DNA of 64,000 nucleotides from Hymenobacter canadensis. Its GTDB lineage: Bacteria; Bacteroidota; Bacteroidia; Cytophagales; Hymenobacteraceae. Each line of letters begins with the position of its first letter. Positions within the stretch are counted from its first letter, which is position 1. The DNA is taken from NCBI RefSeq assembly GCF_027359925.1, contig NZ_CP114769.1, positions 62,001 to 126,000 on the forward strand, read 5' to 3'. Of the stretch, positions 1 through 64,000 are shown in pieces. The notes under the pieces are model-generated. The model saw nothing but the letters and a program-made list of their open reading frames with translations. It searched no databases and had not been told where the DNA came from. Both the position numbers and the translations under genes were made by a program.

Positions 1-17
1 CCGTTTGACTGTTCACC
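1..17 (+). repeat. cassette repeat, partial copy at window edge
   Basis: The first 17 bases match the right half of the repeat copy at 12975-12991 (accgtttgactgttcac). The window therefore starts inside a repeat, and the array continues to the left. Confidence 0.8.
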
Positions 18-43
18 TTTCTTTTTTCTGACAATCCTGAAGC

Positions 44-466
44 ATGCGTAAGCAAGGATTCCTTACTCAGTTCCTCTACCTTATTCTCTACGCAGCAAGT
101 GGGCTCTTCACCTTGTTCTGGGCCAGTGTCTTCTTTCTCGGGTCGGAGGATACCGTTTTCCGGCAGATTGAAGAGCACGGATTGTTGGTACTGTTTTTAA
201 AGCGATTTCTAGGTTTTGCGATGCTGGGCGGACTGGTCGCCTTAGGCATCACGGTGCCTAGTATCCTGCTTCAGGTTTGGCGGGAGCAAAAGGATTGGTC
301 GGAATCCAAAGAGGTATTTAAACGGGCCCTTTTCTCGCAAGTACTTTGTGCGTTGTTCGGTAGTGCGTTTTTCTCCCTTTCGGTAAGGGACAGTATACCA
401 GATGTAAAATCTGCCATTGACCACTCCCTGATTAGTGAAGAAGCAAGCATGCCACTTCGGTCTTAA
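44..466 (+). CDS. small membrane protein, cassette gene (copy 1 of 2)
   Basis: This 140-aa protein has about three hydrophobic segments (roughly residues 7-33, 46-75 and 94-112) and a hydrophilic tail, so it is probably an inner-membrane protein. I recognise no family. It is one cassette of the array: a repeat ends just before it and another begins 22 bases after its stop. A near-identical copy lies at 13019-13441, differing at only a few residues such as LGITV/LSITV and REQKD/RKQKY. Nucleotide identity runs through both flanks into the repeat core, so the whole cassette was copied. By context it could be an immunity protein, but nothing in the sequence proves this. Confidence 0.75.
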   Translation: MRKQGFLTQFLYLILYAASGLFTLFWASVFFLGSEDTVFRQIEEHGLLVLFLKRFLGFAMLGGLVALGITVPSILLQVWREQKDWSESKEVFKRALFSQVLCALFGSAFFSLSVRDSIPDVKSAIDHSLISEEASMPLRS

Positions 467-487
467 ATCCAGTCTACACACTCTTCA

Positions 488-515
488 TTCCGCTATTCGG
501 ACCGTTTTCTTGAAC
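488..515 (+). repeat. cassette repeat copy
   Basis: Contains cggaccgttttcttgaac. It is the downstream boundary of the duplicated 140-aa cassette. Identity with 13463-13480 ends at ggaccgttt. Confidence 0.85.
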
Positions 516-559
516 ACAAGGTGAAGAGTTATTACTTGCCTTAACACCTGCTCTTGTCT

Positions 560-1027
560 ATGCACCCCGACACCATTGCCGCCAACCTTCTGCTTCAACG
601 GGCGCTTGGCCGCTCGGCTGTCGAAAGTTTTGGCCTATCTCACCAGATTCACTTTCTGGAGTTTCGCGACGACGAGCCCCACGATCACGTACTGTCCATT
701 GACACGGACATGTCCTCAAACGTCAGCTTCGACGGGGACCCTAGGCTCACGGCAGACGAACAACGGCTGCTGGTCTTTAACCGGGTTAACCTGCGCACCG
801 TGACCCGGGTGGTCTGCGATGATGAAGCCAACCTGTTTCTCGACTTTGACAACGGGGTCCAACTCCGATTTGCCGGCACCTCGGCGGAGGGGTATGAACC
901 CTGGCAACTAGGCAGTCGGATGCCCTTGGACGAGCCCGGCGGGTACTTGCTTATCGCCCAGTGCAGCGGTGGGTATGCTATTTGGGATGGGTCAGCGACG
1001 CCTACATCCCACCCTGAAAAGGTCTAA
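560..1027 (+). CDS. hypothetical cassette protein
   Basis: A 155-aa soluble, acidic protein with no signal peptide. The ATG at 560 is preferred to an upstream in-frame TTG at 554. The C-terminal half looks beta-rich, with alternating hydrophobics around LFLDFDNGVQLRF and YEPWQL. I recognise no family with confidence. It is the sole gene between the repeats at 488-515 and 1047-1074. A leftward promoter-like tattacttg precedes it at about 530. The product of 10495-10968 has a similar size and a comparable FxxGxxLxLF-type strand, so the two might be distant relatives. That is only an impression. Confidence 0.7.
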   Translation: MHPDTIAANLLLQRALGRSAVESFGLSHQIHFLEFRDDEPHDHVLSIDTDMSSNVSFDGDPRLTADEQRLLVFNRVNLRTVTRVVCDDEANLFLDFDNGVQLRFAGTSAEGYEPWQLGSRMPLDEPGGYLLIAQCSGGYAIWDGSATPTSHPEKV

Positions 1028-1046
1028 CTCACTCAGTTGCTTTCCT

Positions 1047-1074
1047 CGTCTAGCTTCCGACGGTTTGGCTAAAC
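1047..1074 (+). repeat. cassette repeat copy
   Basis: Contains tccgacggtttggctaaac, the repeat core with small changes (GACGG for GACCG, AAAC for GAAC). It separates a single-gene cassette from the four-gene LytS/LytTR unit. Confidence 0.75.
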
Positions 1075-1205
1075 TAACGAGGCAAAAAGAGATTTTACCA
1101 CTGACCAGCGGGAACGTGTCTAGCCGTTCTAACCACAGAAGTGCGAATCTGCATTCAGCATCATAAATACGATCTCGTTCGCCGGTTTTCTGTATTTTGA
1201 CTCCC

Positions 1206-2270
1206 ATGCTCCGCATCACAAACGCCGCCGCCCTTCCTTTTACCCGGCGGGACGCGGTATGGCTGGGTTTGTTTTACCTGGGGGCGGCCCTACTGGACCG
1301 CACGACGGTGTGGCTGCTGTGGGGCGGCAGGCAGGCGGCGCAGCCGCCCTACTGGGACCCTAGCGAATTGATGGCCAGCTCCGGAATTGACTTCCTGCTC
1401 CGATTTCTGTGCGCGCTCGGTATAAGCTACCTCGTGTGCGCCCGGCTGCACGCCCTCGCTCCGGGCGGGCAGGTCGTGGCATACGCCGTATTGGGGGTGG
1501 CTTTTGTGTTGATTTGCGGACTGCTAGGTGCGCAGATAAAGGCGCGGCTGGGGTGGGTGGAGCTGTTCGGCGGCAAGCTGGGGGTGTACGCCTACTACGT
1601 TTCGGCGCTGTTTTACCTGCTGCAGCTGGGCCTGATTCTGCTGCTGGTGCACATGCGCAAGTACAAACAGGCCGTGCACGCGCAAGCCGAATTGCGGGAC
1701 GCGCTGGCCCGCAGCCAGCTCGCCGCCCTCAAGGCGCAACTCAACCCGCACTTCATCCACAATACGTTCAACAGCATCAACGCCGCCATTGAGCCGGCCA
1801 ACGAGCGGGCCCGGGAGCTCATTATTGAGTTGTCGGACCTGTTCCGACACCAAAATGCCGTAGCCCAGCGGGAGTTCGTGACCGTGGCCGAGGAAATTAG
1901 CTTTTTAACCAAGTACCTGGGGCTGGTGCAGCGCCGGTTTCAAGACCGGCTGCATGTGACGTTTGCCGTGGACGAGACCATATTGTCGCGCCAGATGCCG
2001 GCCATGCTGCTGCAGCCGCTGGTGGAAAACGCTGTGCAGCACGGCGTGACGCCTCATATGGGGCCGTGCACCATCCACGTATCGGTGCAGCCCATGGGCA
2101 ACCAATTGCTATTCACGGTCGCTGACACGGGCGCGGGGCTGCCGGAACAGGGCGTCCAATTGGGCGTGGGCTTGCGCAACACCCAGCTGCGGTTGGAAAA
2201 ACTAGGTTACGCGCCACTGCGCCTCACCCCGAATACGCCCCGCGGCACGCGGGCCCACTTCCGCTTATGA
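1206..2270 (+). CDS. LytS-type sensor histidine kinase
   Basis: A 354-aa sensor kinase of the LytS/YehU (His_kinase, PF06580) class. About four membrane segments lie in residues 17-150. A short coiled linker follows, then the phospho-acceptor box LKAQLNPHFIHNTFNSI with the histidine near residue 182, and an ATPase N-box LLQPLVENAVQHG. It would phosphorylate the LytTR regulator encoded next, whose ATG overlaps its stop (ATGA). The ATG at 1206 is chosen over an in-frame TTG at 1197 that lies inside a promoter-like tattttg box. This four-gene unit lies between two cassette repeats, which is unusual because the other units hold one gene. Confidence 0.85.
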   Translation: MLRITNAAALPFTRRDAVWLGLFYLGAALLDRTTVWLLWGGRQAAQPPYWDPSELMASSGIDFLLRFLCALGISYLVCARLHALAPGGQVVAYAVLGVAFVLICGLLGAQIKARLGWVELFGGKLGVYAYYVSALFYLLQLGLILLLVHMRKYKQAVHAQAELRDALARSQLAALKAQLNPHFIHNTFNSINAAIEPANERARELIIELSDLFRHQNAVAQREFVTVAEEISFLTKYLGLVQRRFQDRLHVTFAVDETILSRQMPAMLLQPLVENAVQHGVTPHMGPCTIHVSVQPMGNQLLFTVADTGAGLPEQGVQLGVGLRNTQLRLEKLGYAPLRLTPNTPRGTRAHFRL

Positions 2271-2989
2271 AACGGGTGCTGCTGGTCGACGACGAGCCGG
2301 ACGCCCGGCTGCTGCTGCGGCAGTACGTGGGCCAGGAACCCGGCTATGAGCTGGTGGGCGAGGCCCGCGACGGCCCGGAGGCTGTGCGGGCCATTCACAC
2401 CCTGCGGCCCGACCTCGTGTTCCTAGACATTCAGCTCCCAGGCTGCTCGGGCTTCGAGGTGCTGGCCCGGCTGGAGCAGCTGCCGCAGGTCGTGTTTTCG
2501 ACGGCCTACGACGCGCACGCTATTGAGGCCTTCGCGTTTCACGCCCTGGACTACTTGCTCAAACCCTACGGCCGCGCCCGGTTTCAGCAGGCCCTGGCCC
2601 GCGTGGTTCACGACGACGCCCGCGTGGAGGCGCTGGCCCAGCGCCTGCTGCAGGCTGGAGCGCCCTACGCCCCGCGCGTGATACTGCATAAGGGCGCACG
2701 GCGCGTGGTGGTGGACGCGAGTTCGATTCGCTACGCGGAGGCGTACGGGGATTACTGCAAGGTGTACCGGCAGCACGAGCAGCTGCTGGCCCTGAGCGGT
2801 ATTTCGGAGCTGGCACTGAAGTTGGACCCGACGCTGTTCTGCCGGGTGCACCGCTCCTACCTAGTCAATCTGACCCACGCGCAGGAACTGGTGCGGACTG
2901 GGCGCCGCTGCTACCTCGTGCTTGACAATCAGGCCCGAGTGCGCGTGAGCGACTCTTATCTGCCCGCACTGCAGCGGCTGCTGCTGTAG
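2267..2989 (+). CDS. LytTR response regulator
   Basis: A 240-aa response regulator with an N-terminal receiver domain (residues 1-120) and a C-terminal LytTR DNA-binding domain (about 140-238). The acidic pocket VDDEPD is near residue 8, the phospho-acceptor D54 is in LVFLDIQLPG, and the switch region reads STAYDAHAIEAFAFHALDYL. The LytTR signature includes IRYAEAYGDYCKVY and FCRVHRSYLVNL. The gene is translationally coupled to the kinase upstream. Likely targets are the two secreted proteins encoded immediately downstream, but that is inference from position. Confidence 0.9.
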   Translation: MKRVLLVDDEPDARLLLRQYVGQEPGYELVGEARDGPEAVRAIHTLRPDLVFLDIQLPGCSGFEVLARLEQLPQVVFSTAYDAHAIEAFAFHALDYLLKPYGRARFQQALARVVHDDARVEALAQRLLQAGAPYAPRVILHKGARRVVVDASSIRYAEAYGDYCKVYRQHEQLLALSGISELALKLDPTLFCRVHRSYLVNLTHAQELVRTGRRCYLVLDNQARVRVSDSYLPALQRLLL

Positions 2990-3126
2990 CGCCCCGGCAA
3001 ATGGTCCGTGTGGGCCGCCAACGGGCGCGCCGGACAGTTTTGTCGGCTGATGGGCGGCTTCGTCGGATTTCCCCTGGATTACTTGACCAGATGACCGAAT
3101 ATCGGGGGCCCACTCGCTTTGCTCCG

Positions 3127-4479
3127 ATGGAACATCTGAAATACACCTGCCTGCTCGGCGCTGCTCTGGTAGGTGGCTGGCCGCTGGCCCACGCGCAACT
3201 GCGGCCCGCTCCCCGCCTCTACGTGCCCGGCCGGGACTCACTGCGCACGTTCACGGGCGTGGAGCAGGCCGCCTACCCGGACGGCAAGCAGCGCGTCTGG
3301 AAAGAGCTGGTGAATGGGCAAGCCACCGGCACGTGGCTGGAATGGTACCCCGACGGTACGCTACGCTACCGGGCTGCGTGGCGGCAAGGTAAGGGGCACG
3401 GCATGTGGGAGTACTTCTACCCGACGGGCGTACGCCGCTCGGCCGAAGTGTACGAGCAGGACCGGCTGGTGGGCCTGGCGTATCAGTACCACCCGAACGG
3501 CCAGGTGGCCACCGAGAGCTCCCACCTGCAGGGTAGGCGCCAAGGGTACGTCCACACCTACGCCCCGGACGGGACGCCGCTTACTGCCCAGCTCTACCAG
3601 CAGGACCAGCGGGTGCTCAACCAGCCTGTGCTGTTTGAGCCGGGACGGATTGCCACCACGGCCCATCAGGAGTGGGATATCACCTTTGAGCCCGACGGCC
3701 ACACGCTCTACTTCACCCGGAAGCTGGCCGGCACCAGTGCCCAGCGGATTTACCGATCCGTGCGGACGCCCACCGGCTGGGGCGAGCCGCAGCCCGCGGC
3801 GTTTTCCACCGGCCCCGACGAGGGCGCCTTCATCACGCCGGACGGCCGCCAGTTCTACTTCGCTTCCCTGCGCCCGCTCCCGGGCCAACGCCCGCGCCCG
3901 GCCACGCCCGACATGAACCTGTGGGTGATGGACAAAACGGCGAAGGGATGGGGCATGCCGCGCCCCGTGCCTGGCCCCATCAACGGGATTCGGCAGCCCG
4001 GCGAGGCGTGGCCCGCGCACTACGAAGCGGGCCCGGTCACCGACGCGGCCGGTACCCTCTATTATTGGGCGGGCAGCCGCACGGGCCCTGATGCCAATTT
4101 ATACGCGGCCCCGCGGCTGCCGGACGGGCGGTTCGGCCCGCCCCAAGAGTTGCCCGCGCCCCCCAACCACCGCGGCACCGACAGCAGCCCCTGCGTGTCG
4201 CCTGACGGCAACCTGCTGTTTTTCGCCTCCTATAACCGGGACGACGGCCTGGGCCGGGAGGACTTGTATTACTGCCGCAAAGTGAACGGGCAGTGGACCG
4301 CGGCCCGGAACTTGGGACCGGCCATTAACTCCGAGCACAACGAAATATGCCCCCGCTTTTCGCCCGATGGCAAGCACTTCTTCTTCAGCAGCGACCGGGG
4401 CCCGGAGCTGGATGCAGCGGGGGAACGAGTCTGTAGCATCTACTACCTGGAAACCGCTTATATGACGTTGCAACCATGA
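3127..4479 (+). CDS. secreted MORN/YwqK-type plus PD40 beta-propeller protein
   Basis: A 450-aa exported protein. The start at 3127 gives a clean signal peptide (MEHLKYTCLLGAALVGGW, cleavage after AHA), so the in-frame start at 3001 is rejected. Residues 40-150 carry MORN/YwqK-like repeats (GTWLEWYPDG, GMWEYFYPTG, YQYHPNGQ). Residues 165-445 contain WD40-like PD40 beta-propeller blades with the repeated FxPDGxxLYF pattern (FEPDGHTLYF, ITPDGRQFYF, VSPDGNLLFF, FSPDGKHFFF). PD40 blades are known from TolB- and OmpA-type periplasmic proteins. The substrate is unknown. It is cotranscribed with the next gene, whose ATG overlaps its stop. Confidence 0.8.
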   Translation: MEHLKYTCLLGAALVGGWPLAHAQLRPAPRLYVPGRDSLRTFTGVEQAAYPDGKQRVWKELVNGQATGTWLEWYPDGTLRYRAAWRQGKGHGMWEYFYPTGVRRSAEVYEQDRLVGLAYQYHPNGQVATESSHLQGRRQGYVHTYAPDGTPLTAQLYQQDQRVLNQPVLFEPGRIATTAHQEWDITFEPDGHTLYFTRKLAGTSAQRIYRSVRTPTGWGEPQPAAFSTGPDEGAFITPDGRQFYFASLRPLPGQRPRPATPDMNLWVMDKTAKGWGMPRPVPGPINGIRQPGEAWPAHYEAGPVTDAAGTLYYWAGSRTGPDANLYAAPRLPDGRFGPPQELPAPPNHRGTDSSPCVSPDGNLLFFASYNRDDGLGREDLYYCRKVNGQWTAARNLGPAINSEHNEICPRFSPDGKHFFFSSDRGPELDAAGERVCSIYYLETAYMTLQP

Positions 4480-4934
4480 AATACCCGTTCCTAATCCTGT
4501 CCGGACTGGCCGCGCTGGCCAGTTTCGCTACCGCCCAGCAAGGGCCCCTGGACACCACCCGCCAGAAGATGGTGGCCATGAGTCAGACCACTCAGCGCCC
4601 CGCGGCTGAGGGCAGCCAGTATTTTGAGCAGGGCAGCTCGCGTCCCTACACGGGCTTGCTCTACGGCCGCTATGCCAACGGCCGCTACCAAACCATCCAG
4701 CAGTACCGGGACGGCCTGGGCAACGGCTACTGGACGGACTTCGACCCGGAAGGCCGCAGGGAATGCCAAGGCACGTACCGGGCCAACCGAGTGGAGGGTC
4801 CGGTCACCTTTTTCTACGAAAACGGCCGCGTGAAGTCCAAAGGGCAATACCGGGACTGGAAGCGGCCCATTGGCGAGTGGGTTTACTACGACCAGCAGGG
4901 CCGCGTAGCGCACCGCATGACTTACACCCGGTAA
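4476..4934 (+). CDS. secreted MORN/YwqK-repeat protein
   Basis: A 152-aa protein with a signal peptide (MKYPFLILSGLAALASFATA) and three or four YwqK/MORN-type repeats in residues 60-150 (YANGRYQTIQQYRDG, NGYWTDFDPEGR, GPVTFFYENGR, IGEWVYYDQQGR). Such repeats form short beta-hairpins. The family is often labelled YwqK antitoxin after its use as an immunity partner, though many members have no proven role. Its start overlaps the stop of the propeller gene by four bases. The cassette repeat begins 22 bases after its stop. Confidence 0.8.
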   Translation: MKYPFLILSGLAALASFATAQQGPLDTTRQKMVAMSQTTQRPAAEGSQYFEQGSSRPYTGLLYGRYANGRYQTIQQYRDGLGNGYWTDFDPEGRRECQGTYRANRVEGPVTFFYENGRVKSKGQYRDWKRPIGEWVYYDQQGRVAHRMTYTR

Positions 4935-4955
4935 ATGGAGGACAGTGCAATACGA

Positions 4956-4982
4956 ATCGTCGTTTCGACCCTTTGGTTGAAC
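4956..4982 (+). repeat. cassette repeat copy
   Basis: Reads cgtttcgaccctttggttgaac, the downstream boundary of the four-gene unit. Confidence 0.85.
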
Positions 4983-4996
4983 TTCTGTGTCGTAGG

Positions 4997-5227
4997 TTAT
5001 TCCTCCCGCACCGTGATATAGCCTTCCGTCCACTCGCGCCTATCTAGCTCATAAGTAGCAATCTCTAACCCTGCTGGCTGGTCTCTAAAGCCTGGCTGCG
5101 TTAAGCTGGCATTTAAGGCTTCTTCAGCCTTCAGGTAGCTGGAATAGACTCCTAAGAGTTTGACATCCTCGCCGCCTGGCAAATCCTCGTCTTCGTGAGT
5201 ATGCCATAAGAGGAACACGTGTGTCAT
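4997..5227 (-). CDS. small soluble protein, DUF7336-like
   Basis: A 76-aa protein resembling the small family with the layout VFLLWHTHE..., KLLGVYSSYLKAEEAL, PGFRDQPAGLEI and WTEGYI. I recall this family as DUF7336. Its biochemical role is unknown to me, and members are often found near immunity or toxin islands. It is a single-gene cassette inserted against the repeat orientation, with its stop 14 bases from the repeat at 4956-4982. Confidence 0.65.
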   Translation of the reverse strand: MTHVFLLWHTHEDEDLPGGEDVKLLGVYSSYLKAEEALNASLTQPGFRDQPAGLEIATYELDRREWTEGYITVREE

Positions 5228-5259
5228 GACAGAGCGCTGTTTGTTTTAGGGTAATGTAA

Positions 5260-5292
5260 GGCTCGTTTTGCTAAAGGCCCTTCTTAGGGAAT
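5260..5292 (+). repeat. degenerate cassette repeat copy
   Basis: Reads gctcgttttgctaaagg followed by cccttcttagggaat. Left arm and centre spacing fit, but the right arm is eroded. It lies where a repeat is expected between two cassettes. Confidence 0.5.
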
Positions 5293-5317
5293 GAGGCATA
5301 GAAATTTGCGACGGTAG

Positions 5318-5325
5318 TAGCTTTG
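5318..5325 (+). promoter_or_regulatory. Bacteroidota -7 promoter box
   Basis: tagctttg is an exact TAnnTTTG box four bases before the ATG of the 5329 gene. It suggests that this cassette carries its own promoter and a near-leaderless transcript. No convincing -33 TTTG box sits at the usual distance. Confidence 0.5.
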
Positions 5326-5328
5326 CGC

Positions 5329-5742
5329 ATGGGTCGAGCAATAGAACACACCACCATAAACGAACAGACTGCTGAGTTATTAGAAAGGGAAGCCATTCCC
5401 CAGTTAGTGTTCCTGTTTGGAAACGCGGGGACATCAGAATCAACTCTGTTGGAAGTGCTCTCCGGTGGCCTCGATACTCTTCTCTACCATCAACCTGAGA
5501 AGGCAGCGTATTCTTTCCGCATCTGGCTTAATAACCCTGTCTGGAGTAGCAACGACACTACACACTTGGCAACCTTTTTCGAGCGAGTCGCCGAACGACT
5601 AAACACATACAAGGGTCTACAGCAGCAGTTCATTGCGGAGATATTACGTGCTCCTACTTATCAATCTAATTCTCTGCGGCCGCGGGGTGATGATGAAGGT
5701 CGATTGTTTCCTCTTTTCAATCTTGCCATAGAACTTCGGTGA
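5329..5742 (+). CDS. hypothetical cassette protein
   Basis: A 137-aa soluble, probably all-helical protein. I recognise no family. The ATG at 5329 is chosen over a TTG at 5323 because that TTG lies inside the promoter box. The last codons (gaacttcggtga) already lie in the left part of the following repeat, so the gene ends within the recombination module. This tight packing is seen repeatedly in the array. By size and context it could be a helical immunity protein. Confidence 0.65.
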   Translation: MGRAIEHTTINEQTAELLEREAIPQLVFLFGNAGTSESTLLEVLSGGLDTLLYHQPEKAAYSFRIWLNNPVWSSNDTTHLATFFERVAERLNTYKGLQQQFIAEILRAPTYQSNSLRPRGDDEGRLFPLFNLAIELR

Positions 5743-5760
5743 TCGACCGTCTTCCTGAAC
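5731..5760 (+). repeat. cassette repeat copy overlapping a gene end
   Basis: Reads gatcgaccgtcttcctgaac. The left part includes the stop codon of the preceding gene. Confidence 0.75.
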
Positions 5761-5778
5761 ACATCCTACATACAGACG

Positions 5779-6447
5779 CTACTCCTTCGTCAACCGTACG
5801 ATCAACAGTTGTGCTTGCTTGGTAAGTGTGATTTGAATCTTCGCATCGGTAGGCGCAGCAGCAACTTTATTTAGGGTGGTGGTCAACGCCACTAAGTCAC
5901 TCATTTTACTGCCTTTTTCTGGCGACCACGTTTGGCCCCCACGCAAGCCAATACCCAATTGAAAGTGGCTAAAGTGGTAGCTCGTGCCATCAGATCCATT
6001 GTCGTGATACTTGCTCGGCGCTGGGTAGCGGGTCTTGGCGATGGCTTGCTTGAATGCTTTAGCTACAAGTAGGGCGGCCGGTTTGCTAAGCTCTACTGTG
6101 GTTGTGTTCACTTGAATCCGAATCGCTGGGGTTTTTTCATAGTTCGACCACACTCTAGTTTGGCAAATTCGATAGGTCAGATAGTACTTCGCAGCCCGCT
6201 GTTCTAGCGAGAGGACGTATTCGGGGCTAAAAGACGGTAGGACCACTACCCGAGCTAGCGGTGAATCAGTTAACCCGGCAAGAAGCACGTCACCGACCCG
6301 TGAGTAGTACGCCTGTTCATGGGAATAACTGGTGAAGATGCCCTCGGTAGGCACCAAATGGTCTTTTCCCTGTTGGGCAGAGGCGTTGATCGATAAAATC
6401 CAACAGCAAAAGGTCCAAGTGGTAACCAGCGTCCAGCGCAACATCAT
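5779..6447 (-). CDS. secreted hypothetical cassette protein
   Basis: A 222-aa exported protein with a signal peptide ending at INASA/QQG (residues 1-25). The mature part has alternating beta-strand patterns (VVVLPSFSPEYVLSLEQ, YYLTYRICQTRVW) and ends with IQITLTKQAQLLIVRL. I recognise no family. It is a single-gene cassette against the repeat orientation, with its stop 19 bases after the repeat at 5731-5760. Confidence 0.65.
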   Translation of the reverse strand: MMLRWTLVTTWTFCCWILSINASAQQGKDHLVPTEGIFTSYSHEQAYYSRVGDVLLAGLTDSPLARVVVLPSFSPEYVLSLEQRAAKYYLTYRICQTRVWSNYEKTPAIRIQVNTTTVELSKPAALLVAKAFKQAIAKTRYPAPSKYHDNGSDGTSYHFSHFQLGIGLRGGQTWSPEKGSKMSDLVALTTTLNKVAAAPTDAKIQITLTKQAQLLIVRLTKE

Positions 6448-6490
6448 ACACGGGAAAGAAAAAACAAGAAGAAGCCATCAAATACCCTTC

Positions 6491-6520
6491 ATTTGGCCAT
6501 TAGGGCCGATTGTTGGGCGT
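6491..6520 (+). repeat. degenerate cassette repeat copy
   Basis: ttagggccgattgttgggcg aligns to the TTCGGACCGTTTGGCTGAAC part with several mismatches. It sits where a boundary is expected between two minus-strand cassettes. Confidence 0.45.
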
Positions 6521-6537
6521 CGTACGTTAGAGCAGAA

Positions 6538-6963
6538 CTACTTTCCTACCCGCGCATCGCTTTGTGCTAGGCGGGTCGCGCAAGCCTGCACTACCCACGG
6601 CGCCACTAGGCCGGCCACGCCGCTACTTAGGAGGTACACAAACAGGTACGGGCGGTCCACCGCCCCCGAAAATGCCCCGCACAATATTGAGGCCACTACC
6701 GTGTAGAGCACGCTAGTAATAGCTACGGCGGGCCAGCGCCGGCCACGTTGGTCCAAAGCCGCCCACGCGGCCAGCCCGACCGCCAACAGGCAAAACGTGT
6801 ACGCGCAATACTGGAGGGAAATACCCCAGGAAATCGGGACCCCTAATGACCGACCCCGCAACTGCTGCACGCTCACGGCGGCAAACCTGCTAGCGTAAAA
6901 CAGGGACCCTGAAATAACCAGGCGCCAACTTAAAACCAAGCCGATGCGCAGCAACTTGTTCAT
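6538..6963 (-). CDS. small membrane protein
   Basis: A 141-aa polytopic membrane protein with about four transmembrane segments (near residues 5-28, 45-65, 73-98 and 110-130). No family is recognised. The ATG at 6963 is preferred to a TTG at 6969. It is a single-gene cassette with the repeat at 6998-7025 upstream of its start and an eroded repeat downstream. Confidence 0.65.
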   Translation of the reverse strand: MNKLLRIGLVLSWRLVISGSLFYASRFAAVSVQQLRGRSLGVPISWGISLQYCAYTFCLLAVGLAAWAALDQRGRRWPAVAITSVLYTVVASILCGAFSGAVDRPYLFVYLLSSGVAGLVAPWVVQACATRLAQSDARVGK

Positions 6964-6997
6964 GTGCAAAAGAACACTCCTAATTTTGAACGGGCTG

Positions 6998-7025
6998 CGT
7001 TTAGCTTGCCACCCTTTTGGTGAAC
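6998..7025 (+). repeat. cassette repeat copy
   Basis: gcgtttagcttgccaccctt followed by ttggtgaac. It is preceded by tgaacgggct, which also precedes the copies at 11012 and 16195, so the repeat has an extended left flank in a subset of copies. Confidence 0.85.
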
Positions 7026-7051
7026 GTTTTTAACAGCACAGACTCCCGCTC

Positions 7052-7552
7052 ATGGACGAACAAGACAACCTTTTATGGTCAAAGCAGCAATGGCGACATA
7101 CGGGAACCGTTACCTTGGAAACGGCTTCTGCCGCGGAAATAGCTCGTTTTTCCCAGGTGCACCAGGTCCAGCTGCCCGCCGATTTAGTCCGCTACTTTGC
7201 CCTCGTGAACGGGACTGCGGGCACCTATGACAAGGAGTTCTTCTGCTTTTATAGCTTAGCGGAAGTACAAGCAGTTGCTGAGCGGTTTGGCGATTACCAC
7301 GGGGCCCCTAAGTACAGCGACCTGCTCCACACTTGGTCGGAGCACCCGACGTTTTATGCCTTCGCCGATTACATGATTCACTCCTTGGCTTACGCCATTC
7401 GGCTGGATGCCCAAACGACCGCCACCAACCCCGTGTTCGTGCTCTGCGGGGGTATCTATCGGCCTATTGCGAAAAGCTTTACGGAATTTCTAGCGCTTTA
7501 CCGACGGGATTCGCCCCTGCTGTATATGAGCGATGAGGAGTTGGCGGAGTAA
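7052..7552 (+). CDS. SMI1/KNR4 (SUKH) family immunity-like protein
   Basis: A 166-aa protein with the SUKH superfamily layout: an N-terminal helix with SAAEIARFSQVHQVQLPADL followed by VRYFALVNGTAG, then FYSLAEVQAVAERF and FYAFADYMIHSLAYAIRL. It closes with a C-terminal SFTEFLALY helix. SUKH proteins commonly neutralise polymorphic toxins as cytoplasmic immunity proteins. No toxin gene is adjacent, so this would be an orphan immunity gene. It is a single-gene cassette between the repeats at 6998-7025 and 7563-7594. Confidence 0.8.
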   Translation: MDEQDNLLWSKQQWRHTGTVTLETASAAEIARFSQVHQVQLPADLVRYFALVNGTAGTYDKEFFCFYSLAEVQAVAERFGDYHGAPKYSDLLHTWSEHPTFYAFADYMIHSLAYAIRLDAQTTATNPVFVLCGGIYRPIAKSFTEFLALYRRDSPLLYMSDEELAE

Positions 7553-7562
7553 ATCAGTTCGC

Positions 7563-7594
7563 TCGTTTTAACGATTCGGACCGTTTGGCCGAAC
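7563..7594 (+). repeat. cassette repeat copy
   Basis: tcgttttaacgattcggacc followed by gtttggccgaac, starting about 10 bases after the SUKH stop. Confidence 0.9.
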
Positions 7595-7610
7595 TGTACT
7601 TCACGCCTTA

Positions 7611-8099
7611 TCAATGGCCGTCAGTAGCCCGTTTGCGGTAGTTGCGGGCATTGTGCTGCATCAGCTGCAGGAGTTCTTGCCGGGAGGCTTCGTCCAGTCC
7701 GGGTAACCGGGTAAGGCCAATCACCATCTTATCGACGGAGCGGAGTGAATCCTGAGCCATTTGGTAGCTGGATAGCTGCGTATCAATAACTCCCTTCTGG
7801 CTAATGAGCATCCACGTCGGGCTCGTGTGATTACCGACTCCGTCGTAAATCGTGAGCAGGGCGTACCGACCGTTGGAGGTAAGCTCTTGAAAAACGCAAA
7901 AGTCGCGTGCCTCGTACGCCCGGCGGCGGGTATCGACCTTGAGGATGAGCGTGGCATTGACCACGGCCCGCGTTTCGCGCGTGAGGTGCAGGTTGTCGAC
8001 CCGGATGCACTTTTCGGGCGTGGCCACTAACCGATTCTGCCCCGCACAGGCCGTTGAGAGCGCCGTAGCCAGCAACTGCCAGCATGTAGAAAGAGTCAT
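7611..8099 (-). CDS. secreted hypothetical cassette protein
   Basis: A 162-aa protein with a short N-terminal hydrophobic segment (LLATALSTACAG) that could be a signal or lipoprotein signal. The rest has beta character (ALLTIYDGVGNHTSPTWMLIS), and the C-terminal helix ends NARNYRKRATDGH. No family is recognised. It is a single-gene cassette against the repeat orientation, flanked by repeats at 7563-7594 and 8158-8188. Confidence 0.6.
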   Translation of the reverse strand: MTLSTCWQLLATALSTACAGQNRLVATPEKCIRVDNLHLTRETRAVVNATLILKVDTRRRAYEARDFCVFQELTSNGRYALLTIYDGVGNHTSPTWMLISQKGVIDTQLSSYQMAQDSLRSVDKMVIGLTRLPGLDEASRQELLQLMQHNARNYRKRATDGH

Positions 8100-8157
8100 G
8101 GAGAAAGGAAAGTTGGGCCGTATCCCCAGCCCAAGTGTACCGCCGGTTGAAATTACC

Positions 8158-8188
8158 CTCGTTTTGATTTCAGACCGTTCAAATAAAC
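8158..8188 (+). repeat. cassette repeat copy
   Basis: ctcgttttgatttcagaccg followed by ttcaaataaac. The right arm diverges but length and position fit. Confidence 0.75.
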
Positions 8189-8230
8189 TACCCTGACTAA
8201 AAAGATTACAGCTCCCTCATTCTTTCGACG

Positions 8231-8737
8231 GTGATACCTCGGCTTTTAACCAGACCCCTTTTCATTTGCACGAGCAGTTGTCTGCTCGGTCTTAGTGGTT
8301 TAGCCTCGTGCGGATTCGACTACCCTTGTGGGGGCGAGCAGGCCTCGAATTCCCTCCAAGACGCAAAAAGCACTGGGGTCTTTCTGACGGCGCTTGTTCC
8401 CAGCAAGTCGGACTTTGTCCTGCCCAACGGCATACGCTTTTCAATAACGCATGTCTGGCTTGAAAAAGGGTGGAGCCGTAACTGCCAAACTCGGAAAGAT
8501 GTGCTAACCGATAACAACCAAATTCTTATCTGCTTTCGCGACAGCAGTAGCCTCATGACGGCATACGGAATAGGCACTGATAAGAAAGGGATGTTTGGCA
8601 GTAGTGGCGCCCAGGCGCAAATTTTGGTAAGCAAAAGCGCGGCCGCCTCCAGCTATAAGCTCTTTGTCTTTCAATTGGCTTCCTCGCGGCGACCCCAGGT
8701 AGTGGACAGTTTGTCCTTGAGGCCTGTTCGGGACTAA
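8231..8737 (+). CDS. putative lipoprotein, cassette gene
   Basis: A 168-aa protein starting at GTG 8231 with a lipoprotein-type signal (LLGLSGLASC; Cys near residue 27) and four more cysteines. It is probably anchored in a membrane facing the periplasm. No family is recognised. Its TAA (8735-8737) directly abuts the next repeat. It is a single-gene cassette. Confidence 0.65.
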   Translation: MIPRLLTRPLFICTSSCLLGLSGLASCGFDYPCGGEQASNSLQDAKSTGVFLTALVPSKSDFVLPNGIRFSITHVWLEKGWSRNCQTRKDVLTDNNQILICFRDSSSLMTAYGIGTDKKGMFGSSGAQAQILVSKSAAASSYKLFVFQLASSRRPQVVDSLSLRPVRD

Positions 8738-8769
8738 CGTTTTCGGTTATTCAGACCGTTTCGATGAAC
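8738..8769 (+). repeat. cassette repeat copy
   Basis: acgttttcggttattcagac followed by cgtttcgatgaac. It is the left boundary of the cassette duplicated at 22.5-22.97 kb. The two copies become identical from accgtttcg onward. Confidence 0.9.
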
Positions 8770-8798
8770 AACGAGGGCAATAATTGTACGTTCGCCTC

Positions 8799-9179
8799 AT
8801 GGAACCCGAAACCGCACTCTTAGCTGCCATCCTACGCCAATCCCCCGAAGGTTCGCTGTGGCGCCTCTCGAAGGATTCATGGCAAGAGCTGCCACGTGTG
8901 CTCGGGCCGGACTTACTCCACCCCGGCGAAACATTCTGGTGGCACGTACGCATCACGACCGCAAATCGCCAGCGGCTACTGGCCGTAGCGGAGGCCCACG
9001 AGTTACCTGACAAAGTGGTGCATATGTCCCTCACCACGGCCCAAGGCCGCACGTTCTTTCGCGGCGAAGACCACTTGGATACCATCATTTGTGACTTCGA
9101 TTTTCAGGGTCTGAGAGACATTTGCGGTAAGTTTCCCCGGCTGGAGCAAAGCATTGTCAAGATGGAAGGCCCTTTGTAA
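8799..9179 (+). CDS. hypothetical cassette protein (copy 1 of 2)
   Basis: A 126-aa soluble protein. The ATG at 8799 is preferred to a TTG at 8784. It combines beta segments (FWWHVRITTANRQRLL, KVVHMSLTTAQGRTFF) with acidic turns. No family is recognised. A second copy with two substitutions (KFP/KFS and EGPL/EAPL) lies inverted at 22549-22929. The repeated stretch runs from inside the left repeat to inside the right repeat, so it moved as a cassette. An immunity role is plausible only from context. Confidence 0.7.
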   Translation: MEPETALLAAILRQSPEGSLWRLSKDSWQELPRVLGPDLLHPGETFWWHVRITTANRQRLLAVAEAHELPDKVVHMSLTTAQGRTFFRGEDHLDTIICDFDFQGLRDICGKFPRLEQSIVKMEGPL

Positions 9180-9200
9180 ATGCTCCTTACTTTGAATTAC

Positions 9201-9229
9201 GCGTTCAGAGCACCACCCTTTCGCTGAAC
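9201..9229 (+). repeat. cassette repeat copy
   Basis: gcgttcagagcaccaccctt followed by tcgctgaac. Identity to the inverted cassette copy ends at caccacc, marking the right exchange point. Confidence 0.9.
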
Positions 9230-9254
9230 GAAGTTTGCGTTCCTGCTAGCCCTT

Positions 9255-9782
9255 ATGCAATACATCGCCTTGGCCTTCAACACGCCGGAACCCCACCTCA
9301 CGGACTTGACGCGGCACTTACTAGTGTTGGCACAAGCGGCCGGCTATAGCCCCCGCGTCGATTGGCTGGAAATGGCTGGGGACGGATTGACTGCCTTCGT
9401 ACAGAGCCGCTGCATCACCCGCGTGGTGTTCTTGAATTGTCCCTCCCGCCCGTCACTGAAGATATCGTCCGACGGTATTACGCAGGACGTGTTCAACAGT
9501 GCCTGGGACGGACGCTCCTCTAAGTTTGAGCAGTTCTTGGCCGACGTATCCGTTATCTGCGCTGAGCAGCCCTACTACGTCATCATGGGTGAAGAATGGT
9601 TTGTATACCAGTATGTCCGCTACCACGAGGGACCGTTGGCCAAGCTGGCAACCATACTGCACCTGAACCGCAGCTGGCGCTTCCAACTCTACAACTTCGA
9701 AACAGAATCCAACAGCGACGACAGTGAAACCCCACTCATCTTTCGCGTCATTCCCGGCACGGCGAACCCGGCTCAGTGGTAA
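9255..9782 (+). CDS. hypothetical cassette protein
   Basis: A 175-aa soluble alpha/beta protein with no signal peptide. Notable features are a RVVFLNCPSRPSLKI strand region, an acidic Ser/Asp stretch near residues 155-163 and a WRFQLYNF strand. No family is recognised. It is a single-gene cassette between the repeats at 9201-9229 and about 9791-9822. Confidence 0.65.
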   Translation: MQYIALAFNTPEPHLTDLTRHLLVLAQAAGYSPRVDWLEMAGDGLTAFVQSRCITRVVFLNCPSRPSLKISSDGITQDVFNSAWDGRSSKFEQFLADVSVICAEQPYYVIMGEEWFVYQYVRYHEGPLAKLATILHLNRSWRFQLYNFETESNSDDSETPLIFRVIPGTANPAQW

Positions 9783-9790
9783 TAAGTGAA

Positions 9791-9822
9791 CGTTGATTTG
9801 CCTCAACCACCATTTGTGTTGG
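9791..9822 (+). repeat. degenerate cassette repeat copy
   Basis: cgttgatttgcctcaaccac followed by catttg has the right spacing but a changed right arm (tgttggc). Confidence 0.5.
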
Positions 9823-9870
9823 CTTAAAAAGAGTTTTGTTCACTATAAATTCCACTCTTCTGTTGCCTCA

Positions 9871-10431
9871 ATGTCCAACCGTCTTATCGTTCGCTATTTC
9901 AACCGCGTGTTATTTGGGTGCGTCATAGTACTGCTCGCCCTGCAGCAAGCAGGAGCCCAACGCTCGCCTACTCTGACTCTCCAAATTATTCCCACCACGT
10001 ATTCCAGCCAGAGTTCACCTATTGCGGCTATCAATTTTGATTATACGAACCATTTTCATGTACTACTCACAAACACATCGACGGCTCCCATCAATCTGTT
10101 CGAAGAGTGGAACAGCTTTGGCTATTATGGTCTTTCTTTTGAAATCACCTACCCAGATGGTCGAATCGTGCGCGTGGGGAAAGCGATCCGCGGCTGGGAC
10201 AAGAATTTTCCTTCTACGATCACCATTGAGCCCGGCGGTTACTATGTATTTAATGTGACTTTTAAACCGGACCAGTGGGAGAATTCCCCCTTACTTAAAA
10301 GACCGACCACACGCGGTATTCCCTGTCGAATGCGAGCAATCTACTCGATTGAGGCTGACCAATACTCCCGCGGAGAACATGCTTGGACGGGCAAGATTAC
10401 AACGGCAGAAAGACCTTATATCATCTGGTAG
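9871..10431 (+). CDS. secreted hypothetical cassette protein
   Basis: A 186-aa exported protein. The ATG at 9871 gives a signal peptide (FGCVIVLLALQQAGA/QRS), so the upstream in-frame codon at 9793 is rejected. The mature domain looks like an Ig-like beta sandwich (FHVLLTNTSTAPINLFEEWN, GLSFEITYPDGR, ITIEPGGYYVFNVTF). No family is recognised beyond this fold impression. It is a single-gene cassette. Confidence 0.65.
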   Translation: MSNRLIVRYFNRVLFGCVIVLLALQQAGAQRSPTLTLQIIPTTYSSQSSPIAAINFDYTNHFHVLLTNTSTAPINLFEEWNSFGYYGLSFEITYPDGRIVRVGKAIRGWDKNFPSTITIEPGGYYVFNVTFKPDQWENSPLLKRPTTRGIPCRMRAIYSIEADQYSRGEHAWTGKITTAERPYIIW

Positions 10432-10468
10432 CTCTTGCTACTGATGGTGATCGGACGATAAAATTATA

Positions 10469-10500
10469 CTCGTTTTGATCGAATCACCGTTTCCCTAAAC
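10469..10500 (+). repeat. cassette repeat copy overlapping a gene end
   Basis: ctcgttttgatcgaatcacc followed by gtttccctaaac. The stop codon of the converging minus-strand gene (10495-10497) lies in its right arm. Confidence 0.85.
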
Positions 10501-10968
10501 GCTCTGCTGGCCAACTGGCTTGGCCTCTTCCTTGTAAAAACCACCTCGGATACACGAGAAGATGCCCTCAGCTCCTTGGAGGAAATAATCGCATGAACTG
10601 TACTCGTCGAGGGGCATGTCCTGGGTGACGCTATCCACAAATAGCTTGATTGCCGCTCCGGACTGCAGCGTCAGCTCCACGTCCCCGCCGGAGGCCACGC
10701 GGGCACTTTCCACCGTTTCGCCTTCGTGAGCTGACAGGGTCGCTACCAGATAGGCTTCCGGGTCTTGCCAGGTGCAGGCCACGCGGCCGGCCCGTAGCAG
10801 CTTCCAAGCGCAGTACACCATGAGGTAGCGCACCTGGCCGGCTGCTGGCCGCAGGTGCAAGGTGAAAATGGAGCCGGTCCCGGGCCCGGCCTTCACCGCC
10901 ACAACTTTGGTATCAGCGATGAGCCGCATGAGGGACGCGGAAAATGCCGATTCAGCGAGTTCTTCCAT
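10495..10968 (-). CDS. hypothetical cassette protein
   Basis: A 157-aa soluble protein. The ATG at 10968 is chosen because the longer open frame to 11157 would run through the repeat at 11012-11040 and the neighbouring gene. The C-terminal half is beta-rich (DVELTLQSGAAIKLFVDSV) and ends YKEEAKPVGQQSV. No family is recognised. The size and the strand with a central Gly resemble the product of 560-1027. It is a single-gene cassette on the strand opposite to the repeats. Confidence 0.65.
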   Translation of the reverse strand: MEELAESAFSASLMRLIADTKVVAVKAGPGTGSIFTLHLRPAAGQVRYLMVYCAWKLLRAGRVACTWQDPEAYLVATLSAHEGETVESARVASGGDVELTLQSGAAIKLFVDSVTQDMPLDEYSSCDYFLQGAEGIFSCIRGGFYKEEAKPVGQQSV

Positions 10969-11011
10969 AGCCGAAGGTAGACTAGCAATCGCTCCTTCAA
11001 CTGAACGGGCT

Positions 11012-11040
11012 GCGTTTACCTTCGGACCCTTTGGCTGAAC
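11012..11040 (+). repeat. cassette repeat copy
   Basis: gcgtttaccttcggaccctt followed by tggctgaac. It is one of the best matches to the consensus and has the extended left flank ctgaacgggct. Confidence 0.92.
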
Positions 11041-11053
11041 GAACTTCTTTTCG

Positions 11054-11344
11054 TCACGCTCCCCATAAGCGTTGGTAGAACAGCTGGACTTCCTGGCGCA
11101 ATTCTTCCTCACTGATTTCCCACGGAGATTCGGGGTGTTCCTCGTAGCAATCGCCACTAGTGAAGAGACGGTTCATCATCTCGTGAAACTGCTCTTGTCT
11201 TGGCGCCTGTTTTGGCAAAGGCTTGCCCCACGCTTCGTTGCGGTCATGCTTCCATTGCTTCATAAAGGCCGAAATGTATTCGTCCACCCTCAGGCGGTTA
11301 CCCAGGTAATCCGCTAGAATGGGTTTGTAATCCGCTTCATTCAT
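11054..11344 (-). CDS. colicin-type immunity-like small protein
   Basis: A 96-aa acidic, fully helical protein. The pattern YLGNRLRVDEYISAFMKQW then FHEMMNRLFTSGDCYEE and ISEEELRQEVQLFY recalls the bacterial self-protective colicin-like immunity family (PF09204). That family binds and blocks a nuclease bacteriocin in the cytoplasm. No bacteriocin gene is adjacent, so it would be an orphan immunity gene. It is a single-gene cassette between the repeats at 11012-11040 and 11419-11449. Confidence 0.65.
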   Translation of the reverse strand: MNEADYKPILADYLGNRLRVDEYISAFMKQWKHDRNEAWGKPLPKQAPRQEQFHEMMNRLFTSGDCYEEHPESPWEISEEELRQEVQLFYQRLWGA

Positions 11345-11418
11345 GGCCGCAGGGCAAGTAAAGTAGTTTGGAAGAAAAGTAGGGAACCAATAGACGTCCG
11401 CTTAAGCATGAACTTATG

Positions 11419-11449
11419 CTCGTTTCGCCGAATCACCGTTCTGATAAAC
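11419..11449 (+). repeat. cassette repeat copy
   Basis: ctcgtttcgccgaatcaccg followed by ttctgataaac, with a well-kept left arm and an eroded right arm. Confidence 0.85.
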
Positions 11450-11501
11450 TCTTTGAGTAATTTTGCCAGCAAAATTCTGCTCCCCCGTATAGCTCTGCCT
11501 G

Positions 11502-11843
11502 GTGTTTCGAGACGTTTCTTCCCCTAAAGGCCGAATTGGGCGCTTAGAGTACGGCCTGAGCTACTTCGCTTACCTAGTCGTTTTGGTCGTCCTCCAGCTC
11601 GTGTTTGGTCCCAACGAGAACGACAACCTTTTACTAGCCCTCTTCTACCTGGCGTCCTTTCTGCTGTGCTTGTGGTTCCTCGTGGCCCAGGGGGCCAAGC
11701 GGTGCCACGACCGCGGCAATAGCGGCTGGTACCAATTCATCCCTTTTTACGTGTTCTGGATGCTTTTTGCGGCGGGGGATAGCGGGGACAATGCTTATGG
11801 CCCCAACCCGAAAGCAGCTGCCCCAGCGGGAGAACGTAAGTAA
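11502..11843 (+). CDS. DUF805 family membrane protein
   Basis: A 113-aa inner-membrane protein of the DUF805 family. Typical marks are GRIGRLEYGLSYFAY at the start, about three transmembrane segments, the RCHDRGNSGWYQFIPF motif and the closing GDSGDNAYGPNP. The function of the family is unknown. The start is GTG at 11502. A TAnnTTTG box (taattttg, about 11458-11465) lies upstream. It is a single-gene cassette. Confidence 0.85.
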   Translation: MFRDVSSPKGRIGRLEYGLSYFAYLVVLVVLQLVFGPNENDNLLLALFYLASFLLCLWFLVAQGAKRCHDRGNSGWYQFIPFYVFWMLFAAGDSGDNAYGPNPKAAAPAGERK

Positions 11844-11871
11844 GCCCGCTTAATTTCGAGCGCCCCTTCAC

Positions 11872-11903
11872 GGCCGGATGCCCTTGGGACCGTTTTCTTG
11901 AAT
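11872..11903 (+). repeat. cassette repeat copy, left arm eroded
   Basis: cggatgcccttgggaccgtt followed by ttcttgaatt. The centre and right side are conserved. Confidence 0.65.
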
Positions 11904-11917
11904 TGCACATTTGACCT

Positions 11918-12367
11918 ATGGCCATGAAGAATACGACCCGTGCGGAATTAGCTGCCAACATCAAACAGCACCGGTGGTTGGTGTTCAACATCATGGAAGG
12001 CAACGAAACCGAACCGGCCTTCTCTTACACAGTGGGTTTGTTCGAGACGTTTGGCCACCCCGAAGTAGTGATTTCCGGCGTGAAGCAGGAGGCTGCCATG
12101 GGCATTCTCAACGAAATTGGTCACGGTGTCGCTGAAGGGCTGAAGCGAGAACCTGGGGTTCTCTACGACGATATCTTGGAGGGCTACTCCTGTGTATTTA
12201 AACCCGTTTCTTCGCAGAAGTACGAGGCATACTTTGGCCGAGCGTTAATCTTTTATGAGGGGCCTACCTTTCCGATGATGCAATGCGTCTGGCCCGATGC
12301 CCTAAAACGGTTTCCCGGCGAAGCGGGCTATACCCTTTCCACCCAGGAAGTATTATTCGAGCAGTAG
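11918..12367 (+). CDS. DUF4262 domain protein
   Basis: A 149-aa protein matching the DUF4262 family across its length: HRWLVFNIMEGNETEPAFSY then TVGLFETFGHPEVVISG, with a later PTFPMMQCVWPDALKRFPGE. The biochemical role is unknown. Members are frequent in orphan immunity-type neighbourhoods. The ATG at 11918 or 11924 could be used. It is a single-gene cassette between the repeats at 11872-11903 and 12370-12404. Confidence 0.85.
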   Translation: MAMKNTTRAELAANIKQHRWLVFNIMEGNETEPAFSYTVGLFETFGHPEVVISGVKQEAAMGILNEIGHGVAEGLKREPGVLYDDILEGYSCVFKPVSSQKYEAYFGRALIFYEGPTFPMMQCVWPDALKRFPGEAGYTLSTQEVLFEQ

Positions 12368-12369
12368 AA

Positions 12370-12404
12370 CGCTTGTTTTGGCGAATCCGACCGTTTCGCC
12401 AAAC
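12370..12404 (+). repeat. cassette repeat copy with near-perfect dyad
   Basis: The arms gttttggcgaa and tttcgccaaac flank tccgaccg. This copy shows the dyad of the repeat most clearly. It starts three bases after the DUF4262 stop. Confidence 0.9.
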
Positions 12405-12463
12405 GAAAAGAGGCGATACCTTTCGACCAAGAGCTTCCAGTAGTAGAAGGTTTGCCGCTGCCC

Positions 12464-12919
12464 ATGAGCCATAAAGAAGCCTATTTCCAAGACTTAGAAT
12501 CCATCGTGACCGAACCCGTTTACTTGACTGCATCGCGGCAGGAACTGGAGAAAGAGACCGCCGAAAACATGTGGTCCCTTGGCGTGAGCGAGGAACTAGC
12601 CGGGGCGATTGCGCCCGAAGAGGTGCAGGCCTTTTTGCAGCGCGTCAAGCGCAACCGCCGTGAGCAACTCGCCCAGTGCGGGTGGCACGGTGGGTTGCGC
12701 TACTACCTCTGGCACGACCCGCAAGCGGGGCAGCTGCGGTTCAACTTCATCAGCGCGCTACACAACGCCTTGCCATTTGCGGCCCCTGTCGATGAGTGTG
12801 CGGACGAGGCCTCTATTATCCGCGCTTGGCTGCAAAAGAGCGGCAGTATGACCTCACAACTGCTGGATTCAGCAGAATACCGGGTGCGGGTGTATGAGGA
12901 AGTACTCCTGAGGCAATAA
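12464..12919 (+). CDS. hypothetical cassette protein
   Basis: A 151-aa soluble protein. An in-frame TTG at 12452 is an alternative start. The N-terminal half is helical and charged. A beta stretch follows (LRYYLWHDPQAGQLRFNFIS), then a C-terminal helix. No family is recognised. A promoter-like atacctttcg box at about 12416 suggests its own transcription. It is a single-gene cassette and could be an immunity protein by context. Confidence 0.65.
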   Translation: MSHKEAYFQDLESIVTEPVYLTASRQELEKETAENMWSLGVSEELAGAIAPEEVQAFLQRVKRNRREQLAQCGWHGGLRYYLWHDPQAGQLRFNFISALHNALPFAAPVDECADEASIIRAWLQKSGSMTSQLLDSAEYRVRVYEEVLLRQ

Positions 12920-12965
12920 TTGTGTTCGTAGACCGTAACGCTCATTACTTTGAGCAGCGCGCGTG

Positions 12966-12991
12966 CAGCGTTCTACCGTTTGACTGTTCAC
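12966..12991 (+). repeat. cassette repeat copy
   Basis: gcgttctaccgtttgactgt followed by tcac. Its right half equals the first bases of the window. Confidence 0.85.
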
Positions 12992-13018
12992 CTTTCTTTT
13001 TTCTGACAATCCTGAAGC

Positions 13019-13441
13019 ATGCGTAAGCAAGGATTCCTTACTCAGTTCCTCTACCTTATTCTCTACGCAGCAAGTGGGCTCTTCACCTTGTTCTGGGCCA
13101 GTGTCTTCTTTCTCGGGTCGGAGGATACCGTTTTCCGGCAGATTGAAGAGCACGGATTGTTGGTGCTGTTTTTAAAGCGATTTCTAGGTTTTGCGATGCT
13201 GGGCGGGCTGGTCGCCTTAAGCATCACGGTGCCTAGTATCCTGCTTCAGGTTTGGCGGAAGCAAAAGTATTGGTCGGAATCTGAAGAGGTATTTAAACGG
13301 GCCCTTTTCTCGCAAGTACTTTGTGCGTTGTTCGGTAGTGCGTTTTTCTCCCTTTCGGTAAGGGGCAGTATACCAGATGTAAAATCTGCCATTGACCACT
13401 CCCTGATTAGTGATGAAGCAAGCATGCCACTTCGGTCTTAA
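13019..13441 (+). CDS. small membrane protein, cassette gene (copy 2 of 2)
   Basis: A 140-aa membrane protein that is a near-identical copy of the product of 44-466, with a few substitutions. The copied block starts in the repeat before it and ends in the repeat after it at ggaccgttt, where the two loci diverge (tcttgaac versus agctgaac). The two copies lie 12,975 bases apart in the same orientation. That spacing exposes the region between them to homologous deletion. Confidence 0.75.
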   Translation: MRKQGFLTQFLYLILYAASGLFTLFWASVFFLGSEDTVFRQIEEHGLLVLFLKRFLGFAMLGGLVALSITVPSILLQVWRKQKYWSESEEVFKRALFSQVLCALFGSAFFSLSVRGSIPDVKSAIDHSLISDEASMPLRS

Positions 13442-13462
13442 ATCCAGTCTACACACTCTTCA

Positions 13463-13490
13463 TTCCGCTATTCGGACCGTTTAGCTGAAC
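13463..13490 (+). repeat. cassette repeat copy
   Basis: ccgctattcggaccgtttag followed by ctgaac. It is the right border of the second 140-aa cassette. Confidence 0.9.
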
Positions 13491-13673
13491 AAGTAATTGT
13501 CACTGCTCGTGGCCTATTTGCAGACACTTGCCCGCACGTCTGTTGAACCTCGAATAGTAGACCAACCCGGGAGGCTAGGAGTTGCTGCGCTTTTTCCAGG
13601 GCTATAACCTTGCAAAATCCAGGTAAAACAGGCTCACATTTCCTTCCTTATCATCCATTCTCTCTTAAGTGAA

Positions 13674-14408
13674 ATGTTGTGTATGATTCGCACTTCTACT
13701 ATTGCCCAGTTGACCCTCCTGCTCTTGTCCAATTTATTGATCGCGTGTAAACCGGATTTGGGTTCTGCAAAGGGCAACTTTGGCCAACATCCTCAACTGC
13801 ATCTTCAACAACACAGATTCTCTGCCTCGAGTCAGCGCCTGTTAAACCAGTTTGCAGAGGCCCATACCCTAGCTGATAGCGTCGTGAAGCTGGCAATTCC
13901 CGATAAGAGGCACTGGCAATATTTGATCACCGACTATGGCTTGTCGTACCCTTACTGGGAGGCACATCCCACGGATACGTTGCCGGGTCCAGCCCTCGAG
14001 TACAAATTCTACTATGGGTTGCTGTACCGTGGTGATACCATTCGTTCTGCCATTGTCAGCATCAGTCCTAACATGCGGGTCAACACAACTGAATTAGCGG
14101 AATTAGTAGCCTATAATCACTTTCTGATGGGGAATCTGGAAATAGGCCCTAAACAAGCCTTTGCGATTGCCTCCGCTTATGGAGTAAAGGAAAAAGAGGC
14201 ATCCATTACTTTCCATGGTAATAGCTTTTACAGCGATCAATTCTTCACCCTGCAGCAAGTCAAGGCTACTTACCACGCCATGGGGGAAGTCGCTCCGGCA
14301 AGCTTTTATTGGGATATCCAGAGTACGTGTGATGGTTGCGCCTCCTTAAAAGTGAACGCAGCCAACGGAAAGGCTTTTGCCGTCGGCAAAACGGTATTTA
14401 TATATTGA
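13674..14408 (+). CDS. putative lipoprotein, cassette gene
   Basis: A 244-aa protein with a lipoprotein signal (LLLLSNLLIAC; Cys near residue 25). ATG 13674 or 13683 may be used. The C-terminal part (KQAFAIASAYGVKEKEASIT ... FYWDIQSTCDGC ... VNAANGKA) recalls a PepSY-like fold with the WxI and NGK pattern, at low confidence. A taaccttg box at about 13605 could be its promoter. It is a single-gene cassette with a long 180-base leader region. Confidence 0.65.
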   Translation: MLCMIRTSTIAQLTLLLLSNLLIACKPDLGSAKGNFGQHPQLHLQQHRFSASSQRLLNQFAEAHTLADSVVKLAIPDKRHWQYLITDYGLSYPYWEAHPTDTLPGPALEYKFYYGLLYRGDTIRSAIVSISPNMRVNTTELAELVAYNHFLMGNLEIGPKQAFAIASAYGVKEKEASITFHGNSFYSDQFFTLQQVKATYHAMGEVAPASFYWDIQSTCDGCASLKVNAANGKAFAVGKTVFIY

Positions 14409-14460
14409 TAAAGTATAGTTTTATCAAGAGTTCAGGAAGAACCCTCGCTTAATAAATGGA

Positions 14461-14491
14461 GCGTGTTTACCGTTGGACCGTTTCCGTGAAC
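14461..14491 (+). repeat. cassette repeat copy
   Basis: gcgtgtttaccgttggaccg followed by tttccgtgaac. Confidence 0.9.
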
Positions 14492-14582
14492 ACATCACTA
14501 GTGCTTGGATTGGTCTATTTCGTAGCTTGCTCGCACAAATAAGCGGAATACCCCGCTTTGCTTACCCCATACTCCGGCAAGG

Positions 14583-14894
14583 ATGGAAACGCTGACTTGG
14601 CTGCAAGACTGGTACCGGGCCCGGTGCGATGGGGAATGGGAATTCCGTGAAGGCATCAAGCTGCTTTCCACGAGCAACCCGGGCTGGAGCGTGGAAATCA
14701 ACGTGTCGGATACCCCTTTAGAGGACGCATACCTTCCCTTGACTAAGTTCGACCGGTCGGAGAGTGATTGGTACGGCTACTTCCTGGAAGACGCCTTGTT
14801 TGTCGGCTCCGGCGACCCGGCAAAGCTGGAAGTCATTTTGCGTGTGTTTCGCAACCTGATAGAAAACGGCATCCCTTCGCCATCCAACGCCTAA
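14583..14894 (+). CDS. Imm53 family immunity protein
   Basis: A 103-aa protein matching the immunity protein 53 pattern: LTWLQDWYRARCDGEWEFREGI, then a NPGWSVEINVSDTPLED block and an SDWYGYFLEDALFVGSGDP block, closing with a helix. Imm53 proteins neutralise polymorphic toxins in the cytoplasm. No toxin is encoded nearby, so it is an orphan immunity cassette. A tagcttg-type box lies about 60 bases upstream. The gene stops two bases before the next repeat. Confidence 0.75.
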   Translation: METLTWLQDWYRARCDGEWEFREGIKLLSTSNPGWSVEINVSDTPLEDAYLPLTKFDRSESDWYGYFLEDALFVGSGDPAKLEVILRVFRNLIENGIPSPSNA

Positions 14895-14895
14895 A

Positions 14896-14929
14896 CGCTC
14901 GTTTCGCTATCCTGACCCTTTGGGTGAAC
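14896..14929 (+). repeat. cassette repeat copy
   Basis: cgctcgtttcgctatcctga followed by ccctttgggtgaac. Confidence 0.92.
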
Positions 14930-14933
14930 GCGT

Positions 14934-15479
14934 CTACTCTAGTGCTAAGTCGTATTCGCGGGGTGAAGAAGCGTTGGTGACCAAACGCCATCCGAGCCGG
15001 AGTTTCTCTTCCGCTTCGGGGCCAACCCAGAACATGCCGATTCGGCGGCTACGCTGTTTGATGAGTTTGACCAACGCCCTAAATAATAGGCCAGAGTAGG
15101 AGACGCGCGAGAAGGTTGTTACAAAACCCGCTACCAGTACGGCCTCCCCAAACTGGCCGCTGGGTTTGAAACGGGCTAGTTCTGGATTCAGCAGCTGGTC
15201 GACGGGATACGCGTAACCGCCCTTGCGTAAAGAGATTTCTCGTACGACAATGCCCTCGTCTGGATGAGTGAGCAAGTAGTCAGGAGAATGAATCCAATCC
15301 CCAATGGCTAAGTGCCTCAACGATTCTGCCACCAGGGAAGAAATGGCCGGGACATTGGGTACAGTAGACGTGCCCGTGCAGTAATAAGACCGGTTATGGT
15401 GTGCTTCAAAGGACTCGAGTACCGCTACTTGTTCGGCAGGAGTGAGAAAGAAGTAGAAGCTGTGGCCGCGAGTTGACAT
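14934..15479 (-). CDS. hypothetical cassette protein
   Basis: A 181-aa soluble protein. The ATG at 15479 is preferred to a TTG at 15488. It begins MSTRGHSFYFFLTPAEQVAV and ends REYDLALE. The start is typical of small immunity-like proteins that open with a strand and then a helix (FFLTPAEQVAVLESFEAH). No family is recognised. Its stop lies five bases from the repeat at 14896-14929. It is inserted against the repeat orientation. Confidence 0.65.
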   Translation of the reverse strand: MSTRGHSFYFFLTPAEQVAVLESFEAHHNRSYYCTGTSTVPNVPAISSLVAESLRHLAIGDWIHSPDYLLTHPDEGIVVREISLRKGGYAYPVDQLLNPELARFKPSGQFGEAVLVAGFVTTFSRVSYSGLLFRALVKLIKQRSRRIGMFWVGPEAEEKLRLGWRLVTNASSPREYDLALE

Positions 15480-15500
15480 AGGCCTCAAAGTAAGTAAATC

Positions 15501-15532
15501 CTACTTTCGCCAGAAGCACCGTTTGGCTGAAC
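15501..15532 (+). repeat. cassette repeat copy
   Basis: tactttcgccagaagcaccg followed by tttggctgaac. Confidence 0.9.
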
Positions 15533-15575
15533 TTCGGAAAGAGCTATCTATTGACACTTGATAATAGTAAGGAGT

Positions 15576-16163
15576 ATGCTCAAAATTGACCAAGAGCAAT
15601 TTTTTGCCAGTCTAAAGATTACGCAAGCCTATTGTGCCCAGCAGCTACAACAGCCGTGGCAGAGTGAATTTTTGGCACTACGCACCAGCTTACAGCCAGT
15701 TTATCAGAATCAGCAGTGGTTTATAACCGCACGGGGAGTAAAGGGTGAAGCAGCGAGGATAGGACTATCGGAGTGGCTACGCCATACTGACCCCTATCAT
15801 TCAGCGCGCTTCGCTGAGGTGTTTGCCCAACAGCTTGCGTATAAGTCGGCAGCAAGCGCTGAGTTAACGCGACAGGTTTTCTATCCAGGCCGGATACTGG
15901 TCGCCGAATATGGTTCGAACATTCCCGACGGCGCGGTAGAAGTAGAGACAGCTGGTTTTTTCGACGAGTGTGACCTGCCACCAATTGATACCTGGTTTTA
16001 CAATGGCTACAGCGAGCCTGAAGGAGGCATTCTATTTGCCTGGATTCCGGAACAGTTTCTGGGCCTTGCTCAACTGGCGATAGACATGCAATTTTTGGGC
16101 ATTTTGCACTGGTTCGTTACCCCTCAAGGGTGGGAGTGTGACCCGTACGCATCACACCCGTAG
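15576..16163 (+). CDS. hypothetical cassette protein
   Basis: A 195-aa soluble protein. The ATG at 15576 has a purine-rich aaggag a few bases before it, unusual here, so it is preferred to the TTG at 15558. No family is recognised. The middle is helical and the C-terminal third (GFFDECDLPPIDTWFYN, GILFAWIPEQFLGLAQLAID) looks like a capped beta domain. It is a single-gene cassette. Confidence 0.65.
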   Translation: MLKIDQEQFFASLKITQAYCAQQLQQPWQSEFLALRTSLQPVYQNQQWFITARGVKGEAARIGLSEWLRHTDPYHSARFAEVFAQQLAYKSAASAELTRQVFYPGRILVAEYGSNIPDGAVEVETAGFFDECDLPPIDTWFYNGYSEPEGGILFAWIPEQFLGLAQLAIDMQFLGILHWFVTPQGWECDPYASHP

Positions 16164-16194
16164 GTAACATAGGCCTCCTTCAATTGAACGGATC

Positions 16195-16223
16195 GCGTTT
16201 ACCTTCGGACCCTTTTCTTGAAC
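16195..16223 (+). repeat. cassette repeat copy
   Basis: gcgtttaccttcggaccctt followed by ttcttgaac, with the extended left flank ttgaacggatc. Confidence 0.92.
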
Positions 16224-16274
16224 AGTAAAGGGGAGGGGTCCACTCTAGGAAAAGTGGTAGCTTTCCCGCCCGTT

Positions 16275-16925
16275 ATGCTTCACCAACCTGCCCTGCCCAC
16301 TGCTCAAACGCCTCGCGGGCTTCGGCTAACCTGCCTGCTGGGCTTGCTGGGGGCCCAGTTCCCCGGCTGGGCGCAAGAAGCCCCGACGCCCTTGCATGCC
16401 TTCTTGCAGCAGCACTACGACAGCACCATCGTCTACCACGTCGGGTCCTCGTGGTACAACGCGCCGAACTATATCATCTTGGCCAAGCACCGGGGCGGGG
16501 TGGACGCCTTCACCTATGCCAACCCCTACCGGGACGGACTAGGCCACTACTACCCCGGCCAGCTCGTCCGCCACTTTAGCAAGGAGGACACCCGATTTCG
16601 GGCGACGCGGCCCGATACCAACCGCTACCTGGTGCCCCGCGCCGGGGACCCAGCGGAGCTGCGGCGCGCCTGGCAGCAGCTGCACCCTACGCGGTTCTGG
16701 TCCGTACGCGGCGACGGGGAGCGGCCCGCTACACCGGCGTCCTGCTTCATCGACGACGGGCCCGAGCACGTGTTTTACCTGCTTGACAAACGCGCCATCC
16801 GGGTCGTCCGCTTTTACGCCCCGCAAGAGTTGCAAGACTGTGAGGATGCGAGGCAGGACCCGGGCCGAGCGCAGGCTTTGGCCACGATTCAAGTATTGCA
16901 AGCATTGATTCCGCGTGTACGATAA
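16275..16925 (+). CDS. secreted hypothetical cassette protein
   Basis: A 216-aa exported protein. The ATG at 16275 gives a signal peptide (LRLTCLLGLLGAQFPGWA/QEA), so the upstream frame from 16218, which starts at the edge of the repeat, is rejected. The mature part has many aromatics (YHVGSSWYNAPNYIILAK, YRDGLGHYYPG). No family is recognised. It is a single-gene cassette whose stop lies four bases before the next repeat. Confidence 0.65.
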   Translation: MLHQPALPTAQTPRGLRLTCLLGLLGAQFPGWAQEAPTPLHAFLQQHYDSTIVYHVGSSWYNAPNYIILAKHRGGVDAFTYANPYRDGLGHYYPGQLVRHFSKEDTRFRATRPDTNRYLVPRAGDPAELRRAWQQLHPTRFWSVRGDGERPATPASCFIDDGPEHVFYLLDKRAIRVVRFYAPQELQDCEDARQDPGRAQALATIQVLQALIPRVR

Positions 16926-16928
16926 AGG

Positions 16929-16961
16929 CTCGTTTTGGCGAATCCGACCCTTTCACTGAAC
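16929..16961 (+). repeat. cassette repeat copy
   Basis: ctcgttttggcgaatccgac followed by cctttcactgaac. The left arm matches the copy at 12370. Confidence 0.92.
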
Positions 16962-17057
16962 TCTTATTCAAAAACGGGGCGAAAGCATTTTCTTGCGAAA
17001 GAACCCGCCCGCTTATGGCGAAATTACCAGCATCCCTTCTCCAAAGAATACGATAAC

Positions 17058-17591
17058 GTGTCCAGTTCTAAAATCCTTGCTGTCTTGGTATCTTCTTTAG
17101 TCTCGCATACTGCTCACAGTCAATCCAAAGTAGGTATTGTGAAGATTAGCTCCGTTGATACGGTTATAAACAATAAGCCAATTCACTACGAGACCTTCTA
17201 CAACCGATTTAATCATAAAAGGGGAATCGTGCTAGGGCGCAGCAGGATTGAGTGTGAGATCGTTATCAAAGAAAAGACATTTGCCATCCTGCCCGGCAAC
17301 AGAGATACCCGAAAATTGTATCTGCATACAAATTTAACCCGCAACGATGTGGTCTTCAATTCCATGAATACGGAGAAGAACAAGGACGGCATATGGGTAC
17401 ATTATTCGGCTGCACATCGGGTTGATTCAGTGGCGTGTTACGACGATCAGGGGCTACGCCTAGTGCTGCAATTCCGAAAGAATGGTTCGCCGAGAGTGAT
17501 GCATCGCTATAAGAATGGCCAGCGACAAGCCCTAGGGCCCTGGCTGTATGATAGAAGAGGCAGAGTTATGAATATCTCCCCAGATTTTTGA
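17058..17591 (+). CDS. secreted cassette protein with YwqK-like tail
   Basis: A 177-aa exported protein. The GTG at 17058 gives a signal peptide (KILAVLVSSLVSHTAHS/QSK). The longer frame from 16935 starts inside the repeat and is rejected. The C-terminal part (LVLQFRKNGSPRVMHRYKNG, then GPWLYDRRGRV) resembles MORN/YwqK hairpins. GC content is lower than in the neighbouring cassettes. It is a single-gene cassette. The following repeat is cut by the IS at 17.63 kb. Confidence 0.65.
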   Translation: MSSSKILAVLVSSLVSHTAHSQSKVGIVKISSVDTVINNKPIHYETFYNRFNHKRGIVLGRSRIECEIVIKEKTFAILPGNRDTRKLYLHTNLTRNDVVFNSMNTEKNKDGIWVHYSAAHRVDSVACYDDQGLRLVLQFRKNGSPRVMHRYKNGQRQALGPWLYDRRGRVMNISPDF

Positions 17592-17610
17592 GGGGTAGTT
17601 CGTAAAATGC

Positions 17611-17632
17611 CTCGTTTCGCTTTTTGGACCGT
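17611..17632 (+). repeat. cassette repeat copy truncated by IS
   Basis: ctcgtttcgctttttggacc followed by gt, then the IS1182-type terminal repeat. The right arm is missing on this side and is not found on the far side of the IS. Confidence 0.85.
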
Positions 17633-19247
17633 GGCTGTTGCAGAAGTGCTAGCCGGCAAGTTGCTGAATTCGTAGCAAGAGGATGCAAGGCAGGAAAGAT
17701 TTCACCGACAAGGTCGTGACTCGTTTTCGGCTCTCCGAACGGGTTCCGACTCATAACCTGTACCGGCGGCTGGCCGAGCTGGTCGACTGGCGTTTTCTTT
17801 ACGAAGAGACCAAAGCGCTCTACAGTCACACGGGCCAGCCCTCGCTCGACCCGGTGGTGTTTTTCAAGCTCGTGCTCGTGGGCCGGCTGGAAAACCTGAT
17901 CAGTGACCGGCGCTTGGTCGAGCACTGTGCCCTGCGGCTCGATATCCTCTTTTTCCTGGGCTACGAAGTGGATGAGGAGTTGCCTTGGCACTCGACCGTG
18001 AGCCGCACCCGCCAGCTATTTCCAGCCGCCGTATTTGAGCGCCTGTTTGACCACGTCTTTGCCCAGTGCGTAGCCCAGGGGCTAGTGGCCGGCGACACGC
18101 AAGCCGTCGACTCCGCCCCGGTCAAGGCCAATGCCTCGCTGGAAGCGGTGCTGGAAAAGGGGCAGGTGAGCGCCCGCGGCCCGTTGCTGGTCACAGGTGA
18201 GCTGGTGGCCACGGCGCCTGCGGCTCACCTGGTAACGGCCCCGGCGCACCAGCTGCGGAATCTGGCCACGGCCCAGGCTCGGCGACAGGGCACGCAATCG
18301 GGCGCCTTGGGCGCACAGCATGACAAAGCCCGATTGCTGAGCAACAAGACCCATTATAGCCCCACCGACCCGGATGCGCGCATTTCCATTAAGCCCGGCA
18401 AAGCCCGGGCGCTCAATTACCTCTGCAGCCTAGCCGTGGACACGGCCCACGGCGTGATCAGCCACGTGCAGGCTGATTTCGCCGATAGCCGCGATAGCCT
18501 GCACTTACCCCGCCTGCTCACTGGGCTGCAGCAGCGGTTACGAGCGCAGCAGCTGCGCATGCATGAGCTGCTGGCCGACGCGGGCTACGCCAACGGCTTG
18601 AATTACGCCCTGCTCGAAGCCCAGCAGGTCACGGCCTGGATTCCGGTCTTTGGCCAATACAAGGCCACTATCGAAGGCTTTACCTACGATGCTGAGCAGG
18701 ACGTTTACCACTGCCGGGCGGGCAAGGCGCTGCCGTTTCGCAAGTGCGATATGACGGCCGACGGCACCGGGCTAAAAATCTACTGGGCCACCTGCTCGGA
18801 CTGCCAGCAGTGCCCGCTCAAGTCTACCTGCATACCCGGGGCCAAGCGCAAGCAGCTCACCCGCACGCTCTACGACGCACCCTACCGCCGGGCTTGGCAG
18901 CGCCAGCAAAGCCGACAGGGACAGCGCATGCGCCGGGTGCGCCAAGGCACCGTCGAGCCCGTCTTCGGCAATCTGATCCAGCACTACGGCCTGCGCCGGA
19001 TGAACGTGCGTGGCCAGGCCGGGGCCCACAAAACCATGCTGCTCACAGCCGTGGCCTACAACCTGAAAAAGCTGCTCAAGCACCGTGTCAACCGGCAAGT
19101 GAGCCTGGCCATGGCCCTGCCACAGCCGATATTAGCCCTTATTAGGCGCTCGCAGGGCCCAACTGGCCGACCTTGACGCACAGATGAGACCTCGGACAGC
19201 AGCTGGCAGGAAAAAGAGGGTAACGAAACGAGTTCTGCAACAGCCAC
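17631..19247 (+). mobile_element. IS1182-family insertion sequence
   Basis: The element is about 1.6 kb, bounded by inverted ends gtggctgttgcagaa (17631-17645) and ttctgcaacagccac (19233-19247). It carries one transposase gene. No convincing target duplication is visible, and the flanks do not rejoin. The left flank is a forward cassette repeat. The right flank is the inside of a minus-strand gene, and all repeats beyond are inverted. The element therefore marks a rearrangement joint, not a simple insertion. Confidence 0.85.
17683..19176 (+). CDS. IS1182-family transposase
   Basis: A 497-aa DDE transposase of the IS1182/IS4-like group. The N-terminal domain reads VPTHNLYRRLAELVDWRFL and HTGQPSLDPVVFFKLVLVG. 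The catalytic part includes DTQAVDSAPVKAN and LLADAGYANGLN. The zinc-finger-like insert is CSDCQQCPLKSTC, and the closing region GTVEPVFGNLIQHYGLRR carries the catalytic Glu. It appears intact and full-length. Confidence 0.92.
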   Translation: MQGRKDFTDKVVTRFRLSERVPTHNLYRRLAELVDWRFLYEETKALYSHTGQPSLDPVVFFKLVLVGRLENLISDRRLVEHCALRLDILFFLGYEVDEELPWHSTVSRTRQLFPAAVFERLFDHVFAQCVAQGLVAGDTQAVDSAPVKANASLEAVLEKGQVSARGPLLVTGELVATAPAAHLVTAPAHQLRNLATAQARRQGTQSGALGAQHDKARLLSNKTHYSPTDPDARISIKPGKARALNYLCSLAVDTAHGVISHVQADFADSRDSLHLPRLLTGLQQRLRAQQLRMHELLADAGYANGLNYALLEAQQVTAWIPVFGQYKATIEGFTYDAEQDVYHCRAGKALPFRKCDMTADGTGLKIYWATCSDCQQCPLKSTCIPGAKRKQLTRTLYDAPYRRAWQRQQSRQGQRMRRVRQGTVEPVFGNLIQHYGLRRMNVRGQAGAHKTMLLTAVAYNLKKLLKHRVNRQVSLAMALPQPILALIRRSQGPTGRP

Positions 19248-20081
19248 GAATGTCCTCTTTGTATGACTAAAAGAGAAAATGTCTTCTGCGAATGTTGCTA
19301 GTAGGCCAGTAGGAATATAGGTGAATTCCTCCATTCCCGTCGTCACTTCTTGGCGTTTCTTGAGCGTGAAATGCCGCCGGGACATCAGGCGATTGTCATC
19401 TCCATAACGAAACTCCACGCCTGTTGTCTCTAGCTGCTCTATGGAGGTCTCCTTGCTTTTCGCTCCCTTAGGGTTGTATTCAGTCAGTTGCGTAAAAAAG
19501 AGCTTGCCTTTGTCAAAAAGCTGCTCTTTGATGGGCCGGTTCTGCTCATCATAGGCGGTGCGTTTGAGCCGCCCGGTAATGCCGCCACCGTCAATCGTGG
19601 ATTCCACTTCATTGCCTCGCTTATCATAGACAAACGTTTCGTCACTGACGAGCTGCCCTGTTGGGTCAACCAGTGTTTTGCGCGCTAATTGCCCGACAGC
19701 ATTATACTCCAGGTGCTGTACTTCCTTTCCTGTATACCCATCGGTTACAGAGACTAGCTTCTGGCTTTCATTATAGCGATAGCGCCAAAAAGTTGTATCC
19801 TTAATGGACGAATGCGTGCGCTTAGAATAAAGTACTTGATTGTCTGCGTTGAATTGCTGGACGAGGGAGTGCTTGATGGTCTCGACTAAAAAACCATCGT
19901 CGGAGGAAGCGATGGTATTGCCGTTTAGATCATACCGTTCAGTAGCGGCTAGCCTACCCGCTAAATAGATGTTCGCCGTGGTTATGTGCTGGGCTTTAAG
20001 AAGCGACGCGTCGTTCGTCTGAGCAAATGCAAAGGCGGGCAGAATAGCAAACACGCAGAGTAGCTGCAGCTTCGTTTTCAT
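19248..20081 (-). pseudogene. secreted YD-repeat-like protein, 3' end lost at IS
   Basis: The open frame starts at ATG 20081 with a signal peptide (LQLLCVFAILPAFAFA/QTN). It continues for about 278 codons with RHS/YD-like repeats (ERYDLNGNTIAS, WRYRYNESQKLVSVTDGYTG, LEYNAVGQLARK, FVYDKRGNEV, TEYNPKGAKSK). It then runs into the IS end, so the native C-terminus is missing and the read-through frame to 19056 is IS sequence. It was one cassette of the inverted half of the array. Any toxin or carrier role is unproven. Confidence 0.75.
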
Positions 20082-20132
20082 AAGGTAATCCTGAAGGGAA
20101 GTAGGCAATGGCAGCCAAAGGTAGAAGCCCAC

Positions 20133-20162
20133 GTTCACCTAAACGGTCCTGCCGTGAACGCG
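20133..20162 (-). repeat. cassette repeat copy, inverted orientation
   Basis: Reverse strand reads gcgttcacggcaggaccgtt followed by taggtgaac. It is the first copy right of the IS and is inverted relative to all copies left of it. Confidence 0.92.
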
Positions 20163-20214
20163 CTCTGTTTAGTCGAAGGAGCGATAAATTTGGTGCTATT
20201 CTAACTTCTCCGGT

Positions 20215-20676
20215 TCATTGATGGCGCAGTGCTTGCGATTGCGCCCGGTATTGCTGGAGCAGACGCGTGAGGTGTGAGGCACTAATCGCCAATTCGCGAA
20301 TATTCAGCTCGCGCACTTCGTTTCCTGCCCGGTAGTAGAGAATTGTATCCGTGCCCCGGCCGAGCCGAACCTTTCGCACTTCTTCGTCCCGAATGGTTTT
20401 CCATACATCTACTGGTGCTGAGCCGAGTTGTATTCCCCGTTCGCTGATAGTCAATTGGGGCCGATTATTCCCTAAGAGCCAGAGCTGGCGGCCGATAACA
20501 ACGAAACTCCCCAGTCCAATCAAGAAAATGAAGGGCGCCCCGAATCCCAAAGGCCTGACATTCCACAGCTGGTGCACGGCAGTAGCTACAAAAGCTACGC
20601 ACACGACCAAGTAGCTTAATAGGTTAACAGTAGAGTAGCGAATGACAGATTCAGGCGGTAAGGACTCGTTTTCCAT
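20215..20676 (-). CDS. small membrane protein, cassette gene
   Basis: A 153-aa protein with two adjacent membrane segments (about residues 20-40 and 48-68) and a cytoplasmic PH-like C-terminal domain (LTISERGIQLGSAPVDVWKT, then VRKVRLGRGTDTILYY). The ATG at 20676 avoids the repeat, which the longer frame to 20808 would cross. This layout is common in small bacterial two-TM proteins with a pleckstrin-like domain. No function is assigned. It is a single-gene cassette. Confidence 0.65.
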   Translation of the reverse strand: MENESLPPESVIRYSTVNLLSYLVVCVAFVATAVHQLWNVRPLGFGAPFIFLIGLGSFVVIGRQLWLLGNNRPQLTISERGIQLGSAPVDVWKTIRDEEVRKVRLGRGTDTILYYRAGNEVRELNIRELAISASHLTRLLQQYRAQSQALRHQ

Positions 20677-20736
20677 TAGAGGCGGGGTTCGTTCTAGTGA
20701 CCGAGAAGCTAAAGCGAATGGGCTTAACCAAGTCTT

Positions 20737-20765
20737 GTTCAGCGAAACGGTCCGCAGGTAAACGC
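20737..20765 (-). repeat. cassette repeat copy, inverted orientation
   Basis: Reverse strand reads gcgtttacctgcggaccgtt followed by tcgctgaac, an excellent match to the consensus. Confidence 0.93.
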
Positions 20766-20798
20766 GGCGATTCAGCTCAAGGAGGGTTATTTTTAGGG

Positions 20799-21620
20799 AT
20801 GCGAACACGCCTTCTTTTCACCGTTGGGTTCTTGTTGGCCCGGCTGCCGCCTGAGAGTCAGGCACAGGGTAGTTGTGTGTCCGGCCACCTCGTAGAGGCC
20901 TCGTCGCAGGCGCCGTTGCGCTTTGCGGCCGTGCGGCTGCAACGGGACGGGGCGGGGGCCGTGGCCGACGAGCACGGCTACTTCGAGTTGGAAAGCAGCG
21001 CGGCCTGGGTCCAGGATTCCCTGGTGGTCTGGAGCGATGACGTGCGCGCGGCCCATTGGGTAACCAGCGGCCACGCGGTGGGCCTACGCCTGGCCGTGGC
21101 CCTGCCGCCCGGTCGAGAGGGGAAATGGGGTTACGTTGGCACCCAGCATGCTTTTCGGGTGAAGAATGATTCCCTCGCGCGCGGCGGTACCCTACGCACG
21201 GCCTCGTTTTACATTGGCGCGGGGGCCCTGCCGCGCAAGGTGTTTCGCGTGCGCCTGTACGACGTGGCAGGCAACAGGCCCGGGGTGGATGTGCTCACGG
21301 AAAATGTTCTCATGCTGGCTTGGCGAGAAAATCAGTGGTTCACGGTAAACCTGGCTCCTTATCACTTGGCCGTACCGGATGCGGGCTACTTCATCGCCTT
21401 GGAGTATTTTCCGGATGAGGGCATACGCAATTCGTATTTTGACTCCATACTGGTCGACTACATGCCCACCGGGCCATTCATGTGGCCGGTGTGTGAGGCG
21501 AATACGCGCAATGTCTGGAGCTACGTCATCGGCACGGGCTGGAAGCTGTTACCGCTGGATAACGGGCTGTATGGCCGCTACGGCGCTATGATAAAGCTGG
21601 AAGTAGACCCGCCGAAATAA
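20799..21620 (+). CDS. secreted protein with carboxypeptidase-regulatory-like domain
   Basis: A 273-aa exported protein. The ATG at 20799 gives a signal peptide (LLFTVGFLLARLPPESQA/QGS), and the longer frame from 20697 crosses the repeat. Residues 25-100 form a CarboxypepD_reg-like beta sandwich (GHLVEASSQAPLRFAAVRLQ, DEHGYFELE), typical of Bacteroidota surface proteins. The rest is a second beta-rich domain of unknown type. It is a single-gene cassette. The plus-strand gene lies opposite to the inverted repeats. Confidence 0.75.
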   Translation: MRTRLLFTVGFLLARLPPESQAQGSCVSGHLVEASSQAPLRFAAVRLQRDGAGAVADEHGYFELESSAAWVQDSLVVWSDDVRAAHWVTSGHAVGLRLAVALPPGREGKWGYVGTQHAFRVKNDSLARGGTLRTASFYIGAGALPRKVFRVRLYDVAGNRPGVDVLTENVLMLAWRENQWFTVNLAPYHLAVPDAGYFIALEYFPDEGIRNSYFDSILVDYMPTGPFMWPVCEANTRNVWSYVIGTGWKLLPLDNGLYGRYGAMIKLEVDPPK

Positions 21621-21655
21621 CGACACGGCCTTGAGTAGCCAGTGCATCGAACGGA

Positions 21656-21684
21656 GTTCACGCAAACGGTGGCAAGGTAAACGC
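21656..21684 (-). repeat. cassette repeat copy, inverted orientation
   Basis: Reverse strand reads gcgtttaccttgccaccgtt followed by tgcgtgaac. Confidence 0.92.
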
Positions 21685-21775
21685 GCTGTTCAAATGAAGG
21701 AGGCCAAACTTTGGCGAAACCATTGATCAGATTTGGCAATCCATTTAATTCTTTCATTCGTTACTCTAACTCAAA

Positions 21776-22156
21776 ATGAAAATTTTTATAACACTTTTTC
21801 TTGCTAATTTATCTCTATTAACTGGGTGTAACAAGTTGACACCATGCGATGTTTATAAAAAACGGTTCCTTAATAAACAAGCTTACCTGGTAATTAGCGA
21901 CAGAGGAAATAACGGAAATGATTTGCACCTAAAAGGATACAATCCGATAACTAGTCAGCGCGCTGAATATAAAGGAATGGACGGATTGTATATATATTTA
22001 AGAAATAGTATAGATGTTGGAGATACTCTGGAAAAGAGAATTAATGAACCTAATTTTATAGTTAGAAAAAAGCGTTATAATATTAGTATAGAGTATAGCT
22101 GTAATGGAAAATCATACGATTTTATTGTACCTGACACTTTGCGTAAAACAAAATAG
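21776..22156 (+). CDS. AT-rich small lipoprotein, cassette gene
   Basis: A 126-aa protein with a lipoprotein signal (TLFLANLSLLTGC; Cys near residue 18). No family is recognised. The gene is markedly AT-rich with AAA, ATA and TTA codons, unlike the GC-rich cassettes around it, which points to recent transfer from a low-GC donor. Upstream it is bounded by the inverted repeat at 21656-21684. The downstream repeat is not recognisable. Confidence 0.7.
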   Translation: MKIFITLFLANLSLLTGCNKLTPCDVYKKRFLNKQAYLVISDRGNNGNDLHLKGYNPITSQRAEYKGMDGLYIYLRNSIDVGDTLEKRINEPNFIVRKKRYNISIEYSCNGKSYDFIVPDTLRKTK

Positions 22157-22214
22157 TGTGAACAAGTCAATTATAGTATTTGCAGTAATAACTCTTTAGT
22201 GAACACCACTTTAT

Positions 22215-22531
22215 AGGCCCAATGGACCAACCAAGGTCCAGGTGGTCAATCACTCTCCTCTGTAACGTTCCTTAATGCCAATTCTGGTTGGGCGTGTGGT
22301 TCTGCGGGGAGCTTGTAAAAGACCAGTGACGGCGGCACGACATGGCAATACCTGTTTTATTTTGCTACGCCAAGACTGCTCAATAGGCTGCGGGCAGTAG
22401 GGAATCCTTTCCAGCGACAAGTGCTGGTCATAGTCGATACGCCGCTTAATCCGCAGCCCACCGCAACCTATATCAGCACCAATACGGGTACATTTCAGGT
22501 ACAGGATTACGGTGGTGCTCTGAACGCGTAA
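22215..22531 (+). pseudogene. Ycf48/BNR-repeat secreted protein fragment
   Basis: Reading one plus frame gives WTNQGPGGQSLSSV, then TFLNANSGWACGSAGSL, a stop, and KTSDGGTTWQYL. This is the Ycf48/BNR propeller repeat used by secreted Bacteroidota proteins. The frame continues to a TAA inside the truncated repeat at 22511-22528. It lacks a start, carries an internal stop, and has unrelated sequence before it, so it is a decayed fragment that invaded or replaced part of the array. Confidence 0.65.
22511..22528 (-). repeat. cassette repeat, half copy, inverted
   Basis: Reverse strand reads acgcgttcagagcaccacc, identical to the left half of the copy at 9201-9229. The right half is replaced by the end of the Ycf48-like fragment. 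Confidence 0.85.
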
Positions 22532-22548
22532 TTCAAAGTAAAGAGCAT

Positions 22549-22929
22549 TTACAAAGGGGCTTCCATCTTGACAATGCTTTGCTCAAGCCGGGAAAACTTA
22601 CCGCAAATGTCTCTCAGGCCCTGAAAATCGAAGTCACAAATGATGGTATCCAAGTGGTCTTCGCCGCGAAAGAACGTGCGGCCTTGGGCCGTGGTGAGGG
22701 ACATATGCACCACTTTGTCAGGTAACTCGTGGGCCTCCGCTACGGCCAGTAGCCGCTGGCGATTTGCGGTCGTGATGCGTACGTGCCACCAGAATGTTTC
22801 GCCGGGGTGGAGTAAGTCCGGCCCGAGCACACGTGGCAGCTCTTGCCATGAATCTTTCGAGAGGCGCCACAGCGAACCTTCGGGGGATTGGCGTAGGATG
22901 GCAGCTAAGAGTGCGGTTTCGGGTTCCAT
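22549..22929 (-). CDS. hypothetical cassette protein (copy 2 of 2)
   Basis: A 126-aa protein with two substitutions from the product of 8799-9179 (KFS for KFP, EAPL for EGPL). It lies in the inverted half of the array together with its flanking half-repeats. The copied DNA starts and stops exactly in the repeat cores. No family is recognised. Confidence 0.7.
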   Translation of the reverse strand: MEPETALLAAILRQSPEGSLWRLSKDSWQELPRVLGPDLLHPGETFWWHVRITTANRQRLLAVAEAHELPDKVVHMSLTTAQGRTFFRGEDHLDTIICDFDFQGLRDICGKFSRLEQSIVKMEAPL

Positions 22930-22958
22930 GAGGCGAACGTACAATTATTGCCCTCGTT

Positions 22959-22985
22959 GTTCATCGAAACGGTGGTTCAGAGGCC
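22959..22985 (-). repeat. cassette repeat copy, inverted, last in array
   Basis: Reverse strand reads ctgaaccaccgtttcgatga followed by ac. It is identical to the copy at 8738-8769 from accgtttcg on and different before that point. No further copies are seen to the right. Confidence 0.85.
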
Positions 22986-23040
22986 GAGAAAGGGCCGCTG
23001 CCTGCGTCCCCTCACATAATTGTACTTATACGACAGGATT

Positions 23041-23105
23041 ATGAGATCCTTCCTACTTGCTTTTGGTGCTTTCATCATACTTGCTCTGCAACAAGCGCCC
23101 TCTAG
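23041..23105 (+). pseudogene. signal-peptide start of a gene cut by IS5
   Basis: ATG 23041 opens a clear signal peptide (MRSFLLAFGAFIILALQQAP) that runs into the IS end. The remainder of the gene is not found on the other side, where a recombinase fragment begins. This implies a deletion next to the IS. Confidence 0.55.
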
Positions 23106-23951
23106 AGCCTGTTATGGACTAGTGGCGCGAAAAACGCCTTTTGCCAGCAAGAGTGTCGCGAAGGCCAGGAAATGAAACTGTTGCATGGTCAGGGCCAGGC
23201 GTTCGTAGTCGCGGGCCAAGCGTCGGAAGCGAGCGGCCCAGCCGAAGCTGCGCTCGACGACCCAGCGGCGGGGCAACAGCACAAAGCCGGTTTGTCCGGC
23301 TGGCTTGGCAATAACCCGTAAGTCAATATCGTGCACGGCAGCGGCGTATTCGGCTGCCTCGCCCGTGTAGCCCTGATCCACATACGCCACCTGTACCTTT
23401 TGGCCCGTGACCTGCTGCACTCGCTGGCAGAGCGCCTCCACCTGCCCGCGGTCGGATTCGTTGGCCGGCGTGACGACGGCGGCCAGCAGGTGGCCCAGCG
23501 TGTCGACGGCCACGTGCACCTTGCTGCCCTTGCGCCGCTTGGCCCCGTCGTAACCGGCGCGGGCCCCGCTTTCGGGTGTGCTCTGCACCGTGCGCGAGTC
23601 CAGAATCACGGCCGTGGGCTCGGCCTCGCGGCCGGCCAGCACCCGTGCCAGTTCGCGCAAATCGGCCATCATGTGCTCAAAACAGCGGTTATCCCGCCAT
23701 CGGGCCCATTGTTGATACACGGCGGCCCAGGGCGGCAAGTCGTGGGGCAGGTAACGCCAGCCGCAGCCAGTTTTGACCAGGTAACGCAGGGCGTTGAACA
23801 CATCGCGCAGCGCATGCTCGCGTTGCGGCGCCTCTTCCCGCACCAGGGCCAAATAGGGTGCTACAAACATCCATTCTGTATCCGATACGTCGCTGGGGTA
23901 TCCGCTTTGCTGTGCCATACCCCAAATTACGCTACCAGTGCATAACAGGCT
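23106..23951 (-). mobile_element. IS5-family insertion sequence (copy 1)
   Basis: An element of about 846 bp with inverted ends agcctgttatggactagt (left) and the complement of accagtgcataacaggct (right). CTAG flanks it on both sides, as expected for the TA-centred targets of this family. An identical copy begins at 63208 in the same orientation. Its insertion truncates a signal-peptide gene on the left and a serine recombinase on the right. Confidence 0.88.
23112..23918 (-). CDS. IS5-family transposase
   Basis: A 268-aa DDE transposase. The N-terminal part reads YPSDVSDTEWMFVAPYL and GCGWRYLPHDLPPW. The catalytic regions are VILDSRTVQSTP (D), GSKVHVAVDTLGHLL, VQVAYVDQGYTGE (D) and PRRWVVERSFGWAARFRRLA (E). 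It is intact and nearly fills the element. Confidence 0.93.
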   Translation of the reverse strand: MAQQSGYPSDVSDTEWMFVAPYLALVREEAPQREHALRDVFNALRYLVKTGCGWRYLPHDLPPWAAVYQQWARWRDNRCFEHMMADLRELARVLAGREAEPTAVILDSRTVQSTPESGARAGYDGAKRRKGSKVHVAVDTLGHLLAAVVTPANESDRGQVEALCQRVQQVTGQKVQVAYVDQGYTGEAAEYAAAVHDIDLRVIAKPAGQTGFVLLPRRWVVERSFGWAARFRRLARDYERLALTMQQFHFLAFATLLLAKGVFRATSP

Positions 23952-23973
23952 CTAGTTTAGTGGCTAATGGCAG

Positions 23974-24541
23974 TTCGTCGAAGTCGAGAGCGGCAAGCGC
24001 AACCACCGCCCGCAGCTGGCCGCCGCCATGGCCGAGGCCCGTAGGGTAGGGGCGACACTGCTCATCGCCAAGCTTGACCGGCTTCTCGCGCAACGCCGGC
24101 TTCATCTTCGCCCTGCGCGACTCGGACGTGGACTTCGTGTGCTGCGACATGCCCGATGCCAATACGCTTACCGTGGGCCTGTTTGCTGTCATTGCCCAGC
24201 ACGAGCGAGAAACTATCAGCAAACGCACCAAGGAAGCACTGGCGGCCAAGAAGGCACGCGGGGCCCAGCTCGGCACACCGGCCAACCTGACGGCCTCGGC
24301 CGTTAGCAAAGGCCTGGTAGTACGGCAGGACAATGCCCGCACCCACCAGGCCAACCGACAGGCGGCCCGGCTCGCCTCGCTGCTGCAGGGCCAGGGCCTC
24401 ACGCTGCAGCAGATTGCTGAGGAGTTGAACGAGGCCGGCTATCGAACACGGCGGGGCAAGGCGTTCTTCGCCATGACCGTGCAGCGATTGCTGACCAGGA
24501 ATGTCGCCGGCATGCTTCCTGGCAAAACAGAAAAATCATAG
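23974..24541 (+). pseudogene. serine recombinase (resolvase/invertase), truncated and frameshifted
   Basis: The reading frame FVEVESGKRNHRPQLAAAM then ARRVGATLLIAKLDRL belongs to a small serine recombinase. A one-base shift at about 24080 moves to SRNAGFIFALRDSDVDFVC then DMPDANTLTVGLFAVIAQHE and RETISKRTKEALAAKKARG. A helix-turn-helix tail follows (LTLQQIAEELNEAGYRTRRG). The first roughly 50 residues with the catalytic serine are lost at the IS5 insertion. It is inactive. Its place at the array edge is suggestive, but array exchange by this enzyme is not supported by anything else. Confidence 0.8.
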
Positions 24542-24603
24542 GTTTGTGGCGCCGGCCGGGTTTAAAGGTGTGTGTCCCGGCGCCGGCCCATCTACTGCAA
24601 CGC

Positions 24604-24633
24604 AAAAGCCCCTTCCGTCAGGTTGGGGCTTTT
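24604..24633 (+). terminator. Rho-independent terminator
   Basis: Perfect 9-bp stem aaaagcccc / ggggctttt with a 12-base loop and a T-run, 60 bases after the recombinase remnant. Confidence 0.7.
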
Positions 24634-24639
24634 GTTATC

Positions 24640-25250
24640 GCTAGCTATAATACAGACTTATTAGCTGTCAAAACATGCGGGCAGCGAATGCTTATCCCAA
24701 TGGCTCAACGCTACCAGAAACCACGCTACCGATCTAACTCTTCACCGGTAAACCAATTGGTATTGCACGAATGCCAGGCAATCTGGCTGCAAATACAAAG
24801 CCCCTTCGCTTCGGCTACCCCCAGAGAACACTACGACTAGTTAGTGGAACTCCCTATAATGCGCGCGGGGTAAGCCGACAGACGCCAGCACAGGTGAAAG
24901 CATTGGATTGCAAGAATGCACAACCGGATCCTGGTCAAAACTAAAAAAGCAAAAGGCAATTCAACAGAATACAATCTATTTCAAGTTGAATAGTTTATGC
25001 ATTATGATGTTAAAAACATCAGGGAAGAACCCAAATATAGATATCAAAATAATAGTCATAAACAAATATACTATTAAATATCCATATCTAACAATAAACA
25101 AAGGACTTTTATTAATCGTTTTTTCGAATTCAGGAGAGTTTTTCATAAATTATTATTGACTTAAACTTGATTTATAGGATTCAATTAAAACAATGAAACC
25201 TTTGATGTGTATTATTATTACTAGGGTAAAGATTAGATCATTTTCTACGA
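24640..25250. other. intergenic, no supported gene
   Basis: A composition change occurs here, from GC-rich to strongly AT-rich at about 24,905. Short open frames (24544-24840, 24908-25159) have no coding character. It is the left border of the AT-rich graspetide island. Confidence 0.5.
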
Positions 25251-27437
25251 TTAATCACCAAGTTCAAGCTGGTTTTTTATCAAATTAAGATAAGCCCCAT
25301 TAGCCTTCACTAATTCGTCATGAGTCCCTTCTTCAATTATCTTTCCTTTCTCAAGAACAACAATTTTGTCCGCATTTTTGACTGTACTTAGCCGATGCGC
25401 GATAATGACAACTGTTTTGTTCTCAAAGAACTTATTAAAATTCTCAACTATCACTTTCTCATTATTAGCATCAAGGGAGCTAGTAGCCTCATCCAACAAT
25501 ATAATATTTGGATTTTTATACATAACCCTGGCAATCAAAATGCGTTGCTGTTGACCTGTACTTAAACCAATGCCAGCATCGCCGATTTTGCTGTTGAACT
25601 TCTGAGGCAAGCCGTCAATGAAATCTAGAATATTTGCCATTCTGGCCGCGTTCCTAAGACGCTCTAGGTCTACATTTTCAGAATCCAAAGTTATATTCTT
25701 TGCGATTGAATCAGAAAAAATGTACCCGTCTTGCATTACAGCTCCACAATTACTCCTCCATTTCGATGAGCACAAAGTAGAGAAATTTACGTCACCTACT
25801 ACTATATTTCCTCCAGTGGGATTATAAAATTTCAATAATAATTTCAGCAATGTTGTTTTCCCACTGCCACTCGACCCAACAATTGCGGTAACTTTATTGA
25901 TCGGTATTTTTAAATTTAAGTTATTAAATATCTTAGGCGACCCAGGACCATCATAATTGAAATCAACCTTGTTAAATTCAATATAGGAGTCCAGCTCAGA
26001 GACATTCGTTAAATTTGTAAAATTCACGATTCCATTGTCCTCATCAGGCTTAGAATATATATCGCCTAAGCGTTTAAAACTTATCTTAGCATTTTGCAAG
26101 GATTTAAAGAAATGAACAAAATCTTCAATGGGAGCATTCAACTGGCCAATTATGAATGATACGCTAAGCAAGACACCCAACGAGATATCACCTGTAACTA
26201 CTGCTTTTGCTGCAATAAATATTATAATAATATTTTTCAATTGATTTATAAATTGAAACCCGGTCTTTTGATTTTGCTCAATAGACAGATATTCATTCTT
26301 TAAATTAAATAAGTCGACCTGTATTTTCTGCCATTCAAATCGCTTATATGATTCTGCATTATTAAGCTTAATCTCTTTCATACCTTTAACCATTTCCATT
26401 AAACTATTCCTGTTATAACTATTGAGCTCGAATAGTCGGTAGTTAATAGATTTTAATTTATTCATAAAAAGGTATATCCAACCTATTGATAGCAAACTTC
26501 CTGATATAAAAACCAGAAAAAGTGCAAAGTCATATACACACAATAGTATAGAGAATACCAAGAAATTGAAAAATGAAAATAAAGTATTTAAAGATGAAGA
26601 AGTCATGAATGACTCTACATTAGAATGATCGTCAATACGAAGTAAGATGTCAGTATGAAGCTTAGTATCAAAAAAGGCAATTGGAAGACGAGTGAGCTTA
26701 TAAAGAAAATCGGATATTGCATTAGCGCCAATTTTAGTTGATAGGAATAGCACTATTCTACTTCTGACGAGATCCAACGAGGTTGAGCCAAGAAACAACG
26801 CTACTTGGGCTGTCAATAAGCCAATTATGAGAGATATATTTTTGAATTTTATCGCTTTATCAACCAATTGCTGCGTTATTATTGGAAATAACAAGTTGAT
26901 TAAAGAACCAACTAACATACCAATAATAATTTGCAAACATAGTGATTGATGAGTTTTCAGATATTTAAAATAGCTAAAAAGACCTGCTTTTTTTTCAACT
27001 ATATTTTTTACTGTGTGAAATTTCTCGTTCGGTTCTAGAATCAAGGCGATGCCTTTACTAGAGGTATGGTCAAGCCAGTTATTGCCAAATTCAGTTTCGT
27101 TAAGGCTAATAATTCCAAACCCTGGGTCGGCAATTTTAATTCCTTTGTTTGTTTTTGACAACGCGATAACATAATGATCTTGTCGCCAATGCAAGATACA
27201 AGGAAACACTGCACTAGATAACTGATCATAAGTGACCTTGACAGGCATTGTTTTTAATCCAATTGCATTGGATCCAGCAATGATGTTGGCAAGCGAAGTT
27301 CCAGATCTATTCAAATGGCATTTATCGCGCAAATCTAAAATATCATATTCTTTTCCATGATATTTAGCAATCATTTTCAAACAAGTTGGTCCACAGTCCA
27401 AGCTCTCTAATTGTCTATAGAATTTAAAGTTTTTCAT
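25251..27437 (-). CDS. C39 peptidase-containing ABC exporter
   Basis: A 728-aa bacteriocin-type exporter. The N-terminal C39 peptidase has C15 in QLESLDCGPTCL, H88 in HWRQDHYVI and D104 in KIADPGFG, and cuts leaders after a double glycine. A six-TM domain spans roughly residues 165-440. The ATPase has Walker A GSSGSGKTT from residue 521, signature LSTGQQQ near 625 and Walker B IILLDEATSSLD near 646. It is the obvious processing and export machine for the ten LIAGG-leader precursors in the same locus. It is strongly AT-rich. There is a 116-base gap from the SPASM gene upstream. Confidence 0.93.
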   Translation of the reverse strand: MKNFKFYRQLESLDCGPTCLKMIAKYHGKEYDILDLRDKCHLNRSGTSLANIIAGSNAIGLKTMPVKVTYDQLSSAVFPCILHWRQDHYVIALSKTNKGIKIADPGFGIISLNETEFGNNWLDHTSSKGIALILEPNEKFHTVKNIVEKKAGLFSYFKYLKTHQSLCLQIIIGMLVGSLINLLFPIITQQLVDKAIKFKNISLIIGLLTAQVALFLGSTSLDLVRSRIVLFLSTKIGANAISDFLYKLTRLPIAFFDTKLHTDILLRIDDHSNVESFMTSSSLNTLFSFFNFLVFSILLCVYDFALFLVFISGSLLSIGWIYLFMNKLKSINYRLFELNSYNRNSLMEMVKGMKEIKLNNAESYKRFEWQKIQVDLFNLKNEYLSIEQNQKTGFQFINQLKNIIIIFIAAKAVVTGDISLGVLLSVSFIIGQLNAPIEDFVHFFKSLQNAKISFKRLGDIYSKPDEDNGIVNFTNLTNVSELDSYIEFNKVDFNYDGPGSPKIFNNLNLKIPINKVTAIVGSSGSGKTTLLKLLLKFYNPTGGNIVVGDVNFSTLCSSKWRSNCGAVMQDGYIFSDSIAKNITLDSENVDLERLRNAARMANILDFIDGLPQKFNSKIGDAGIGLSTGQQQRILIARVMYKNPNIILLDEATSSLDANNEKVIVENFNKFFENKTVVIIAHRLSTVKNADKIVVLEKGKIIEEGTHDELVKANGAYLNLIKNQLELGD

Positions 27438-27553
27438 GCGAATTATTGTTTAAATTAATATGAGCAGGCTATTAAATACTTGCAAGTATGCGAGCTTTTA
27501 ACAGTATTAAATACACAAGCTGATGAATCAACTTTCACCCATTTAGATCAAAT

Positions 27554-28579
27554 TTAATGGATGTCATTTTCATAAATCAGATTATTTGTATGCGAAATAG
27601 CAATAATACTTTTATTACTACTTCCAGTTTTGTTAATTTCAAATGTGCCATCACCTAAATCTATTAGGTCATCCATTATAATGATATTATATCGAGTCTC
27701 AAGATCCATAACTCCGATAATCCTATCGTGTGATGCGTACCAAAGTTTCTGAAATTCTCTTGAGGAAATTATTTGTTCTAATGGATTAACACCTACGTGC
27801 CCAAAACTTTTTTTATGATGTAGACAGTTTTTTACTTCTCCTTCACTATTAATACACACCTTCTTGTTATAGTAAGGATTATACTTCAAAGCTTCAGTGA
27901 AATAATCAACATCGACAATATACTTATTTCTATCGCTGCTTTCCAATTCATTAATACTTTTATTCATTACCCGAACCGAATTTTGTTCACTATGAATAAA
28001 ATCAGGGCAGCTATACCAAACCACTGCTTCCAACTTTTTAAAAGTGGTCGTCAACGAGTAGAGATCTCCCAATGATATCAGATCACTATATTTAATAGCT
28101 AAAATTACCGATCGTGTTGTGGTCTGGTCAAGACGATTCAATACGTTATGTAAATCGGGGAGCGAAAAAATATCTGTCAATTCAACTCTTAGTTCAACGT
28201 AAGCACAAATAAGATCGTCCAGTTGATCAATAAGGCCATACAGATCAAAGCCACCACCATTATATTCAATTACGGCACTACTGATATGTTGAGAGGAAAG
28301 GTATGACAGGTCTAACTCAGGAAATGCACTTGGCTCGCAAGTGTAAAAAGCAAGATTATTATCTAAAAGGAAATAAATATATGAAAACACAGTTTCCCTA
28401 TTATTATTTCCGTAGCATTTTACCACATCATCGATAGGAGAACAGCTTATTTTTTCAATAAGATCCAACATGGAATTAGGGATAAACTTCATATTACAAC
28501 GTTGCAAGTCACATATTAAGCTACGGTCTTTGCCCCTAACCGGAATACAAAACGCATATAATTTCAAGTAATTTTCCAT
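27554..28579 (-). CDS. grasp-with-SPASM system SPASM-domain maturase partner
   Basis: A 341-aa protein resembling the SPASM-domain component of grasp-with-SPASM peptide systems. The N-terminus is FCIPVRGKDRSLICDLQR, followed by a PqqD-like region. The C-terminal part carries VCINSEGEVKNCLHHKKSFG, the Cys-containing SPASM-like stretch. No radical-SAM CxxxCxxC triad is visible, which is normal for this family. It probably assists precursor binding or maturation with the ATP-grasp enzyme. It is downstream of the ATP-grasp gene and of a 68-aa frame, all on the minus strand. Confidence 0.8.
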   Translation of the reverse strand: MENYLKLYAFCIPVRGKDRSLICDLQRCNMKFIPNSMLDLIEKISCSPIDDVVKCYGNNNRETVFSYIYFLLDNNLAFYTCEPSAFPELDLSYLSSQHISSAVIEYNGGGFDLYGLIDQLDDLICAYVELRVELTDIFSLPDLHNVLNRLDQTTTRSVILAIKYSDLISLGDLYSLTTTFKKLEAVVWYSCPDFIHSEQNSVRVMNKSINELESSDRNKYIVDVDYFTEALKYNPYYNKKVCINSEGEVKNCLHHKKSFGHVGVNPLEQIISSREFQKLWYASHDRIIGVMDLETRYNIIIMDDLIDLGDGTFEINKTGSSNKSIIAISHTNNLIYENDIH

Positions 28580-28594
28580 GATGTATTTTGTTGA

Positions 28595-28801
28595 TTAAAT
28601 TTTAGTAAAAACCAATTTTGAAATTGGCTTATTGGAGCTGTAACATTTAAGAAACGTTGATTGGTGCTTAATTGACAAACTAAATTCAGTGTTTGCATAC
28701 ATTTCACCAACTTCCGATATCTCTTCTTTATCCATTATTTGATAGAACAATGGCAATTTATTTAAGTCTTGTTCAAGAACAAATGTTTTAGATTGGTCCA
28801 T
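28595..28801 (-). CDS. small protein in graspetide operon
   Basis: A 68-aa frame between the ATP-grasp and SPASM genes, with gaps of 26 and 15 bases. It has no signal peptide and no double-glycine leader. The sequence includes KLPLFYQIMDKEEISEVGEM and ends SKLVFTKI. No family is recognised. The tight spacing suggests it belongs to the operon. It could be a carrier, an immunity peptide or a divergent precursor, and none of these is supported beyond position. Confidence 0.55.
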   Translation of the reverse strand: MDQSKTFVLEQDLNKLPLFYQIMDKEEISEVGEMYANTEFSLSIKHQSTFLKCYSSNKPISKLVFTKI

Positions 28802-28827
28802 TTTTAGATCGTTTAAAATGTCTGTTG

Positions 28828-29817
28828 TCAGTTTTTAATGCATGGATTATTATTCTCTGCTAACCAACTAGCAATCTCTCTTTCGACATTATAATTACAG
28901 CGTTGAGCTGGAGCACTATATTGCCCGACTGGATTGACTTCCAGAAAATAATATTTATTATCCTTAGTCTTGATGGTGTCGATAGAACCAGTATTTAACT
29001 GAAGATGATGCATTAACTTTATCAAGTTTGCCTCATATTCTTCAGGAAGACTATATGGAACCCATGCAATATTTTTTTTGTTCTGATAATTTAGTTTTAT
29101 ATCAACGTTTTTGTTTGAATTATCATTAACAAGAATAGCTGTAGAGTAAAATTTATTCGCCATAAAAAAAGTACGAATCTCAAAATCACCTTCTACTCTC
29201 TCCTGAAATAATGAGGGAAAGAAAGTTTCATTGCCTTCAAGTATTTGATTTTTAGTAATAGAAGTAGTGTAAGCTGAATAAGCAAAATTGTCACGCACAA
29301 AATATCCACTATGATGAATAGGCTTTGTGATAATACGTTCATTACAATCTTGATAAAAATCCAATAGGCTACTTTTAGATTTAAGGATTTTAGTTTTAGG
29401 TACTAGAATTCCCAATGAATGTGCTTCGGCGGTTACTTCAAGCTTATTGACATCTATATTTTTGTAGTTAGGCATCCACTTTTTACCTTGTAGCGCAGTG
29501 AAAAGATAGTCAGCTAAGAAACTAAGTTCTACATTAGCTTCTCTTTCAAGCTGAGAGTTTAGCTTTTCACATTGCTCATCTAATTGCAACTCAACTTTTT
29601 TATTAAAACGCCTGTACCAAATAACATGAATATCATTTATCAGGTCGATGCCTTTATAAAATATTTTGTTTTGAGTTACATCAATATCTAAATCGTTCTT
29701 TAGACTCGCTAAATCATCAATGGTGATTTTAATAAATTCTTCTTTTTGATGTAGTAACCACTCTACAACAGCATCAGTACCTTGTTCATAATGCTGATAG
29801 GTTAATATTAGTATCAT
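28828..29817 (-). CDS. grasp-with-SPASM ATP-grasp peptide maturase
   Basis: A 329-aa ATP-grasp ligase of the graspetide/microviridin MdnB/C-like group. It starts MILILTYQHYEQGTDAVVEW. A pre-ATP-grasp half (IHVIWYRRFNKK) is followed by ATP-binding strands (RIITKPIHHSGYF, FFPSLFQERVEGDFEIRTFF). The metal-binding end YYFLEVNPVGQYSAPAQRCN has the E and N residues typical of the active site. It would join acidic side chains of the core to Ser, Thr or Lys side chains as macrolactones or lactams. It lies directly downstream of the precursor array, beyond a hairpin. Confidence 0.88.
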   Translation of the reverse strand: MILILTYQHYEQGTDAVVEWLLHQKEEFIKITIDDLASLKNDLDIDVTQNKIFYKGIDLINDIHVIWYRRFNKKVELQLDEQCEKLNSQLEREANVELSFLADYLFTALQGKKWMPNYKNIDVNKLEVTAEAHSLGILVPKTKILKSKSSLLDFYQDCNERIITKPIHHSGYFVRDNFAYSAYTTSITKNQILEGNETFFPSLFQERVEGDFEIRTFFMANKFYSTAILVNDNSNKNVDIKLNYQNKKNIAWVPYSLPEEYEANLIKLMHHLQLNTGSIDTIKTKDNKYYFLEVNPVGQYSAPAQRCNYNVEREIASWLAENNNPCIKN

Positions 29818-29851
29818 ATTACAAAAAGATTTATTTTAAGCGATTGATTAA

Positions 29852-29897
29852 AATAAGTAAGGCAGTTCACACGTTGGTATGGACTGCCTTACTTATT
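29852..29897 (-). terminator. intercistronic hairpin between precursors and maturase
   Basis: A perfect 15-bp inverted repeat, aataagtaaggcagt / actgccttacttatt, with a 16-base loop. It lies between the last precursor and the ATP-grasp gene on the transcribed minus strand. It could be a partial terminator or an RNA stabiliser that keeps precursor mRNA in excess of enzyme mRNA. Confidence 0.65.
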
Positions 29898-29966
29898 TAT
29901 TTGAATCACATGAAACTATAAATTACTTTTCAACTAGCAAAAGTTTCACGATATTCTAATTCGGGA

Positions 29967-30110
29967 TTAACCGTCGTAGCTATTCGAGTCGACGTCGTCC
30001 TTCTTTGAGCAATCGTAGTCGAGTGCCAGTTCGATACCGCCAGCGATGAGGTCGAGCTCCTGCTCGTTGATTTGCTCGAAGCCTTCCAGAGTTTGCAGAG
30101 AATTTTGCAT
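29967..30110 (-). CDS. graspetide precursor, tandem copy 10 (type A core)
   Basis: A 47-aa peptide: leader MQNSLQTLEGFEQINEQELD ending LIAGG, then a 22-residue core IELALDYDCSKK plus DDVDSNSYDG. The double glycine is the expected C39 cut. The core has Ser, Lys and Asp as possible crosslink partners and one Cys. The start is set by alignment with the other nine copies, since longer upstream frames cross the preceding copy. Confidence 0.88.
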   Translation of the reverse strand: MQNSLQTLEGFEQINEQELDLIAGGIELALDYDCSKKDDVDSNSYDG

Positions 30111-30150
30111 TGTATTGGTTGTTAAAAAGTGGATGAGAAAAGAATTACTA

Positions 30151-30294
30151 TTAGTTGTCGTGGCTATTCGAGTCAACGTCGTCCTTCTTCGAGCAATCGT
30201 AGTCGAGTGCCAGTTCGATACCACCGGCAATGAGGTCGAGCTCTTGCTCGTTGATTTGCTCGAAGCCTTCCAGAGTTTGCAGAGAATTTTGCAT
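30151..30294 (-). CDS. graspetide precursor, tandem copy 9 (type A core)
   Basis: A 47-aa peptide with the same leader. The core is IELALDYDCSKK plus DDVDSNSHDN. It is missing from simple ORF lists in this form because an upstream in-frame codon extends the frame. Confidence 0.85.
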   Translation of the reverse strand: MQNSLQTLEGFEQINEQELDLIAGGIELALDYDCSKKDDVDSNSHDN

Positions 30295-30326
30295 TGTGTT
30301 AATTTTTAAAAGTGGATGAGAAATTA

Positions 30327-30470
30327 TTAACCGTCGTAGCTATTCGAGTCAACGTCGTCCTTCTTCGAGCACTCACCGGGAGCGTCGAGAACTAGACCGC
30401 CAGCGATGAGGTCGAGCTCCTGCTCGTTGATTTGCTCGAAGCCTTCCAGGGTTTGCAGAGAATTTTGCAT
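30327..30470 (-). CDS. graspetide precursor, tandem copy 8 (type B core)
   Basis: A 47-aa peptide with the same leader. The core begins LVLDAPGECSKK and continues DDVDSNSYDG. Type B differs from type A only in the first eight core residues. Confidence 0.87.
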   Translation of the reverse strand: MQNSLQTLEGFEQINEQELDLIAGGLVLDAPGECSKKDDVDSNSYDG

Positions 30471-30510
30471 TGTGTTGGTTGTTAAAAAGTGGATGGGAAA
30501 AGAATTACTA

Positions 30511-30654
30511 CTAGTTGTCGTGGCTATTCGAGTCAACGTCGTCCTTCTTCGAGCAATCGTAGTCGAGTGCCAGTTCGATACCACCGGCGATGAGGTCGAG
30601 CTCCTGCTCGTTGATTTGCTCGAAGCCTTCCAGAGTTTGCAGAGAATTTTGCAT
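30511..30654 (-). CDS. graspetide precursor, tandem copy 7 (type A core)
   Basis: A 47-aa peptide with core IELALDYDCSKK plus DDVDSNSHDN. It ends in TAG. Confidence 0.85.
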   Translation of the reverse strand: MQNSLQTLEGFEQINEQELDLIAGGIELALDYDCSKKDDVDSNSHDN

Positions 30655-30686
30655 TGTGTTAATTGTTAAAAGTGAATGAGAAATTA

Positions 30687-30830
30687 TTAACCGTCGTAGC
30701 TATTCGAGTCGACGTCGTTCTTTTTTGAGCAATCGTAGTCGAGTGCCAGTTCGATACCGCCGGCAATGAGGTCGAGCTCCTGCTCGTTGATTTGCTCGAA
30801 GCCTTCCAGAGTTTGCAGAGAATTTTGCAT
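30687..30830 (-). CDS. graspetide precursor, tandem copy 6 (type A core)
   Basis: A 47-aa peptide with core IELALDYDCSKK plus NDVDSNSYDG. One Asp is replaced by Asn right after the KK. Confidence 0.87.
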   Translation of the reverse strand: MQNSLQTLEGFEQINEQELDLIAGGIELALDYDCSKKNDVDSNSYDG

Positions 30831-30870
30831 TGTGTTGGTTGTTAAAAAGTGGATGAGAAAAGAATTACTA

Positions 30871-31014
30871 CTAGTTGTCGTTGCTATTCGAGTCGGTGTC
30901 CTCTTTCTTCGAGCACTCACCGGGAGCGTCGAGAACTAGACCGCCGGCAATGAGGTCGAGCTCTTGCTCGTTGATTTGCTCGAAGCCTTCCAGGGTTTGC
31001 AGAGAATTTTGCAT
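30871..31014 (-). CDS. graspetide precursor, tandem copy 5 (type B core)
   Basis: A 47-aa peptide with core LVLDAPGECSKK plus EDTDSNSNDN. It is the most divergent core and carries a Thr. Confidence 0.87.
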   Translation of the reverse strand: MQNSLQTLEGFEQINEQELDLIAGGLVLDAPGECSKKEDTDSNSNDN

Positions 31015-31054
31015 TGTGTTGGTTGTTAAAAAGTGGATGAGAAAAGAATTACTA

Positions 31055-31198
31055 CTAGTTGTCGTTGCTATTCGAGTCGACGTCGCCCTTCTTCGAGCAA
31101 TCGTAGTCGAGTGCCAGTTCAATACCTCCGGCAATGAGGTCAAGCTCCTGCTCGTTGATTTGCTCAAAGCTTTCCAGAGTTTGCAGAGAATTTTGCAT
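31055..31198 (-). CDS. graspetide precursor, tandem copy 4 (type A core)
   Basis: A 47-aa peptide whose leader has LESFEQ in place of LEGFEQ. The core is IELALDYDCSKK plus GDVDSNSNDN. It is part of a run of nearly identical 184-bp units. Confidence 0.87.
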   Translation of the reverse strand: MQNSLQTLESFEQINEQELDLIAGGIELALDYDCSKKGDVDSNSNDN

Positions 31199-31238
31199 TG
31201 TGTTGGTTGTTAAAAAGTGGATGAGAAAAGAATTACTA

Positions 31239-31382
31239 CTAGTTGTCGTTGCTATTCGAGTCGACGTCGCCCTTCTTCGAGCAATCGTAGTCGAGTGCCA
31301 GTTCAATACCTCCGGCAATGAGGTCAAGCTCCTGCTCGTTGATTTGCTCAAAGCTTTCCAGAGTTTGCAGAGAATTTTGCAT
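31239..31382 (-). CDS. graspetide precursor, tandem copy 3 (type A core)
   Basis: A 47-aa peptide identical to copy 4 at the protein level, exactly 184 bases upstream. Confidence 0.87.
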   Translation of the reverse strand: MQNSLQTLESFEQINEQELDLIAGGIELALDYDCSKKGDVDSNSNDN

Positions 31383-31422
31383 TGTGTTGGTTGTTAAAAA
31401 GTGGATGAGAAAAGAATTACTA

Positions 31423-31566
31423 CTAGTTGTCGTTGCTATTCGAGTCGACGTCGCCCTTCTTCGAGCAATCGTAGTCGAGTGCCAGTTCAATACCTCCGGC
31501 AATGAGGTCAAGCTCCTGCTCGTTGATTTGCTCAAAGCTTTCCAGAGTTTGCAGAGAATTTTGCAT
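31423..31566 (-). CDS. graspetide precursor, tandem copy 2 (type A core)
   Basis: A 47-aa peptide identical to copies 3 and 4. Confidence 0.87.
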   Translation of the reverse strand: MQNSLQTLESFEQINEQELDLIAGGIELALDYDCSKKGDVDSNSNDN

Positions 31567-31606
31567 TGTGTTGGTTGTTAAAAAGTGGATGAGAAAAGAA
31601 TTACTA

Positions 31607-31750
31607 CTAGTTGTCGTTGCTATTCGAGTCGACGTCGCCCTTCTTCGAGCAATCGTAGTCGAGTGCCAGTTCAATACCTCCGGCAATGAGGTCAAGCTCC
31701 TGTCCGTTGATTTGCTCAAAGCTTTCCAGAGTTTGCAGAAAATTTTGCAT
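31607..31750 (-). CDS. graspetide precursor, tandem copy 1, promoter-proximal
   Basis: A 47-aa peptide. The core equals that of copies 2-4. The leader has two changes, MQNFLQ for MQNSLQ and INGQEL for INEQEL. It is the first gene after the upstream AT-rich region. Confidence 0.86.
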   Translation of the reverse strand: MQNFLQTLESFEQINGQELDLIAGGIELALDYDCSKKGDVDSNSNDN

Positions 31751-31780
31751 TGTGTTGGTTGTTAAAAAGTGGATGAGAAA

Positions 31781-31993
31781 TTTTTAATTGAAAAAAGAAT
31801 TTATTATTGTGTTTTTTTGACAGCAGTATGTTTATAATTAATATTTTCAAGTTGACTAATAATTATCATAAACACTGTTTCATTAATGATAACCGATGTT
31901 TCAATACTGCATTACCACCAAGTGATATTTATATATTCGCTAGTTTAAACTGGCGTTTTACATCAACAGTTATTTCCTGACACATCCTCCCAT
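31781..31993. other. AT-rich leader region of precursor operon
   Basis: About 210 bases without a gene. It should contain the promoter for the precursor array (minus strand) and the terminator of the receptor gene upstream. No box is clear enough to call. Confidence 0.4.
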
Positions 31994-34396
31994 TTAATGC
32001 ACTACCCTTCTAATTTCTTCTCTGTTAGCATTACTATTAGCAGAAGATCGTATTTTTGAGTTTCCAAATTTATAAGCCAGGTTAACTCTAACACTTCTCT
32101 GATCTTTATATGAACTATAATACTGAGGAAGACCGTTAACCGTACTCAAATATTGTGGTCGATCAGTTTTAAGGATATCATTCGCAGAGATGGTAGTCTG
32201 TATTTTTTTATTAAAAGCATTAAACTTAAATCCTGCATTAAGCGAATAATAGCTTGTAGTTACATCAATTCCTGATAGTTCCGGAAATTGATACCACACA
32301 CCCATTTCAGCGATAAGCCCTTTTTCTTCATTTATAACAATACTATTATCAATTGACAGGTATCCACTAAGCCCACTTAAACTTTTTCGAGTATTAGGAA
32401 TGTATGATTCTACTGAATTGTAGTAAAGCTTTGCCTGAGCATTAATCTCAACCCACTTAAGCTGATTATTTGTAAAACTCTCGGCAATACCGTACGAATA
32501 TTTTGTTAAGAAATTCAGTGGGGTAGTAATAATATCTTTGGAATCTTGCGGAGTATAAGTTAATTGTTCGAATGCATTATTTTCGCGAGAAAAGAACAAT
32601 GATGTATTTATATTCTTATTATAAATGTGATTGATTTCTAAATTATTAGTTATCGAAGGTCTAAGGAATGGATTACCAACACTATATATCTGTGGAGTAT
32701 TAAACCATTTGAATGGACTTAGTGCCCAATATGCTGGTCTGTTTATTCTTTTTCCATAACTGAACGCTAATTCGTTCGCTTTGCCAACTTTATATGTTAC
32801 ATAAGCCGTTGGAAATATCTTGTTGTAAGTATACTTATTGACTTCTCCGCTAATTTCAGACTTTCCAATCGCTTGGGTCAATTCGTTCCGAAGCCCTAAT
32901 TGAATTTCTAGATTATTTATCTTCTTAGAAGCACTCGCATAAAATGCTTGAACGTTCTCATCATATTTGAAAATATTTCGCAAGCTATTATCTATGATGT
33001 ATTGGTTGTCTATTTGATTATAGAACAGTAAATCACTTTCGCTTGAAACACTGCTTAGCTTGCTGCCAAAAGATAAATCCGCAAATTTTACTGGCAATAT
33101 GAAATCCACCTTAGCACTAATAACTTTAATTTTTTCACTACCCGAATTCAAATAATTACTCTCCTCGTTATTCCCATTTACAAGTCTATTGGAAAAATAT
33201 CGACTGTTATTATCCGCATTATCAAGTACATCAAAGTTTAATTTTAGCTGCTTACCTAGCGAATCAATAAGCACGTTATAATGTAAGTTAACGGTATTAT
33301 ATCCTGTCTTCCTTACTCTATTTGCGATAGTATTTATAGTTGAATCAGCACTTTCTCCTTTATTTCGGTAGGATATTCTACTATTTTCTGAAATTTCTGG
33401 ACTACTTTTACTAGCCAAATATTGAATTCCAATAGTTGATTTTTTATTTATTTTATAATCTATAAATAACCTGGCACTCATGTTCTTATTAAAAACAGTT
33501 GAGTTTCCGTTTTTTGAATAGTACTGATCATAGAGTTCTATGTTTTGTTGATCAGTTATCCTGAATGATCCTTCACCTACATTAATACTACTTGCTATAG
33601 TTACTTTATTTTTTTGAAAATTTACACCAATATTCCCCCCCAATCGGCTATAAGTTGCCTGAGTATTACTTGCTCCAATAACTACGCTATAGGAGTCCTT
33701 TAGTGGATTTTTAGTTTTAATATTTATTAACCCACTATTACCTTGTGCTTCATATTGAGCAGGAGGGGTAGGAATAACTTCAATCGATGATATATCATCA
33801 GACTTGATAGATTTCAGAAATGCTGTCAAATCGTCGCCGGATAAGTAGACTAACTTGTCGTTAATCATCACGGCTGCTTTACTTTTACCTATAATACCGA
33901 CTTCACCATTTCTCACTCTTAGTGATGGGGTCTTTTGAAGTAGCTCTAAAGCATCACTCCCATTAGAATTAATACTATTTTCAACATTATAGATGAGACG
34001 ATCTATCTTTCTTTCTACTAATTGTTTTCTACCTTTAATCACAACTTCTCTCAGCGCTGTGACTGCTTTAGTAAACTGACTTTTAATTATAGTATCCTTA
34101 CTCAAAGTAATATTAAATTGCATTGGATCGTATCCCAAATACAGAATTTTAATTTTATAGTTTTTGTTTAATTCGCCTTTAAATTCATAACCTCCATTTG
34201 CACTCGTATAAATAACTTGCTTTTCTATACTATCTTGATAAATTATTACATTGGCATATTCTAGTGGTTTATAAACTTCATCTGTAACATTGCCCTTAAT
34301 GATTGGATTATAATTTTGCCCAAAAGAATTGACACTAGCTACGATGAAAAAAATTAACATCAGTAGTTCTTTCCTCTGTTTCAATTTATTTTTCAT
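31994..34396 (-). CDS. outer-membrane beta-barrel receptor (TonB-dependent-like)
   Basis: An 800-aa outer-membrane protein. The signal peptide is LLMLIFFIVASVNSFG/QNY. A carboxypeptidase-regulatory-like domain covers residues 30-115 (IKGNVTDEVYKPLEYANVII). A plug-like region follows (NSNGSDALELLQKTPSLRVR, then GKSKAAVMINDKLVYLSGDD). A long beta barrel of the outer membrane beta-barrel family (PF14905 type) completes it. Codon use and AT-richness match the graspetide genes, and it is on the same strand just upstream of the precursors. It may pass the peptide across the outer membrane or take up its target, but neither is shown. Confidence 0.82.
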   Translation of the reverse strand: MKNKLKQRKELLMLIFFIVASVNSFGQNYNPIIKGNVTDEVYKPLEYANVIIYQDSIEKQVIYTSANGGYEFKGELNKNYKIKILYLGYDPMQFNITLSKDTIIKSQFTKAVTALREVVIKGRKQLVERKIDRLIYNVENSINSNGSDALELLQKTPSLRVRNGEVGIIGKSKAAVMINDKLVYLSGDDLTAFLKSIKSDDISSIEVIPTPPAQYEAQGNSGLINIKTKNPLKDSYSVVIGASNTQATYSRLGGNIGVNFQKNKVTIASSINVGEGSFRITDQQNIELYDQYYSKNGNSTVFNKNMSARLFIDYKINKKSTIGIQYLASKSSPEISENSRISYRNKGESADSTINTIANRVRKTGYNTVNLHYNVLIDSLGKQLKLNFDVLDNADNNSRYFSNRLVNGNNEESNYLNSGSEKIKVISAKVDFILPVKFADLSFGSKLSSVSSESDLLFYNQIDNQYIIDNSLRNIFKYDENVQAFYASASKKINNLEIQLGLRNELTQAIGKSEISGEVNKYTYNKIFPTAYVTYKVGKANELAFSYGKRINRPAYWALSPFKWFNTPQIYSVGNPFLRPSITNNLEINHIYNKNINTSLFFSRENNAFEQLTYTPQDSKDIITTPLNFLTKYSYGIAESFTNNQLKWVEINAQAKLYYNSVESYIPNTRKSLSGLSGYLSIDNSIVINEEKGLIAEMGVWYQFPELSGIDVTTSYYSLNAGFKFNAFNKKIQTTISANDILKTDRPQYLSTVNGLPQYYSSYKDQRSVRVNLAYKFGNSKIRSSANSNANREEIRRVVH

Positions 34397-34645
34397 TGCA
34401 TTTTCATTTAACTATGCTGAACTATTTAAACCAATTAACCGGTATTAGTGACATCTATACTCGAAATTTGTCAGGAATTTTCTGTGAACTCATTTCGCAA
34501 ACGTCCTCCCGTATTTATATTGAATTCAATACTCATCGGCTTATTCATTTAAATCATTCAACGTTATCTTTTCCCCTTGTATCTGTAACAAACTTACTTT
34601 AGTCCCTTGGCCGTAGAAAGATTATTACACCAACTGGACATTCGT

Positions 34646-34771
34646 ATGGACGAACGCACGTGGATGCAGCCGAGCGGTCTGAATATCCAGCTAGTAAAGT
34701 CCGAGCAAGTCAAGTCTATCAAAGCACAGATTTGCGCACAATACTCTGACAATCAATTACTTGTATATTAA
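34646..34771 (+). CDS. small hypothetical ORF or gene fragment
   Basis: A 41-aa frame, MDERTWMQPSGLNIQLVKSE then QVKSIKAQICAQYSDN. The same frame is open upstream (PLAVERLLHQLDIR), and the wording looks like real protein. It may be the C-terminal remnant of a larger gene. No family is recognised. Confidence 0.35.
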   Translation: MDERTWMQPSGLNIQLVKSEQVKSIKAQICAQYSDNQLLVY

Positions 34772-35290
34772 TTTGTTGCGCTATTGGAACGAATACCGTT
34801 CCTTCCCTGACAAATGGAGTTGCTGTAGCTATTGATCTGCGGAATCACAGGCGTAAGCTGAGACGAGCTGTAGCCGCCAGCTTGGGTTTTGGAGCTGTTG
34901 GCGCATAACTACTGCTACATAATGCTGACCAAGCCTTCCCTGCAGTGATGAGCACATTCCCGTATTCTTAGTGCAAGCGTACTTATCGGGGAAGTGGTGC
35001 TTGAATAAGCTTCGTCAAAAAAGCAATGTTGAGTAACCCAGGAGTTGTCTACACGTTAGGCGTTGCCGACCTCTACGAATTACCTCCTCAATGCATGGAC
35101 CAGTTAAGGGTACCTAACAAAACTGGGGTTTGTATATAGGAGCTATGGCAAAACCACTGGTTTAAGATGAGTTTTAGATCTTGGTAGCGCCGTTGCTACC
35201 GCCGGCCGCTGCGCACCCGAAAAGAGGCCGGCCGCGGGTAGGAAACCGCGCTGCGCTAACAGGTATCCTATTCGCGTTACGCAGCAGTAT
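34772..35290. other. intergenic, mobile-element debris
   Basis: No supported gene. Short stretches look like decayed transposase, and the receptor-side AT-rich composition ends here. Confidence 0.4.
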
Positions 35291-35299
35291 TCCGGGATA

Positions 35300-35921
35300 A
35301 ATGCTGCCGGCCGAAATGGACTGCGGGTGGGGCATGACCTCTTGGCGCCACCCACGTGCCTGGCACAAGGCCGGGGTTGTGGCAGCGTCTGCACCAGGTG
35401 TTGCAAGACCAACTTAACGTGGCCAGACAACTCGATTGGTCCTGTGCCAGCCCAGACGCGCCAAGCATTCCGGCTGCAAAAGCGGGGCTTAAACCGGGCC
35501 GAATCTGATGGATTGCGGCAAGCCGGGCACCAACTGCCACCTGCTCGTTTACCGCCGTGGCACGCCGCTAGCGGTGCAGTCGAGTAGGGCTAACCAGTAC
35601 GAATCGACTGTATTCAACACGTTGCTGGATGCGGTTGAGCCCGTATGCCAGGTGCGCGGCCGCCCGCGCAAACGCCCTACCAGACTGCATGCGGAAAAAG
35701 GCTACGACTACTGTAAGTGCCATCCAGCGCTACGCAGCCGCTGCATCGAGTCGAGCGAGCGCGTGGGGTGCCACCGCTGGGTGATCGAGCGGATCTTCGC
35801 TTGGCTCAACCGCAACCACCGTCTGCGCATGCGTTACGAACGCCGCGACGACATCCACCTGGCCTTCACTAAGCCTACCTGTGCCCTCATTAATCTTAAG
35901 GCATGCATCAGGTTTACTTAG
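35300..35921 (+). pseudogene. IS5-family transposase remnant
   Basis: Broken frames give GMTSWRHPRAWHKAGV (shifted), KPGTNCHLLVYRRGTPLAV, RGRPRKRPTRLHAEKGYDY and GCHRWVIERIFAWLNRNHRL. These are the DDE D and E regions of an IS427-type IS5 transposase. The first half is missing or frameshifted. Confidence 0.75.
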
Positions 35922-35924
35922 TTA

Positions 35925-36669
35925 CTCTAAGTCCCGAAAGCGCGTGGCCGTGTACTGGCTGCCCTGGTCGGAGTGCACGGCGAGCCCGGGTGCGGACTGG
36001 CGCACAGCCAGCGCCCGGCGCAACGCTTCGTGAACCAAGTCTTCGGGCATCGCCAGAGCGCATGTCCCAGCCCACAATTTTTCGCGATTAGGCGTCCTGC
36101 CAGCTGGCCAACTAGAGCCAGCCGCCGCCCTGTTTGGGCAGGCACGTGATGTTGCCTACCAGGACCTGGTTAGGGGCCGTGGGGGCCGGCTGGACCAGCA
36201 AGCGGTTAACCGCCACGCGCCTGCCGTGACCCCAGGTAGCGGTAGTGCGAGGTACAAACAGCGGGGCTGCTGGGCGCGCAGTAGCTGCTTAGGTCTACCT
36301 GCAGCACCGTGCAGAGCGCCCGCACCGGCACAGCTGCGCGGTGCTGGTCAATGAAGCAGTAGCAGCTCACGGAGTTTCGCGGTTGAAGATGGCCAAGGCT
36401 TTTTTTAATATGACCAATTCGCGCTGCAGACGCTGGTTCTCGGCCCGCAGTGCCCGCCATTCCGAGTCGCGGGTCTGCTCCACGCTACCCGCTGCCACAA
36501 CGGTTTGTTACTGCTGCCGGCGGTAGCGCAGCTTCTTGCTGATGCCCAACTGCCGGGCCGCCGCTTGGGGCGAGTGGCTTTTGCCGGCCAGACGCAAGGC
36601 TTCGGTCTTGGATGCATCGTCGTATTTGCGCCGCTTATCCGGCTTGCTGACGTGCAGAGATGTTGCCAT
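35925..36669 (-). pseudogene. IS3-family element remnant (orfA and orfB pieces)
   Basis: The minus strand carries an orfA start at 36669 (KPDKRRKYDDASKTEALRLA, then QAAARQLGISKKLRYRRQ). It is followed by scattered orfB pieces, including LAVHSDQGSQYTATRFRDL near 35935-35990. Frameshifts and stops show it is dead. Confidence 0.7.
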
Positions 36670-36748
36670 GACGGCAGGAAAATACGTCCTTATTCCGTCC
36701 AGCCTCACTAGACCACCTCATAATAGTCTCCACATCCTGGGAGCTTTC

Positions 36749-37999
36749 CTATAACATGAACTCTTGCCAGTCAAGCTCCTGCTCTGTAAGGGAGGATAGT
36801 AACACAAGTCCAACGCCCATTAATCCTTGACGCAGGTCGTCAACTGGCAATACCTCAATACCAGCTGCCAATTCTTGCCGGACTAGCTTCAAGGTTTGGT
36901 CTAGCCAGGAGTGATACCCTTGCTTGTATGCTGGATGGCCACTTAACTGATAGAGCTTCCGATACAACATCACTACTCCAGCTGCGCCCCGGTCAAACTG
37001 CGCGCAAACTATGCCCGTAGTGCAGCTCGTAGTTCGCAGCAAAGTACTGAGCCCAACTAACTCCGCAATCTTCGCTAATTCCGCATCCTTGAGTAAATCA
37101 TGGGCCTCGTACAACACCCAAGCTTGTCCTAAGTCGCCCTGATGCCAGTTCATTTCCGCACTATAGCTGATCTGTCCCGTAGCTTTGCAGAAGTGGTCCG
37201 GAAAAATTGAATATCGGCATTCCCCAAAGTCAACTGCCTGTCGTAACGGCAGTAGTGTTAGAATCCCGTCCCGGACTTTTTGCTGGGTATGGGAATCCGA
37301 TAGACCTTTTCGGCACAACCTCACCAGCAATAGAAGTTCACCTGCTTGTCCCGACGTCAGTCCAAGTAGTATAGGATCTGCCTGCTCCAGCTGGGCACAT
37401 AAAGGCAGCAGTAATTGAATGTTTCCCCGGATGCCTTCATCATCTAGGCGTAAGCTGAAGTAGCGAAGAATTGAGAAGATGCGCGCACGGTTGGCCGCCG
37501 CGGGAAATAGCATCAGGCATTCCTGTAATAAATTCTGATCATGGGCACGAAGAACCGTTTGGATTCGCTGAGCTACTACAGGCTGTTGCACCCTAAGCCG
37601 TGGATAGAGCCACGCCAGCAAAACCAAATGCTCATTCTCTATTTTCAACGGGGAATAACTTAAATAATCAAGGATTTGTACGCCCATCTTTTGGATAAGA
37701 ACAGCATCCTGCTTCTGCCCAAAAACGGTGTGAACGCAATATTGATAACAAGTAGAACTAAGTAATTGCAGCAGCGTGACACCCTCCCGGTTCCGCTCTA
37801 TAAGCAGCGAATGTAGGAGCTGCCAACCCTGCATAACGTTTATTGGCAACTGGTACACAACGTCTATTGAGGAAGATCCACTGAGTGGAGGTAAAGAAAA
37901 GATTGCATCCTGCGCCTGATGATAAAATCCACAACGACAGCTTGTTGACAACAAGCTGTCGTTGTGGGTGCCCAGGTTAGCCGCAAGGCAGTGAAGCAA
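36749..37999 (-). CDS. LanC-like protein with lost zinc ligands
   Basis: A protein of about 416 aa with the repeating alpha-toroid pattern of LanC cyclases: GLTSGQAGELLLL near residue 213, NWHQGDLGQAWVLYEA near 284, and FDRGAAGVVMLYRKLYQ near 335. In active LanC the second motif is WCYG and the third CHG, supplying Cys, Cys and His to zinc. Here they read WHQG and DRG, so zinc binding and thioether formation should be lost. No ATG precedes the first conserved region. A TTG at 37999 is the nominal start, but the frame stays open to the precursor stop at 38063, so an unusual start is likely. Confidence 0.75.
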   Translation of the reverse strand: MLHCLAANLGTHNDSLLSTSCRCGFYHQAQDAIFSLPPLSGSSSIDVVYQLPINVMQGWQLLHSLLIERNREGVTLLQLLSSTCYQYCVHTVFGQKQDAVLIQKMGVQILDYLSYSPLKIENEHLVLLAWLYPRLRVQQPVVAQRIQTVLRAHDQNLLQECLMLFPAAANRARIFSILRYFSLRLDDEGIRGNIQLLLPLCAQLEQADPILLGLTSGQAGELLLLVRLCRKGLSDSHTQQKVRDGILTLLPLRQAVDFGECRYSIFPDHFCKATGQISYSAEMNWHQGDLGQAWVLYEAHDLLKDAELAKIAELVGLSTLLRTTSCTTGIVCAQFDRGAAGVVMLYRKLYQLSGHPAYKQGYHSWLDQTLKLVRQELAAGIEVLPVDDLRQGLMGVGLVLLSSLTEQELDWQEFML

Positions 38000-38062
38000 C
38001 CACGCGATTAAAGGCAGAATTAGGACTGTGCTCTCATCACTTTGCGTAGTAAAGCCAGTTTT

Positions 38063-38194
38063 TTACAAGAAAGTAATCTCCGTAACGGTAGCAACGGAGG
38101 TAGGGGCCGTTGCAGAACCATGAGCAGCCTTCTTGAATCGGGTAACAATAGTCTTCGTGAATTGAAACTTGGGGTTATTATTCGCGTTTTTCAT
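38063..38194 (-). CDS. putative class I RiPP precursor without cysteine
   Basis: A 43-aa peptide found by reading the minus strand upstream of the LanC-like gene. The leader part is MKNANNNPKFQFTKTIVTRF, a lysine-rich stretch with KFQF where LanB leaders have an FNLD-like box. The C-terminal part reads KKAAHGSATAPTSVATVTEI then TFL, with seven Ser/Thr in 23 residues and no Cys. It fits a dehydratase substrate, but it could not form lanthionine. Its stop is 63 bases before the nominal LanC-like start. It is too short for usual ORF calling. Confidence 0.6.
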   Translation of the reverse strand: MKNANNNPKFQFTKTIVTRFKKAAHGSATAPTSVATVTEITFL

Positions 38195-38347
38195 CAGATT
38201 CTATTGTTTGAAGAAATATGGATAGAAATGCGTTTGACTTGAACAAACGTAGATGATTGGTAAAATTTACTAAAAACTGTTACACCAATCCCCCTATTAG
38301 ATAGACCAACCCTGCTTTTCTTGCATTTTGAAGCAGTACCGAATCTG

Positions 38348-38358
38348 CCCCCCCCCCC
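38348..38358 (+). repeat. poly-C tract (C11)
   Basis: Eleven consecutive C residues about 155 bases upstream of the precursor start (poly-G on its strand). It may be a slippage site or an assembly weak point. Confidence 0.7.
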
Positions 38359-38499
38359 GCCCGTATGGATGCAATGCACGGGGCTAGCGACCAGGGAGGG
38401 CTTGATAGCCTGGAAACAGAATATCCAGGCAAATTGGAGGTTCTGGCGATCTAAAAGCTCCCCAGAACCTCCCGGAGCAAAAACCTTATGCCTACGCCC

Positions 38500-38960
38500 G
38501 CAGGATGGCTAACAAGTAGCTCATTGTTGCTTTCGACTGCATCAGACAAGGTGCCTTTGCCGAGCCACCGCGGGCCACGCGCGTAATGGGCAGCAGATTA
38601 TTGAGCCGAGTACTGAAGATGCCATCCTGTAAAGTCCGCCCCGTGCTGACTGACGACTTAGGGTATTTTCCTGGGCAGCTGCACCGGTGAATTGGTGGTT
38701 TCCGGGCGATTACTGCTTGACCCGCAGCTGCTGCTGCTTCACTTCAACGCGCCGCGCCGCTTAGTTGACTCGCCCACTACTAACGGCAAAGTCGAGCGCT
38801 TCAACTGGCTCCTGAAGGCAACCATCATTCGGCGTTGAACAAACTATAGTCCCGGTCAAAGAGCACCCACAAGCCTGTCTACTGTTCTACGATCACGCCA
38901 AGCAGCAAGGATACCGATGCGGGTTGACGCCACGCGAATTTTTCTGTGCCTAATGGCATA
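38500..38960 (+). pseudogene. integrase-core transposase remnants
   Basis: Pieces such as LVDSPTTNGKVERFNWLLKA and DHAKQQGYRCGLTPREFF match the end of an rve/DDE integrase-core transposase (IS481-like). Surrounding frames are broken. Confidence 0.6.
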
Positions 38961-39065
38961 ACCGCCTAATTAGCTTCCCTTGTAACCCGCCCCAACTAAG
39001 TTCGGGGCTATGCTGCTAGTAGAGTGAACGTCCATATTTGATAGTTTAGCACTTACTTTCACTGT

Positions 39066-40109
39066 ATGAGAAATAGTGCTATAAAACTTAAGCCAATCCT
39101 GCTTCACTCCATGGCTTGGGTTGGCTTCATCATATACGAACTACTCATCGGAATTGCGATTCGCCCCGCATCGATCAGCCTGCTCGAAACAGGGATGGGA
39201 TTTTGTATTAATGCGACACTGTTTTACACCAATTGCTTAGTACTAATGCCCTGGCTTTTTGCCCGGCGGCGCTATGTGCTTTACTTCCTCTCCCTTGTAG
39301 GACTATTAGGGTGCTTCATTGTGATACGACATATCCTTAGGGTTGATGTCTTTCCGTTGTTGGGCATCCCCGTAGCCACCCCCATAGTTTCGCTAAGGAT
39401 CTTCATTGCCGAATCACTTTACCGGGGCATGTACTTTTTGTTGCCAAGTATTGGCTATTGGTTCGCGCGCAATACTATCCAATTGGAACAGCAAAAACGC
39501 GAGCAGGAGCATGAGTTGCGAGTAGCCGAAAAGAGCCTGATGGAAGCCAATTTATCGTTTCTAAAGAATCAGATCAACCCACACTTCTTATTCAACTCAC
39601 TTAACTTTCTTTACGCTCAAGTGTATCAGTATTCTGAACAGACGGCTAAAGGCATTCTGTTACTGTCAGATATAATGCGTTATGCACTGCAGGAGGACGA
39701 CGACAATGGCAAGGTGATGCTGAACAAAGAAATTCAACACCTTCACAATTACATTGCTATCAATCAGTTACGATTCAACAATCAACTTCAGGTACAGTTT
39801 GAAGTCCGTGGCAACTTGCAGTTCATGATGATCCTGCCACTGGTCCTAATTACATTCGTAGAGAACTGTTTCAAGCATGGAGAGCTATCAGACCCGCGTA
39901 ATCCGCTGTTGATTCAACTCAGCATAGTCAATAACCAACTAACTTTTCACACCCATAACATGAAACGTAACGGTCCCAAGGAAAAATCAATGGGCATCGG
40001 CTTGGCCAACACCAAGCATCGGCTTGAATTGACATATCCAAACCGCTATACTTTGACTATAAACGATGAGCAGAATCACTATACTTGCCATCTTACTATT
40101 GCCTTGTAA
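39066..40109 (+). CDS. LytS-type sensor histidine kinase
   Basis: A 347-aa kinase with four or more membrane segments in residues 10-135, and a coiled linker EQQKREQEHELRVAEKSL. The phospho-acceptor box is FLKNQINPHFLFNSLNFL (H173) and the N-box region is LVLITFVENCFKHG. It pairs with the LytTR regulator whose ATG lies three bases after its stop. It is transcribed towards the convergent LanB gene. A role in controlling the LanB locus is a reasonable guess from position. Confidence 0.88.
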   Translation: MRNSAIKLKPILLHSMAWVGFIIYELLIGIAIRPASISLLETGMGFCINATLFYTNCLVLMPWLFARRRYVLYFLSLVGLLGCFIVIRHILRVDVFPLLGIPVATPIVSLRIFIAESLYRGMYFLLPSIGYWFARNTIQLEQQKREQEHELRVAEKSLMEANLSFLKNQINPHFLFNSLNFLYAQVYQYSEQTAKGILLLSDIMRYALQEDDDNGKVMLNKEIQHLHNYIAINQLRFNNQLQVQFEVRGNLQFMMILPLVLITFVENCFKHGELSDPRNPLLIQLSIVNNQLTFHTHNMKRNGPKEKSMGIGLANTKHRLELTYPNRYTLTINDEQNHYTCHLTIAL

Positions 40110-40112
40110 ACT

Positions 40113-40844
40113 ATGATTTCTTGTCTAATCGTGGACGATGAACAGGGAGCGATAGATATTCTACGCACGTTTATCGAGAAAACCCCTTTCCTGAGTCTGC
40201 AGGGTAGCACAACCAATCCTATTGAAGCTCTAAGTATAATTCAAAACCAGCCGGTAGACCTGCTGTTTCTGGATATACACATGCCTCAGCTTTCGGGTCT
40301 TGACTTTATGCGCCTACTGAAAGGCCATACCAAAGTTGTTCTTACCACTGCCTACAATGAGTTTGCTGTCGACGGATTTGAACTGGAAGCCTTGGACTAT
40401 TTGCTCAAGCCCATTGCATTTGAGCGATTCCTGAAGGCTGCTCAAAAGGCTCTTAACGTCGCTATGGAGCCTTCTTCGCACTGGCAGGTAGCCGAGAAGA
40501 AAGATGATTATATCTTTGTTAAGACGGAGAGCAAAGGCAAGATGACCAAGGTTAACTTCGATGAAATCGTATTTGTGGAAGGCATGAAAAACTATCTTTC
40601 CATTAATACTTATGAAGATCGAATTGTCACGCTACTCAATATGAAGGACTTAGAAGACCGGTTACCTTCCCAACAATTTATGCGCGTGCATAAATCTTAC
40701 ATTGTGGCTTTAAACAAGATTAAGGCGCTCGACGGCAACCAGATATTGTTCAAGAACATAAAAGCCTACGTGCCATTAGGGGAAACCTACCGTAATGCCT
40801 TTTTCGAAGCCTTAAATGAGAAGATGATGGGCGGCAAGAAGTGA
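40113..40844 (+). CDS. LytTR response regulator
   Basis: A 243-aa regulator with a receiver domain (IVDDEQGAIDIL; D54 in LLFLDIHMPQLSGLDF; switch TTAYNEFAVDGFELEALDYL). The LytTR DNA-binding domain follows (FVEGMKNYLSINTYEDRIV, FMRVHKSYIVALNKI). It is in an operon with the kinase. Its stop lies one base before the convergent LanB gene ends. Confidence 0.92.
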   Translation: MISCLIVDDEQGAIDILRTFIEKTPFLSLQGSTTNPIEALSIIQNQPVDLLFLDIHMPQLSGLDFMRLLKGHTKVVLTTAYNEFAVDGFELEALDYLLKPIAFERFLKAAQKALNVAMEPSSHWQVAEKKDDYIFVKTESKGKMTKVNFDEIVFVEGMKNYLSINTYEDRIVTLLNMKDLEDRLPSQQFMRVHKSYIVALNKIKALDGNQILFKNIKAYVPLGETYRNAFFEALNEKMMGGKK

Positions 40845-40845
40845 C

Positions 40846-43800
40846 TCAGTTCTGTTTCCGGTGAATCGCCTGCTGCGACGTATGGTGCCGGTGCAGAAAA
40901 TCGTAAAGTAATAGTTCGTGTAGGCGTGCCTGAACCGGGATCAAACGGTTCAACAACATGTGCAGGTAAGAGCCAAGCAATTGCTCCTTACTCAGACTTA
41001 CCGCGCGCTGCTTAATCAGCAATGTTAGCTCTTGCGCTGTGGCTGCCAGTGCCGGGGGGACTATGGCTGCTTCGGTCCGCGCCAGTACTTGCTTGATGGC
41101 CGTCCGAGCCGTCCTGTATTTAGTATCGAGCTGCAGTTTTAAGTTCTTATCGAGATTGAATTCCCGCCCAAACTGGTCCTTCAGCCCCTGTAACAGTGCT
41201 ATTTTTTCCGCCGCCGAACACTCAAAAGCCATCAGTAATTCTTCCATTGCTCCCAATCCCCACAGCCAGCTATCTGCCTCTCCATTTTGGCTGGCCAGCA
41301 CCTCCAACACTGCCTTGCTCTGGTAACCAAAGAGTTGTTCAGCCAACTCAATAGCTTGACTACCGTAGCGCTCCAGCTCACGCCGGTAAGTATCAGTCTG
41401 TAATTTCCAGATTACCCCGCTAGCAATAAAAGGCTGCAAATAGCTGCTGATGAGCAATATTATCTCCCCAATGCGTCGAGGATCAGGCAAATGGAATCGC
41501 AGGCGCAAGTGGTTCTCAGGATCAGCGTAGCGAATAAAAAACCAGTTATCTATTAAGCTTTGTTGCTGCAACTGCTGGGTTAAGGGCTGAATAGCTTCCA
41601 GTAGGACACTATCGGCCGCCTTTTGACCGCAGTATAGTTTATAGTAAAGCCACTCCGACCCTATTGAAAATTCACGCTGCTCGGTTGTTGGCCTGCCGGC
41701 AAGCGGCCCAAGCCGGTTTACGGAGTAGCTTGGTTGCTGCCGCACTAATTGTGCAATAAATTGGTGAGCATACGGCTGCCCCATTGAGTCGCGTACAGGA
41801 CTCGTGATGGGATCAAACAAGAATTCTTTCACCTCAATACAGGACCGGTTGCGAATAATATCAAGCCAAGTCTTTACCACTGAATCGTTTTCGGCATCCA
41901 CCAGAAGCTCATTATCACCATCAGCAAGAGTGAACAGCCGAGGCAACTTCCACTGTTGTCGGAACTGACGAAAGCAAGCAGCACTACTGGCCGGCTCCGC
42001 AGCTAGCAGTGATTTCAAATCTGCCTGGTTGAAGCGCCAGCAAGCAGGCTCTAGCACCACTTGCCGATAAACAAGGCGGGGCAGAAACGTATGGTGCTCC
42101 GATACTGATTGCCAACTGAAACCTAGCTTTGGCTGCAGGCCCTGAGTTTGCAAGTCGCCTAGCAACTGATACACTGGTAGCGCTTCATGCGCAAAATTGT
42201 GTGCTGTGCTTAACCGCGGAATAATCTGCTGTCCTGTGCGGCTGGAGCGTAACACTAGTTGCTGATCCCTTACTGATAGCAGCAGTTCCTGTACCTGTAC
42301 TTGCTCGGTCGCGGGCCGCGTCGACTGGGCCAGATAAGGAATTTCCACAGCTCGTAAACTCGGCCGTAACAGTATATTACCAACGCGGCTAGCGGGTAGA
42401 TGACAGATTTCGGCAAATATTACTGCCGGATTATAGTCTTGCTCTTGCTCCACAATAGTGCGTACTATGTGCTCAATTGCCGGTACTGCGTGCCCAAAGC
42501 GGCTTAATAAATTGACGGCACTTGCGCCCCCTACACTTTCAAGTAGCACTTGCTCAGCTCCAACTAACCGAAACATTACGCTCACAGAAGGGGGAAGGGG
42601 CTCGGCAGCTGGTGTAAAATTCTCTACCTCAAGTCGCGTTATTTCAACAGTATACTGTCCAGCTCGCGCCGCTGACAGTAGCTTCTGATACATGTACTGC
42701 TGCACCGGCGATTGTGCGGTAGCGGATCCAAGCGGCTCAACCATTGGTAGGACCAGATCGTCAATCAGAGGGGAATAACTGCTCTGGCCGTACTCGGTGT
42801 AGGATAAACCGCTTTCGTTATCAAGTGCTTCTAGCAGAGGCACCTCCCGGTCCTCGTAGCGCGCCTGAAAGCGCCGCCGAAAGTCATTGAGTCGCGTTTG
42901 TTGCGGCGCCGGAGTCAAGTAACGCAGTATGTCCAGCGCGTCAAGCAATTGGTCCTGCAGAGCTGTCGCTAGCGTAGAATTAGCCGACAGGCCCGTTACT
43001 GCATCGGTCTGAAACAGTTTACCAGGCTCAATAGGGACACCTAAAGGGGCTAGGGTTTCTATGATTCGTTCGTAAGAAGCCGCGAGATTAACGGGTGCTT
43101 GGTCTACTGCCGCTAACTGCTGGCGAACATTCTCTAAAATATGAGTTGCAGTGGTAAGTTCCCCTGCCTGAGGGGCAGCCTCTACCAGCCGAGTTAGGAC
43201 TTGCTGAATACGGAAAAAAAACTCTTTGCCAGTAACAGTAGGTTCAAGTTCATGTACCAGTACTTGGGCCTTAATTAGCTCATCAATGAACTGCGCAGCG
43301 TGCTGCTGATCATCTTCTTCGTCACTAAGTACGGCAATCAGTTCCGAGTACTGCAAACCTGCCTGGGCAGCTGTCAGCAACTGGTACAAATACGCAGATC
43401 CTTCGACGGCACTAATCTGATGGTGTCGGATCCCGTGGCGGTACTGATGCTCAATGTAGCGCAGTTCGTCTCCTACTCGGTAAATACTAGTATTGGGCCA
43501 GTAGCGCAACTGGGACTTACTAGTGGGATGCGCTGCCAGTCGGTGGGCTAGAGCACACAAGTAGTGCATATCCAGACGTGTGTGCCGAGTCGCATTTTCT
43601 GGTACTACTTCTATCTGACTCTGCTTACCCCACGTTACTATACCACACCCAGCAAACAGGCCAAATGGAGTACACCGGCTGAAACTACGCAGATAGTAGC
43701 GGGTAAGGGAACCACGCAGCTTTTTTACCTTATGGGAATCAGTAAGCTCACCATTTTGCCACTTATGGCACTGCTCGTACAGCGCTGGGGAGGCTAAATA

Positions 43801-43926
43801 TACTGCCTCCATGAAGCGCTCATTGGCTAAGAAGGTCTGAATGGTAGCGTAGTCGATGGTCAGCTGAAAAGGCTGGGTAGGAGTACGCAAAATGAGGTGA
43901 GGATGGAAGCAATAAACATCTTTCAT
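40846..43926 (-). CDS. class I lanthipeptide dehydratase (LanB)
   Basis: A 1026-aa full-length dehydratase. The N-terminal Lant_dehydr domain starts VYCFHPHLILRTP. It contains KKLRGSLTRYYLRSFSRCTP followed by FGLFAGCGIV, the glutamylation region conserved in LanB. The C-terminal SpaB_C/thiopeptide elimination domain (about residues 730-1010) includes SEWLYYKLYCGQKAADSVL, NWFFIRYADPENHLRLRFH and LYDFLHRHH. It would use glutamyl-tRNA to dehydrate Ser and Thr in a precursor. The Cys-free peptide at 38063-38194 is the only nearby candidate seen. Confidence 0.9.
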   Translation of the reverse strand: MKDVYCFHPHLILRTPTQPFQLTIDYATIQTFLANERFMEAVYLASPALYEQCHKWQNGELTDSHKVKKLRGSLTRYYLRSFSRCTPFGLFAGCGIVTWGKQSQIEVVPENATRHTRLDMHYLCALAHRLAAHPTSKSQLRYWPNTSIYRVGDELRYIEHQYRHGIRHHQISAVEGSAYLYQLLTAAQAGLQYSELIAVLSDEEDDQQHAAQFIDELIKAQVLVHELEPTVTGKEFFFRIQQVLTRLVEAAPQAGELTTATHILENVRQQLAAVDQAPVNLAASYERIIETLAPLGVPIEPGKLFQTDAVTGLSANSTLATALQDQLLDALDILRYLTPAPQQTRLNDFRRRFQARYEDREVPLLEALDNESGLSYTEYGQSSYSPLIDDLVLPMVEPLGSATAQSPVQQYMYQKLLSAARAGQYTVEITRLEVENFTPAAEPLPPSVSVMFRLVGAEQVLLESVGGASAVNLLSRFGHAVPAIEHIVRTIVEQEQDYNPAVIFAEICHLPASRVGNILLRPSLRAVEIPYLAQSTRPATEQVQVQELLLSVRDQQLVLRSSRTGQQIIPRLSTAHNFAHEALPVYQLLGDLQTQGLQPKLGFSWQSVSEHHTFLPRLVYRQVVLEPACWRFNQADLKSLLAAEPASSAACFRQFRQQWKLPRLFTLADGDNELLVDAENDSVVKTWLDIIRNRSCIEVKEFLFDPITSPVRDSMGQPYAHQFIAQLVRQQPSYSVNRLGPLAGRPTTEQREFSIGSEWLYYKLYCGQKAADSVLLEAIQPLTQQLQQQSLIDNWFFIRYADPENHLRLRFHLPDPRRIGEIILLISSYLQPFIASGVIWKLQTDTYRRELERYGSQAIELAEQLFGYQSKAVLEVLASQNGEADSWLWGLGAMEELLMAFECSAAEKIALLQGLKDQFGREFNLDKNLKLQLDTKYRTARTAIKQVLARTEAAIVPPALAATAQELTLLIKQRAVSLSKEQLLGSYLHMLLNRLIPVQARLHELLLYDFLHRHHTSQQAIHRKQN

Positions 43927-44029
43927 GAAGAACAGATTGCATAAAACTCCGAATGCCGGATAGTTTAGAATGTACTGCTGCCCAAAAAACCGGGCATTTT
44001 AAGGGGGATTTGTTAGGCAAATTTGTGGT

Positions 44030-44585
44030 GGGTTGAAGGTAGAGGTTTGGGCGAAGAATTAGGCGGGAGGGGCCCTATAAAGGCTTGATGGGGACGGTGG
44101 TAATTGTAGTAGGGAAAGTAGGCCTGCCGCTGCTCGTAGAGGTAGTGGCTATTGATGGCGGGGTTGAGGTACAAGCACTCCCTTTTGACCGAGCGCCAGA
44201 GGTGTTCGATGAAGGCATTATCGGTGGCCCGGCCGCGGCCGTCATGGCTAATCTGGCAGCCGACAGCCAGCAGCGCCTGCTCGAAGGGCTGGCTGGTAAA
44301 CTGGCTGCCTTGATCGGAGTCGAAGATGAACGGGGCGGGTTAGGTGGCCAACGCCGTGTGCAGGGCCGTAAGGTAGAAACCCACGTCGAGCGTGTTGCTC
44401 AGCTCGAAGCTCAGCATATAGCACGAGTGCCCGTCAAGCACGGTCACCAGCTAGAACAAGCCCCGGTCCATCGGCACGTAGGTGATATCGGTGCTCCAAA
44501 CTTGGTTTGGCGCCGTCAGCACCTGTTCGCGCAACAGGTACGAATAACGCGTTTTGCCTTCGCCAGGTACCGACAGGCGTAGTTT
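44030..44585 (-). pseudogene. older IS3-family orfB, interrupted (3' part)
   Basis: The minus strand reads VGCQISHDGRGRATDNAFIE then HLWRSVKRECLYLNPAI, closely related to the intact OrfB nearby but with stops. Its 5' part lies at 45820-46130, on the other side of the younger element that split it. Confidence 0.75.
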
Positions 44586-44638
44586 TGTAGTACTCCCTAA
44601 AAGTTGGACAGTTTCTGGCGGCTATCTTAGTCAACGCC

Positions 44639-44929
44639 ATGAACCCAAAACGCACCCGTCGCCGCTTTACTGCTGCCTTCAAAGCAGAAGTAGCGTTAGC
44701 CGCCCTGACGGAGCGGCACCCGCTGGCTGAACTGGCCACGCGCTACCACTTGTCCGTCGCACAGATTAGCCGCTGGAAGCTGCAGTTGCGCCAGCAAGCG
44801 GCGCAGGTCTTCACGGAGGCCAGCCCGGCCGCACCAGCCTCGTTGGATGTAGAACCGCTGTACGCCGCCATCGGCCGGCTGCAGATGGAAAATCAACTGC
44901 TAAAAAAAACGTTGCCGCCATGCGCGTAG
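44639..44929 (+). CDS. IS3-family OrfA
   Basis: A 96-aa protein with a helix-turn-helix (RRRFTAAFKAEVALAALTER, LATRYHLSVAQISRWKLQL) and a leucine-zipper-like end (IGRLQMENQLLKK). An A8 run at 44902-44909 just before its stop is a likely site of programmed -1 frameshifting to make the OrfAB transposase. Confidence 0.88.
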   Translation: MNPKRTRRRFTAAFKAEVALAALTERHPLAELATRYHLSVAQISRWKLQLRQQAAQVFTEASPAAPASLDVEPLYAAIGRLQMENQLLKKTLPPCA

Positions 44930-45792
44930 CCCAGCAACGGGCCCTGGTGCAAGCCAGTGCCGAAGGCTCGGTGCAGGCCCGCTGCCAGGCGTTGGGGCTG
45001 GCCCGCAGCAGTTACTACTACCAGCCCCGGGGCGAAAACGCGCTGAACCTGGCGCTGATGCGCCTACTCGATGAGGAGTTCACGCGCCACAACTTCAAGG
45101 GCGTGCTGGGCCTGCGCGACCACCTGCGCCAGTTGGGCTACCCAGTCAACGAAAAGCGGGTGCGCCGCCTGGTGCGGCTCATGGGCCAGGAGCCGGTCTA
45201 TCCCAAACCGCGCCTGTCGGTGCCCGGCCAAGGTGTCACGCGTTATCCGTACCTGCTGCGCGAGCGGGTGCTGACGGCTCCCAATGAGGTCTGGAGCACC
45301 GACATTACCTATTTGCCTATGGCCCGGGGCTTCCTCTACCTGGTGGCTGTGCTCGACTGGCACTCGCGCTACGTGCTGAGCTGGGAGCTGAGCAACACGC
45401 TCGACGTGGGCTTCTGTCTGAGCGCGTTGTCCGGGGCGTTGCAACAGCAACCGGCCCCCTTTATCTTCAACTCCGACCAGGGCAGCCAATTCACCAGCCA
45501 GCCATTTGAACAGGCCCTGCTGGCCGCCGGCTGCCAGATCAGCCGCGACGGCCGGGGCCGCGCCACGGATAACGCCTTCATCGAGCGGCTCTGGCGCTCG
45601 GTCAAATGGGAGTGCGTGTACCTAAATCCGGCCACCGATGGCCAGCACCTCTACCAGCAGCTGCACGCCTACTTTACCTACTACAATCACCAGCGGCCCC
45701 ACCAGGCGCTCAAGGGCCTGACACCTGCCCAATTCTTCGCCCAAACCCCTACCTTCAAACCTTCGTCAATTTGCTTAACAAACCCCGCCTAA
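44920..45792 (+). CDS. IS3-family OrfB (DDE integrase core)
   Basis: A 290-aa rve-type transposase with an N-terminal HTH_21-like region (FKGVLGLRDHLRQLGYPVNE). The catalytic regions are WSTDITYLPMARGFLYLVAV (D), FIFNSDQGSQFTSQPFE (D) and RATDNAFIERLWRSVKWE (E). It overlaps the end of OrfA by ten bases. It appears intact. Confidence 0.9.
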   Translation: MRVAQQRALVQASAEGSVQARCQALGLARSSYYYQPRGENALNLALMRLLDEEFTRHNFKGVLGLRDHLRQLGYPVNEKRVRRLVRLMGQEPVYPKPRLSVPGQGVTRYPYLLRERVLTAPNEVWSTDITYLPMARGFLYLVAVLDWHSRYVLSWELSNTLDVGFCLSALSGALQQQPAPFIFNSDQGSQFTSQPFEQALLAAGCQISRDGRGRATDNAFIERLWRSVKWECVYLNPATDGQHLYQQLHAYFTYYNHQRPHQALKGLTPAQFFAQTPTFKPSSICLTNPA

Positions 45793-45819
45793 ACTGTCCA
45801 GGTTTTGGGGAGTAGTACA

Positions 45820-46138
45820 TTTAGCCGCAAGCTAGCTCCTGGCCCATCAGGGGCACGAGGCGACGTACGCGCATTTCATTGACAGCATAGCCCAATAGGC
45901 ACATCAGCGCCAGAATTAGTGCACTTTCGACTCAGGGCTGGTAGTAGTAGCTGCTACGGGCTAGCTCCAGGGCCTAACAGCGGGCCTGCACCGAACCATC
46001 GCTGCGGGCCTGTATTAAGGCGCGTTACTGGATTACGCACATGGCAACAGCATTTTTTTAGCTGGTTTTGCATTTGCAGCCGCCTGATGGCTGCGTAGAG
46101 CGATTCCACGGCCAGCGCGGCGGGAGCAACCGCACTCA
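45820..46138 (-). pseudogene. older IS3-family element, 5' part (orfA end and orfB start)
   Basis: The minus strand carries LAVESLYAAIRRLQMQNQL followed by decayed OrfB N-terminal sequence. It is the counterpart of 44030-44585, separated by the nested IS. Confidence 0.7.
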
Positions 46139-47290
46139 CTACTTGCGCAGTTGACTGCTAACTAAGTTAATACGAGCTGCAATAGATATGGCTATTTTGC
46201 TTGTAGTGCGCTTATCGTCATCGGAAGAATCCGTGTCAAACAAGTCGTAATAGCCAAAGGTAAAGCCCGCGACTGGATTGAACGGATTCCGTTCTTTAAG
46301 AAAAAATACACCAAAACTTGGGTTTACCCGGGTGTTGTGACTAGCAGAGAAGTTCATTGTATTGCTTGCCAAAAAGCCTACATTCTCCAGATTAAGCGGC
46401 ACAAAGTAAAAATCCAGGTTCAGAGGATAAATCGTTTCTTCCTTATAATTGCCAGTATAAATGGTCTCTTTAGTAACCACTTTTCTGGTGACTTTTGTTA
46501 CTGAGTCTATGAGTGTACGTGTGTCTTCGCGCGTACTTTCTTCTAGCTTGTTAAAATTATTGTCGCGTTTGCGCCCAATAGTAACACCCGATAGGATGGT
46601 ACTGTTGATACTGCTGACCCGTGCTTGCCAGTAGTTTAGCCCAATACTGAAGTCCGTACCGGTGAACCCTTGCTTTTTGATCTGTTTATCGAATGCGTTG
46701 TTAGGTAAAAACAGCTTAAAAGCAGAACCGGTTAGGCCTCCGTTACCCACGAGCCACAAATCCCAGGCAGGGGGCACTGTATCTAGTAACGCTTGTCGCC
46801 TCGCTAAACGCACTTCTCTATCCGGCTCTTCATTCACACCCGCCAGTTTAGCAGCCCAGTCAATTCGGTTTGTCTTTAGCAGAATTCCTAGGCGCAAAGA
46901 GGCCCCGGCTCCAGTTACCAAGTTGCCACTGGAAAACACGTTTGCGATACTGTTTTTTATCTCGGCAGATCCGGTTACGCCGATAAAGAAATCACGGCTG
47001 TGCTTACCATTGGGGTTGAAATAGCTGTAATAACTTGCTTCCGCCTTCTTTTCAAGTGTAGAAAAAGCAAGAATTCCCAAGCTAGAGGGCAGTATTACCT
47101 TAGTTGCTTTTGCCGCTTCTTCTTTCTCCTTGGCAGAAGTGTCTTTGGCCGTAGTTGGAGAAGGCCCGTTGTTGAGACTGATAGAGGAGCCCGCCGACCG
47201 CAAATTCAAGAGGTTTTGTCCCCATGAGACATGCGTTAGTAAACAACAGCTAAACAATACGATACCCTTGCGCGAAGTTCGTGTCATCAC
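46139..47290 (-). CDS. secreted, probably outer-membrane hypothetical protein
   Basis: A 383-aa protein with a signal peptide (KGIVLFSCCLLTHVSWG/QNL), a low-complexity Ser/Lys/Glu stretch near residues 40-65, and then alternating strands typical of an outer-membrane barrel (FFIGVTGSAEIKNS, FSIGLNYWQARVSSINS, GFTFGYYDLFDTDSSDDD). It ends AISIAARINLVSSQLRK. No family is recognised. Its start lies 41 bases inside the end of the upstream gene on the same strand, suggesting coupled expression. Confidence 0.75.
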   Translation of the reverse strand: MMTRTSRKGIVLFSCCLLTHVSWGQNLLNLRSAGSSISLNNGPSPTTAKDTSAKEKEEAAKATKVILPSSLGILAFSTLEKKAEASYYSYFNPNGKHSRDFFIGVTGSAEIKNSIANVFSSGNLVTGAGASLRLGILLKTNRIDWAAKLAGVNEEPDREVRLARRQALLDTVPPAWDLWLVGNGGLTGSAFKLFLPNNAFDKQIKKQGFTGTDFSIGLNYWQARVSSINSTILSGVTIGRKRDNNFNKLEESTREDTRTLIDSVTKVTRKVVTKETIYTGNYKEETIYPLNLDFYFVPLNLENVGFLASNTMNFSASHNTRVNPSFGVFFLKERNPFNPVAGFTFGYYDLFDTDSSDDDKRTTSKIAISIAARINLVSSQLRK

Positions 47291-47600
47291 CGTCTAGTGG
47301 AATTTCAAAGTCAAATTGCGCGTACCCACTGCTGTTGAAGGGCTTGTAGGAATCGTAGGGGCCGTATTTGACATCATCTATTGAAACAGTCATATTGCAT
47401 TTCACCCCAGGGTTGCCCACAACCACAATCACTAGGTCCAGGTCATCATCATTTTCTATGGGAAATCCATCTAGTTGGATTTTCCAACGCCCATTTTCCA
47501 GTTCGAAATCATTGGTATCAATATCCCGTCCCTCAAGATTACAGTAGTCTACTCTGCGAACGGTTTCACTAAATTCGATGATGACTTCGGACTTTGTCAT
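47250..47600 (-). CDS. small acidic hypothetical protein
   Basis: A 116-aa soluble, strongly acidic, beta-rich protein (VIIEFSETVRRVDYCNLEG, DLDLVIVVVGNPGVKCNMTV). No family is recognised. The pattern of a beta-sandwich with repeated short strands is seen in small Ig-like proteins. It overlaps the start of the barrel-like gene downstream by 41 bases. Confidence 0.7.
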   Translation of the reverse strand: MTKSEVIIEFSETVRRVDYCNLEGRDIDTNDFELENGRWKIQLDGFPIENDDDLDLVIVVVGNPGVKCNMTVSIDDVKYGPYDSYKPFNSSGYAQFDFEIPLDGDDTNFAQGYRIV

Positions 47601-47786
47601 AGTGAGGGAAATGGAAAGCCGTTTCTGTGATGTTGTGAGTTGTCAGAAAATAAGACAACGCGTTGAGAAGGTAACAGGCTGTAGCACTGAACACATCAGT
47701 GCTACCACTACTTATTGATTTACACACACGCCTGCGTCACCCTTTGGCATACTTTACTCTCCATAAACGGTAATCGAGCAGGCATT

Positions 47787-48809
47787 TCATCGCGGCTTAC
47801 GAACCGCGGCCACCATCTGCCGGATAATAGGTGCCTGTTGCTTCATGTCTGCCTTTCGGCCCAACGGCAAGGCCACTTCCGCATGGCTCAAGATCCGTTC
47901 GGTTGGGATATGCCACCGATCTGCGACGTCCGCCACGAGGCGGATTAAGCTTTCGAACTGCCGCTCGTTTTCTAGAGCAGCGATCCCCGTTACTTCGATG
48001 CCAATAGTATTAAAATTAGACAGGCCGTGAGCGGCTCGCCCCACATGGTTGGCTTTGCTTGCCTCGTCGGCAATGAAGGAAATCGTCCCATTCGACTGCA
48101 CCGCCCAATGTGCCAGTGGCCCGGGCAACTGGGGTAACCCCTCTCGCAGCGTAGCCACCGCAAAATCGCCAACCATTGCGTCGTGTAGGATGATAGCCCG
48201 GCGCGTCGTATCTCCCGGATGCGACGCGGGCCGCATGCCGGCCGGGTATGGCACCCCAGGGGCCGCCCGGACGCGCTCGACCATTGCCGGCACGTATGCA
48301 ATCGGCCGTGCTACGCCCGGCGGCAGGTTGGTCGCTTCGGCTGATGAGCCGGGTACCGGTTGCCCCGTGCCCGCGATCCCAATGAGCGAGGTCAGGGAAC
48401 GGTCGTCGAGCGTGATCAACCCATTTTTGGCAAAAAAGACGAGGCTCTTGGCGCGTTCCTCTGCTGTCGCGGGCTTGATCGCTTCCTTGATAAGGTCGTT
48501 TTGCAGCTGCACCCGCTGGTTGGTGTTGCTGACGAACCCGTTCACAAACGTGCCAACCAAGCCCAGCGCCCCAGCAAAGATGCCCACCACGAGTGGATTT
48601 GACCACCGGTCAACGCGGCTAGCACCCTCTTTTAGTCGCAGTTCGCGGTCCCGCAGCGACTGGTCGGCAAGCTGCAGCAAAAGGCCATATTTTGTTTGTA
48701 GACACTTCAAGGTTTGCTCGTCTGCCGGTGTGGCTGGCGACAGTTCTGGAAACTGCTCGATGATCACTTGCACCTCATGCCGCGGCCTGTCCGTCAGAGG
48801 GGTATCCAT
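47787..48809 (-). CDS. membrane-anchored N-acetylmuramoyl-L-alanine amidase
   Basis: A 340-aa protein. Residues 1-60 are charged and helical. A membrane segment follows near 72-95 (PLVVGIFAGALGLVGTFVNG). The C-terminal Amidase_2 domain (about 195-330) has AIILHDAMVGDF (zinc His), FNTIGIEVTG (Glu) and RILSHAEVALPLGRKAD (His and Asp region). It would cut the bond between muramic acid and the stem peptide. Its domain resembles the amidase encoded at 54103-54921, suggesting a linked function. Confidence 0.8.
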   Translation of the reverse strand: MDTPLTDRPRHEVQVIIEQFPELSPATPADEQTLKCLQTKYGLLLQLADQSLRDRELRLKEGASRVDRWSNPLVVGIFAGALGLVGTFVNGFVSNTNQRVQLQNDLIKEAIKPATAEERAKSLVFFAKNGLITLDDRSLTSLIGIAGTGQPVPGSSAEATNLPPGVARPIAYVPAMVERVRAAPGVPYPAGMRPASHPGDTTRRAIILHDAMVGDFAVATLREGLPQLPGPLAHWAVQSNGTISFIADEASKANHVGRAAHGLSNFNTIGIEVTGIAALENERQFESLIRLVADVADRWHIPTERILSHAEVALPLGRKADMKQQAPIIRQMVAAVRKPR

Positions 48810-49339
48810 GTCTCAGTCAATTAATATCAAAAGGAAAATGCACTTCTAATTCCCCCCAGAGGCTGCGCAACTGTTCCCCTGCATATGGGTGCCAGCCCGC
48901 TTAGTCCTCATGCCTTGGCTTTGTTACCTAACCGACGGATAGCCACCAACGACAGATAGCCACTGCGTGAAATACCTCCTTCGAACCGGTTCATTTAACT
49001 AGTCTCAAATGGGGGTTGCTCTCCGCGCACCTATAATGCTTACCGTCGCGGCAGACCGGAATTAACTATGTCGAATTGGCCCGGACGTCTACATGACGAA
49101 ATCGATAGCCGATAAGCGTGGAGTGACTGGACTGTCTATAGCCTAATCCCCGCTAGCACCCAATACTGCGCCCAGCTGCAGCAGCCAGCGCACATACGCC
49201 TGCAGGCGGCTGTAACGGTTTGCTATGCTGGTCACGGTTGGTGGAAAAACGGAGCCAGACCTAAATGCCAACGGGTAGTTGATTACGAAGAATATAGGCG
49301 GCTTACGACTGATCGTCGTCCGACTCAGGACAGCTTAGC
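48810..49339. other. intergenic, possible integrase scrap
   Basis: No intact gene. The minus strand near 49155-49245 encodes TSIANRYSRLQAYVRWLLQL, which might be the tail of a lost gene. Otherwise nothing is recognised. Confidence 0.35.
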
Positions 49340-51082
49340 TCAGCCCCACCAGTCGAGCAAAAACCGGTGACCGTTGCCGAAGAACAGCGCTTCCAGTACT
49401 GGCTCCACCTCCGGCAAACCATTGGAGCGGGGCAGCAGTTCGGGCGCGTCGTCGCGTAACTTGCGATACGCTTTTTCGGCTTTAGGAAAAAAATCAAGTA
49501 GTTCCTGCCGAAAGCCGGGCAAGTGGTCGACGGTACGGGCTGCCTTGATGGAGTCGATTAGGCCGTCGTAGTCTGAGCCCAGACACACGAAATCCCAGGC
49601 ATTGCGCGGCACGGCTGCGCCCAAGTTTTTGATGACGGCCACTACGTGCAAAACGTTCAGGCAGAACAAGTACAACTCGCGCGTGCGGCGGTCTGCTTGC
49701 CCTAGTAATTCGTTGCCGAAGCCGACGGGCAGCAGCTCGGCACCGGGCACCGCGCCGGCCTCCTCCTTTTCCGCGAGCGGGGGCAGTGCCTGGCTCAGCT
49801 CCGGAAAGTAGGCCGCGAAATCATCCCGCGAGAAGTAATCGAAGTCGTGGTCGGGACCCTCCAGGTTGCGTTGCACCACGTCCTGAAAGCCCAGAATTCG
49901 AGCGTCGAGGCTGATGCCAATGAGCCCGCCGCTAAGCGCGATTTCTTCAATGTCGTCGTCAAACAACCCGATACTAGAAGCGTTGAAGAAGACGTTTTCC
50001 TTCACAAGTCCCTGCTTGAACTGCCCGGCCCGGTCGCGATTGAATCGCAGCCGGACACTAAACGGGTTGGCTGCTTCCACTCCGTACTGGACCAGGTGAC
50101 TGCGCATCTGCCGGCGCCGAAACCCGGTCACGCCCATATGAGTGGCCACGACGGGCCAGGTGTTGTTGGGCCCGGGGGCCAGGAAGCCATCGGGCTGTTG
50201 GGCGAGCAGCTCGCGGCGGTAGGCGAAAAACTCGTCGCGTCCGCGGGCACTCATGTGTTTGATGTCAATGAGAATAGGGTGGGGGATGGCTTTTGTGTCG
50301 ACACAGGCCCGCACTACGTCGCGGCCCAACTGCGTGAGTCCGCCGAACTGGGGGCGGGCGGCGGGCACGTTCTTCACCAGCTTGAACCCGAAAGCGTGGC
50401 TGCACAAGGGCTGCTCCGGCACGTGCGAGAGGTGGGTGAGGGTTAGGTAAAAGAAGTCCAGCGTGGGGTCGGTGCGGAATTTCCGCACCTGCTCTACTGG
50501 GTCGTATGGCCCCACCAGCTGCCGGATGGTGCGCTGGCTTAGTGAGTGCCCGCCCTCGATGGCCAGGGCCAGGTTCAGCATGCCAGCCTGCAGTTGGGCC
50601 TGCACCGGCTGGCCTATCTTGCGGTTTAGCAAGTTGATTTTATGGGTGAGGGTGGACGCTGGTTTTGCCGACTCCTGCGCTACCCATTGGTAAAAGGCTA
50701 TTTCTTTGTCGAGCAGCTGGGCATAACTGCCCTGGCTTTGGTTCACGAAATCAATGAAGCGACTGTCGAGCACAGCCACCACATCGCGCCCGAAAAACTC
50801 CAGCTCCAGCAGCTTCAGCAGTCCCTGCCGGCTGGCGAAAACATACTCCATGGCCAGTACCGCGGCTATGCCCAGGCAGGTCTCGGTGGGCTGTTTGCGG
50901 GCCATGGTTTGGGCCACGCTAGCTTGGTTTTCCAGGATGTGCCCGGCCAGGGTGTCGATAACCGACCCGATGCCCGGCAGCCGGACGGGCAGCGTGCTGC
51001 TGCCGTTCTGCCGGTCGGCGTCCTCAAATTTGGTCACGAACCGCTTGAAAAGCGGGTGAAAATGAAAATCAAACGTGTTCAT
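49340..51082 (-). CDS. M19 dipeptidase-like metallohydrolase
   Basis: A 580-aa protein of the amidohydrolase/renal-dipeptidase (M19) type. The metal-binding HxH is in FDFHFHPLFKRF at the start. Later signatures are LALAIEGGHSL, LTLTHLSHVPEQPLCSHAFG, ILIDIKHMSARGRDEFFAY, VVATHMGVTGF and CLGSDYDGLID. It is longer than typical M19 enzymes (about 350-400 aa), with extra helical insertions. It may cleave a dipeptide released from peptidoglycan. It is the last gene of a four-gene operon, 34 bases after the protease gene. Confidence 0.8.
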   Translation of the reverse strand: MNTFDFHFHPLFKRFVTKFEDADRQNGSSTLPVRLPGIGSVIDTLAGHILENQASVAQTMARKQPTETCLGIAAVLAMEYVFASRQGLLKLLELEFFGRDVVAVLDSRFIDFVNQSQGSYAQLLDKEIAFYQWVAQESAKPASTLTHKINLLNRKIGQPVQAQLQAGMLNLALAIEGGHSLSQRTIRQLVGPYDPVEQVRKFRTDPTLDFFYLTLTHLSHVPEQPLCSHAFGFKLVKNVPAARPQFGGLTQLGRDVVRACVDTKAIPHPILIDIKHMSARGRDEFFAYRRELLAQQPDGFLAPGPNNTWPVVATHMGVTGFRRRQMRSHLVQYGVEAANPFSVRLRFNRDRAGQFKQGLVKENVFFNASSIGLFDDDIEEIALSGGLIGISLDARILGFQDVVQRNLEGPDHDFDYFSRDDFAAYFPELSQALPPLAEKEEAGAVPGAELLPVGFGNELLGQADRRTRELYLFCLNVLHVVAVIKNLGAAVPRNAWDFVCLGSDYDGLIDSIKAARTVDHLPGFRQELLDFFPKAEKAYRKLRDDAPELLPRSNGLPEVEPVLEALFFGNGHRFLLDWWG

Positions 51083-51116
51083 CGGGTGGCCGCTTTAAGG
51101 GTTTGAGGCAAAGGGG

Positions 51117-54068
51117 CTAATACTGGGGTTTTGGCTGGGCTTGCACCTGCTGCAAGGCGCGAAGGCGGGCGTAGGCCATGTGGCTCGTGCGGTTCGGGCC
51201 GATGGAAGCCTCCAGGGCGCTGCCGGCCCGCCGCACGCCGGCGTAGCTTTCCAGTGTTTTGGCAAACAGCTGGGCCGGCGAACTCAGCGGTGCAGGCCCC
51301 GCCAGGGCCAGTTCGAGCGGCTGGCTACCCAGCGCCCCGGCAGCAGTGGCTCCGCGCCCTAGCGCCTCGCCTTGTACCTGCTGCCAGTCCTGGTATTCCA
51401 GCTCGCGCACGGCCAGTGGGCGCTTCACGTCGGCTTTTTCGATGCCCATGGTCCCTAAATAGGCGTGGCGAAGCTCGGCCGGGGCGGGCAAGGTCAAATC
51501 AAGCAGTGCCTTAATATCCAGAATGCCGGCACCAAACTGGCCGGACGGCAGTCCCGGCGCCTTTCGGGCCGACCGCTGCACGCTCAGCCGGAAGGCCTCT
51601 ACCCGGTGCCAAGCTTGCGTGTAGGTAGTGCCAATGGCCGCCTCGTTTTTGGCCAGCCACAGCATGGCCGCGGCCGCAACGTGTGGGGTAGCGAAGCTGG
51701 TGCCGTTGCCGTAGCCCATGTCTTCCCGGTTGTCATCGGTGAGAATGGGCACGTACACGTCTTCTCCCGGCGCGGTAATGTCCACGGCCGGCCCGCGGCA
51801 GCTGCCGGACCAAGGCGCGTCAATAGGGTTCGAGGCCGCCACGCAGATGACTCCTGGATATTTACCCGGAGCCACCACAAAGGGCACTTCGTTGCCGGCG
51901 GCACAGGCCCAGATAACTCCCCGCTCATAAACCGTGCGGGCCAGGTCCTCGAACATTGAGTTACCTAAAGTGCCCATGCTCATCGTCAGCACCTGAAAGC
52001 CGTGGTCTAGAGCCAGCTGCACAGCCCGCGCTACGCGCTTAACACTCCCGAGCAAAATGACCGACCGGGCCACCCGGAAAGGGGCTAGGTGCGTGCGGGC
52101 CGTGTAGCCGCCGTTGCTCAGCTCGTGCAGCAGCCCGAAGTTGCCATCGTGCGCGGGCACTACTCCGCTGGCCGCTGCGCCAATGAGAATGCTGCCGGTG
52201 CGGGTGCCGTGGCCCGGATTCCTGCCCAGCCCGGTTTGCAGCGGGTCGCGGGCGTCATCGTCCTCGTCAATGGCGTCGTAGTCGGCGTTCAGGTTGTAGC
52301 CTTCCCGCACCTTCGAATGGTCGGTGTAGCCCGTATCCAGCTGCGCCAGCTGCAGGCCCGCCAGAGCGCGCAGCCCCTCCGGCTTGAGCTGGGCGGCCAC
52401 TGCCTGGACATCGTAGCCGGTGGCGCGCTGGTTCCAACGCCGGATTTCTTTAAGGTCAGCCGCGTTGCTGGGCTTGAGCTTTGCCAGCCAGGGGCTGGTG
52501 GCCAGCCAGCTGTGCAGGAAGCGGGGCTCGTCCCATTCAGCCCGGCCGCGGCCGCTTTCCCAAGCTTTTGGTCCCGGCAGCAGAGCTGCTTCGGCGGCAA
52601 CGTCGACCGCGCTGGGGGCCATATAGCGTGGTAGGTCCGGCTCGGCCTCTTCCACACCATCGAACCCTTCCAGCTGCGCAGCCACAGCCCACGGGTCGCT
52701 CACGTTCGGCACCGTAATCACCAAGTAGGCCCGCAGGCGTGATGGCACCTCGGCAGGAATCAGCTCTTCGATGCCGGCCCCGGGCAGCTGTTGCCGCAGC
52801 ATTGCCAGGAGGTGGTCCCGCAGCAGGGGTACCGGGCTTACCCGAACGATAAAATCGGTCGTTACCCCCCCGCCCCAGTTAGTACTAGCGGGCGTTGGCA
52901 GAGACTGAGGAGCGGTTGCTAATCCCCCCCTGGCCCCGGTTGCCAGCAGCGGGGGGAGATTACTATTTAAACCAGAATTACCCGTCATCATCGCCTGGGC
53001 AACGGCTTCTTTTTGATGCATGGCGGCTACAAGTTGTTTTTTTAAAGAGGCCATAGCGGGCGGTACCGGCGCTTGGGTAATGAAATCGACCAGGCGACTG
53101 ACTCGTACTCCCTGGTTGGCAATCCAGTCGATGGCGTCGTCGGCGTCGCCTTCCTGCCACGGCCGGCCGTCGCGGCGCAGCACCCGGCCCTGTGCATCGA
53201 GGCGAGGCACGCTGGCCCGGTGCAGGGCAATGGCTTCGCCGGTGCCCAGCCCTATCACCAAGCCGCCGCTCGAGCCTTCCAGGGTATCGCTTTCATAAAA
53301 AAGGTGCTTGTCAGCATCGGGCTGATTGGTCACCAGCAGCAGCCGGGTGTCGCGCAGCGTTACCTTTTTATAATCGCCCTGTGGATGCTGAATCACCATG
53401 CAGTTTTCCGACTCTATCACCTTGCCGCTGGCCCCGTCGAGGGTCACGTAGCCGTAGTCGCTCAGGGCCTTGCCTTCCTGGCTTTGGCTCTCCACAGCCA
53501 CTACCGTGAAGTCCAGTTCCACTTCTTCTCCGGCCGTAGTGGTTTCGCGGGGCGTGAGGTAAAACAGGTCGGGACGCAGCCAGAAGGTTTGGCCGTTCTG
53601 AGGCTTGCCTTCCGCGCTGCGCTCGTAGCCCAGCATGATGCAACTGCCCTTGGCCAGCTCCGCATTGGGCAGCACGTGGTGATTGGTGAGTAGCAGCCCT
53701 TCGCCAATCAGCCAGCCGGTGCCCAGGCCCTGGCCGGCTGGCAGCACAATGCGCCCCACAGCCCGCGAAAAATTCACTAGCTTCTCTAGGATGCAGGCTT
53801 CCTGCAAATCCAGCTGGCTGCCCATCATCCGCTCTTGGGCGCGCGCAAACGCTTGGGCGTGCCCGCCAGGCAGCCAGTCTTCGTGCGCCGTTTCGCGGTC
53901 CAGCCGCGCCTGAATGCGCGCCGGGTCAGGCGAAACATCTTCCAAAGGAATCAATCCCTGACGAAACAGTTTGGTATTGCGTCGAATACGGTCGATTTCC
54001 AGCGCGAACAGCTTATACTCATCAGCGGCCGACTGCACCACGGCCCAGTTGGGGCGGATAACTGCCAT
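51117..54068 (-). CDS. dual protease: trypsin-like plus subtilisin-like
   Basis: A 983-aa protein with two complete protease domains. The trypsin-like part (about residues 100-330) has H131 in LLLTNHHVLPNAE, D186 in VELDFTVVAVES and S267 in TLEGSSGGLVIG. The S8 subtilase part (about 565-880) has D578 in LAQLDTGYTDHSK, H620 in NPGHGTRTGSIL, oxyanion N727 in CAAGNEVPF and S791 in GNGTSFATPHVAAAA. A linker of about 200 residues joins them. There is no signal peptide, so it acts in the cytoplasm or exits by another route. It sits in an operon with a membrane protein and cell-wall hydrolases. Confidence 0.88.
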   Translation of the reverse strand: MAVIRPNWAVVQSAADEYKLFALEIDRIRRNTKLFRQGLIPLEDVSPDPARIQARLDRETAHEDWLPGGHAQAFARAQERMMGSQLDLQEACILEKLVNFSRAVGRIVLPAGQGLGTGWLIGEGLLLTNHHVLPNAELAKGSCIMLGYERSAEGKPQNGQTFWLRPDLFYLTPRETTTAGEEVELDFTVVAVESQSQEGKALSDYGYVTLDGASGKVIESENCMVIQHPQGDYKKVTLRDTRLLLVTNQPDADKHLFYESDTLEGSSGGLVIGLGTGEAIALHRASVPRLDAQGRVLRRDGRPWQEGDADDAIDWIANQGVRVSRLVDFITQAPVPPAMASLKKQLVAAMHQKEAVAQAMMTGNSGLNSNLPPLLATGARGGLATAPQSLPTPASTNWGGGVTTDFIVRVSPVPLLRDHLLAMLRQQLPGAGIEELIPAEVPSRLRAYLVITVPNVSDPWAVAAQLEGFDGVEEAEPDLPRYMAPSAVDVAAEAALLPGPKAWESGRGRAEWDEPRFLHSWLATSPWLAKLKPSNAADLKEIRRWNQRATGYDVQAVAAQLKPEGLRALAGLQLAQLDTGYTDHSKVREGYNLNADYDAIDEDDDARDPLQTGLGRNPGHGTRTGSILIGAAASGVVPAHDGNFGLLHELSNGGYTARTHLAPFRVARSVILLGSVKRVARAVQLALDHGFQVLTMSMGTLGNSMFEDLARTVYERGVIWACAAGNEVPFVVAPGKYPGVICVAASNPIDAPWSGSCRGPAVDITAPGEDVYVPILTDDNREDMGYGNGTSFATPHVAAAAMLWLAKNEAAIGTTYTQAWHRVEAFRLSVQRSARKAPGLPSGQFGAGILDIKALLDLTLPAPAELRHAYLGTMGIEKADVKRPLAVRELEYQDWQQVQGEALGRGATAAGALGSQPLELALAGPAPLSSPAQLFAKTLESYAGVRRAGSALEASIGPNRTSHMAYARLRALQQVQAQPKPQY

Positions 54069-54102
54069 ATCATCAAAGTGAGAGGTTATTTAGAAGTGTC
54101 AA

Positions 54103-54921
54103 TCAAGCTGTGACTAGCGTATCTGTGAGCTGCCAAGTCTTTGGCCCGGCAATTCCATCCGGAACCAAGTTGTGCTCGCGTTGGAAAGCCCGCAGCGCCG
54201 CTTCCGTTCGGGGCCCAAAACTGCCGTCAACCTTTACGCCTATCTTCCGCTGCAACTGCTCTACCCACTTGCCGCTCGCGCCCCGACGCAGGGTGGGACG
54301 CGGCCCATTCGCGCCTGGCGCGGGCGTGGGCTCAACTGCAGGTATCAATGTAGGAGCGGGGGCCGTCCCGTCTAAAATAGCCGTCACCTCCCTCCGAAAC
54401 TGCACCATATCAAACACGGGGTCTGATTTACGACCTAAGGGCCGGGCGTATTCCTTATGCGCCGCGCAAAAAGTAGCGCTCTTGCCGATGTACTTCAGTA
54501 TGGCGGCCACGCCCCGGTGGTAAGCATCCAGCTGTACAGCGGGCCAGGGGAAATCATTGGCCCGCCCCGTATTCTCGGCCTCGATGCCAATAAAATTGGC
54601 GTTACCATTGGTCAGGCCCTGCCAGATGCCCTTGCCAGCGTGGTTGCAGCGACCGGCCGCCAGCACGTAGTAAGTGCCGTCGCGGCCCAGCCCTAGCTGG
54701 GCCAAGGGCCCCGGCAAATCGGAGCGTCCTTCCAACAGGGTACGCAGCGTAGGCATGTTGCCCCGCTTGTCGTTGGTGGCCGTGTGGTGGCAGATGACGC
54801 CGTGGGTGGGGCCCACATCGCCGCGGCCGCGCTCTTCCCAACCTTCTACCAGGGCTACTTTCAAGCCGGCCGATTTAAGAACGGACGGCAACCAGATGAG
54901 GGAGTAGATCATATCAGGCAA
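54103..54921 (-). CDS. N-acetylmuramoyl-L-alanine amidase with PG-binding domain
   Basis: A 272-aa protein. The Amidase_2 domain (residues 30-175) has GVICHHTATNDKRG (zinc His), ANFIGIEAENTG (Glu) and FCAAHKEYARPLGRKSDP (His and Asp). A Pro-rich linker is followed by a PG_binding_1 domain (about 205-268: LRRGASGKWVEQLQRKIGV, GPRTEAALRAFQREHNL). There is no signal peptide, which is typical of phage-like endolysins and effectors that need a partner to cross the membrane. It overlaps the upstream gene by eight bases and precedes the dual protease gene by 34 bases. Confidence 0.88.
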   Translation of the reverse strand: MPDMIYSLIWLPSVLKSAGLKVALVEGWEERGRGDVGPTHGVICHHTATNDKRGNMPTLRTLLEGRSDLPGPLAQLGLGRDGTYYVLAAGRCNHAGKGIWQGLTNGNANFIGIEAENTGRANDFPWPAVQLDAYHRGVAAILKYIGKSATFCAAHKEYARPLGRKSDPVFDMVQFRREVTAILDGTAPAPTLIPAVEPTPAPGANGPRPTLRRGASGKWVEQLQRKIGVKVDGSFGPRTEAALRAFQREHNLVPDGIAGPKTWQLTDTLVTA

Positions 54922-56107
54922 CGCCGCCTTCAGCAGCTGGCAAGTGCTCGTCCAAGGTTAAGTTGATGGCTACTACTTCGCATCCATCCAGACCACTTTC
55001 TTCGTCTCGTGGGGTGGCCAGGGGCTGTTGCGCCAGCGAGGCTACCACAGCCATATTTTCGCTTAGCTGGGCTTTGTGCTGCGTCCCATCCACACCGTTC
55101 GTTGATGGTATAAGCGCACTTTTGGATTCCTGCCGGTCTTCGGAAGCCTCTTCCTTGCTTTTTTCGTGGGGCTTCACCGTCGAGCGGATTACCATGATTT
55201 TGTTGAGCACATCGAACCAGAAGGGTGCGCCCAGCATGGCGGCGAGGGCCGTGAGAAGCCAGCCCAGCAGCGGGCCAAACACGTAACTCCAAATGCCCAA
55301 CTCCCCGGGCTGGGTCTGGTAGTGCTGCTGCGGTCCCCACCCAATGGGGATTTGTAGCGCATTCAGCTCGGCTTGTACTGTCTGATAGTTGCCGTTTGTA
55401 AAATTTGGGTCCTTTACCGCTACCCCCGCGCGTGCCACCAATGCTGCCCGCGCCACGTCGTTGTGAGAGAGATAATTTGCGATGGTGATGGTGTTGACAT
55501 TCAGCACAATTGCGACCACCAGCGCAATCCAGAAAATCACCCATTGACTGGAGCGTTTGTACCAGCCTGATACCCGGTCCATACCGCTGTCATACCACGC
55601 TTCGATGTAGGCCTGAGCTTTGTTTAAATCGCCCTGGGCAGCATCCAGCGCGGTCAGGACAATGCGTTGAACGGCAGGATTCTGCAGGTTCGCAATATTG
55701 CCTCGAATAGAATCCAATGAGATTCTGGGAGACTGGGCATCGCTGCTAACCGCGTCGGTCGCCGGGCCTCGGGCCGCAATGTCCATCAGCGCCAAGGCAA
55801 AGTTTTTAGTGGGAATGTAGGAGGGCAGCGTCCCTCCATTGGTCATCGCGCTTGGGCGTTTCGTGCCTGGCACGGGTTTGTATACATCCGAGTATAGCCC
55901 ATAAATCAGCGGGTGGGTATACAGACTCTGGGCCAGCCCTTTTGCCTCCTTATCATGGAGTAACTCCCGAATCCCATGTTCAAGAAAAGCTGCTCGGGTT
56001 TTAAGCCAAGCCTCAATCCCCTCCCTGATAACGGTACAGACGATGCTGATGAGGATAAAAACGAAAATGACTCCAATCGCGACTTCGAGTATCTGTGAGC
56101 CAAACAT
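54914..56107 (-). CDS. integral membrane protein, first gene of hydrolase operon
   Basis: A protein of about 397 aa starting MFGSQILEVAIGVIFVFILI (ATG 56107, chosen because the frame upstream lacks this clean start). Membrane segments lie near residues 7-30, 185-207 and 270-295. A large soluble part lies between the first two, and a charged tail (HEKSKEEASEDRQESKSA) follows the last. No family is recognised. Its position before an amidase with no signal peptide invites a holin-like or anchoring role, which is inference. Confidence 0.7.
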   Translation of the reverse strand: MFGSQILEVAIGVIFVFILISIVCTVIREGIEAWLKTRAAFLEHGIRELLHDKEAKGLAQSLYTHPLIYGLYSDVYKPVPGTKRPSAMTNGGTLPSYIPTKNFALALMDIAARGPATDAVSSDAQSPRISLDSIRGNIANLQNPAVQRIVLTALDAAQGDLNKAQAYIEAWYDSGMDRVSGWYKRSSQWVIFWIALVVAIVLNVNTITIANYLSHNDVARAALVARAGVAVKDPNFTNGNYQTVQAELNALQIPIGWGPQQHYQTQPGELGIWSYVFGPLLGWLLTALAAMLGAPFWFDVLNKIMVIRSTVKPHEKSKEEASEDRQESKSALIPSTNGVDGTQHKAQLSENMAVVASLAQQPLATPRDEESGLDGCEVVAINLTLDEHLPAAEGGVA

Positions 56108-56158
56108 AAGTTGTCGCGCTTGGTATGGACGAAAATGCGGAACAGCCGTCAAGTGCAA

Positions 56159-57050
56159 CAGGGATTTTAATCTACCCTAAGCGACGATAACGCAATTTTT
56201 TAACGAGAGCAAGCAATAGGCCATTGAACTCAGCTGAACAAACAGCTCATTGTGAAACACTTGACGGATTACAATTCTACCTTTTTAACTAACCCTGCGC
56301 CTCAGTGCTACCACCGAATTTTTAGAAATAAATTGGGGTAGTCCAGTAAAAATGGGCCGTCAGCTAAGGCAGGTTGATTTTTAAGTCCCACTCAACTTGA
56401 TGCAGTGAGCGGTAGTCAGGGGGCGGAACGGCAGGGCCAAGGAGGACCTGCACTTTCTCTTGCTGGACCGCTACGGCCACGTCATCCGCATCCGCGGCTA
56501 TTGCCTCCTCCCGATTCATTCTTCCCGGCAGTCGCCAAACCGCCGGAACGGGGCGACGGTGGTCCGGCTCTCGCCCTTGCTGCACTAGAACATCAACATG
56601 CTCGGACAGCACGATTTTACCTTGCCTGATGGAATTGCTGCCAGGTGGCTGCGCCCGTTAGGCGACCAGACCAGCCTAGAGGAACGTCTTGCCCATCTGC
56701 TTAGACGGGAATTTTTGTGCTTGCGCTACCCTAATAAGCCTAACGCAATGGCGGCCATATTAGACCCGTTCGGGTGTTAAATCAGCTACAATCGTTGAAT
56801 TATCCCCGAACAGGTATAGCCTATCACTACTCCGTTGGCCGTCTTTGTCAAGCAGCGCCGCAAGCTGTTGCCGCTATCCCAGCCCGACCTGGCAGCGAAA
56901 GCCGGCTTCGGGCCGGCCAGGCGCAGTGGAGCACCGCGCAGTACACTACCCGGTTGGAAGACTTTCTGTTGGTGGACTAGTGCGGCCCGCGTCGTTTGCC
57001 GGGCCAGTCAGCAGTGGGCTGCGCTACGGCTAGTGAGAGGACGACCAACA
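56159..57050. other. intergenic, no supported gene
   Basis: About 0.9 kb containing only short frames on both strands without family resemblance. It includes the promoter region of the hydrolase operon on the right side of 56107. Confidence 0.4.
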
Positions 57051-57082
57051 ACAACGGCCACCCTTGCCAGGGTGGCCGTTGT
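57051..57082 (-). terminator. Rho-independent terminator
   Basis: Perfect 14-bp stem acaacggccaccct / agggtggccgttgt with loop tgcc, 28 bases after the stop of the T9SS cargo gene. Confidence 0.8.
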
Positions 57083-57109
57083 GGCACAGGGGCAGGCTGG
57101 ATGGCGGGC

Positions 57110-60100
57110 TTATCGCACCAACACGAGGCGGGTGTGCAGGGGCTGGCTGCCGGGGCCGGTTACGCGCAGCACATAGGTGCCGGCGGGCAGAGTGGCCGGC
57201 AGCGTCAGCGGCATCTGCTCGGCATCGGTCAGCGGGCGCAGGGCCTGGGTGTGGTGCAGGCGCCCGGCGTTGTCGAGCAGCTGCAGCGTCAGGGCCTGGC
57301 CGGCGCGGCCGGTGAGCAGCAGCGTGACGGGCCGCGCCGGGTCGGCGGGGTTCGGGGCCACGGTGAGGGCCGCCGCGGGCGTGCCCAGGCCGGCGGCCAC
57401 GCTCACCACGCTGCTGTAGTGCAGCGTGCCGTCGGTGTCTTCCTGAGCAAGGCGGTAGTAGAGCTGGCGGGCGGGGGCGCTGGCATCCAGCACCGCGTAG
57501 CGCCGGGCCTGGGTGGTGGTGCCGGCGGCGGGCTGCGCCGCTACGCGGGTGAACGTGCGCCCGTCCACGCTACGCTCCACGTGGTAGGTGCGGGCGTTCA
57601 GTTCCTGGGCCGTGGCCCACTGCAGCTCCACCCCGGCGTCGGTGCGCCGGGCGCTGAAGGCAGTGAGCGTTACGGGCAGCGGGGCAGCCGAGAAGGCCCG
57701 GGCGGCGCTGTAGCTGGTGGCCACGCGCAGGCCGTCGACGAGCAGCTGGGTGGTGTTGGCACTCTGGCGCAGGGCCACCGAGCCGAGGTTGGCGGGGGCC
57801 GAGCTGGCGGCTTCCGTGCTGGTGGCGTCGGCCGTGGCGGGCTCCGTCTGGCCCCCTGGGTTCACGTAGAGGCGGGTTTCGGTGCCCGAGGGCCCGAACA
57901 CGTAGCGCACCGTCAGCAGGTAGGTCTGTTTCAGGTCGTACTCGGCGGGGGCGTATTGGGTGGTAGTGCCGCTACCCGACACGCCGAACTGGATCTTGCC
58001 GGCGGTGGCGGCGGGCCGGACGTAGAGGCGGCCGCGGAAGGTGGTGCTGAGGGGGTCGGGCCCGAGGTGGAAGAAGTAGTCGGCCGTGGTTACCGCATTC
58101 ACGCTCACCAGCAGCGAGGCATACACGGCCGTGCCGGCGCCCTGGCTGGGGAAGGTGCGGCTCACGTCCTCCCCCGAGGCGGCAAGCGTGGCGGCCGCAG
58201 CCGCGGCGGCGGGCCGGTTAGCGGCATCGGCGTCGTAGCCGCCGTAGCTCAGGCCGGGGGTGCTGACCAGGATGGCGTTGGTGCCGGGCGCGCTGTGGGC
58301 CGTCCAGCCGTGGGCGGTGAGCCGGTCACCGGCCGGGTAGTCGAAGTTATCGGCCAGCAGCAGCCCGGCGGGCGGGGCGGGCGTGGACAGGGTCAGCTCG
58401 CCGGCGGGCGTGAGCAGGTAGTTCTCGGCCCCGCTGGTGTTGTCGTCGTTGTAGTCGAACACCGTGTAGGTGTACTCCGTGCTGGCCGCGAGGCCGGTGA
58501 CGGTGACGCTGGCCGTGGCGGCGGCTCCCACCACGTAGACACCGGGCGCGGGCTGGTCGCCCTGGCCGAAGACGGTGTTGGCCAGGTAGGTGGTGCCGTC
58601 GGCGGGCTGGAAGCTCAGGGCCGGGCCGGGGGTGACCAGCAGCAGCTTTTTGGCTCCGTCGCCCCCGCTGATGGCGAGCGTGACACTGGTGGGCGCCACG
58701 GCGGTGGCAGTGAGGGTCGAGCCCTGGGTGGGCTCGGCGGCCAGTACCACGGCGCCCGTGGTAAAGGTGCGCTGCTCCCCGTAGCTGGTGCCCTGGGCGT
58801 TGGTGGCGTAGGCCCGCACGTAATAGGTGGTGCCGGGCGCCAGGCCGGTGAGGGCGCTGCTGAACGAGCCAGTGCCGGTACCGTCCTGGGTGAAGTCATC
58901 CTGGGTGGTGGGGGCCTCGGTGAGGGCGTAGACCACGCCGCGCGCCGTGACGGGGCGGCCGCCCTCGTCGAGGACGGTGCCGCCGGCCGTGGCCGTGGTG
59001 CTGGTGACGGCCGATACGGCGGCCGTGCTCAGGCTGGGCGGGTAGGCAGGGGCCACGCCGGTGCCCGACACGGCAATGCCGTCGAGTAGCGCCGCGTCAG
59101 GGCTGGTGAGCGTAATCACGCCGCTGTAGGCCTGCGCCGCTTCCGGCACGAAGCGCACCTCGACGGTCGCCGTGAGCGAGCCGCCGCTGACGGGCAGCGT
59201 CAGTGCCGCGCAGGAGAAGGCCGTGGTGCCGGTGCGCAGCTGGAAGCCCGCGGGGGGCGTGAGCGTCACATCGCCGCCCAGGTTGCGGCCGCTGAGCGTT
59301 ACCGGGCGGCCGGCCGAGGGCGTGCCCACCGGCACACTGCCGAAGTCGGGCACGGGGCTGGGGGTGGCGGTTACACTGGGCGTGGGCGTGGTCACGGTGA
59401 GGGTCACCGGGGCGCTGGTGCCCGCGACGCTGCCGCAGGTGCTGGTAGCCCGGGCCACGAGGTAGTAGGTGCCGGCACCGCCGAAGTCGGCCCCGCGGGG
59501 TGTATAGCTGGCAGCGGTGGCTCCGCTGATCGCCGTGGTGAACGGGCCGTCGCTGCTGGTTGAATACAGCCAGGTGAAGGACGACGGGGCCGCCGGCGTG
59601 GCCGTGATGGCCGCGCCCGTGCCGTTGGTGGCTAGGCTCTGGGCCGCGGCGGGCGCGAGCGTGACGCTATTGGTAGCGGGCGCAGTGGTGACGGTCAGGT
59701 TGGCGCCGTTGGGGCTGCCGGTGGTGGCGGATGAGGCCTGCACCACGCGGATGCGGTAGCCGGTGCCGGCGGCCGTGCCGGCCGGAATGGTGGCGGCCAG
59801 CGGGGAAGCCGTGCCGGAGCCGATCAGGTTCTGGTTCAGGTCCGCCGAAAACGCGCCGGCGGCGTCGGAGAGCTGGGCGGCGAAGGTGCCGGTCAGGCCC
59901 CCGGTGAGCGTGAAGGGCACGGCGACGGCCGCGCCGCTGCCGGCGGCGCAGAACGGGCTGCCGGTGATGGGACCGGTGGTGATGGCGGCCGGGGCCGGGG
60001 TGCCCGAGAGCGTGGGCGTGAGCACCAGGTTGTCCAGGCCCAGGGCCTGGGCGTTGGTGCTGCCGCCGCTGCCCACGTACGACCAGCGCAGGTAGAGCGT

Positions 60101-60721
60101 GCCGCCGTCGGCCAGGTTCAGCGCGCTCAGCGTCGCGGCCTTGCTGAGGCTGGCGGGCGGGTTGAGCACGGCAACGGCCGCGTCAGCCGCGTAGCTCTGC
60201 GAGCCGTCGGCCACCAGCGACCAGGTGCTGCCGTCGGGGCTGGCGTAGAACTGCCAGTCGAAGGCGCGGGTGCCGGCGCGGTACTTCTCAATATCGAAGG
60301 CCACGCCCAGGTCGGTGAGCGTCTGGCCCGTGCTGTTGCGCACGGCCAGCAGGATGCTGCGCGGGGAGCTGTAGCTGCCGGAGGACAGGAAGCCCAGGGC
60401 CCGGTCGGTGGCCGCGGCCGTGACGCCGGGCGCGAAGTTGTAGGCCCCGCCCGAGGAGGAGCCGCTTAGCGCGCCGGTGCCGGAGGTGCCGCCGGCCTGG
60501 GTGGTGGCGCTGTTGTTGGCCGCGTTGCCGTAGACGGGGCTGGAGCCGCCAGCCAGCTGGAAGCCGGCGGGCAGGGCAGCCGTGGCGCTGGCGGCCAGGG
60601 CGCTGAAGTCCTGGGTGACGGCGGCCGGGCCGGTAAGCTGCAGCTGGGCGCGGGCGCCCAGACTCAGCAGCAGCAGCAGGGCCGTGAGCAGGCGGGAAAA
60701 CGAGGTATAGGAACGAGCCAT
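57110..60721 (-). CDS. T9SS-exported multi-domain surface protein
   Basis: A 1203-aa secreted protein. The ATG at 60721 gives a signal peptide (FSRLLTALLLLLSLGARA/QLQ), and the longer frame to 60901 overlaps the upstream nuclease gene. A jelly-roll-like N-terminal domain (LDNLVL, LGFLSSGSYSSPRSILL) is followed by Ig-like and fibronectin-III-like repeats (GLAPGTTYYVRAYATNAQGT, LAASTEYTYTVFDYN). The C-terminal sorting domain of type IX secretion covers the last 85 residues (LTVAPNPADPARPVTLLL, LPAGTYVLRVTGPG). It is probably displayed on or released from the outer membrane. No catalytic motif is visible. It is very GC-rich. Confidence 0.85.
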   Translation of the reverse strand: MARSYTSFSRLLTALLLLLSLGARAQLQLTGPAAVTQDFSALAASATAALPAGFQLAGGSSPVYGNAANNSATTQAGGTSGTGALSGSSSGGAYNFAPGVTAAATDRALGFLSSGSYSSPRSILLAVRNSTGQTLTDLGVAFDIEKYRAGTRAFDWQFYASPDGSTWSLVADGSQSYAADAAVAVLNPPASLSKAATLSALNLADGGTLYLRWSYVGSGGSTNAQALGLDNLVLTPTLSGTPAPAAITTGPITGSPFCAAGSGAAVAVPFTLTGGLTGTFAAQLSDAAGAFSADLNQNLIGSGTASPLAATIPAGTAAGTGYRIRVVQASSATTGSPNGANLTVTTAPATNSVTLAPAAAQSLATNGTGAAITATPAAPSSFTWLYSTSSDGPFTTAISGATAASYTPRGADFGGAGTYYLVARATSTCGSVAGTSAPVTLTVTTPTPSVTATPSPVPDFGSVPVGTPSAGRPVTLSGRNLGGDVTLTPPAGFQLRTGTTAFSCAALTLPVSGGSLTATVEVRFVPEAAQAYSGVITLTSPDAALLDGIAVSGTGVAPAYPPSLSTAAVSAVTSTTATAGGTVLDEGGRPVTARGVVYALTEAPTTQDDFTQDGTGTGSFSSALTGLAPGTTYYVRAYATNAQGTSYGEQRTFTTGAVVLAAEPTQGSTLTATAVAPTSVTLAISGGDGAKKLLLVTPGPALSFQPADGTTYLANTVFGQGDQPAPGVYVVGAAATASVTVTGLAASTEYTYTVFDYNDDNTSGAENYLLTPAGELTLSTPAPPAGLLLADNFDYPAGDRLTAHGWTAHSAPGTNAILVSTPGLSYGGYDADAANRPAAAAAAATLAASGEDVSRTFPSQGAGTAVYASLLVSVNAVTTADYFFHLGPDPLSTTFRGRLYVRPAATAGKIQFGVSGSGTTTQYAPAEYDLKQTYLLTVRYVFGPSGTETRLYVNPGGQTEPATADATSTEAASSAPANLGSVALRQSANTTQLLVDGLRVATSYSAARAFSAAPLPVTLTAFSARRTDAGVELQWATAQELNARTYHVERSVDGRTFTRVAAQPAAGTTTQARRYAVLDASAPARQLYYRLAQEDTDGTLHYSSVVSVAAGLGTPAAALTVAPNPADPARPVTLLLTGRAGQALTLQLLDNAGRLHHTQALRPLTDAEQMPLTLPATLPAGTYVLRVTGPGSQPLHTRLVLVR

Positions 60722-60800
60722 AAGGCAGGGAAAGTCAGGGAAAGGGGGAAAAACCGAAATGCGCCCCGGGCCGGGGGGCCGGGGGCAGGGCCGCAGCCGC

Positions 60801-62114
60801 CTAGTTGGTGGGGCCGCTGTCGACCTGAGCCTCCACCACCTGCTGCACGCTGGTGGGCAGGGCCGAGAGCAGGTCGAGGCCGGTGGCGGCCTCAATGGCA
60901 TCGACGCTGGTGCGGTACTGGCCCCAGCCCCGGACCATGCCGTTGTCGTTGGGCGTGTCGATGGCGATGATGCGGGTGGCGGCCGAGACGCGGCTCACGT
61001 CGTTGGTGCCCCGGGGCAGCACCACGATAACCTTCCACACGCGGCGGGGCACCTGCACGCGGCCCTGGTCGAGGGTTTCGGCGTAGCCGGCCGAGCCGGT
61101 GCCGCCCTTGCCGTAGGCGCCCATGATGATGTAGAGCTCATTGCCGGCATCCACCAGCGTGCGGCCGTAGTTCTCCAGGTCGGCCCAGCTCTGCTGGTTG
61201 TTGTTGGGGGCCTGGGGAATCATGTTGGTCATCAGGAAAGTAGCCGAGTTGTCGGCCACGGTGCTGGTGCGGTCGGCCGAGGGGCAGTTGTGGCCCCGGT
61301 CGAAGCCCGAGCCCGAGTAGCTGCCGCTGCCCACCTGGTACCAGCCGGCGGGCAGGGTGGGGTCGGCGCGGAAGTCGTTCTGGCGGGAGGCCGAGCCGAT
61401 CCACACGGGGGCCAGGTACCAGCTCACCCAGTTGGGCGTGCCCCGGTCGCGGTGGTAGGACAGCGCGTACTGCGCCTTTTCCAGCAGGTAGTTGGTGGGC
61501 ATGCTGACCTCGGCGGTGGCCCCGCTGGGGTTGCCCATGGTCAGGTGCTGGTTGTCGCCGGCCACCGGGGGCGGCGGGGCCGTGGTGGTGAAGGCCGTGA
61601 CGGTGAAGTTGTCGAGGTTGAGGCGGGCGCTGCCGCCGGTGACCTTGCGCAGCTGGAAGCGCAGGCCGCCGGGCACGTTGACCGGAAAGGAGGCGGTCTG
61701 CAGGCTGTAGGAGAATGCCACGACCGGCTGGCCGGCGCGCACCCAGGTGTCGCAGCCCTGGGTCTGGTACCAGAGCTCGAAGGCGGCGGTGGCGTCGGTG
61801 CCGTAGGCGGCGTGCTGCACGCTGACGGTGCTGGCACCGTCGGGCAGGAAGAAGTCCATGGTCAGCGTGCCGGCCTGCTGCAGGCGGGCGGCCTGGGCGC
61901 CGGCGCGGTGGTCCTGAGCGTCGGTGCCGAGCAGGGCGTCGTCGAAAATCCAGGAGCCGGTGCTCAGCGTGACGGGTGCCGCCGGGTAGGTGGGCTTGGT
62001 GCCGGAATCAAAGGATTCCGTGGTGGTCTGGGCCCAGGCGGTGGGGGCCAGCAGGCACAGCAGGGCCAGCAGCAGCCCCGTACGGGGGCGCCGGCCAGTT
62101 AAGTAAACGGGCAT
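60801..62114 (-). CDS. secreted DNA/RNA non-specific endonuclease
   Basis: A 437-aa protein. The ATG at 62114 gives a signal peptide (GLLLALLCLLAPTAWA/QTT). A jelly-roll-like domain covers about residues 35-180. An endonuclease NS domain (about 190-420) contains the signature SGFDRGHNCPSADRT with catalytic His near residue 275, followed by MTNMIPQAPNNNQQSWADLE with the metal-binding Asn. It would degrade extracellular DNA and RNA. It has no clear T9SS C-terminal domain. It lies 79 bases upstream of the T9SS cargo gene on the same strand. Confidence 0.9.
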   Translation of the reverse strand: MPVYLTGRRPRTGLLLALLCLLAPTAWAQTTTESFDSGTKPTYPAAPVTLSTGSWIFDDALLGTDAQDHRAGAQAARLQQAGTLTMDFFLPDGASTVSVQHAAYGTDATAAFELWYQTQGCDTWVRAGQPVVAFSYSLQTASFPVNVPGGLRFQLRKVTGGSARLNLDNFTVTAFTTTAPPPPVAGDNQHLTMGNPSGATAEVSMPTNYLLEKAQYALSYHRDRGTPNWVSWYLAPVWIGSASRQNDFRADPTLPAGWYQVGSGSYSGSGFDRGHNCPSADRTSTVADNSATFLMTNMIPQAPNNNQQSWADLENYGRTLVDAGNELYIIMGAYGKGGTGSAGYAETLDQGRVQVPRRVWKVIVVLPRGTNDVSRVSAATRIIAIDTPNDNGMVRGWGQYRTSVDAIEAATGLDLLSALPTSVQQVVEAQVDSGPTN

Positions 62115-62346
62115 TAAACGAAGCGGTAAAGGTGTGTGTGCAAGCGGGTGGGGTGGGCGCGGAAAATCTTGCAAAGCTACCCCTGCCGCCTGGCACTACT
62201 GGCACCACCTCTGCATTCATAACAGAACGGACACATGGCCAGGGTGAGGCCGACCGGTTGGGGCCGCAAAGCTTTGAGGCGTTACCGGGCACCGTAGCGG
62301 AGCGACAAGCAGCTGCATCCCGCCCGGCCATGCCACCGATAAAGCA

Positions 62347-62371
62347 AACGGCTACCCGATGGGTAGCCGTT
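62347..62371 (-). terminator. Rho-independent terminator
   Basis: 11-bp stem aacggctaccc / gggtagccgtt with loop gat, downstream of the small Cys-rich protein gene. Confidence 0.7.
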
Positions 62372-62476
62372 ACGGCTGCCGGGCAGCCACCTGGGAAAGG
62401 CCCGTCGTCGGTGCTTTACTTAGGCCGCCGGCTGCCATGCGGCATTGCGGGAGGGGCTGTGCCGCAACAGGGCCGG

Positions 62477-62725
62477 TTAAAAGCACTTCAGGCAGGCCCG
62501 CTTGCCGAGCTCCTCCGCCGCGGTGGTGGACATGCTCTGCACCTCGTGGTTGCACCGGTTCAGGCCGGAGCACTCGTTGGTGGCGTGGTACGCAACGGAG
62601 CCCTTGCTCATGCACACGTAAACCGCTGCGGTGGTGGTGCGGTGGGCGGCCGGGACGGCTGGCTGGGTGGGCAGGGACGCGCTGGTCAGAAAAAGGGAGC
62701 CGGCCAGGAGTAATGCTTTGAACAT
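62477..62725 (-). CDS. small secreted Cys-rich protein
   Basis: An 82-aa protein with a signal peptide (ALLLAGSLFLTSASL) and a compact domain VYVCMSKGSVAYHATNECSG then LNRCNHEVQSMS, ending RACLKCF. Five cysteines and two histidines suggest metal binding or disulfides. I have an impression of similar small proteins in Cytophagales but no named function. Confidence 0.75.
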   Translation of the reverse strand: MFKALLLAGSLFLTSASLPTQPAVPAAHRTTTAAVYVCMSKGSVAYHATNECSGLNRCNHEVQSMSTTAAEELGKRACLKCF

Positions 62726-63207
62726 AGAGGGGGAAACAGGTAGGGTAAGGTTTTGCTCCTGAAATATACTGCTACAACTGCAACACCTTCAACTGCGCTG
62801 GTCAGCCAACAACCAGCATGTCCTCAAACCGGGTGGGGTGGGCCTGTGCCCGAAACGGTGTCACAGGCCAGCTAATGGTGTCTATGGACAGGGCGGGATA
62901 GCAAGGAGCGAGATACGCGCTGCTCTCGTGCCGAAGCCTCTGATGCGTTGGGCGAGCTGTCAGCGTTACCAGTCCACCCACTCTCTACTCAGGTCATAGC
63001 CTGATGCAAAGCAGCTAATCACACGATTGACAGCTTTTAAGCGCAGAAAGTCACGATTATCAGGGTATTTTTAAGCACTGCCTTTGCTAAGCTCCTAGCC
63101 GTGCGGAGAGCGTTAGCGCTCAAGTGAGCGCTTCAGTGTTGAGTAAATCCCCTTCAAGCAGACTTCATGCTACCTGTTGACTACTCCCGTCACTTGCCAA
63201 AAGCTAG
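62726..63207. other. intergenic, no supported gene
   Basis: About 480 bases with no gene-like frame before the IS end. It includes the promoter region of the small Cys-rich gene. Confidence 0.4.
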
Positions 63208-64000
63208 AGCCTGTTATGGACTAGTGGCGCGAAAAACGCCTTTTGCCAGCAAGAGTGTCGCGAAGGCCAGGAAATGAAACTGTTGCATGGTCAGGGCCAG
63301 GCGTTCGTAGTCGCGGGCCAAGCGTCGGAAGCGAGCGGCCCAGCCGAAGCTGCGCTCGACGACCCAGCGGCGGGGCAACAGCACAAAGCCGGTTTGTCCG
63401 GCTGGCTTGGCAATAACCCGTAAGTCAATATCGTGCACGGCAGCGGCGTATTCGGCTGCCTCGCCCGTGTAGCCCTGATCCACATACGCCACCTGTACCT
63501 TTTGGCCCGTGACCTGCTGCACTCGCTGGCAGAGCGCCTCCACCTGCCCGCGGTCGGATTCGTTGGCCGGCGTGACGACGGCGGCCAGCAGGTGGCCCAG
63601 CGTGTCGACGGCCACGTGCACCTTGCTGCCCTTGCGCCGCTTGGCCCCGTCGTAACCGGCGCGGGCCCCGCTTTCGGGTGTGCTCTGCACCGTGCGCGAG
63701 TCCAGAATCACGGCCGTGGGCTCGGCCTCGCGGCCGGCCAGCACCCGTGCCAGTTCGCGCAAATCGGCCATCATGTGCTCAAAACAGCGGTTATCCCGCC
63801 ATCGGGCCCATTGTTGATACACGGCGGCCCAGGGCGGCAAGTCGTGGGGCAGGTAACGCCAGCCGCAGCCAGTTTTGACCAGGTAACGCAGGGCGTTGAA
63901 CACATCGCGCAGCGCATGCTCGCGTTGCGGCGCCTCTTCCCGCACCAGGGCCAAATAGGGTGCTACAAACATCCATTCTGTATCCGATACGTCGCTGGGG
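63208..64000 (-). mobile_element. IS5-family insertion sequence (copy 2, cut by window end)
   Basis: The left end agcctgttatggactagt follows CTAG. Sequence is identical to 23106-23898 as far as visible. Same orientation as copy 1, about 40 kb apart. Confidence 0.9.
63214..64000 (-). CDS. IS5-family transposase, partial
   Basis: The last 262 or so residues of the 268-aa transposase encoded at 23112-23918, identical over the visible part. The first codons lie beyond the window. Confidence 0.92.
   Translation of the reverse strand, partial: PSDVSDTEWMFVAPYLALVREEAPQREHALRDVFNALRYLVKTGCGWRYLPHDLPPWAAVYQQWARWRDNRCFEHMMADLRELARVLAGREAEPTAVILDSRTVQSTPESGARAGYDGAKRRKGSKVHVAVDTLGHLLAAVVTPANESDRGQVEALCQRVQQVTGQKVQVAYVDQGYTGEAAEYAAAVHDIDLRVIAKPAGQTGFVLLPRRWVVERSFGWAARFRRLARDYERLALTMQQFHFLAFATLLLAKGVFRATSP

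Follow-up and report, generated by a model that had tools for sequence, protein, structure and literature searches.

Integrons are the textbook case of stored and shuffled gene cassettes: their attC sites follow the consensus RYYYAAC ... GTTRRRY, and exchange takes place at G^TT. Known small serine recombinases, in turn, resolve or invert DNA. Two further systems are relevant here. rAID clusters, known from gut Bacteroidales, also include orphan immunity genes. They are defined by an adjacent upstream tyrosine recombinase, co-oriented short genes and a GC content under 41% (PMC12247911). The sites of Acinetobacter dif modules resemble dif, with an XerC arm, a 6-bp spacer and an XerD arm. Their orientations must alternate (PMC13141974).

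The window (the whole 64,000-nucleotide stretch analysed) begins inside an array of short genes separated by a dyad repeat. The array lies on a 143-kb Rep3-type plasmid contig (C3), extends 5.2 kb left of the window to C3:56751 (window -5249), and comprises about 37 sites and 36 bounded cassettes at 56% GC; the same genome holds two further arrays on contig C2 and a short one on C4. The sequence-only reading had counted about 28 repeat copies, and 28 were found in window positions 1-22985: 23 on the + strand, one of them split by an insertion sequence (IS) at 17630, and five on the - strand from 20144 on. The site scan placed them as follows.

1..22970, strand not assigned: cassette array, part inside the window
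1..14, +: site, core 2/3, left half beyond the window's left edge
488..515, +: site, core 503/504
1047..1074, +: site, core 1062/1063
4955..4982, +: site, core 4970/4971, also from the cross-species copy
5733..5760, +: site, core 5748/5749, also from the cross-species copy
6998..7025, +: site, core 7013/7014
7567..7594, +: site, core 7582/7583
8161..8188, +: site, core 8176/8177
8742..8769, +: site, core 8757/8758
9202..9229, +: site, core 9217/9218
10473..10500, +: site, core 10488/10489
11013..11040, +: site, core 11028/11029, class A, CGTTTACCTTC-GGACCC-TTTGGCTGAAC
11422..11449, +: site, core 11437/11438
11876..11903, +: site, core 11891/11892
12377..12404, +: site, core 12392/12393
12962..12989, +: site, core 12977/12978
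13463..13490, +: site, core 13478/13479
14464..14491, +: site, core 14479/14480
14902..14929, +: site, core 14917/14918
15505..15532, +: site, core 15520/15521
16196..16223, +: site, core 16211/16212
16934..16961, +: site, core 16949/16950
17615..17632, +: IS-split site, left half plus GGACCGT
20133..20160, -: site, core 20144/20145
20737..20764, -: site, core 20748/20749
21656..21683, -: site, core 21667/21668
22499..22526, -: site, core 22510/22511, decayed right half
22959..22986, -: site, core 22970/22971, outer (platform-like) half CTCGGCCTCTGAACCACC, the same half at C2:148032

At a matrix threshold of at least 16 bits, window positions 1-23000 yielded 23 sites, whereas 20 dinucleotide shuffles averaged 0.05; positions 26000-64000 and two 20-kb control stretches yielded none. 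The same matrix, trained on C3 only, recovered 34 sites in one C2 stretch and 23 in another, compared with 0.20 and 0.15 in shuffles. The site model left out 3 of the 35 listed junctions (56751, 60388, 84510) and at no stage contained those at 5748 and 17630. The dyad originally proposed, CGTTTACCTTC-GGACCG-TTTNNCTGAAC, is a real repeat, but it fits only about 4 in 10 left halves (88 of 227 pooled, from 240 sites of which 13 IS-end sites were set apart); the remaining left halves are mixed, many belonging to a second form like CTCGTTTTGCGATTCGGACC. The most conserved portion is ACC(G/C)TTTNNNT(G/A)AAC, although the matrix itself favours this part, and some of the conservation at ACC therefore reflects ascertainment. 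A full-text search of open-licence papers returned no description of the site or the system among the matches listed, in line with the view that the palindromic repeat was undescribed.

The proposed rule of one gene per repeat holds for most of the array, as 30 of the 36 bounded cassettes contain exactly one ORF (ORFs of at least 60 aa), and the single-ORF cassettes carry genes in both orientations, 20 as the site and 10 opposite. Among the 35 array proteins scanned, immunity-like members comprise SUKH-1, Imm53 and a colicin-immunity-like protein. The cassettes and neighbouring elements that bear on the argument are given below, with their source in brackets.

3..503, +: cassette encoding 140 aa; duplicated at 12978-13478 (98%) beside other neighbours
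12978..13478, +: second copy of cassette 3-503 (alignment)
4971..5748, +: cassette recurring core to core in H. yonginensis plasmid NZ_CP115397.1, 91.6% (cross-species alignment)
7014..7582, +: cassette, SUKH-1 (SMI1/KNR4) protein at 7052-7552 (protein family scan)
8758..9217, +: cassette encoding 131 aa; duplicated in inverted form at 22511-22970
22511..22970, -: inverted copy of cassette 8758-9217, 98.7% identity
11892..12392, +: cassette, DUF4262 protein at 11918-12367 (protein family scan)
14480..14917, +: cassette, Imm53 protein at 14583-14894; C2 copy 100% over 429 bp
17631..19248, +: 1.6-kb insertion sequence inside a site core, 497-aa DDE transposase at 17683-19176; 99.8-100% copies at two C2 places (alignment)
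23112..23918, -: IS4/IS5-type transposase adjoining the right array end (protein scan)
24074..24541, +: truncated small serine recombinase remnant, 1.1 kb past the right array end (protein search)

Other plasmids and other species contain near-identical cassettes beside different neighbours, and the homology ends at the core, between ACC and (G/C)TTT. The expectation that the same repeat would flank different genes in related strains was thus borne out by copies with other neighbours, by H. yonginensis and by the sister species G084 and G074. Such comparisons show that the cassettes move as units; the act of recombination itself we infer. In 34 non-IS segments shared inside arrays at 88% identity or more (50 non-IS rows minus 16 alignments within a C4 tandem gene), a core is found no more than 15 bp from 40 of the 68 query ends, and many of these ends fall at -3 and +4. 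In a wider unfiltered set that includes IS copies, only 95 of 516 alignment ends fall within 25 bp of a core, still above the background of 3.5% of array positions at that distance.

These breakpoints bear directly on the least probable of the alternatives, in which the repeats are terminators or REP-like elements and shared cassettes arose through ordinary homologous recombination or IS activity. The sites do lie between genes and near stop codons, and an insertion sequence is repeatedly found at the site core; however, whole cassettes occur beside unrelated neighbours with breakpoints at the core, both within and between species, whereas breakpoints scattered over the flanks were not the main pattern observed. 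Moreover, the listed sites contain no T-run and their hairpin stability is low.

The exchange point can be located from junctions that share one cassette. Pairs with the same left cassette (n=29) show an identity of 1.00 up to position -1 and 0.52 at position 0 (background 0.55), while pairs with the same right cassette (n=44) are at background at -5 (0.32 against 0.33) and near it at -4 (0.52 against 0.46). For the most part, exchange falls within some three bases, the ACC triplet (-3..-1), an interval that cannot be narrowed further because ACC is nearly invariant. In a strict set of non-independent pairs, with IS-end left halves dropped and one of the 28 same-right pairs without divergence, mismatches between +1 and +13, in a few cases as blocks, affect 13 of the 28; therefore, some events may have exchanged beyond the core.

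This narrow interval is at odds with the tyrosine core-site layout originally suggested, since an exchange window of about 3 bp is unsuited to a tyrosine site with a 6-8 bp overlap. The linked tyrosine recombinase that had been sought did not materialise either: no PF00589 gene lies near the array, and the one on C3 is 53 kb away. A dedicated tyrosine recombinase acting in trans from the chromosome, perhaps by single-strand, single-point exchange like integron integrases at attC, is nevertheless the strongest of the alternatives, although we consider it doubtful. Near single-point exchange at the conserved triplet ACC resembles integron exchange, a longer cassette 3' half with a short 5' half recalls attC, the 11-6-11 layout is present as first described, and in class A left halves positions -37/-33 show signs of pairing with -25/-17 (best z 5.3). 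Against it, folding of the sites exceeds that of shuffles only slightly, with a mean z of -0.10 to -0.39 for the two strands and no clear strand bias, and covariation between halves is unconvincing (best z 3.1 over 156 comparisons). The reported lack of RYYYAAC was also confirmed, with 0 attC consensus pairs (7/7 complementarity, 35-140 bp) in the C3 array compared with a mean of 0.7 and a maximum of 4 in 40 shuffles. Weak folding, weak covariation and the missing consensus led us to reject attC-type folding as the nature of the site. Among the PF00589 genes of G000 and G114 only XerC and XerD look orthologous, and none of the six PF00589 genes of the window genome reaches the integron-integrase cut-off, while one reaches that of XerD.

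That the housekeeping XerC/XerD pair itself moves the cassettes, as it does for dif modules on Acinetobacter Rep_3 plasmids, seems unlikely. The Rep3-type plasmid, the lack of a recombinase common to the array ends and the status of XerC/XerD as the sole tyrosine recombinases apparently common to two array-rich genomes are consistent with it, and dif modules offer a precedent. The likely Hymenobacter dif, present once per genome in 8/8 genomes, nevertheless scores -19.5 bits on the site matrix, below about 96% of random C1 34-mers, and the sites were rejected as dif copies on this score. In addition, sites are co-oriented across many cassettes while dif modules must alternate, and exchange spans about 3 bp instead of the identical 6-bp spacer expected for dif modules.

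A still more improbable proposal assigns the arrays to a plasmid resolution enzyme, either the tyrosine recombinase of 320 aa encoded at C3:2858-3820 or one of its relatives. This gene shares the plasmid with the array, and a relative lies on the likewise array-bearing C2. The family occurs in 102/120 genomes, yet it is absent (E <= 1e-20) from the array-rich G114 and G067, and it was rejected as the common enzyme; upstream of both genes read, the palindrome is an unrelated one, CCGATAA-N7-TTATCGG. At C3:3883-3912, on the 3' side of the plasmid integrase, there is a sequence resembling a site, which recurs in at most 1 of 11 relatives read with a 320-aa frame. A 410-aa integrase beside the G067 and G032 arrays was also discarded, with no site within 10 kb 3' of it, as far as the contigs reach, in 10 other genomes. 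Tn3-type resolvases were set aside as the common enzyme by their look only.

Our preferred reading, to which we assign a probability of roughly 60%, is a mobile cassette array in which a trans-acting small serine recombinase exchanges partners at ACC, with a 2-bp AC core. A serine enzyme is favoured because most exchange stays within about 3 bp, at a core similar to palindromes found next to small serine recombinase genes, because such genes in this genus carry, just upstream of the start codon, a palindrome whose inner sequence (AACG-NN-CGTTT) is like that of the sites, and because gene, AC-centred palindrome and array stand in an integron-like order in one relative. The enzyme would belong to the resolvase/invertase family and cut at the AC core. 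Each cassette starts with a short half-site, (G/C)TTTNNNT(G/A)AAC, and has at its other end a longer, more variable half-site closing with ACC, so that one cassette's end joined to the next cassette's start forms a complete imperfect dyad. A recombinase supplied in trans would then swap partners at the ACC core, which would allow cassettes to be cut out, inserted or inverted, and to pass from one array, plasmid or species to another.

The palindrome is present in 18 of the 26 serine recombinase genes examined, a sample of 20 regions chosen from the family matches, mostly on array-bearing contigs (L232 without such a frame), and six others. In 17 of the 18 it lies 30-63 bp upstream of the called start, and in one inside the called frame; its centre is AC/GT in 3/18 and another dinucleotide in 15/18. 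A pairing of 13/16 was reached in 19/26 gene windows, compared with 1/1040 shuffled windows. On contig C8 of G051, a 226-aa serine recombinase gene (11176-11856, - strand) is accompanied by an AC palindrome at 11913 and, beyond it, eight + sites at 12478-16744; this array does not start in the palindrome, which is intact and lies 0.57 kb from the first site. In G067 the sole PF00239 gene ends 47 bp ahead of an array's first site, and the remnant at 24074-24541, next to the array of the window, is a shortened relative of the G051 gene. Taken together, members of the serine family do not follow the distribution of arrays: the family occurs in 87/120 genomes, including genomes in which no site was found, the array-rich G009 and G044 gave no family match at E <= 1e-25, the window genome has a truncated copy only, and in most of the regions examined the gene has no adjoining array. 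Array-site right arms (TTTNNNTRAAC) exceed the palindrome arms (TTTNNAAAAC) by one base, and the left halves of cassettes mirror the right halves poorly. For most of these recombinases the nearest NCBIfam model is the master DNA invertase Mpi, below its cut-off, and no serine recombinase that builds cassette arrays was found among the matches listed in a full-text search of open-licence papers.

The suggested profile scan of Hymenobacter and other Cytophagales showed that the repeat recurs across the genus, with hardly any match beyond it. The site is present in at least 66/120 Hymenobacter genomes, and an order-wide scan of 390 genomes gave one weak match in each of two genomes outside the genus; site counts are lower bounds, as 150 of 744 candidates were scored in one scan and 59 per genome in another, with the best matches listed. 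The cassettes that G084 and G074 have in a shared platform on the 3' side of rsmG differ, and across 30 rsmG loci a site lies on the 3' side in 5 and on the 5' side in 1. An AC-centred palindrome 3' of rsmG is clear in one genome (11/13 pairs); those of two more, with 9 and 8 pairs, are in the shuffle range (at least 9 in 100/600 shuffled windows), and four other rsmG loci have palindromes of 10-12 pairs with centres other than AC. In some relatives the AC-centred palindromes may represent empty attachment sites, a more tentative element of the mechanism. The sequences flanking 25 array ends had no gene in common, some contigs reaching as little as 308 bp beyond the array.

We consider it an even chance that Hymenobacter possesses an independently evolved counterpart of the integron, in which small serine recombinases take up, store and shuffle gene cassettes at AC-core dyads and platforms lie on the 3' side of rsmG, rep and parA genes. 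Such a system, present in roughly half of the genus genomes, on plasmids and chromosomes, and using an unrelated site, would suggest that the cassette design arose more than once. Its cassettes, rich in immunity-like and unknown genes, could form a large, unread mobile gene pool, and the recombinase system is a possible new tool for cassette exchange.

Compared with known systems, the array works like an integron without being one: there is neither an attC consensus nor an integron integrase, and the array ends share no recombinase. In both, cassettes are small, usually contain one gene and a recombination site, and are shuffled within and between replicons; both also have hotspot-like platforms. 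Unlike in integrons, the Hymenobacter sites occur in both orientations, with genes 20 with and 10 against the site, and the crossover is central in a short dyad with a probable serine-type core. With small serine recombinases the array shares a palindromic site, inner CGTTT/AACG and a probable 2-bp centre. Acinetobacter pdif modules are similar in their Rep3 plasmid, small modules between short dyad sites and lack of a linked recombinase, but here the sites are unlike dif, form runs of 23 and 5 co-oriented copies, delimit arrays of tens of cassettes and exchange about 3 bp. The sequence-only reading had proposed either a rAID counterpart or a separate system. rAID clusters resemble the array in their Bacteroidota hosts, short-gene arrays with SUKH and other immunity-like families, and a repeated intergenic motif; they differ from it by definition, as here there is no linked tyrosine recombinase, genes point both ways (20 and 10), GC is 0.559, the home is a plasmid and cassettes move singly. 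The second option fits better, and the array appears to be a separate gene-swapping system because its integron-like swapping would take place at a different kind of site.

The cassette array lies on contig C3 (143,069 bp), of which the window covers bases 62001-126000. C3, C2 (377,776 bp) and C4 (38,680 bp) are the three smaller contigs beside the 4.5-Mb C1. C3 is plasmid-like because it encodes a Rep3 initiator. The main features of this contig are as follows.

C3:54656-55606, Rep3 initiator
C3:56751-84970, cassette array, about 37 sites
Window 17631-19248, 1.6-kb DDE insertion sequence ending in ...CTGCAACAGCCAC
Window 24074-24541, truncated relative of a small serine recombinase

The palindromic repeat of about 28 copies described in the sequence-only reading is confirmed: 28 sites lie inside the window, the first 23 in plus and the last five in minus orientation, and those scoring 16 bits or more number 23 against 0.05 per shuffle over 20 dinucleotide shuffles, an excess of about 460-fold. 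A site matrix trained on C3 recovered the C2 arrays unaided. A plus run followed by a minus run, the two facing each other, is a tendency of the C2 and C3 arrays, also seen in two contigs each of two other Hymenobacter genomes (G114 C102 and C151; G007 C16 and C20). Separately, window 25000-35000 is a 10-kb stretch of mostly 31-37% GC, against 55% for the plasmid, and encodes a 728-aa protein whose start resembles a peptidase-type ABC exporter; a number of ORFs, each of 87 aa, lie at about 30046-31765. On C4, what is probably a large gene contains extended internal tandem repeats at positions 18700-24150, with 88-91% similarity between them.

Each site is a junction of two neighbouring cassettes, formed by the 3' end of the first and the 5' end of the second. 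Its right half reads (G/C)TTTNNNT(G/A)AAC, and its left half, which closes with ACC (usually GACC or CACC), occurs in two or more forms, one of which carries an additional hairpin-like segment resembling CTCCTTCAACTGAACGGAGC. The median length of bounded cassettes is 599 bp and, in line with the earlier claims of nearly always one gene per repeat and of genes in both orientations, 30 of 36 contain a single ORF (none in one, two or more in five), which runs with the site in 20 and against it in 10. A Pfam scan covered 35 array proteins, transposase excluded, out of 44 ORFs, a set that also counts the transposase and takes in the two outer ends. Of the 35, 23 had no match at E <= 0.01, three matched below the curated cut-off and nine above it. 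The latter comprise SUKH-1, Imm53, DUF4262, DUF805, colicin-immunity-like and RHS repeat proteins, together with histidine kinase, response regulator and PD40 proteins from one long cassette.

Comparison within and between arrays shows that the cassettes move as units. For 34 non-IS segments shared inside arrays at >= 88% identity, 40 of 68 query ends are no more than 15 bp away from a core, and many lie exactly at -3 and +4. Within the window, 3-503 pairs with 12978-13478, and 8758-9217 with 22511-22970 in inverted orientation; other cassettes are 98-100% identical between C2 and C3, and the copy of 4971-5748 on a Hymenobacter yonginensis plasmid ends core to core. The expectation of the same repeat with different genes in related strains is borne out 3' of a chromosomal rsmG, where genome G084 has three cassettes (one perhaps a fusion, given a decayed site scoring 9.6) and its sister G074 a different one of about 0.35 kb, flanked by an identical left half (GGCGTTTCACAAAGGACC) and right flank. 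Among 30 rsmG loci, the best of 118 matched genomes, a site occurs 3' of the gene in five and 5' of it in one. An AC-centred palindrome lies 27-47 bp after rsmG in three genomes, clear in G053 (11/13 pairs) and within the range of shuffles in G116 and G004; palindromes of 10-12 pairs whose centres differ from AC occur at another four loci.

The exchange point was located from 695 candidate junctions of 9 bits or more, with positions counted from the core ACC|(G/C)TTT. Pairs with only the left cassette in common (n=29) keep identity through -1 and drop to background level at 0; pairs with only the right in common (n=44) are at background at -5 and near it at -4, position 0 standing at 0.75 against 0.55. 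In the strict set (95%), mismatches left of 0 are absent from 10/16 same-left pairs, and mismatches right of -4 from 12/28 same-right pairs; in the other same-right pairs, the rightmost mismatch is at 0 in two and at +1 to +13 in 13, and one lacks divergence. These profiles and mismatch positions place the exchange mostly within ACC, while a minority of pairs reflect wider changes or later mutation. Tyrosine recombinases use overlaps of 6-8 bp, and serine recombinases exchange at a 2-bp core. The insertion sequence also occupies array-site cores at two C2 places and in regions L083-L084, L093 and L101 from several genomes, as if it targeted them, and its end type occurs in 13/240 pooled sites. 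The sequence GTCTTATAATTTATATTATGTTAA, found as exactly one chromosomal copy in each of eight genomes searched, is likely the Hymenobacter dif site.

Site counts across genomes are lower bounds, since 150 of 744 candidates were scored in the own genome and 59 per genome in the genus; the own genome has at least 86 matches at E <= 1 with a sequence-only model, one, weak, on C1 and the others on C2, C3 and C4. Matches at E <= 0.1 occur in 66 of 120 genomes of the genus, and at E <= 0.02 in 22 of 390 genomes of the order, 20 of them Hymenobacter (own included in both counts) and two outside it with one weak match each. A Hymenobacter sp. UV11 contig encodes an Imm53 relative at 80%, with no site in the 4 kb examined.

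Where the contig extends far enough, array ends adjoin the 3' side of rep, parA-like, rsmG-like, TonB-receptor-like and other genes (rsmG, parA and TonB receptor being named by reading sequence alone), and no gene is common to the outer flanks of 25 ends, some of them on contigs that stop shortly beyond. The C3 tyrosine recombinase was rejected as the array enzyme, being a general plasmid enzyme; the palindrome CCGATAA-N7-TTATCGG (C3:2772-2792, C2:349259-349279) lies upstream of this gene and of its C2 counterpart and is probably their own site. Small serine recombinases have PF00239 above cut-off and a weak PF07508 tail, their nearest NCBIfam models, Mpi or XisF, all being below cut-off. Of 26 such genes, 18 have an AACG-NN-CGTTT palindrome of varying centre shortly before the start codon, at 30-63 bp in 17 of the 18, and 13 of 16 pairs or better are reached in 19/26 real against 1/1040 shuffled windows. 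Array sites have an inner TTT, usually CGTTT, in common with these palindromes, and their centre is AC. In genome G067, an array starts 47 bp past the end of the only PF00239 gene, and contig C8 of G051 has an integron-like order, with the first site 0.57 kb from the palindrome.

G051 C8:11176-11856, minus strand, serine recombinase gene
G051 C8:11913, AC palindrome
G051 C8:12478-16744, plus orientation, array of eight sites

Against this enzyme, the family is widespread in genomes without arrays and missing from G009 and G044 at the threshold used, and arm length differs by one base between array sites and palindromes. We therefore take the comparative evidence to establish the cassette system and consider a small serine recombinase its likeliest, though unproven, driver.

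Compared feature by feature with known systems, the array departs in at least one defining feature from each: from integrons, as generally understood; from the rAID clusters of gut Bacteroidales, as defined in PMC12247911; and from the dif modules of Acinetobacter Rep_3 plasmids, as defined in PMC13141974.
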